Shown here: in pieces, positions 1-28,838 of the stretch
Position numbering within the stretch: the stretch's first letter is position 1
Layout of the letters: each line of letters begins with the position of its first letter
NCBI RefSeq assembly: GCF_000003605.2
Contig: NW_003156746.1
Coordinates: 9,344 to 38,181, forward strand
Origin: Saccoglossus kowalevskii
Lineage: Eukaryota; Hemichordata; Enteropneusta; Harrimaniidae
DNA: 28,838 bases
Reading direction: 5' to 3'
Position numbers and translations under genes: made by a program
The notes under the pieces: model-generated
What the model was told of the DNA's origin: nothing
What the model saw: only the letters and a program-made list of their open reading frames with translations
Database searches by the model: none

Positions 1-1440
1 GTTATACGGTATATTATTAGCTGCCTTACAACATTGACAGAATTATATATAACCAAATACAGAATAGTCTTGAATCGTGTGAATACACAAGTCGTCAAAA
101 CTCTATTTGTATTTTTTTTTAATTCACCGCTATGTTTCATATGCATCATAGGTGTTACTGTACAAGGCGTACCCTAGGTGTACGTGAAGGGCCAGCGTTC
201 CAACTTTCAGCTTGTACAACAAACGGTCAAGAAGTGCTCACTGCGCGTGCGTAAAACAAAATGTTCCTATAATAAGCATATCAGACTATTCTGACATTAT
301 CAATGGACACAAATCGATGAGTATGCTGTTTCTCGTACATAATTAAACTTGGCATCCTTAAGCGACTGTGTATTATCACCATAGATATACAACTGACTCG
401 GCAAACCCCTCTGTGTTTTAAATTGTTAAAAAAAGTTTATTTTTGTGTCTGTTACAATAAAATATTTTAAATAAAAAATCGAATAAGTTTGTTATAAACA
501 CACCATGGTTTTACAGAAAGACGTCCACGCGTGCTGCATAACTGTATGCAACACGAGATGTATAATGAATTTACATTTCAGTTTTAAAAATCCTAAAAAA
601 TGCTGAGTCATGCTTACATGACTGCATAAAATAAATAGTTTTAACATTCGGATAGCAATAAAAAAAAATTGTTGTAAAAGATTGGCTCCATTATCACAAA
701 ACAGAAATAATGCAAAGAATGGCAATTACATAGCATAATTCATCACGCCTCATAAATTCGACTGCACATACAAGGTATTTGATTGAATATATTTCAAATA
801 ACCGTGTGTTTTACCGCTGAAACCCTTACGAAACGTTAATAGTGTTTACCATCAATAAACAAACAATAATTTCCTTGCCTACTGTCATTGTGTGGTGATT
901 TTTTTTTATTTTTGGTAATGTGTAACCATGACAAATTTTCTTAAACCCCAAATTCAAATTCCTTGTGACATTGCTTATATAACCACAGTGTGTATCCAGG
1001 CAACACGTTTGTCAATTTGTCAATACACATGGTAGTATGAAAATATGAAAAAAATTGAACTCCAAACGTTTACCCAAATGTCATGTTTACTTCAACCTCC
1101 GTAAGATAACGTATGCATTTCCCCTATGAATTATAATTCTTAGAAATTTATAATTGCAATGACCAATATGACAAATGAATCGCTGTTTCGTGGGAGATGG
1201 GCATATTCAGATTACTTCATTTGATTTCGAAGAGCACATGGGAAAGATGCATATGCAAGCAAACATAAGTGACAAATTCGGGTAATTTTATCATGTGTTC
1301 CATTGGTGATATAACTCTTAAATAATTAGGTATACATTATTCGTAAGCTCGAAGCAACTGATATTACTCAAAGCAGTACTGATATTTTAAAACGAGTAAA
1401 CGAGATGTAAATACCTTAAGATATTAATTATGTATACTAT

Positions 1441-1555
1441 GAGGTTATTACGAGGATACTGCAAAATATGAACGAAGACAGTACAGCAATAGTGTCGACC
1501 GATGCGACCGCGTACTGCCTGAGTGCATACTTTGCAGTATCTCATCATAACCTTA
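1441..1555. repeat. Foldback element, copy 1
   Basis: An arm starting GAGGTTATTACGAGGATACT is mirrored near 1526-1555 by its approximate reverse complement. This gives arms of about 30-45 bases around a loop holding GTCGACCGATGCG. The loop and arms match copy 2 (2131-2248) in inverted orientation. No coding capacity. It is probably a miniature inverted-repeat transposon or part of a larger one. Confidence 0.75.
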
Positions 1556-1604
1556 TTATTGAGCATCTTTAACTCCCGGGAATACATCATTGGAATGCCG
1601 AAAT

Positions 1605-1677
1605 CCAAAACGTTCAGAACAGATTTAGCGAACTTCTCTGTTAGGTGTCCAGTCAATCCTGTGAAGGGGGCAGCCAT
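1605..1677 (-). other. Short open frame of unknown origin, inside foldback copy 1 flank
   Basis: On the minus strand an ATG at 1677 opens a frame reading MAAPFTGLTGHLTEKF and continuing through NVLDFGIPMM before merging into repeat sequence. The first part is protein-like and relatively GC-rich. It is missing from the second copy of the repeat, where only the F-G-I-P-M-M part is kept. I do not recognise it. It could be a captured exon piece or the start of a transposon gene. Confidence 0.25.
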
Positions 1678-1778
1678 GTGTTTTTTTTATTATTATTAGA
1701 GGACGCTTACGCGCGTACTCGCTCCATATTTGGAATTCGCGTTTTCTAATATGGTAGAATGAAAATACCCAGTGCAAT

Positions 1779-2085
1779 ACCGCAAAATCACAACACGCTG
1801 TAACTTTAGGTTACGGTGACAGATGTATGATAATAATAAATATTACCAACATTATTTGGTCTTGAAGGAAATAAGTTTGTATGAGTAATATGCAGTAATC
1901 GTTTTTAGTGAAACAATATATGGTTTCTCCAGAGAACAACTCAAATTTAATTATAGTTTGTTTGTTTGATTTTTTAAATATTTGTTCATCTATAGCTTAT
2001 AACAGATGTTGATAATTGTTAAATATTATACATCTATCACCGTAATGGCATAAGATACAGCGTGTCGTAATTTTGCGGTATTTTA
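1779..2085. repeat. Inner inverted repeat between the two foldback copies
   Basis: Sequence at about 1779-1850, including ATACCGCAAAATCACAACAC, is the approximate reverse complement of about 2010-2085 (GTGTCGTAATTTTGCGGTAT). Together with the outer foldback copies this makes a large head-to-head inverted arrangement with a centre near 1930. Confidence 0.65.
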
Positions 2086-2130
2086 CGGGGTATTTCGGCA
2101 TTCCCATGATGTATGTATGATGTATGATAA

Positions 2131-2248
2131 TAAGGTTATTACGAGAATAGCTCAAAGTATGCACTCAGACAATACGCCGCGCATCGGTTGATACTCCAGC
2201 TATACTGTTTGTGTGCATACTTTGAGCTATTCTCATAATAACCTCATA
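2131..2248. repeat. Foldback element, copy 2
   Basis: The arm TAAGGTTATTACGAGAATAG followed by CTCAAAGTATGCAC returns as its reverse complement at about 2213-2248. The loop contains CGCATCGGTTGATAC. It is the inverted partner of copy 1, and similarity continues outside the hairpin (about 2085-2130 against 1556-1606). Confidence 0.75.
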
Positions 2249-3429
2249 TTGTCATAGAAGGTGAAGAAATGTATTGCATAGTTGAATTCAAAAATGTAAA
2301 TATAAAAATATATTACAGATGCATATATAATAGATTGTATCAAGCTGAACTAAATTCCAACATAATACAGGTGTAACTGGTTTATGTAATCGGGAAAGTG
2401 TTAATTGGATCAGTTAAATCTAACAAAGAGACGAACATTTTGAGACTAAGCTAATCATCTGTTTTATATAATGCACATTTTAAAAGTAACTTGTTTGAAA
2501 TTTGATTTAAGTTAACTTAATTGTTTTTTATGCAAAATAAAAAGTTAATACTGTTTCAAAGAGATATACATATGGTGAGCAATACGCTGAATAGAGTGCT
2601 AGTTGTCCACGCCACTATTTGGTTGCCAGCAGCTGTAATCACTGTGCAGAGAAGAGAGAATATATAGTGAGTGAGATAGGCATAGCGATTACCGCTTAAC
2701 ACAGAGTGAAATTGGAATAAAACTACTAAACACCAAAAAATACTTATGCAAATATATTGCCACGACATTTGTGTTTTTGCATATTTTTATGTGACCGAAT
2801 TTTATTGTGCAGACATACTCACACACATCGGTGATGTGTATAGCAGATCTTATAAATTAGCCTAGAATATCATATTCAATAAACATATTTATTAGCCTAT
2901 CGGCGAGGACTAACGGTAAATTACTACAAGAGTTCATTAAGTATGATATTGTACGGTCACGATTTTGATGCCCTGTTTATCCATTTTGCAGATTCTATAG
3001 GCAAAAAAATTCAAGAAATTTAAAACCACCAATATCGAGATATTTTGTAATCGTAAGTCACGATGTCAAAAGTTCAATGAACCAAGTTTATGAACCAATC
3101 TGATTACCGGAATTTGTATTACATAGTGTTACACTGAGCTACTATATATGAGATAAATACGGTTATTGCGCATGTCGTTTCCAATATATCACAGCAGAAG
3201 TAGTGTACAAGTGAGAAAGAAAATGTTTGGCGATTATCGCCGTGTTCATTGTGACAGTGTGTACTAGTGATTGAGCCGAGTGTTTACTATACATTCTTGT
3301 GAATAAATTAAATCATATCATATTTGTAACGTGTACCCAGTTCATTTCTCTCAAGTGCGTTAAGTACTAAAAGCTTTACAAATAGAAATATGCGAAGCAT
3401 CGATGAACCTATCAGCTATTAGTACTCAC

Positions 3430-3543
3430 ATGTTTCGCAGTTAGTCCCCTCGTAACCAGATCGGCAGACGCATATTTCTTTCTCGCCAGAGATCACACAT
3501 ACTCCGCCATTCTGGCAGGGTCCGGGCCTACATAATGTCATTT
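3430..3543 (-). CDS. EGF-like domain 42 (last exon recognised)
   Basis: This is a phase 1-1 exon of 38 codons: CRPGPCQNGGVC, EICVC and YEGTNC, ending E-T. It starts M-T-L-C, with no Asp before the first Cys. The donor GTGAGT is close to consensus, so the transcript continues to at least one more exon, which should start with two bases completing a T-initial codon. No such exon was recognised between 1 and 3429, so the C-terminus is unknown. Confidence 0.9.
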
Positions 3544-3800
3544 CTGAAATGTACAATCGTGGCGTTTAATAATATGACAGAGACCACTCATCCGTTATCT
3601 TGATAAGTTTATAAAAAAAAAACGTCTAGTAATATAATATTACAAGCACTTGAGGCCTAACTCTCTGTGAATTCGTATGTGCTTTAGGAACGAGTACATT
3701 TTCAAATTGTAGATTACAAACTTTTTGTGTCATTCAGTGTTACATAGTGTAATCGTCGGGCCTGTCAAATATAGAATCTTATTCACTCATTTCAACTAAC

Positions 3801-3914
3801 CTATTTCACAGTGTTCACCGGTATACCCATCAGGACATACACACACTTCGCCGCCACTGGTTCGCCTGCAATCTCCGTTTATGCATGGTCCATTGTCAAC
3901 ACACCAACCGGAAT
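3801..3914 (-). CDS. EGF-like domain 41
   Basis: This is a phase 1-1 exon of 38 codons: CVDNGPCINGDC, EVCVC and YTGEHC, ending E-I. The first loop has five residues and the second four, the reverse of the usual balance. Val replaces the aromatic before the fourth Cys. The donor is GTTAGT. All six Cys are present. Confidence 0.9.
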
Positions 3915-3968
3915 CTAGACATAGAAATCAGAGGTCACCATAGTTTGTAGTAAATAATGTTATATTAG

Positions 3969-4379
3969 TATAATCAGAGGTACATTACTTGGGGTTTGCA
4001 ACTCGCATAGTACTGTATGGTGACATCATGTCAAGATCCCATTCAAGTCTCTTCTCGTTGATAGCAAGACTGAGGCTACGACCTTCTGACATGACATATA
4101 TCAATGTTCAAGGTTTGTAATGAAAAAATAAAACTTTTCTTGCCACTATCATAGTGAAAAAAGGAATACATCAAAATGTACTGAAAATATAGTTCTCGTA
4201 ATCCGTTATAACGTGGGCAGCTATTTTGATCCACCTGGACATCCCAGTATCCTAGTTACCTTGGGCACGCGCATTTGCATTTTTCTGAGTTGGAACGCTT
4301 ATGCGAGAGCGAGATTGTGACGGGATCTTGGTATCATGTCACCGTAGTTGCAAACCCCAAGTAATGTACCTCTGGTATA
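3969..4379. mobile_element. Non-autonomous element with long terminal inverted repeats
   Basis: The left end (TATAATCAGAGGTACATTAC, then TTGGGGTTTGCAACT) is matched by the right end in reverse complement (GTAATGTACCTCTGGTATA, preceded by AGTTGCAAACCCCAA). Similarity continues inward over about 70-80 bases with indels (GGTGACAT, AAGATCCC). It is about 411 bases long and sits in the intron between EGF41 and EGF40. No coding capacity is visible. It was probably mobilised by a transposase encoded elsewhere. Confidence 0.75.
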
Positions 4380-4590
4380 ACATACTATACAATATAAAGC
4401 GCATATATAAATGCACTCTTGAAATTCATGACATCAATGCGTGTACTTATTCCAGGCTCTCTCATATATATAACATTTTGATGCAATTGGTTTCTTCATT
4501 GATATATTTAAATTCGTGGATATGGTGTGTGCCTAAAAACATTCATTTATTAATTCATTCAATTACAATAATATTAAAATATATACTTAC

Positions 4591-4725
4591 CAATCTCACA
4601 GTTGACACCGTAGAAGCCAGACAGACATGTGCAAACATACCCGAGGGTATTCAGGTCGTTCATGAAACACACTCCACCATTCTCACAAACATCGTTCAAT
4701 GAGTCTGGACAATTAGCCGTAATCT
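4591..4725 (-). CDS. EGF-like domain 40 (longest exon of the array)
   Basis: This is a phase 1-1 exon of 45 codons: CPDSLNDVCENGGVC, YVCTC and FYGVNC, ending E-I. Seven residues separate the first two Cys (four is usual here), and the third loop is also long. Two nearby AG acceptors exist; only the one at 4726-4727 keeps the frame, the other reading into a stop. No O-fucose site. The donor is GTAAGT. Confidence 0.9.
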
Positions 4726-4889
4726 CTGTAGAACCAATGATTTAATTTCAAAAAAACAAAATGTACTATTTTGAAAGTGGTCGAGTGATACTACCTACTT
4801 CCCTGAACAAATTTCGAAACAAGTCTTTCAAATATGAGTGAAATATTGAAGAAAATGATACAGATATATGTGAAAAAAAACGTGCTTAC

Positions 4890-5009
4890 CGTCTTCACAG
4901 TTCGGTCCTTGGAATCCGTCCGAACACGAACATAGGTAGCCACTACCTTGGTTTGCTGTATTAACACACTGCCCGTTATTTAGACACGGAGTGCTGCCAC
5001 AGGGGTTTG
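4890..5009 (-). CDS. EGF-like domain 39
   Basis: This is a phase 1-1 exon of 40 codons: NPCGSTPCLNNGQC, YLCSC and FQGPNC, ending E-D. The middle loop VNTANQGSG is long. The O-glucose consensus (C-G-S-T-P-C) is present; no O-fucose site. The donor is GTAAGC. Confidence 0.92.
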
Positions 5010-5182
5010 CTAGAAAAACATTAAGAATTGGTAAGAAAGACACCGCGATGAAATATATAAATCAGCCACCTTAAACATCGCCGAGTAAACACTGGTAATA
5101 ACTCATTCATGATATTGCCAGTTTACCACTAATCTTTGTTTCAGTTGGGGGAAAATACACTAAAGTTATGGTATGGTATTAC

Positions 5183-5296
5183 CTGTTTGACAATGATCCC
5201 CGGTCCATAGAGCAGTGCACGTACAGAAGTACCCAGCCGTAAGCGCGGAACACTGTCCGGCGTTCAAACAAGGGTTGGAATCGCATGGATCCACTC
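5183..5296 (-). CDS. EGF-like domain 38
   Basis: This is a phase 1-1 exon of 38 codons: DPCDSNPCLNAGQC, YFCTC and WTGDHC, ending Q-T. It starts V-D-P-C and carries the O-glucose consensus. Gln replaces the O-fucose Thr. The donor is GTAATA. Confidence 0.92.
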
Positions 5297-5583
5297 CTAT
5301 AAGAACATTGAAATATTGGTTAGTTGATATAACATTCTGCAATTGTCTTTCAAATATGTTAAGTAGGAATTATGCGCTAACAAAAACGGTAAGCATTTTA
5401 GTTCCTGCAAAAAAACACTGAGCAGAAACAGTGCTGCAATATTAAATGCAAGTTAGTATAGTAATGAAAACGGGTTAGTACATTTTAGAAAATCCCGGAC
5501 GCTCCTACATCGTCAGGACAACACGGCGATAATCAGTGAACAACCACTGTTAAAATTACAAGAATGAACGTGGTTGTTCTTAC

Positions 5584-5697
5584 TTTCGTCACAAAAAGTA
5601 CCGGTGAATTGATCTGGACAGTTGCATATGGGGGAGTTGTCTTGGCCGACACTGCATACGCCGCCGTTCTGGCATGGGTTCACTGCACATTCGCCTC
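5584..5697 (-). CDS. EGF-like domain 37
   Basis: This is a phase 1-1 exon of 38 codons: CAVNPCQNGGVC, then PICNC and FTGTFC, ending D-E. The residue before the fourth Cys is Ile rather than an aromatic. No O-glucose or O-fucose consensus. The donor is GTAAGA. The upstream intron (944 bases) is AT-rich. Confidence 0.92.
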
Positions 5698-6641
5698 CTA
5701 TGTACGATACATAAATTACAGAGCATTGCTTCTCAAAATTGTGGCGCTGTTTTCAAATAACGTGTGAAACTAAGAGTGCATGTCTGAGTTATCAATACTA
5801 AAATAAAGTTACACATTATTTAGAAATCACCATTTACCAAATGGTAATGTCTAGCTCTACCTCTTGTATTACAGAATGTTTGAGATCTATACATTATTAT
5901 CATACTGTAACTAAAGGAAGTGCTTAGAATTTAGATTGTGTAAATCAGGTTTAAGTACAATTGTCAGATATAGTGCATAGAGCATGTTTTCAATTTAAAC
6001 AATACTTAAGGTAGACCCCTACTCATAAATTAAAATATTCAAAATTTATTCATTTTGCAATTAACTGTACTCCAAGACAAAATAATTATATTGGCCTAAA
6101 ACAAGTTGTGGATCACCAGCCTTTTTCGAGAAATTGATAGTTGTATTTTAGTGGGAAGTTGCCACTTTGACACTATTATAACACTTTTACCACAGATTCC
6201 TATGGCAGAGATTTTATGCAATATCAAAAAATCTACCCTTGTGACATAGGCTGAAAAAATCATATATTGTTAATGATGGGGTACTTTTTGTTTTTCTGAA
6301 TTATTTAAAAAATCTGGGGTTTAAAAAGTGTCAAAAATTGCAATTTTTCTTAATATTGTTCTAAAATGCCAATTTTCAAGAAATATTAGGACACGTTTCT
6401 CAAAAAGCTTAACTGTAATAATGCGATTTCATTGTACCGTAGGACATTAGCTTCATGATTGCACATAATAAAATAATGAACATTGTCATGGATTTATGAC
6501 CAATGTTTGTCAAATATTACAACTAGGCTTCTACCTTAAGAATTGCAATTTACATGGAATACATTTTATTCTATATTTCGTGTATTGCAGGCGCAAAGTG
6601 GTGTTAATATTAATTCTGAGACCGCCATTTAATAGGCATAC
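5698..6641. other. Intron between EGF36 and EGF37
   Basis: This intron is 944 bases of AT-rich DNA. From about 6000 to 6480 there is a stretch beginning AAGGTAGACCCCTACTCATA with many A and T runs that reads like a dispersed repeat, but no second copy is visible in this window. No exon was found. Confidence 0.5.
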
Positions 6642-6755
6642 CATAAACACAGTGGGTCCCACTATATCCAGAAGGACAATCACAACGATATCCGTTAACT
6701 TCGTCAATACACCTCCCACCATTCAAACATGGGTAACTTGAGCACTCGTCGGTAT
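6642..6755 (-). CDS. Calcium-binding EGF domain 36
   Basis: This is a phase 1-1 exon of 38 codons: [27 protein letters not shown] and YSGTHC, ending V-Y. It has the full calcium-binding pattern (D-x-D-E-C and C-x-D-x4-Y-x-C) and the O-glucose consensus, but Arg at the O-fucose position. The donor GTATGC sits inside a reading frame that stays open for about 14 more codons; I placed the junction at the only phase-1 GT close to the end of the domain. Confidence 0.9.
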
Positions 6756-7669
6756 CTAATGTAAAATGGATGACTTATTTGAATGTCGTTTGGAGTTATA
6801 TTGCGATCATTCATACCCACAACACATACTATGACCTTGACATATTTTTTTCTTGAAAACCAAGTTTTTCAAGTTACATGTAGAGCATGTGTATACATCC
6901 AGATTGTTAAATCCTGTGTTGTTGTTTTTTTAGTTATATACTCAACTAAACAACGCATACTGTCACATCGACGTTTGACATTTTGTCCGATGTGTCCGAA
7001 TTTCATCACACACACAAAATTACTTCATCCAACCCCCTAGCTATTAATATATAAATTACAATAAAATATAATACATTTCATTTTTGTTGTCCATGTATAT
7101 TACAGTTTCCAATGTTGTACGTCAATATATATATACATGTTAATCAATCTTGGATTTTGGCAGTTTAGTTAGATGTAACCAATATTTTTTGTTTACAAAA
7201 AAGATGCTCCCTCAGTACTGCTTTATTAGATCAATTGGAATTCATCAATTCTAAAAAAAATGTTTCTCTTCTTGCTTATATTTACGAAACCGTGGATTTC
7301 AGTATTTTGTAGAAGAATTGAATAAATTATCAAAGAGTTAATAAACATCAACTTAATATACCCAACTTAAAATTGAAATTTGTTCTAGAAAACTTGATAA
7401 TTACAAACTGCTTTTCAACCAAGATATATTTACCATATCCTATGCAAAACACAATAATGTGGGAATTGCGCCAGGTTAAATTTTTTTTACAGAAATAATC
7501 TCTTGATACAGCTCTATTCAGGCCCTATTAGTGAGTTTTTTTAATAATTGATATTGCGATATTGGTTATATATGTTAATACTTTGTAGAAACGGAGTTTT
7601 AATAGGTCTTGCAACAACTTATTGTGTTTTACATTACAATTACCACTTCCAGGGTCGCAATTAACCTAC
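6756..7669. other. Intron between EGF35 and EGF36
   Basis: This intron is 914 bases, strongly AT-rich, with several homopolymer runs. No EGF exon, relic or inverted-repeat element was recognised. Confidence 0.5.
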
Positions 7670-7783
7670 CAATTGCACAAGTTGAACCGCTGTATCCATC
7701 CTGACAAACGCACTGGAATTCATTGACGCCATCGTTGCACGTACCACCGTGCAAACACGGGGAACTTGCACATTCGTTGATAT
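7670..7783 (-). CDS. Calcium-binding EGF domain 35 (near-copy of EGF34)
   Basis: This is a phase 1-1 exon of 38 codons: [27 protein letters not shown] and YSGSTC. It carries the full calcium-binding pattern. It is 111/114 identical to EGF34, yet beyond about ten bases next to the acceptor the flanking introns do not visibly align. The donor is GTAGGT where EGF34 has GTAAGT. Very recent exon duplication or gene conversion is the likely cause. Confidence 0.94.
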
Positions 7784-8170
7784 CTGTATCATGCAAAAGA
7801 GGTAAATGGTTTATACGTTCTACCTGCCGTTTTTGTGGAATGCTTTGATGGATTTTGCATAATCTTCAATCGTAGATGACAGATCTGCCATAATTCTGCT
7901 GGTGTGCATTTGTTAAAATATATGTTTTGTCTTTTTGAGAAATTCCTCAGTTGATCGAAATTATGGAATAAAAAAAATAATTAAATTAATGTTTGAAATA
8001 TAAACTTGAATATTTTACTAGGCATTTTAGAACACGTATATACCAGCGGTCAGAAACAGGAATATTCGTTTTAATAATTGTTATGCAAATACTCGTGTAA
8101 CCTGAATAAGTAATAAAATATACATAGAAAACAAAGTCGTGTTACGTTAATTTTTTCAACATTTACTTAC
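7784..8170. other. Intron between near-identical exons EGF34 and EGF35
   Basis: This intron is 387 bases. Only the first ten or so bases beside each acceptor (CTGTATCATG on the plus strand) match between the two flanking introns. The rest does not visibly align, in contrast with the nearly identical exons. Confidence 0.6.
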
Positions 8171-8284
8171 CAATTGCACACGTTGTACCGCTGTATCCAT
8201 CCTGACAAACGCACTGGAATTCATTGACGCCATCGTTGCACGTGCCACCGTGCAAACACGGGGAACTTGCACATTCGTTGATAT
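8171..8284 (-). CDS. Calcium-binding EGF domain 34
   Basis: This is a phase 1-1 exon of 38 codons starting D-I-N-E-C (Asp at the junction), then [22 protein letters not shown] and YSGTTC. D-x-N-E-C together with C-x-D-x4-F-x-C is the full calcium-binding EGF pattern, which stiffens tandem repeats. O-glucose and O-fucose consensus are both present. Against EGF35 it differs at 3 of 114 bases with one amino-acid change (Thr for Ser near the sixth Cys). The donor is GTAAGT. Confidence 0.94.
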
Positions 8285-8700
8285 CTGTATCATGGCAAAT
8301 GGGGATAAGGGTTGGTAGAATATAATTTCAATAAACAGTTAAATCAGGAAACGTAGGCAAGATATAATAAACAAGTTTACAATATGTAAACAAAGAATAA
8401 TAAATAGTTATTTGAGACCGATAATTCCTACCAGAAGTAAAAATTGGTGGCACTATAAAACAACATTATAATATCATGATTTATATTTCGGCTTAATGGT
8501 GGTTGACATGACATCTACTGATAAAGGTTAAATGGTGAGGCCAGATGACAGGACTGGTTGAGATCAGTCGACACGTTCTCATGAGCTTGCGATTTCAAGC
8601 TTATGCGGTACCTTGGTCGTAGTCCAGAACTAATGATGTATATTAATGTCAACTGTGGAATGTTATTGCAAGACTATTAGCACCCATAAAAATAAACTAA

Positions 8701-8880
8701 CGTTGACATTATGATAGTGATTTTCCTAATATAGTGACGATTAATCAATTGTATTATGATGTGTAAAACTTTCGTGTGATTGGCTGTTTGTTTGGAGGCA
8801 AAGCCTCAAAGTCTCTTATACACTATTGTAATTGGCTAATGGTTGACAAGTTAATAAAGTGATTTGAAGCTGTCTCGGGA
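8701..8880 (+). repeat. LTR-like dispersed repeat, copy A
   Basis: This shares an ordered series of words with 14474-14652: CGATTAATCA, GTGTGATTGGCT, AGTCT, then TAATTGG and AATAAAG. Inverted CCAAT boxes followed by an AATAAA-type signal suggest the promoter and polyadenylation part of an LTR or a similar transposon end. It lies in the intron between EGF33 and EGF34. The ends are not defined. Confidence 0.45.
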
Positions 8881-9172
8881 GGAGAGCACGAGTCAGTCGG
8901 AGAATCGAAGGTGACACGAATTGAGCTTATGTGTTTTTTTTGTGAGTCCAACGTGGAGAACAATCGAATCCCGGTTACCTAAGTGAAAGGTTTCGAAACA
9001 TCAAAAACACTTTTCACAATAACGTGAATATATACGATGTTACCTATTTACGGTAACTGCTTACGTGAAAAGACGAGCATGATTTTAATTAGCATAGATA
9101 ACATGTATTAAGCCTTTATGTATTCGCGTTATCAAACCTAAAACCATTAAATATGTATTAAATGCAACTTAC

Positions 9173-9283
9173 CTGTGTCACAATTGGCACCTGTCCATCC
9201 ACTATTACACTGGCAAAGATAACCGGTGCCAACATTACTACACTGTCCATTTACACAGGGATTGTCCGCACAGCCGTTGACGA
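9173..9283 (-). CDS. EGF-like domain 33
   Basis: This is a phase 1-1 exon of 37 codons: CADNPCVNGQC, YLCQC and WTGANC, ending D-T. Only four residues separate the second and third Cys, as in EGF13 and EGF41. No O-fucose site. The donor is GTAAGT. It precedes the calcium-binding trio and supplies the G of the Asp codon that opens EGF34. Confidence 0.92.
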
Positions 9284-9449
9284 CTGAAAAGACAAAATTA
9301 CAACAGTGTGTTGATGTAATAACAATTTATTGCACAATAAAATGCATGGTATATATACTAAGTGGAAGTTGATTCAGTTGCCATGACGTATCTCGGTTAT
9401 GTTTACCAAGTAACGTTGTCCGTGGTTATTCGGACGAATGAGTACATAC

Positions 9450-9563
9450 CTTCTTCGCAATTGTCCCCAGTAAATCCGATCATACATTGGCATGTATAGT
9501 ATGTGTTACCGCTGACACAAGTACCGCTGTTCTCACATGGGCCACTATCACATGGGTCAACGC
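9450..9563 (-). CDS. EGF-like domain 32
   Basis: This is a phase 1-1 exon of 38 codons: DPCDSGPCENSGTC, YTCQC and FTGDNC, ending E-E. It starts V-D-P-C, as does EGF38. O-glucose (C-D-S-G-P-C) and O-fucose consensus are present. The donor is GTATGT. Confidence 0.92.
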
Positions 9564-10040
9564 CTTGATAAAACAGAAATCGTATTTTCGGTATATCAAT
9601 TTCCCTCTAGCGTTATGGTAAGTGTAATTGTGTGGGTTGTTTTTAATAGCGTATTACACTGTGATAAACAGACTTTCTGTTTTCGCTTGTGAAATGATTT
9701 CGTTGTTTTTTTTGCGGAACAAATGCAGTAAAATCATATTTATTAAAGTTATTGTTCATACATGAGTTGTTGAACACACTACATAGTTTGTAATTTCATT
9801 CAGCTTCTTTCAGTCATATTTCAAGACAAATAAAAGGCAAAAATATAGAGAATATTGCAAATTATCTTTTTTCTGTGAAATCCTTGTGTAATCAGTAATT
9901 ATGAAATAGGAAATAAATTTCGTTATGAATCAATCTTAATATAAATTTCTGAATTGTCTTGTCAAAATTAGTGGGAAAATGCCTTTATTTGATGAATATG
10001 CGTTTGTTTTTCTGAGATTATATGGACAGCTTGTACTTAC
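9564..10040. other. Intron between EGF31 and EGF32
   Basis: This intron is 477 bases of AT-rich sequence. No repeat, relic exon or RNA gene was recognised. Confidence 0.5.
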
Positions 10041-10154
10041 GGAGTTCGCAATATTGACCTCTCCATTCATCAGTGCAATCACACTGAAATCCGCCAGCGA
10101 TATCGATACAGTTACCTCCATTCTGGCAAGGGTTGTTCACACAGAACGTAGTAG
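10041..10154 (-). CDS. EGF-like domain 31
   Basis: This is a phase 1-1 exon of 38 codons: [17 protein letters not shown] and WRGQYC, ending E-L. The third loop C-I-D-x4-F-x-C fits the Asp/aromatic part of the calcium-binding EGF pattern, but the N-terminal acidic ligands are not present, so calcium binding is doubtful. No O-fucose site. The donor is GTAAGT. Confidence 0.92.
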
Positions 10155-10335
10155 CTGTGAATAAAAAAGGTCAGCGTTTTAAAGCCCAGTCTCATGTGAA
10201 TACATCTTCTACGAATCTTAGAGGACAATGCACCACTGTGGGTCTGATTATCGTCCCAGATGTGTATTTGCATCGATATATACAGTTAATGGTACCATGT
10301 CAATTCCTTCTGAATGTTGCTTTATCATGACTTAC

Positions 10336-10449
10336 GTGTATTGCAATCTTTTCCCGCCCATCCACTCGAACAACTACACGTGTAATCGTCGCTAAGATAG
10401 TTCGCGCACGTAGCTCCGTTCTTGCACGGGATGCTGCTGCATGCATTTC
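10336..10449 (-). CDS. EGF-like domain 30
   Basis: This is a phase 1-1 exon of 38 codons: CSSIPCKNGATC, YTCSC and WAGKDC, ending N-T. Trp replaces the usual Tyr/Phe in the last loop, as in EGF31 and EGF33. O-glucose and O-fucose consensus are both present. The donor is GTAAGT. Confidence 0.92.
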
Positions 10450-10636
10450 CTGTATCAAGTAACAAAATGTACAACCTGGGTTATGTTTTGAATAGTTACG
10501 CAACGCAATATACATATATGCATGAAACATTTAAAAAGTAAACATCATGTATCGAGCATAGATGCAAATATCTATTGAATAATCAACATATTAATAATCG
10601 GATATAATCCCGGAAGTAAATATTGTGCACGCTTAC

Positions 10637-10747
10637 CGGTTTCGCACAGTGTCCCACTGAACGGTGTGACGCAGGCACAGACGAATTTGTCATCCACATT
10701 CACGCATGTAGCCCCGTTCTGGCATGGATTACTGTAACAAGGTGGCG
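10637..10747 (-). CDS. EGF-like domain 29
   Basis: This is a phase 1-1 exon of 37 codons: CYSNPCQNGATC, FVCAC and FSGTLC, ending E-T. The third loop C-V-N-x4-F-x-C matches the second half of the calcium-binding EGF pattern, but the acidic residues before the first Cys are missing (P-P-C). O-glucose and O-fucose consensus are present. The donor is GTAAGC. Confidence 0.92.
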
Positions 10748-10973
10748 CTTTGTTCGAAAAAAAAAATAATAGCATCATTAATTGAAAACAGTTAAGAAAT
10801 AGTGGTATCTACGTAAAGTTCTAATTCAATGTAGAATTACACAAACGACTCAAGGGAAGACCATGGTGTAAGCAATGGCGTTCCCGATTCAATGGCTCAT
10901 TACAGTTGTGGGACACCGTCCACATTAAAATACTGTAAAAGTGTATTGTTAATACAGTAATCCATTTACTTAC

Positions 10974-11093
10974 CGACATCGCACAGGGCTCCCGTGAAGT
11001 AGTCTTTACAAATGCATTGGAAGCCTGGTGACGACGTAACAACAATGCAGTCGCCATTATTTAAACATGGCCGATTACTACATGCATCGTAAC
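10974..11093 (-). CDS. EGF-like domain 28
   Basis: This is a phase 1-1 exon of 40 codons: CSNRPCLNNGDC, FQCIC and FTGALC, ending D-V. The middle loop is IVVTSSPG. Neither the O-glucose (Asn in place of Ser) nor the O-fucose consensus is met. The donor is GTAAGT. Confidence 0.92.
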
Positions 11094-11189
11094 CTGTGAT
11101 GATAATGGTGATATACTAGTAAGTAGCGTTCATGCTACACGAAGTACGGGCAAAGATTTAAGCTGATTTAGGCTTATCTCACATATTGG

Positions 11190-11720
11190 CATTTCGGCTA
11201 TACAACGCACTGGGACGGCCAGTCCTTAGCATGGGCTAAGGGGCGTCATCAGTCGGTGATCATTGTTAAGCCGCTATTTACGAACGCAAAATTTCTACGG
11301 CTGACATGTTTCGTTCTAATTTTGAAGCGGCGACGTGCACAGGAACGCGAGGGAAGACGGACCAACTTATTTGGATGCACAGAAACAGTATACAACGGCG
11401 TAACAGAATACAGAGTTTAATTGATGCATGTTTTAGACAGTGAATTAAATTTATTTTATCTACGATTGGAGTTGCTGTACGCTTTACTACAGCGACCCGA
11501 TCAGTGTGGAAGCGTGTGCGGAGTAATGACTGGTGGGATACTAGTAGACGACTTTCCTGAAAGTCGGAGATACGGTGTTTCACGTGCGCGCGCATGTCGT
11601 TTTGGGTGTAACGTAAATTTGCACGCGTGATATTGTGCTTCTGAGTGTACCAATCAACGTCACAAAGATAAAATGCTGACAATGCAGGAGTATTTTTGCA
11701 CCCCACTCTTGCTACTTCGG
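11190..11720 (+). pseudogene. Possible PIF/Harbinger-like transposase fragment
   Basis: This lies in the longest array intron (between EGF27 and EGF28). Plus-strand frames contain RSVWKRVRSNDWWDT (about 11499-11543), followed in another frame by DDFPES. The W-x-x-x-R-S-x-D-W-W pattern resembles the N-terminal part of Harbinger-like nucleases. An Arg-rich stretch (IQRRNRIQ) lies just before it. Stops and frame changes interrupt it. A GGCCAGT at about 11216 and a short hairpin (CCTTAGCATGGGCTAAGG) nearby could belong to the element. This is recognition by eye only. Confidence 0.3.
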
Positions 11721-11984
11721 GAAAAGTTGTCTATAGAGTCGTTATACAAACATGGGAAAAAGCAAGATTCTTCAAAACATTCCGATTTTTCAGTAATTAA
11801 CTTTTCGTTTCCTAGATTTGAACATTTTTTTTTCTTCAAATCATGCGTCTTCTAGGTTGTGTCTTTGTTACGTCTGAGTTTGGTTGCCATTTGGAAATGA
11901 GATCACGTGCATAATACTCACACCCAAAAGTCGCCACAGATGGCGCTTAGCAGAATCTAAGACAAATTTGCAGATTATAAGATA

Positions 11985-12030
11985 AATACTGCTGTCACGC
12001 TCTGACAAATACTTCTGTCACGCTCTGTCG
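11985..12030 (+). repeat. Short tandem duplication
   Basis: A unit of about 24 bases, AATACT-x-CTGTCACGCTCTG, occurs twice in tandem. It is small and probably neutral. Confidence 0.6.
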
Positions 12031-12396
12031 CACAGACGAGTAATAAAGCACCCCTTAATATTCAACGCTCGTGCTTTCAATTTCTAATGTAACACACACA
12101 GGTGTAACAACGGACAAAATAGCGTTGCGTACATGTACAACACGCGACTAATTTGTGTATGTGCTTACTACTATGAACACGCACCATAAAGGACGAGTAT
12201 TCCATCTTTTAAAGTCTTGTCAATTATAAGTACTTATAAGTAACCATTTTAACATAGGAACCAATGATAAATATCTCGAGAAATCAACATTCAGACTGTG
12301 TTTTGTGGACAGCATTAGTAGCCAACTATCTCAGGCGTTATTTACTGTTGGCGGTAATTGTGATGCGTTGCGCGGTAATTGATAAGCGCCTTTACA

Positions 12397-12608
12397 TACT
12401 GTAAAGGGGGTAATTATTCACTGGGTTTTAATTTAGCTTATTTCGCTGACTGGATAAATGCGCTAAATTAAAACACAGTGAATATGTAAAATTTAGCATA
12501 GAACACATTATCTAAATGACGAAACCGTGAATTTAAAACCCACTGAATATGCCTGAAATGGTAAATCAGTGAAATTTAAACCCAGTGAAAATTAGTCATT
12601 TTACAGTA
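12397..12608 (+). mobile_element. TA-flanked foldback element, copy 1
   Basis: This 212-base element has ends TACTGTAAA and TTTACAGTA, consistent with CTGTAAA terminal repeats plus a TA target duplication. The interior holds several related blocks around CACTGGGTTTTAAATT in both orientations. It is about the same length as, and inverted to, copy 2 at 23762-23972. It lies in the intron between EGF27 and EGF28. No coding capacity. Confidence 0.8.
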
Positions 12609-12703
12609 ATCAATGAAAAAGCAAGTGTTTTCTGTCCTTATTGATTTATTTAAAAGGGAACAGTTCCAGCATGGCCGCTAAGTTGATTGTGATCATCACT
12701 TAC

Positions 12704-12826
12704 TTGTTTCACAATAGTCGCCTATATATCCATTTGCACATAGACATCTCGCAATCAGGTTTCCATTCTCAGACGCAGTGTAACATGTGCCGCCATTTTG
12801 ACATGGGTCGTTGTCACACGGGAAAA
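12704..12826 (-). CDS. EGF-like domain 27
   Basis: This is a phase 1-1 exon of 41 codons: CDNDPCQNGGTC, then a long third loop (YTASENGNLIAR), CLC and YIGDYC, ending E-T. An O-fucose consensus is present. Arg replaces the usual residue before the fourth Cys. The donor is GTAAGT. The intron after it (1610 bases) is the longest in the array. Confidence 0.92.
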
Positions 12827-13458
12827 CTATAATGGGATTAATAATATAAAAGACATCAGTTTTGTGACAACACCGACACTCGGCTGTGTTAGGTAATGCG
12901 TATCACACAGCCAATAATACGTTCATCTCCAAATCAAGTACACAATAGCCGACACTCCGTTTCATACATCATGTCTTATGTGTCATGCTATAGGAGGGCG
13001 TGACACCACTTATACGCAACGATACCACTCTTTGTCAAACGATTGCAACACGAAGGAAAAGACGTCACATAATAGACACTGGTCGGCGCGATGTAATCCA
13101 CCAATCATTGGGTATGTTGGGTCAATGTACGGGTTGTGGGTGGGATTGAGCCATGTACAATTTATTGTAAATATATATATTTTTTATATTCAAACTCGTT
13201 TGTATTTCATTGGTGTCCCAATAAGCCTGACCATTATTTTGTTGCATTTTCATATCATGCGAATAAATCGTATGAAGTCACTCCTATCAACTCATGTCGC
13301 GTTGATTAGGTCTGCCTTGTATGCCATAGTTACATGTTGCGTCATACCCATAATAACCCATAATACAATGCATAGAGAAACAAATCACATTGGTAATTCG
13401 TACTGACTGTGAATAATAGTACAAATCTAACTTTTGTTTCCATATACACTGAACTTAC
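12827..13458. other. Intron between EGF26 and EGF27
   Basis: This intron is 632 bases. It contains a small inverted pair (GGCTGTGT and ACACAGCC, about 12880-12910). The long plus-strand open frame from 12978 has no Cys pattern or domain I recognise and runs antisense to the gene, so I do not call it. Confidence 0.5.
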
Positions 13459-13569
13459 CTAAACTGCATGTTTCACCATAGAAACCGGAGATACAAGAAC
13501 AGAAATATGAACTTCCACTATTGGAGCAAGTTCCATCATTCAAGCATGGTCCACTTGCGCAGTAGTCGA
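13459..13569 (-). CDS. EGF-like domain 26
   Basis: This is a phase 1-1 exon of 37 codons: CASGPCLNDGTC, YFCSC and FYGETC, ending S-L. The middle loop is Ser-rich (SNSGSS). O-glucose (C-A-S-G-P-C) and O-fucose consensus are present. The donor is GTAAGT; the intron to EGF25 is 95 bases. Confidence 0.92.
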
Positions 13570-13664
13570 CTGTGAAATCAAAAGGAAATTTGCTGTTAAA
13601 GCACGAACCATTATATAAATAATTCTCATCTTATCCTGTCTAAATCACAAGAGATCATACTTAC

Positions 13665-13775
13665 CTAGCTCACATAACGGTCCTCTGAATCCGAGTACAC
13701 ACTGACAGGAAAGCACGTTATTGAGTGAAGTACAAGTAGCTCCGTTAATACAGGGATTGCTCATACATGGGTCAA
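13665..13775 (-). CDS. EGF-like domain 25
   Basis: This is a phase 1-1 exon of 37 codons: DPCMSNPCINGATC, LSCQC and FRGPLC, ending E-L. The V-D-P-C start is shared with several downstream domains. O-glucose and O-fucose consensus are both present. The aromatic residue usual two before the fourth Cys is Leu here. The donor is GTAAGT; the intron to EGF24 is 118 bases. Confidence 0.92.
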
Positions 13776-13893
13776 CTGAAAAATAAATTCAAAAAACTGT
13801 TTTTCACAAATCTAATTCGTTATTTGACCGGCAGTGCTGATTCATTTTAATTAGAACAAGGCCTAATGTACATTAAGCTAAATATAGGCTCAC

Positions 13894-14004
13894 CTATGTC
13901 GCAACGGTCTCCGCTAAATCCAGAAAGACAACTACACAAGTAGGCTCCGTTCGTTGTGAGGGAGCACGTTCCACCGTTATAACAATAACCAGCTGAGCAA
14001 GTAA
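13894..14004 (-). CDS. EGF-like domain 24
   Basis: This is a phase 1-1 exon of 37 codons: CSAGYCYNGGTC, YLCSC and FSGDRC, ending D-I. The Pro normally before the second Cys is Tyr, an unusual first loop, but all six Cys are kept. An O-fucose consensus is present. The donor is GTGAGC. Confidence 0.92.
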   Translation of the reverse strand, partial: LLAQLVIVITVERAPSQRTEPTCVVVFLDLAETVAT

Positions 14005-14473
14005 CTGCAAGCAAATAGTATAGACACTTAACGGATGGGCACTTAAGATACGCTACAATGGTGTGATATAACGTGAGAACGTAAATATAAGACCTAAAAA
14101 CTATCTCGATATTGCTTCAGGTTGGTGTGGAGAAATTGTGTTAATTGTTAATGTTAACAAATATTAAATATTAGCATTAGAAATATTAAATTTGAAAACT
14201 AACTACCCTTTGTCATGTATTCAAATGATACCTGCCACCAGATCCTTTGGGTGAGGATTTGTTATAGTAATACATATCTTGGACTGCCAGCTGGGAGTTG
14301 GTAGTGTCATGAATTTGTTTTCGCGTATCTGTTAATCGACTTAATTAGCTGATTATTAGCGAATTGCTGTGTTATGTCTGTCATCGTTTAGGCTTATTTG
14401 AAGTTTTGGACGGAACTTGGCTCAGTGATTTGGAACTAATTACGAGATAACCGTCGCTATTCTGACTACTAAT

Positions 14474-14652
14474 TCTGACAGTTGGTATTCGTAATTATTA
14501 ATGTAGTGAACGATTAATCAAAAGATATGACGTATTCAGTACTTAGTGTGATTGGCTTTATGATTGAAGGTTACGCCCTAGAGTCTTTTCACTGTTTTGT
14601 AATTGGTTAGTGTTTTGAAAATGAATAAAGAGAGTTTGAGTTGTTCTTGGCG
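14474..14652 (+). repeat. LTR-like dispersed repeat, copy B
   Basis: This is a diverged relative of 8701-8880 in the same orientation: CGATTAATCA, GTGTGATTGGCT, GTAATTGGTT and GAATAAAGAG. It is followed at about 14690-14770 by a GC-rich array of degenerate AGTCTTGGG units. It lies in the intron between EGF23 and EGF24. It may be a solo LTR, but no terminal TG/CA boundaries or target duplication could be fixed. Confidence 0.45.
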
Positions 14653-14689
14653 AGTACTCCACGATAGACGCAGTCTAAGTCCAGTCCTG

Positions 14690-14770
14690 GAGAGACTTGG
14701 GGCGAGCCTTGAGGCAGTCCAGTCTTGGGCTAGTCTTGGGTCAGCCTGGCGATAGTCTTGGGGATTTTTC
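14690..14770 (+). repeat. Degenerate short tandem motif
   Basis: The word AGTCTTGGG, with variants such as AGTCCTGG and GACTTGGGG, recurs several times, ending in the small palindrome GGGGATTTTTCCCC. It is GC-rich compared with the surrounding intron and directly follows the LTR-like copy B. Confidence 0.5.
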
Positions 14771-15329
14771 CCCAGGGCGCTGTGTCTTATAGAGTGCTCG
14801 ACTGATCGGCTAAGACGAGAGTTGAAACGTATTTCGCTGTTTGTGTCTTATTTGACTGTAAAGCTTAAGTGACTTTCCCGATCCCGTACCTCAAGGGGAC
14901 GAGACATAGAGACGAGACGAGATTCCCCCCTTACAAGTGTGGAGAACCCCGAGGAGAAGAATTTACCCCTGATAGTAGTATGCTGTATGCAATTGGATGG
15001 AAGATGAAACCTTCCCCCTCCCAAACTGTTAAGTTTAGTATTTTTCAGATGCCTAAATTTAAACGCACAAGATGAGTTTCAAATCTAAATTGTTCACAAT
15101 ACGTGACTGTACAGATATTTTCGTGAAAATATTGATATTCTAAAATAACTTATCAGGTGGTTACACAAAATGACAATTTAATTTAGTACACATTTCTATG
15201 AATGGCACAAAGTTGGCGATAATCACAGCCACTAAACGAAGGATACCAGTACATTTCATAAGTCTTCCACTGAAATGAAGAAAGTCTATTTCTGAGGTTT
15301 TAAAGTTGCCAAACAAACTATCGTCTCAC

Positions 15330-15440
15330 CTCTAGTTTCACAGTAAATGCCAGCATATCCCTCGGGGCAGGTGCACGTGAATCCATTACTACTCACGCTA
15401 CAGGCGCCTCCATTTTGACACGGATTCGATAGACATGGAG
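15330..15440 (-). CDS. EGF-like domain 23
   Basis: This is a phase 1-1 exon of 37 codons: [17 protein letters not shown] and YAGIYC, ending E-T-R. The first loop fits the O-glucose consensus; Ala replaces the O-fucose Thr. The donor is GTGAGA. From here to the C-terminus the P-N-P-C motif is absent. The intron that follows (1325 bases) holds an LTR-like repeat. Confidence 0.92.
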
Positions 15441-15703
15441 CTACATAACAAATATATGAGCAGTTAATGTAAGTCCTGGCTTCGTCAAGCACGCACCAGG
15501 CACATTAACTCGTGCATAAATGTGCGCCCTCTGGTGACGTAAATGTTATTTAGATTATGGTAACTTTCTGAATCACATACAATAACATTACTTACATCGG
15601 GCATCTGAACAGTTTTAAAGCTATTGAAGGAACATTGTAACAGTGCATTTTACAAAAAAAAACATATGCCCATTAATGATGAAGCAAATGATGTACTTCT
15701 TAC

Positions 15704-15811
15704 CCGTATTGCAGGTGGTCCCTATATATCCCACGTTGCACTGGCAGATGAAGTTGCTCCCACTGATCGTACATGTACCGCCATTACTACAAGGATTCGG
15801 TTGACACGGAG
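15704..15811 (-). CDS. EGF-like domain 22
   Basis: This is a phase 1-1 exon of 36 codons: CQPNPCSNGGTC, FICQC and YIGTTC, ending N-T. It is the last domain, going towards the C-terminus, with the C-x-P-N-P-C signature. An O-fucose consensus is present. The donor is GTAAGA. Confidence 0.92.
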
Positions 15812-16103
15812 CTGTAAATTTCGAAGCAAGTGTTTAATACATACATATTATGATAGATTCACGGCGCGAATGGTGGAATCAATTAAGTCAATTTGAATAT
15901 GAAAACGCCTCGATCACTATTGGCATAATAGTTATCCAAACACAAACCATTGCTATGATTCTTCATAATATTGAAAACAAAACCATGTTAAAAATCAAAG
16001 ACACACGAGTAGGCTCCAATCGAGTGATTAGTAATACTATACATAAGTGAAAATGCGAGTTTAACATTAGATCAATTTTTAAATTCAATTGCATGTCTGA
16101 ATC

Positions 16104-16150
16104 GGATGGATGGATGGGTGAATGGACAAATGAATGAATGAATGAATGAA
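16104..16150 (+). repeat. GGAT/GAAT microsatellite
   Basis: Tandem GGAT units pass through an imperfect stretch into GAAT units, in the intron between EGF21 and EGF22. This is a simple repeat. Confidence 0.85.
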
Positions 16151-16345
16151 GCCAGCTGAAGCCATTCTAACAATTCGACGTACAATGTTAACATATACAC
16201 AATTTTAACATATTATTATTAGACAAATGCATTTAATAGAACATTTACATACGCGCGTGACATTATCAGTATTATTGCATTTGTAATACCATATGTTAAT
16301 GAGCCACCTGTAAACAAAACGTATATTAATATGCTATAGTCTTAC

Positions 16346-16453
16346 TTTTTTCGCACGTGGTTCCAGAATAGCCTTCGGGACATGCGCAGTTATACATAGT
16401 CCCGTAGATATAACACGTGCCGCCGTTGAGACACGGACTGGGTAAACACGGAG
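16346..16453 (-). CDS. EGF-like domain 21
   Basis: This is a phase 1-1 exon of 36 codons: [17 protein letters not shown] and YSGTTC, ending in E-K. It has P-S-P-C in place of P-N-P-C, and an O-fucose consensus. The donor is GTAAGA, preceded by a run of A (coding Lys). It starts C-T-C-C-G-T-G after the acceptor, as several exons in this half do. Confidence 0.92.
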
Positions 16454-16641
16454 CTGCAGGGAGGCTTTATTGTTAGTATCATGAGAGCGAGTTTCACGTT
16501 AAACGCATGCGCTATAATGTAATGATGTATGAGTAGGCCATGCAAAAGCGTTATCCCTCACCAAAAGCTCATGCATGACGAGACCGCGTTAGACAATTGC
16601 TCGGCAGATTGCTCTGTAATGGGTGGGAGAGGGGGTCTTAC

Positions 16642-16749
16642 TCGGTTCACTGCAGTCCAATCCTGTGTAACCGACAGTACAAAAACACGTGTACCCAGAA
16701 GCGTCCGCGGCACAAGAACCACCGTTCTGGCAGGGATTGGAAGAGCAAC
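16642..16749 (-). CDS. EGF-like domain 20
   Basis: This is a phase 1-1 exon of 36 codons: [17 protein letters not shown] and YTGLDC, ending SEP. Both the O-glucose (C-S-S-N-P-C) and O-fucose (G-G-S-C) consensus are present. The donor is GTAAGA. The plus strand of this exon is also open, which is a shadow of the coding strand. Confidence 0.92.
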
Positions 16750-17028
16750 CTAGAGAGATGTGAACACAATACGTTGCTTGTTATTAATTTAGGGCTTTGC
16801 TCTAGGAATTCATTGGTCATTTGCCATTTTCTGTCTTATTACATATGTATGTAGTTAAAATGTTCTGCCATGGTGCATATGAATGTACTATTCACTTAGT
16901 TATAACGATATCTAAAGCAGGTAATGATTTGAAGTCTTCTACTCGCATTTTACAGTGAACTAATATTTCAGCGACATAAAAAAAACGAAAACGGATGTTA
17001 GTAATTTGTAGAATAAACATTTTCTTAC

Positions 17029-17136
17029 TGGTATCGGTACAGTTGATTCCAAAGTAACCGCCGCTACACATACATAAGTACGAATTAGTTACTAAAAAGC
17101 AAGTACCGCCATTCATGCACGGATTGGTGGAACAAC
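17029..17136 (-). CDS. EGF-like domain 19
   Basis: This is a phase 1-1 exon of 36 codons: CSTNPCMNGGTC, YLCMC and YFGINC, ending T-D-T. An O-fucose consensus is present. The first loop has Thr instead of Ser at the O-glucose position, so that motif is not met. The donor is GTAAGA. Confidence 0.92.
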
Positions 17137-17427
17137 CTATTTACCATAGAAAAATGTATTTTGTAAACAACCGCTTCTATTATCGTTACGTGTTTCGAAT
17201 ATTATTACAAACAAATTATACAAATTTTATAAAACAAAAATTATTTTGGTTATCACATAAGATTCATTTTACCGCGGTCTATTATTTATACTATATATTG
17301 GCGAGGATTTGATAAATACTTAAATACGCAAAAATACCCAAAAATACGGTAAATATTCAAATTAAGTGTGTTGGACAGCCATACAGGAAGTGCAATTTAA
17401 GTAGTCGAGTTGGGATGCGAATCTTAC

Positions 17428-17547
17428 TAGATTGGGAGCAATCCAGTCCCCAGTATCCATCGACACATATACATTGATATGTGGACATGTCTGAGCCAAT
17501 GTCGATACATATACCAGCGTTTTGGCAAGGGTCAGAAGAACATGCAG
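17428..17547 (-). CDS. EGF-like domain 18
   Basis: This is a phase 1-1 exon of 40 codons: CSSDPCQNAGIC, YQCIC and YWGLDC. The first loop fits the O-glucose consensus. The loop between the third and fourth Cys is longer than usual (IDIGSDMSTYQ). The donor is GTAAGA and the acceptor has a clear T-rich tract. Confidence 0.92.
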
Positions 17548-18292
17548 CTGAAATAAAAAAAATAAAACGTGCATTGCTGCCTTCAATATATGTATGTGCC
17601 TAATCGATGTACGAGTGCACAGTTACTATGAACTGAATTTGCAAAAAAAAAATATATTCTGTCAACGTATTTCATTCAGGTTAATGTGTAGAATTACAAA
17701 GCTAGTTGTCTACTAGTCCATACTGTTAATGATGTAGCTAGTTTAATTATACAGATTGCCTAATCAACGATCACCATTATTTATAAATATTAATTTATAG
17801 ATCTCTTCATCTTATATCAAGTTTTTTCTTGGATGTAGTGTAATGTATGTTCTGTTTTGCATTCAAATGCGGAATGTATTAATTTTATACCATTATTTGT
17901 CGTCAAAGAGTGATTTAGACGAACTTGAAATTTACCCAGGCTGGTGACAATGGTGGAAATGCGTTTCTAAAGAAGTACTATTCATGTGCTTTCACTTTTT
18001 AAAGAAACAAAAACAAAAAACATGGACAAGAATCCATTACAAGTAATTTTCCCATGCCAATTATTCCGTGATTGTATACTGCAGCTACAAAACTGAAAAC
18101 TACTACCTTAATACAATTACAAATAATAAACAAACTATTTACTTAAGTCTATATGTAGGTATCATGCAAAGTGACAATGCATTAACCATGCTTTGCCTTT
18201 TCGGCTCTAAGTTACACGCAACTTATTAACGCCATGCGCAGTTGAAGATGGTTTGATATTCATGCCAACATTCCATATAAACCGGATTCTAC
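17548..18292. other. Intron between EGF17 and EGF18
   Basis: This intron is 745 bases of AT-rich sequence. No relic EGF exon, inverted-repeat element or RNA gene was recognised. Confidence 0.5.
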
Positions 18293-18400
18293 CTGTTTCG
18301 CATCGTATGCCAACGTACTGACTTTGGCACATACACGAGTATGAGTTTTCAGTTGAGATACAGACACCGCCATTCTCGCACGGATTAGGATCGCAAATTC
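18293..18400 (-). CDS. EGF-like domain 17
   Basis: This is a phase 1-1 exon of 36 codons: [17 protein letters not shown] and YVGIRC, ending E-T. It has the P-N-P-C signature, with Val rather than Thr before the third Cys. The donor GTAGAA is weak. The intron separating it from EGF16 is only 70 bases, the shortest in the gene. Confidence 0.91.
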
Positions 18401-18470
18401 CTGTGAAGTTCATTTGAGAGATATCATAGGGGTTAGAAATAATGGTAGATAATTATGAAATTACTCTTAC

Positions 18471-18581
18471 TTTGACTAGAACAATCGAATCCAGTGTAGC
18501 CTGGCAGACAAGTACATTGGTAAGTACCCCCCGATGGTGTACAAGTACCGCCGTTGACACACGGGTTAGGCATGCACAGAG
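18471..18581 (-). CDS. EGF-like domain 16
   Basis: This is a phase 1-1 exon of 37 codons: CMPNPCVNGGTC, YQCTC and YTGFDC, ending SSQ. The middle loop is Gly-rich (TPSGGT). P-N-P-C and O-fucose signatures are present. The donor GTAAGA is of the type common in EGF16-22. Confidence 0.92.
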
Positions 18582-18736
18582 CTGGAGAACAAAAAACAAA
18601 ATGCAACGAAACAATACAATGAGGAAAGTGTGGGGGGCAGGAAACAACGACCCGTTTACTAGAAGGAAAGTATATAAAAAAATTAACATTTAAAACGTAA
18701 GGTTAACTTTATAATAGGTAAGAAGATAAGGAATAC

Positions 18737-18844
18737 CTTCGCTACAGAAGTAGCCAGCGTAGCCAGCAGCACAATAACATGTGAAGGACGTGCCGTCTAC
18801 TACACAGATTCCATTATTGAGACAGGGGTTTGGTGCACATAGAG
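18737..18844 (-). CDS. EGF-like domain 15
   Basis: This is a phase 1-1 exon of 36 codons: CAPNPCLNNGIC, FTCYC and YAGYFC, ending C-S-E. The middle loop V-V-D-G-T-S-F parallels L-I-N-G-T-S-F in EGF8 and in the relic exon near 21400. No O-fucose site. The donor is GTATTC. The flanking intron is shared with EGF14 and EGF8. Confidence 0.92.
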
Positions 18845-19067
18845 CTAAAGTGCAAAGTTTAACATTAAGCATGTGCATCATGTGACAGTACAGTGAACGG
18901 CATTTTAAGTTAACATAAGTTGCATGCCGACTAAATTCATTTACTAAAGATAAGTGCATACTAAATCATTTATACTATAATATGTACGAGAACTAGCAGT
19001 TAGTATACACGAAGTGGACTCAATATACTGCAAGAAACTGACACAGTCTATATACAAGGAAGCATAC

Positions 19068-19178
19068 CTTCGCTACAGAGTTCGCCTGCGTACCCAAATA
19101 GACAGGTGCAATCAAAACTGGTCCAACCAGCAAGGGCACATGTCCCGTTATTGAAGCACGGGTTTGGGATGCACGGCG
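19068..19178 (-). CDS. EGF-like domain 14
   Basis: This is a phase 1-1 exon of 37 codons: CIPNPCFNNGTC, FDCTC and YAGELC, ending C-S-E. It is a close paralogue of EGF15 and EGF8; the intron just before its acceptor (19179 up) shares a motif block with theirs. An O-fucose consensus is present. The donor GTATGC resembles the GTAT donors of its two relatives. Confidence 0.92.
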
Positions 19179-19479
19179 CTGAAGTGAAAAGTTTTGACAT
19201 TAAGCATGCAACGTGCGACAGTGAATTATTACGTGAGAAACATGCAGGGTATATTTATTTACCCAAATCAGTGTGCACACAATTTAATGAACACAATTTA
19301 TTTTACAATAGTGCCTATGCAATACCTACGCTAAATTTGCTTAAAGAAAAAAAAATAACTACACCTTTTATCGAGTGTGAAGTGAAGGTTTATAAACATA
19401 ACATATACACTAATGTCAGAGATTAGGTATAGATGAAGACTGAATATAATGTAGGTTTAGGGAATATTACAGCGATTAC

Positions 19480-19584
19480 CTGTTTCACACGTCAGTCCCA
19501 CGTACCCCGTAGGACACACACAGTAGAACGTGTCGAGATTCACATAACACGTGCCTCCATTGCAAGGATTCGGAATGCATGGAC
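19480..19584 (-). CDS. EGF-like domain 13 (short second loop)
   Basis: This phase 1-1 exon of 35 codons is the shortest in the array: CIPNPCNGGTC, FYCVC and YVGLTC. Only four residues separate the second and third Cys (five is usual here), as if one codon before N-G-G had been lost. The change is in frame and all six Cys remain, so the domain should still fold. The altered spacing breaks the O-fucose consensus. The donor is GTAATC. Confidence 0.92.
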
Positions 19585-19815
19585 CTATGAATGACAATAT
19601 AACGTTGCAGACGCAGTTCTAAAGTTAGTAGTCTGTTCTTCAAATAAACGATTTAAACAATAGATACACTTCCATAAACATTTTTGGAATATTTTGTAGT
19701 GTTTTACGCAATTAAACGACAGGTTGCTTGGTACGTGATAGAGGGTGCCATGTTTAAAAATGGCTTCCTGGTTCATGGTGAATGAAACGACATTGAAGAA
19801 ATGTGAGACACTTAC

Positions 19816-19929
19816 TAAAATTTTCGCAATGGTCTCCAAGGTAACCTTCTGCGCACTCGCATAAATATGTTCCCGTGGGAGTCACGCGGCATGTGCCACC
19901 ATTTTGACAGTTATTTGGAGTACACGGAG
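19816..19929 (-). CDS. EGF-like domain 12
   Basis: This is a phase 1-1 exon of 38 codons: CTPNNCQNGGTC, YLCEC and YLGDHC, ending ENF. The usual Pro before the second Cys is Asn here (P-N-N-C instead of P-N-P-C). An O-fucose consensus is present. The donor is GTAAGT. Confidence 0.92.
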
Positions 19930-20096
19930 CTGTGGGGGAAAACATGAGTGAATACTGTTATTCAATAAAATATAAATATTTTTGATGTGTATGTTCTTCA
20001 CTGTACTTGGAAGTATTAGGTTTTCGATCATTATCTTAGAAGCTGCAAATATCTTATCTGCAATTTATACGACAAAAAGCTAGGCTTATAACTTAC

Positions 20097-20204
20097 ATGT
20101 TTGACAGTTTGTGCCAAAGTAGCCAGCCACACACGTGCATCGATAACCATTAAACTCCACAGTGCAGGTTCCCGAATTTTGACATGGGTTTGATGAACAC
20201 GGAG
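20097..20204 (-). CDS. EGF-like domain 11
   Basis: This is a phase 1-1 exon of 36 codons: CSSNPCQNSGTC, YRCTC and YFGTNC. It carries both the O-glucose (C-S-S-N-P-C) and O-fucose (N-S-G-T-C) consensus. The middle loop V-E-F-N-G-Y is short. The donor is GTAAGT and the acceptor is preceded by a run of T. Confidence 0.92.
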
Positions 20205-20267
20205 CTGGAAAAAAACACGTAGCGTCAACTACATAGAGCCATGCTATCTCATTGACAGTGAGTAATA

Positions 20268-20279
20268 GGGGGGGGGGGG
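20268..20279 (+). repeat. Poly-G run
   Basis: This is an uninterrupted run of about 12 G in the short intron between EGF10 and EGF11, close to the acceptor side of the intron. It is a simple repeat likely to vary in length. Confidence 0.8.
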
Positions 20280-20351
20280 TAATTTTGAGGCACTGAAAGC
20301 TGAAGTTATTATTATTATTATGTTTTGCATATAACGAATATTTGACTGTAC

Positions 20352-20465
20352 CTGTTTCACAATTTGTTCCAATATAACCCGCAGGACAGGAACAGAAGTA
20401 ACCATTAACGCCGCCATTAAAATAACATGTTCCGCCATTATTGCATGGATTTGGACTACAAGGAT
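20352..20465 (-). CDS. EGF-like domain 10
   Basis: This is a phase 1-1 exon of 38 codons: CSPNPCNNGGTC, FCSC and YIGTNC. The middle loop contains FNGGVNG, a Gly/Asn-rich stretch. It has the P-N-P-C and O-fucose signatures. The donor GTACAG is non-ideal but is the only one consistent with phase and with the C-E-T end. Confidence 0.92.
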
Positions 20466-20609
20466 CTGAAGTAAAAAAAAAAAAAGAAATATGTTGGGTT
20501 ATTGATGTCCGACATCCAGTAGAATGGTTCGCAGCAGGAAATGCTTAACATTTTTGAAATGATACAGCCTGAAAATGAAGGGAAACGTGATGACAATAAA
20601 TTTTTTATT

Positions 20610-20930
20610 TAATCGACCGAGGCAAAAACATGCTCGAATGAAGAGTTCATCAGCATTGGCTCGGAAGGTTGAAAGTTAATGACTCTCTGACGCTAACATT
20701 TTAAACAACCAACGTCCTTCCGAGCAACAGCAGATTAGCAGCATACGAGAGAACAGTAGTATATGCTCGGCACAGCTACACAGCTGCAATTGTTAATGAA
20801 AACGAAGGGAAATTTCTGTCATGTGAGATTTGCATGCAAAACACGCAGTTTCCATCCATAGCGACCTCTCGTGGCGAATGTTTGCGTTACAGAGTCGAAA
20901 TTGCCTCGGTATGTCGTCCGTCAATAAAAT
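20610..20930. repeat. Possible foldback element in the intron between EGF9 and EGF10
   Basis: CGACCGAGGCAA near 20615 is mirrored by TTGCCTCGG near 20900, and inside it GCTCGGAAGG (about 20660) is mirrored by CCTTCCGAGC (about 20718). The arms are short and imperfect, so this may be a decayed inverted-repeat element or chance. Confidence 0.35.
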
Positions 20931-21139
20931 ATGTGTCTCAAGACGTGTTATGTTTTAAACAACGAACGACTATCCAACCAAATAGTTATCTGTTTGCTTG
21001 AACGACATACAGTAACTTACACTCATGACGTCACAGAAACGCTTCGTCGCTAGAGGGCGTAACTTACTGAAAAGATGTACTAGTATTACGGAATCACTGT
21101 GGACTTGAAAAACCATTGATGAATAAAAAAAATACTTAC

Positions 21140-21259
21140 TAACGGGCGTCGTTTCACAGAATGTACCCGTGTATCCCTGGACACATATACATTGGAATGT
21201 ACCACCAGCTTGTATCGAGCATGCGCCTCCATTTAGACACGGGTTCGGTTGACACGGGG
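21140..21259 (-). CDS. EGF-like domain 9
   Basis: This is a phase 1-1 exon of 40 codons: CQPNPCLNGGAC, FQCIC and YTGTFC, with a long ETTPV tail after the last Cys. It has P-N-P-C but Ala in place of the O-fucose Thr. The donor GTAAGT is strong. The extended, Thr- and Pro-containing tail makes a slightly longer linker to EGF10. Confidence 0.92.
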
Positions 21260-21337
21260 CTAGAGAGTGGGTAACAGAGACACATCGAAATACATGTTAC
21301 AGAATCATAAAAATGGTGACTGAAATAGATTAGGTAT

Positions 21338-21450
21338 CTCTGACGAAATTCTCGGTTGAAAAGAACACATTCGCAACAAAGTCTGTTATGCGAAGGACGT
21401 GCCGTTTATCAGACATATTCCATTGGGACAAGGCTGTCCGTTGCACCAGA
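21338..21450 (-). pseudogene. Relic EGF exon with in-frame stop (not numbered)
   Basis: On the minus strand this reads C-x3-P-C, then PNGICLINGTSFA followed by a stop. It closely matches the middle of EGF8 (FLINGTSF) and EGF15 (NNGIC), but the fourth Cys is lost and a TAA follows. The 3' end still resembles the end of EGF8 but has no intact donor. On the plus strand a stretch including GAAGGACGTGCCGT is shared with EGF15. I infer a duplicated EGF exon that decayed inside the intron between EGF8 and EGF9; skipping it leaves the frame intact. The edges are approximate. Confidence 0.7.
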
Positions 21451-21646
21451 TGGACACATAATGAAAATATAAAGATGCATAAAGATGTATCCTTCAATAC
21501 AAATGAAGACAGATGCACAGACACATGATGCAAAGTTTTTCATTTAAATAACAGAAAAGGGTGAACACAGCCCGACAGAAGCGTGATATGAGACAATGAA
21601 AAAAAACAGTTTGAAAATAAAAGACATAGAACGCAAGCAACTATAC

Positions 21647-21757
21647 CTTCGCTGCAAAGTTCGCCTACGTACTCGATAGGACATAGACACTCAAAGCTGG
21701 TCCCATTGATAAGAAAACATGTCCCATTATTGAGGCATGGGTTCGGGGTGCACAACG
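21647..21757 (-). CDS. EGF-like domain 8
   Basis: This is a phase 1-1 exon of 37 codons: CTPNPCLNNGTC, FECLC and YVGELC, with FLINGTSF in the middle loop. It has an O-fucose consensus and a C-S-E end shared with EGF14 and EGF15. About 45 bases of intron before its acceptor (from 21758 up) resemble the matching intron of EGF14 and EGF15, so these exons duplicated together with flanking intron. A dead relative lies just downstream at about 21338-21450. The donor GTATAG is weak. Confidence 0.92.
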
Positions 21758-22032
21758 CTGAAGTGAAGAGTTTTAACAATAATCATGCAGCATGCATTTA
21801 ACAACGAGTGAACAGTGATCTAAAGAGGTGACATACCTAATAACAATATTCAATAGAGTGGAAATAGTAAAGAAGTCATTAAAAATTGCAGTATTTATAG
21901 TATAGCTTGTCGTGCCACTAGGAATGTGATTTGCTTACAGATATTACGTTGTCATGACAGTGCGTTTGCAGTAAAAAGAGCGATGTGTGTACCAGTCCAT
22001 GCCAGATTCAATTGTTGACAGTTTGTACTTAC

Positions 22033-22140
22033 TGGTTTGACAGGTTGTTCCAGAGTAACCGGTTGGGCAACTACATTGGTAGCTCAGTTCCTGTACAGTA
22101 CACGTACCGCCGTACATACAGGGGTTAGGCATACATGGTG
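22033..22140 (-). CDS. EGF-like domain 7
   Basis: This is a phase 1-1 exon of 36 codons: CMPNPCMYGGTC, YQCSC and YSGTTC. It has P-N-P-C and an O-fucose consensus, with Tyr replacing the usual Asn before G-G. The donor is GTAAGT. The upstream intron to EGF6 is short (132 bases). Confidence 0.92.
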
Positions 22141-22272
22141 CTAAAAAATAAAAAGTAAATATTCTCCATTTATAAATCACATACGACTACATCGAGGAAA
22201 GAGTGGATAAACAAACGAACAGATTTAATATGTGCATTTTGTACCACCTTAGCAATTCTAAACCATACCTAC

Positions 22273-22389
22273 CGGTATTGCAAGTATCTCCTACATAACC
22301 TTCTGCACAAAAACACAGGTAATTTTGGTTGTTGTGAGAATTGAAACAAGTTGCCCCGTTCAGACAAGGGTTGCTACTGCACGGGTCGA
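22273..22389 (-). CDS. EGF-like domain 6
   Basis: This is a phase 1-1 exon of 39 codons: DPCSSNPCLNGATC, YLCFC and YVGDTC. The first loop C-S-S-N-P-C fits the O-glucose consensus C-x-S-x-P-C, and N-G-A-T-C fits the O-fucose consensus. The loop between the third and fourth Cys is rich in Asn (HNNQN). The donor is GTAGGT. It is one of the few domains in the first half without P-N-P-C. Confidence 0.92.
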
Positions 22390-23078
22390 CTGTAAACAGA
22401 GAAAATATCGTTAAAGTGAACCGGGGAAGCCTTACAAAGAGATCATCATAATTAGTAGGTCCGAGTGTACAACTTGGTAAGTTTATCTTGAAGAATGGCG
22501 CCGCGAGTTTTAAGCTAACAGCCACATAATGGGGTATCATAGTGGTTGGTATGATAGAAGTGAATTCCCGTAAAAACAGGGGTAAGAAGCTGATCAATAG
22601 AAATTACGGGAGAGATTAAAAAAAATCGTTTCAGCATTTCCCATATTTTCATTGTCATTCTTTCTTAGTGTGGTTACAAAGTTTAGATGAAACCAGATTA
22701 TGTAGGACCATTTTCCAAGTGCGATACAAAAACATAGAACTTCAACGCTTAGTTTACACACTCTGGTTTACAGTCGTTGTCATTTCACCATTTGAAGACA
22801 TCGATATCGTATCGATACAGTGTACGTAGTTATACACACAAATACATACTTCTCTAAAGTAAAATTATTATATGTAAACAACGTTCCAGGATTAATTTCC
22901 AATAGAGACGTCGTACTGATTTCTTCGAGGTTCGTACTAGAACTAGAACATTCCATGCAATTAGTACGTATATAAATCAATGCATTATTAGTAAGCGATG
23001 TATAATAAAGAAAAAAAAACAAGTTAAAAACATATCAATCTTTCTCAGATAAATAACGACCCAAATAAATGAACTCAC
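22390..23078. other. Intron between EGF5 and EGF6
   Basis: This intron is 689 bases. Apart from a short palindrome around 22798-22820 (ATCGATATCGTATCGAT) nothing was recognised. Confidence 0.5.
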
Positions 23079-23189
23079 GGAAAGAGCAAAGTATACCACT
23101 GTAGCCAGGTGGACAATCACAGGAAAAGTAATCATCTGTCGACATGCATATGCCATTGTTGTGACACGGATTGGGGTTACATGGGGTAT
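23079..23189 (-). CDS. EGF-like domain 5
   Basis: This is a phase 1-1 exon of 37 codons: CNPNPCHNNGIC, FSCDC and YSGILC. Junction Asp plus Thr-Pro precede the first Cys. It has the P-N-P-C motif but no O-fucose Thr/Ser. The donor GTGAGT is close to consensus. It is flanked by introns of 987 and 689 bases, among the longer ones in this half of the gene. Confidence 0.92.
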
Positions 23190-23761
23190 CTAGATCGGAA
23201 ACAACTTATCGTTATTCTTCAGATATTCAAGATATGAAAACGTGACCACTGGTTAGGTCAGAGAATTACGGGAGGTGAAATAATTCTGGGTACTCGAGCA
23301 AATAGACCATAGAATGCATATGGCCACCAAGATCTCGTTGAAGCAAAAACGAAAGTCCCAGCGTTCTCACGGCGTTCTCAGCGAGATCTCGGACACGAGC
23401 ACGTTATGGTCTACTGAGGTTCGAATATCCAGCTTCGTTACCAGAGCTTGTAAATGGCAAAAAAAGGTGTATAAAGAGTTTAGTACCTACATGGAAGTGT
23501 TTACGAGTTAACTTCAATGGTTTTAGTACAGTTACGTCAGAGGAGGTAAATTGTGATTTAATTGTGTGCGTTGGAGAGATGTGTTATTCAGAACAATTAT
23601 CAATGCATGGCGTTAAGAAAGGCAAAACCGCAAGTGCATTTATACTTTATACTGTACTGAATAATACCACTCATTAATTATGACCAATCTAGCATTATTT
23701 ATACGATAGTGTGCATTCTTAATTTACAGTTGTGCCTACGCAATACGCCCTACTAAAAAGG

Positions 23762-23972
23762 TACTGTAAAATGACTAATTTTCACTGGGTTTAAATTTCG
23801 CTGATTTACCATTTCAGGCATATTCGGTGGGTTTTAAATTCACGGTTTTATCATTTAGATAATGTGTTCTATGCTAAATTTTACATATTCGCTGGGTTTT
23901 AATTTAGCGCATTTTCCAGTCAGCGAAATAAGCAAAATTAAAACACAGTGAATAATTAATCCCTTTACAGTA
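23762..23972 (-). mobile_element. TA-flanked foldback element, copy 2
   Basis: This 211-base element, inverted relative to copy 1, has ends TACTGTAAAA and CTTTACAGTA and the same internal GGGTTTTAAATT-type blocks. It lies in the intron between EGF4 and EGF5. The strong match suggests relatively recent insertion of a family present elsewhere in the genome. Confidence 0.8.
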
Positions 23973-24175
23973 TGTGATATGAGCACTACGCACAACGTGG
24001 TCGGGTAGTTACGGCCCGCATAACGGCTGTCACTGATATTGGACAAATAGTATATTAGTAAAAAGATGGGGTGCACTGAAAGAAACGAAGGGTGTTCAAT
24101 TAGTACGGTGCTGTCGTGTGTCCTAGAATACGAGAATTGTAAAGTGTTAGGTTTAGCGGTAACGGTGTGCCATAC

Positions 24176-24292
24176 CTAGGCAGGTATCTCCGACGTAACC
24201 GATGTGACATGTGCACTGGAATCCTAGTCCGCTGTGTGTGACGGTACACGTGCCGCCATGGCCGCAAGGGTTCGGTTCGCAGGGATCGTGGA
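24176..24292 (-). CDS. EGF-like domain 4
   Basis: This is a phase 1-1 exon of 39 codons: CEPNPCGHGGTC, FQCTC and YVGDTC. It begins H-D-P-C, carries the C-x-P-N-P-C motif and an O-fucose consensus, and replaces the usual Asn of N-G-G with His. The exon is noticeably richer in G and C than its introns. The donor is GTATGG. The upstream acceptor has a long T run. Confidence 0.92.
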
Positions 24293-24517
24293 CTACAAAA
24301 AAAATCACGTAAGTTAATAGTTATCGAACATTCGCTAGATTATATCACTACGAAAATAGAAGGTTGGCCCGGGTGTTCAGTTGTATCTTTGGATACATAC
24401 ATACAAAGCAGTAATTGTAATACTTGCCACCAAATAAAACTTTGTTATTTATATTTCGTACTGTAAATGTGAATGTCAACAAAGACAATGCATCGTATAG
24501 TAGGAGAGTATATCTAC

Positions 24518-24625
24518 CTGAGCAGGTGGTTCCACCAAAGCCCGGAAAACAGGAACACTGAAACGTATCCCCCAATTGGTAACAAGTGCCACCGTTTTCG
24601 CATGGATTAGGCTGGCAGGCTGTCC
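24518..24625 (-). CDS. EGF-like domain 3
   Basis: This is a phase 1-1 exon of 36 codons encoding [17 protein letters not shown] and FGGTTC, ending almost at the sixth Cys. The second-to-third Cys loop ends in Thr, giving the C-x4-S/T-C consensus for O-fucosylation in EGF domains of secreted proteins. The donor is GTAGAT, weaker than its neighbours. The acceptor is followed by a G-T-A lead-in. Confidence 0.92.
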
Positions 24626-24660
24626 CTGTTGAACAATAACATCACAGAAGTTAGTATTAC

Positions 24661-24825
24661 TTAAAGCGGGAGGGTCGTCACCTGCGCACGCGCGGGAATT
24701 GAGTCTCAGGCGATGATAACAACAAACGTTTAAAACGCAAAGGCTTATGGGCAGACGCTTGTTTATAAACAATGACACGCTATTGTCATCTGACACATGC
24801 GCAGGTGACGACTCCCCTGCTTTAA
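24661..24825 (+). mobile_element. TTAA-flanked foldback element, copy 1
   Basis: This 165-base element is bounded by TTAA at both ends. The left arm AGCGGGAGGGTCGTCACCTG continues CGCACGCGCGG. The right arm is its approximate reverse complement (CGCAGGTGACGACTCCCCTG, then CT). TTAA target duplications are characteristic of piggyBac-type transposition, so this is probably a non-autonomous derivative. It lies in the intron between EGF2 and EGF3. Confidence 0.8.
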
Positions 24826-25028
24826 ATGTTCGCACGAGAGAAAACAATGTAATAGGCGTTGTCAAGGGACTGATGAGTTTCATCCTCGGACAGGACCCCG
24901 TTATCATTGCGCTCTTCAAAAAAACGGCGGAACACGCGTTCTCGTAAAATATCGGGTTTAGTATGCGAATATTGAACTTTGAGTATATCCCTGAAAATGT
25001 TTCAGTTCAATCGAGGCTAATTGAGAGC

Positions 25029-25130
25029 GTGGTAGCTAGACTATATAACTGAAAATTGACGTTGCTAGACTACATCTGGAGAGTGACGTTGCTAGGCTAT
25101 AACTGGAGGGATACGTAGTTTGGCGATAGC
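25029..25130 (+). repeat. Minisatellite of about 27-base units
   Basis: There are three to four diverged units in tandem: GACGTTGCTAGACTACATCT and GACGTTGCTAGGCTATAACT, each continuing GGAG, with a related earlier unit (GGTAGCTAGACTATATAACT) and a decayed final one. It lies in the intron between EGF2 and EGF3, next to the TTAA element. Confidence 0.65.
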
Positions 25131-25243
25131 TCATACAGCCAACCGTGCATACCATAATTTAAATTTGTTCCAAAAGTCACGTAATAAAAAACAAAAGCAC
25201 GCTCGGCCCTGGCGTATAATAGGAGAGAACGTGCGTGACTTAC

Positions 25244-25357
25244 CGACATATGTCCCACAGTTTTGTCCGGTATATCCAATGGGACATCCGCATACATAGG
25301 TACTGTCACGTGCCGTACAGATACCACCATTTAGGCAAGGATTCGGCGTACAGATGG
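25244..25357 (-). CDS. EGF-like domain 2
   Basis: This is a phase 1-1 exon of 38 codons. The Cys pattern is CTPNPCLNGGIC, YVCGC and YTGQNC, followed by a GTYV tail. It has the C-x-P-N-P-C signature of the N-terminal half of the array. No O-fucose site (Ile precedes the third Cys). The donor is GTAAGT. The intron upstream (25358-25860) holds no recognised feature, and the intron downstream carries a TTAA element and a minisatellite. Confidence 0.92.
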
Positions 25358-25860
25358 CTGCGGAGAAATAAACTACACTGTTACAGACGCCAAGCCTTAC
25401 GGCCGGTAATACCCGAGACAATTGAAGTGACAACGCTCCAAGTAGCATATGTCTTGCCTTACGAGTTATCGGGAGTATAATACTCGTGGTATAATATGAG
25501 TCAGGCAACAACCTAAAGCAGCCAAAGAAGGTGGGTTGCCTCGTGTAAACGCAATTGTCGTCGATACGATCGGTGCGTTGTATCAAGTATTGCCTCCTGC
25601 ACAGCAGCCGAGAATGTCATGTACAGTTCTCATGAGGATGAGGTCACGTTTAGTATCAGAACCAAAAACAGGTATTTCCAAATAGACGATGTGTGAGTTT
25701 CGGTATCACGTGACATTTTGAGTAGGTCATTCAATTTAAAAATCGACCTTTAAATATGTGTTGATCACATCATTTTATGGTGGGTAAAAATTTGATTTGA
25801 AATACCGTAAAAAAGTTGCATTCGCATGGCTCACAGACGAGCCTACCATGTGAAACTTAC
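25358..25860. other. Intron between EGF1 and EGF2
   Basis: This intron is 503 bases. It stays open for some length upstream of EGF2 on the minus strand, but no protein pattern or repeat was recognised. Confidence 0.5.
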
Positions 25861-25977
25861 CTGTTGTGCTTGTTTCACAGTTTGCTCCCACCCACGCACT
25901 GTCGCACGTGCACGAATATCCCGAACCGTAGAGATCACACACCCCACCGTTCAGGCACGGATTCGGTGAACAGGGGT
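25861..25977 (-). CDS. EGF-like domain 1
   Basis: This is a phase 1-1 exon of 39 codons with six Cys in EGF spacing: CSPNPCLNGGVC, then YSCTC and WVGANC, with a short ETSTT linker after the last Cys. The Asp formed at the junction with the Reeler exon gives a D-P-C start. It lacks the Thr/Ser needed for the O-fucose consensus before the third Cys. The donor is GTAAGT. The tail is longer than in most of the array, as might suit the first repeat after a different domain. Confidence 0.92.
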
Positions 25978-26041
25978 CTAGAAGAATATAAGTACTACAA
26001 ATCTTAGAATGCGGTAAATAAAAGAATGTCATCTGGTCATT

Positions 26042-26082
26042 GTAATAATAATAATAATAATAATATAATATAATATAAGGAA
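26042..26082 (+). repeat. TAA/TAATA microsatellite
   Basis: About seven TAA units are followed by TATAA-type units, in the intron between the Reeler exon and EGF1. On the minus strand they translate to a spurious poly-Tyr run in the open frame upstream of EGF1. Confidence 0.85.
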
Positions 26083-26698
26083 ATTCGGTTTCTGTTTTCT
26101 GCACACTGTCGTTAATACAAATCGGAGTAACAGTAAAAACCGTGGTAATTTAGAAAAACATCTGTATAACAAGATTTTTTTTATAAAGAAGAAGCAATCG
26201 CTATAAAGAGAAAAAAACGATACGTCAGCCAATGTATCGCCACATAACTTCACGTCTCGACAAGTCCCGTCAGTGCGCCCTCTAAGCCGAAATTATGCGC
26301 CACTGACGCACAGAGATTTGCTGTGATGCAACTCGATGTGCTCCTAATTTATGCTAATTGATCTTAGAACACATTATACTATAGTATTGAATTTTTAATT
26401 TTTTAAAATGAAATTCATATTTTATAAACAAAATAAGTGTAAATACAAAAGAAATCAGAGTCACAACTTTTTTTTTGCTTCAAATCACCTATACCGACCT
26501 TCCCAGCATCAACAAGCCGACTGAACTTGATTTGGGGGAATTACATTTTGATTCACCGAATTCCCACAAAACCAGTCTTGTTAGAGGGCGCACTCTCTGC
26601 ATCCGTTATACGGTGAAAGGAATAAAAACAAAAGAAAGTCATGTCTCAGAAGTACATGCATAACATGGAACCACCCACACATTGTACTCATACTGTAC

Positions 26699-26772
26699 CT
26701 GTCGAGATTGGAGATAATATCGGCGATTTCACGTTCATCCAGAATGACGAGAAACTCTGTGCTACGGTGGCG
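26699..26772 (-). CDS. Reeler domain, exon 2 (C-terminal strand)
   Basis: This 74-base exon runs from phase 2 to phase 1. It completes the Reeler domain: the split Val codon joins to ATVAQSFSSFWMNV, then KSPILSPIST. The A-T-V-x-Q-x-F-x-x-F-W pattern is the usual last segment of a Reeler domain, directly after the G-D-I-E-F of the previous exon. It ends with one base (G) that joins to AC of the next exon to give Asp, starting the D-P-C of EGF1. The acceptor has a clear pyrimidine tract (CTTCTTTCAG) and the donor is GTACAG. The other two frames either carry an early stop or do not match the phase of EGF1. The exon therefore links the Reeler domain to the EGF array. Confidence 0.8.
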
Positions 26773-27138
26773 CTGAAAGAAGAACATACGTGATTAACTT
26801 TCATCCGTCACCTCGCACATGCCGCCTTTAGATAATGACCATTAGATTCTTATTGCTCCGCCAAAGTTTTTTTAGCAGAATTCCACTCAAACATTATTTT
26901 TACATATGTGACATTCCACGTTACTAATATGATAAAAGTAGGGGGTCCACTTTTCAACGTGAGGAAATTGATGCACAAACTGGAGGGTCCTTTGTGTGAA
27001 GGACATCACTAATCGTCACATGCTGTTACCTCCATCACTCCAACCTGCATATTCAATTATTTCTCCTACATACGGTGTGAACCCCATGTGGGGAAATTCG
27101 TAAATAATACATGTATAAGAACACTGGACATGACTTAC
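26773..27138. other. Intron inside the Reeler domain
   Basis: This 366-base intron is in phase 2 and splits the Val codon after G-D-I-E-F. No repeat was recognised. Confidence 0.6.
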
Positions 27139-27358
27139 ACAAACTCAATGTCACCGATTGCTGTATTGGGAGGTAGCCACGTGAGTACTGGGTTCGTTTT
27201 CAAATCGATGGACGAGTGCGTGGCGGAATCGGAAGACGATATACAAGTCACGAATTGTATGTACGGCGACGAGGTGTAAAACCACGTTCCCATCGGTGTA
27301 GTCTGGCCAACTTGGCGGGCTTGGAGAAGCAGGCCGGCAAATGTGCCATCGATTGTCA
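27139..27358 (-). CDS. Reeler domain, exon 1 of 2 seen
   Basis: This 220-base exon runs from phase 1 to phase 2. It encodes about 73 residues including TIDGTFAGLLLQAR, then PMGTWF, a single Cys (FVTC), SATHSSIDLK and LTWLPP, ending GDIEF plus a split Val codon. This order (G-x-F-x-G-LLLQAR, G-T-W/F, Cys, THSS, K, W-x-P-P, G-D-I-x-F) is typical of Reeler domains, which are extracellular beta-sandwich modules. The acceptor follows a short pyrimidine tract at about 27359-27380 and the donor is GTAAGT. The N-terminal third of the domain, which normally carries the partner Cys and a P-x-H motif, is not in this exon and must come from an upstream exon that I could not find. Confidence 0.85.
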
Positions 27359-27751
27359 CTGTTGTTTGAGAAGAACAAATGTTACGTTACTCGTAATTCT
27401 TTTCTATTTTCAGAAACAACTAAGAGGAGTCTTGTTCACCGAACAGCTATTATAATCTATCGCCCTGTATTGGTATACAGTCGAGTGATGAGATGAATAC
27501 ACATAAAACAACGGGAGCCCACAAGTAATAAACAAACATACAATCCAGTGTGCATATGAACGATACACCACAACACCGCGAGATCTCATCTCAAATATAT
27601 AACAACAGATTAATATACATGACATCTGCGTAACTTTGACCTGTGCTGTCACTGAATGAGTAACGCTTTAAATTCTACGCACACTGCATAGAAAATGATA
27701 ATACTGAACAAATCGCATTGGTAAACTTTAATATCACCTTACTTATCATTC

Positions 27752-27868
27752 AAAGAAGGCAGTCGTCACCTACGCTTGCGGCAAACGGCCTTAGCGTCTA
27801 TGAACCTTTGCTTTTTTAGCTTGGTACTCAATTCCCGCGCATGCGCAGATGGCGACACCTCGCTATAA
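27752..27868 (-). mobile_element. TTAA-type foldback element, copy 3 (decayed, inverted)
   Basis: On the minus strand this reads CTGCGCATGCGCGGGAATTG, then GCAAAGG and GACGC, and ends GTAGGTGACGACTG. It follows the order of the two intact copies but is shorter, with damaged ends (no clean TTAA). I infer an older insertion of the same family. Confidence 0.65.
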
Positions 27869-28240
27869 ATTGTCTCACATTTGACTACTAGTGATTTTGG
27901 TTCACGGGTGAAATAAAACAAAAACCCTAACATTTATTAAATGTGTTGTGTAATAATATACAAAAAAACAACGGCATTGTATTGAAGTAGACACAGACAT
28001 GAACCAACAGTTTAGTATTTTACATGACAATAGACTTTATTCATGGAAGGTACTATAATATAATCCATGATTGGAGAGAACAACTCCAAGTTTCACATAA
28101 GCATTGACCCTGTAATACAGCAGTTACTAAAAAGACCATGTGACAGTTTTTACCTGTGAGTTGAATCTAGAAAACAAAGGTTGCTATTGTTTCCGTGTGA
28201 GTGTTCTAGAGCCCATATCATCGTCTTGGATGTATATATC

Positions 28241-28402
28241 TTAAAGCGGGAGGGTCGTCACCCGCGCACGCGCGGGAATTGAGTCCCAGGCGACAACAAC
28301 ACATGCTAAAAACTAAAAGGCTCATGGGTAGACGCTTGTTTGTAAACAATGACACGCTATGACCATCTGACGCATGCGCAGGTGACGGCTCCCCTGCTTT
28401 AA
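28241..28402 (+). mobile_element. TTAA-flanked foldback element, copy 2
   Basis: This 162-base element is strongly similar to 24661-24825 in the same orientation, with TTAA at both ends, left arm AGCGGGAGGGTCGTCACC and right arm GGTGACGGCTCCCCTGCT. It lies upstream of the Reeler exons, in an intron or in intergenic DNA. Confidence 0.8.
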
Positions 28403-28838
28403 CTCGGCGAGTGAAATGTACCAGTGATATCCAAGCATGCATAGTGTTATGCGCGACATAGTCATACATAACACTACCTGTTGGGATATGATTGACTTGA
28501 TTACAACGCGACATGTCACATATTTCATTTCCTGTTTTATCTGTCATGAATATATCATACCACACTGTGGTTCAACGAATATTATTAGGTCGTTTTTTTC
28601 CGAATTGGAAAGTGGTGTCTGTCTAAGTCAATTCTATCGAGTTTAGGTTTGACTCGTGCCAAATTACACAGTTAAGTTTATAGTTGTGGGCACGTCTTGG
28701 TATCGTTCACAGTACCACTCCGTTTCGACAAAGTTATTCACTGATATAATAAACCTGTGTCACATACAGTATATCTACAATGCCGTGGTGGTCACTCTAG
28801 TCAATACTTGGGCGCTGTATATTTTTCAGTTAAAGATG

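Follow-up and report, generated by a model that had tools for sequence, protein, structure and literature searches.

Exons of a Reeler domain and an EGF array on the minus strand

The window, i.e. the whole stretch of 28,838 nucleotides of Saccoglossus kowalevskii DNA that was analysed, carries on its minus strand a gene whose product is apparently a single very long protein of the cell surface or matrix, in which a rod of 42 EGF modules bears a Reeler as its head (Table 1). The exons R1 and R2 together code for 96 residues that match the Pfam Reeler family PF02014 with 63.7 bits (cut-off 21; E 3.3e-17) and cover the profile positions 46-131 of 131, i.e. about two-thirds of the domain. The earlier note had read the two exons as the C-terminal two-thirds of a Reeler domain, and indeed the sequences FAGLLLQAR, THSS and FSSFW were found where it had placed them. 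A three-frame reading by eye of positions 27359-28838 revealed neither the N-terminal third of the domain nor a first exon; the flanks of the contig read N, and the DNA upstream of the window is almost entirely N. When the partial Reeler was compared to the PDB sequences with phmmer, there was no match at E<=10.

Table 1. Coding features of the minus-strand gene and their positions in the window.
Feature	Position	Strand	Basis
Reeler exon R1, phase 1 in / phase 2 out	27139..27358	-	phase check, Pfam
Reeler exon R2, phase 2 in / phase 1 out, donor CAG|GTACAG	26699..26772	-	phase check, Pfam
EGF 1	25861..25977	-	core pattern, phase/splice-border check
EGF 2	25244..25357	-	core pattern, phase/splice-border check
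EGF 3	24518..24625	-	core pattern, phase/splice-border check
EGF 4	24176..24292	-	core pattern, phase/splice-border check
EGF 5	23079..23189	-	core pattern, phase/splice-border check
EGF 6	22273..22389	-	core pattern, phase/splice-border check
EGF 7	22033..22140	-	core pattern, phase/splice-border check
EGF 8	21647..21757	-	core pattern, phase/splice-border check
EGF 9	21140..21259	-	core pattern, phase/splice-border check
EGF 10	20352..20465	-	core pattern, phase/splice-border check
EGF 11	20097..20204	-	core pattern, phase/splice-border check
EGF 12	19816..19929	-	core pattern, phase/splice-border check
EGF 13	19480..19584	-	core pattern, phase/splice-border check
EGF 14	19068..19178	-	core pattern, phase/splice-border check
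EGF 15	18737..18844	-	core pattern, phase/splice-border check
EGF 16	18471..18581	-	core pattern, phase/splice-border check
EGF 17	18293..18400	-	core pattern, phase/splice-border check
EGF 18	17428..17547	-	core pattern, phase/splice-border check
EGF 19	17029..17136	-	core pattern, phase/splice-border check
EGF 20	16642..16749	-	core pattern, phase/splice-border check
EGF 21	16346..16453	-	core pattern, phase/splice-border check
EGF 22	15704..15811	-	core pattern, phase/splice-border check
EGF 23	15330..15440	-	core pattern, phase/splice-border check
EGF 24	13894..14004	-	core pattern, phase/splice-border check
EGF 25	13665..13775	-	core pattern, phase/splice-border check
EGF 26	13459..13569	-	core pattern, phase/splice-border check
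EGF 27	12704..12826	-	core pattern, phase/splice-border check
EGF 28	10974..11093	-	core pattern, phase/splice-border check
EGF 29	10637..10747	-	core pattern, phase/splice-border check
EGF 30	10336..10449	-	core pattern, phase/splice-border check
EGF 31	10041..10154	-	core pattern, phase/splice-border check
EGF 32	9450..9563	-	core pattern, phase/splice-border check
EGF 33	9173..9283	-	core pattern, phase/splice-border check
EGF 34, calcium-binding type, recent duplicate of EGF 35	8171..8284	-	core pattern, phase/splice-border check, motif scan
EGF 35, calcium-binding type	7670..7783	-	core pattern, phase/splice-border check, motif scan
EGF 36, calcium-binding type	6642..6755	-	core pattern, phase/splice-border check, motif scan
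EGF 37	5584..5697	-	core pattern, phase/splice-border check
EGF 38	5183..5296	-	core pattern, phase/splice-border check
EGF 39	4890..5009	-	core pattern, phase/splice-border check
EGF 40, longer C1-C2 loop	4591..4725	-	core pattern, phase/splice-border check
EGF 41	3801..3914	-	core pattern, phase/splice-border check
EGF 42	3430..3543	-	core pattern, phase/splice-border check
Possible last exon, 28-residue hydrophobic C-terminus and stop, GPI-signal-like	2556..2641	-	predicted only

Every one of the 42 EGF exons is bordered by AG and GT and is in phase 1 at either end; the EGF cores were recognised by pattern, 41 of them with a first pattern and 42 with a slightly looser one. That these exons follow each other in an unbroken frame, as had been proposed, is borne out by 42 Pfam stretches and by the absence of any internal stop. 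The joined model of 5,138 bases has a single stop, at its very end, and is otherwise open. The Pfam search of the joined translation, a check that the earlier note had suggested, matched both Reeler PF02014 (E 5e-15) and EGF (E 1.2e-239). The domains, their order, strand and phases and the open frame are established from the sequence. Among the window EGFs, motif patterns for sugar sites were found for O-fucose in 23 of 42, for O-glucose in 15 and for EOGT-type O-GlcNAc in 17, and the calcium-binding motif occurs in three. EGF 35 lies within a 153-nt duplication with 92% identity, of which EGF 34 is the recent copy. Since the Reeler pair and each EGF exon are phase-1-to-phase-1 cassettes, exon shuffling and tandem exon duplication are possible with the frame left intact. 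A scan of the window with Rfam at gathering scores gave no match. The mitochondrial contig of the genome points to a hemichordate; a lancelet origin, considered on the strength of mitochondrial gene order, was discarded, as ATA acts like a codon for isoleucine.

The junction between the Reeler exons and the EGF array

The Reeler and the EGF array are likely to be parts of one fused protein. R2 ends in phase 1, which EGF1 requires, in agreement with what had been noted before. The further idea that the Reeler runs directly into the array is supported by this phase, by the open frame, by the intron between R2 and EGF1 and by a second locus with the same succession of domains; the weak R2 donor of the window and a signal-peptide-like exon at the second locus speak against it. 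The 721-base intron contains no ATG exon with a hydropathy of at least 1.8 and a donor score of at least 6, and even if any phase-1 GT is allowed, there are six readings of two ATGs with a hydropathy of at most 0.96. The EGF1 acceptor is ordinary (quantile 0.51), whereas the R2 donor falls on the 7th percentile (background 0.65% per base), both relative to 68 exons, i.e. the 42 EGF exons of the window and 26 of the 28 EGF exons of the second locus, with P17 and P28 left out.

The strongest new evidence for the Reeler-EGF arrangement comes from this second locus, on contig C4179 of the same genome. Here, a signal peptide and a complete Reeler domain (profile 1-131, 103.1 bits, E 2.1e-29) come first, and the strand continues with 27 readable EGF exons, all of phase 1-1, from 170364 to 150565; the last of the 28 listed lies beyond a block of N. 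The R2 exon of this locus also ends in a phase-1 donor, which is of ordinary strength (quantile 0.38 of 68; background 0.14% per base). A one-to-one correspondence between its EGF modules and the 42 of the window was rejected, as the best matches are scattered, with 0.42-0.59 identity; this weighs against the single-gene reading. Altogether, there are at least six Reeler places in the 572 Mb of the genome, and same-strand EGF exons lie behind two of those six. Near the other four, on contigs C2502, C3623 and C413, no EGF exons were found in the readable DNA examined.

A different explanation, which we regard as unlikely, is that there are two adjacent genes, a small secreted stand-alone Reeler and an EGF-array protein with its own signal exon, and that the pair was duplicated to give the C4179 locus. 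Insect Reeler defence-type proteins consist of a signal peptide and one Reeler domain standing alone. Read-through beyond the R2 donor would yield such a protein: in both loci an in-frame stop follows within a few codons, and this is what a stand-alone Reeler would need. ATTAAA at 26399 in the window and AATAAA at 173824 on C4179 point in the same direction, and so does a convincing signal-peptide-like exon with a phase-1 donor between Reeler and EGFs on C4179 (173155-173086), the lone such candidate on four strands scanned with thresholds set after this exon had been seen. The same interval holds three weaker signal-peptide-like exons, and the first EGF acceptor on C4179 is weak (quantile 0.01), which also counts against a fusion. 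Four weak signal-peptide-like candidates (hydropathy 1.9-2.2) upstream of R2 in the window count against it as well, but such candidates are common by chance, with 0.17-0.56 per kb per strand. Moreover, Reeler proteins resembling the insect immune-induced ones are reported for an annelid and a sponge (PMC1939704, PMC6208332). Against two genes stand the phase-1 donors that end both R2 exons, with the in-phase EGF array that follows in the window, and the window intron with no convincing signal exon. In addition, in three other genes, two on C2502 and one on C3623, the Reeler is followed by tens of further residues of open frame, judged by frame reading. It is also conceivable, albeit very unlikely, that both forms are made, at least on C4179: a long one with Reeler and EGFs, and a short one that starts at an inner promoter and has the EGFs only. 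The ordinary R2 donor and the good inner signal-peptide-like exon of the C4179 gene would suit this idea; a comparable exon is missing from the R2-EGF1 intron of the window.

The putative C-terminal end

The feature described in the earlier note ends at position 3430. Its 42 EGFs stand, but a candidate exon at 2641-2556 ends in a stop, and the coding part may therefore reach below 3430. This exon has the right phase, the top pyrimidine score among 29 listed candidates and an acceptor at quantile 0.72 relative to the EGF exons of both loci (n=68). By a rule-based match its predicted peptide resembles a GPI-attachment signal, and with a strong-acceptor threshold chosen after the exon had been seen, it is the lone GPI-like terminal exon on the minus strand of the window (1 of 28 acceptors), with none at 113 acceptors on the other strand of the window and on both strands of C4179. 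The predicted GPI-type tail, if real, would speak for a protein that is tethered at the surface and has no tail for signalling. We consider it rather unlikely that the exon is a chance find and that the gene continues past EGF42 into unread DNA. Loose GPI-like exons do arise by chance, at 5 of 2,528 acceptors in the scan of the three remaining strands, further acceptors are present between EGF42 and the candidate exon, and no AATAAA lies close behind its stop, from which the nearest signal, ATTAAA, is as far away as 1951; the phase, the pyrimidine score and the acceptor argue against chance. A search for the GPI-like tail in the rest of the genome gave no match anywhere. The C4179 gene has, beyond the N block, a single EGF together with a transmembrane exon (140175 on) instead of a GPI-like tail. 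Both results count against the window model.

A probable new arrangement of known domains

We favour, with a probability of roughly two in three, a single minus-strand Reeler-EGF gene for a large extracellular protein with a probable hydrophobic C-terminus. This protein would exceed 1,711 residues. It would begin with a signal peptide and the N-terminal third of the Reeler, both expected upstream of the window from the C4179 gene, and continue with the rest of the Reeler, the 42 EGF modules and probably the short hydrophobic end. What we infer in this model is the splice from R2 to EGF1, the exons at both ends of the gene, the GPI anchor and the function of the protein. Most likely, the protein would form a long rod that is flexible in parts and has the Reeler as N-terminal head, which would bind matrix, sugar or another Reeler protein. 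A GPI anchor would tether the protein at the cell surface, where it might mediate adhesion or serve as a scaffold of the apical matrix; a role as scaffold or receptor, which the earlier note had put forward for a lineage-specific protein, seems possible.

The combination of a Reeler with an EGF rod is unusual, even though both parts are well known, and the gene is best called a new arrangement of already known domains. F-spondin-type proteins join a Reeler to TSP1 repeats, and FRRS1-type proteins join it to DOMON and cytochrome b561. Both types share the N-terminal Reeler with the window protein, but the latter has no Pfam match (E<=1) to spondin, TSP1, DOMON or cytochrome b561. Notch and fibropellin-type proteins possess long arrays of EGF modules in which motifs for O-fucose and O-glucose occur, as does the window protein; it differs from them in its Reeler head, the sole non-EGF domain matched by Pfam, and from Notch in that LNR/NOD domains and ankyrin repeats are absent from its readable stretch. 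In Reelin, the N-terminal Reeler is accompanied by an H region and by eight reelin repeats, which consist of two sub-repeats with one EGF between them (PMC4882317). The N-terminal Reeler, the EGF modules and the large extracellular protein are similar, whereas the window protein lacks a match to the reelin-repeat family (E<=1) and its EGF exons are directly adjacent. Among the literature matches listed, judged by titles and abstract openings, there was no Reeler-plus-EGF-array protein; a report on coral skeleton proteins lists both reeler and EGF-like domains and, in the part available, does not state that one protein shares them (PMC7853314).

It is tempting to speculate, as a tentative proposal, that a hemichordate lineage has a family of two giant Reeler-EGF surface proteins, one GPI-anchored and one transmembrane, which originated when a phase 1-1 Reeler cassette was shuffled onto EGF arrays and these afterwards expanded independently. 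Provided that the fusion exists, Reeler heads also occur on EGF rods of great length, and a domain of reelin and defence proteins would be linked to Notch-like arrays rich in sugar-site motifs. Two paralogues, one possibly of GPI type and one possibly transmembrane, would then be available for comparison, and the gene would clearly exemplify the shuffling of phase-1 exons, for which no new principle is needed.

Reeler and EGF exons of the window

The window corresponds to bases 9344-38181 of contig C4622. The whole gene, with all its features, lies on the minus strand of the window. Its two Reeler exons, R1 and R2, together encode 96 residues that match the Pfam Reeler profile at positions 46-131 (E = 3.3e-17), and the 42 EGF exons, each of phase 1-1 and all in a single open frame, contain 42 stretches matched by Pfam EGF (E = 1.2e-239). 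These matches, the uniform phase and the open frame therefore bear out the claim of the earlier note that Reeler exons are followed by 42 EGF exons in one frame. The start of the Reeler domain (profile positions before 46) was not seen by eye in 27359-28838, and the contig is N on either side of the window.

Coordinates of the features in the window and in the second locus, C4179
Feature	Location	Position	Remark
R1	window	27358-27139	Reeler exon
R2	window	26772-26699	Reeler exon
EGF1-EGF42	window	25977-3430	EGF exons
Tail exon	window	2641-2556	candidate last exon
Direct duplication	window	7660-7812 and 8161-8313	exon-sized, 92%; source of EGF34/EGF35
TAA-type microsatellite	window	26043-26075	short; R2-EGF1 intron
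Putative mobile-element repeat	window	24655-24825	EGF2-EGF3 intron
Putative mobile-element repeat	window	28235-28402	upstream of R1
EGF exons	C4179	170364-150565	27 exons
Additional EGF core	C4179	150391	interrupted by N
ATG exon	C4179	173155-173086	between R2 and first EGF

Splicing of R2 to EGF1 would yield one protein; an alternative is two neighbouring genes. The R2 donor is in the right phase for EGF1 and is weak (4.43 bits, the 7th percentile of 68 EGF donors; 0.65% of all positions equal it). No convincing signal-peptide exon was found in the R2-EGF1 intron, and the four weak signal-peptide-like candidates farther upstream in the window have a strength that is common by chance. Since reading through the R2 donor leads to a stop within a few residues, a stand-alone Reeler protein ending just past R2 may be made instead.

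Notch-type modification patterns were used to scan the EGF modules: O-fucose sites occur in 23 of the 42, O-glucose sites in 15 and EOGT sites in 17, and the calcium-binding consensus is present in three (EGF34-36). A recent duplication of 153 nt, spanning one exon, gave rise to EGF34 and EGF35. The two copies of the putative mobile-element repeat are 86-90% alike over two adjoining blocks.

A second locus with Reeler and EGF exons

The 572-Mb genome holds at least six Reeler places. On contig C4179, an exon encoding a signal peptide and the Reeler N-terminus precedes R1 and R2, with the same intron phases as in the window, and the spliced Reeler spans the entire profile (E = 2.1e-29). It shares 43 identical residues with the window Reeler over 103 aligned columns; these 43 include the first residue of the window Reeler, set to V (its first base is unread). 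The EGF exons that follow on the same strand are again of phase 1-1, and past the N block that interrupts the additional core lie a single EGF exon and an exon for a transmembrane segment, which may or may not belong to the same gene. The two EGF arrays show no module-for-module match, which points to separate expansion or reshuffling.

This locus provides independent evidence on the joining of Reeler and EGF, yet it is also the source of the best evidence against fusion. C4179 may represent two genes or two promoters, as the ATG exon combines a hydrophobic stretch with a donor in phase 1 (no other candidate of this kind turned up on the four strands scanned, under thresholds fixed after it had been seen), the first EGF acceptor is weak (quantile 0.01), and read-through of R2 meets an early stop here as well. 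However, at 7.75 bits the R2 donor is ordinary (0.14% of positions in the window are as good), and this argues that R2 is spliced onward.

No EGF exons were present in the DNA fetched around two Reelers on C2502 and one on C3623, whose open frames extend past the domain, or in the readable flank of the partial Reeler match on C413. The C2502 Reelers (L015-L017) form a tandem pair of genes, in each of which the second Reeler exon continues into Thr-rich, mucin-like sequence. A few kb from the C413 match (L019 minus strand, about 4.9-6.6 kb) lie tandem-repeat open frames of the KRSDINGNYKK type.

The mitochondrial contig

Contig C4830 (17,037 bases) is mitochondrial. COX1 is open solely if TGA (n = 7) is read through, and in ND1 TGA stands opposite Trp in three of five cases. 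Over the aligned parts of both genes, compared with mammalian sequence, ATG is opposite Met in 21/24 and AAA opposite Lys in 8/9 cases, and of the 20 ATA codons nine are aligned with Ile, four with Leu, three with Met, two with Val and one each with Ser and His. The gene order is broadly deuterostome, the other genes having been named by eye. A code in which ATA stands for Ile and AAA for Lys, taken with this gene order, makes a hemichordate the most probable source. COX1 lies on the strand opposite most genes and ND2, by eye, precedes ND1 (L030-L031), an order that seemed unusual; near 16.2-17.0 kb, open frames are repeated at a spacing of about 190 bases.

Candidate last exon and the proposed protein

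The tail exon is phase-compatible with EGF42 and the best candidate for the last exon, with the top pyrimidine score among 29 listed candidates and an acceptor at quantile 0.72 among 68 EGF acceptors. Its 28-residue peptide has a hydrophobic stretch abutting the stop and small residues upstream, an arrangement typical of a GPI signal. With a strong-acceptor threshold fixed after this exon had been seen, it is the only GPI-like terminal exon behind the 28 strong acceptors of the window minus strand, as compared to 0/113 over three other strands; with weaker acceptors, 5/2,528 arose by chance on those three. As further acceptors precede it after EGF42 and no AATAAA was found close behind it, a last exon with a GPI-like tail is a prediction.

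Reeler domains occur in immune-related proteins (PMC1939704, PMC6208332), shell matrix (PMC9365450), sponge calcarin (PMC12419799) and reelin (PMC4882317), and the available portions of these papers describe no Reeler head with an EGF array. The protein proposed here would be extracellular and tethered, a rod in which a Reeler head sits on a string of EGF modules that are probably flexible because most of them lack calcium sites. Such a rod may function in adhesion or in an apical matrix.
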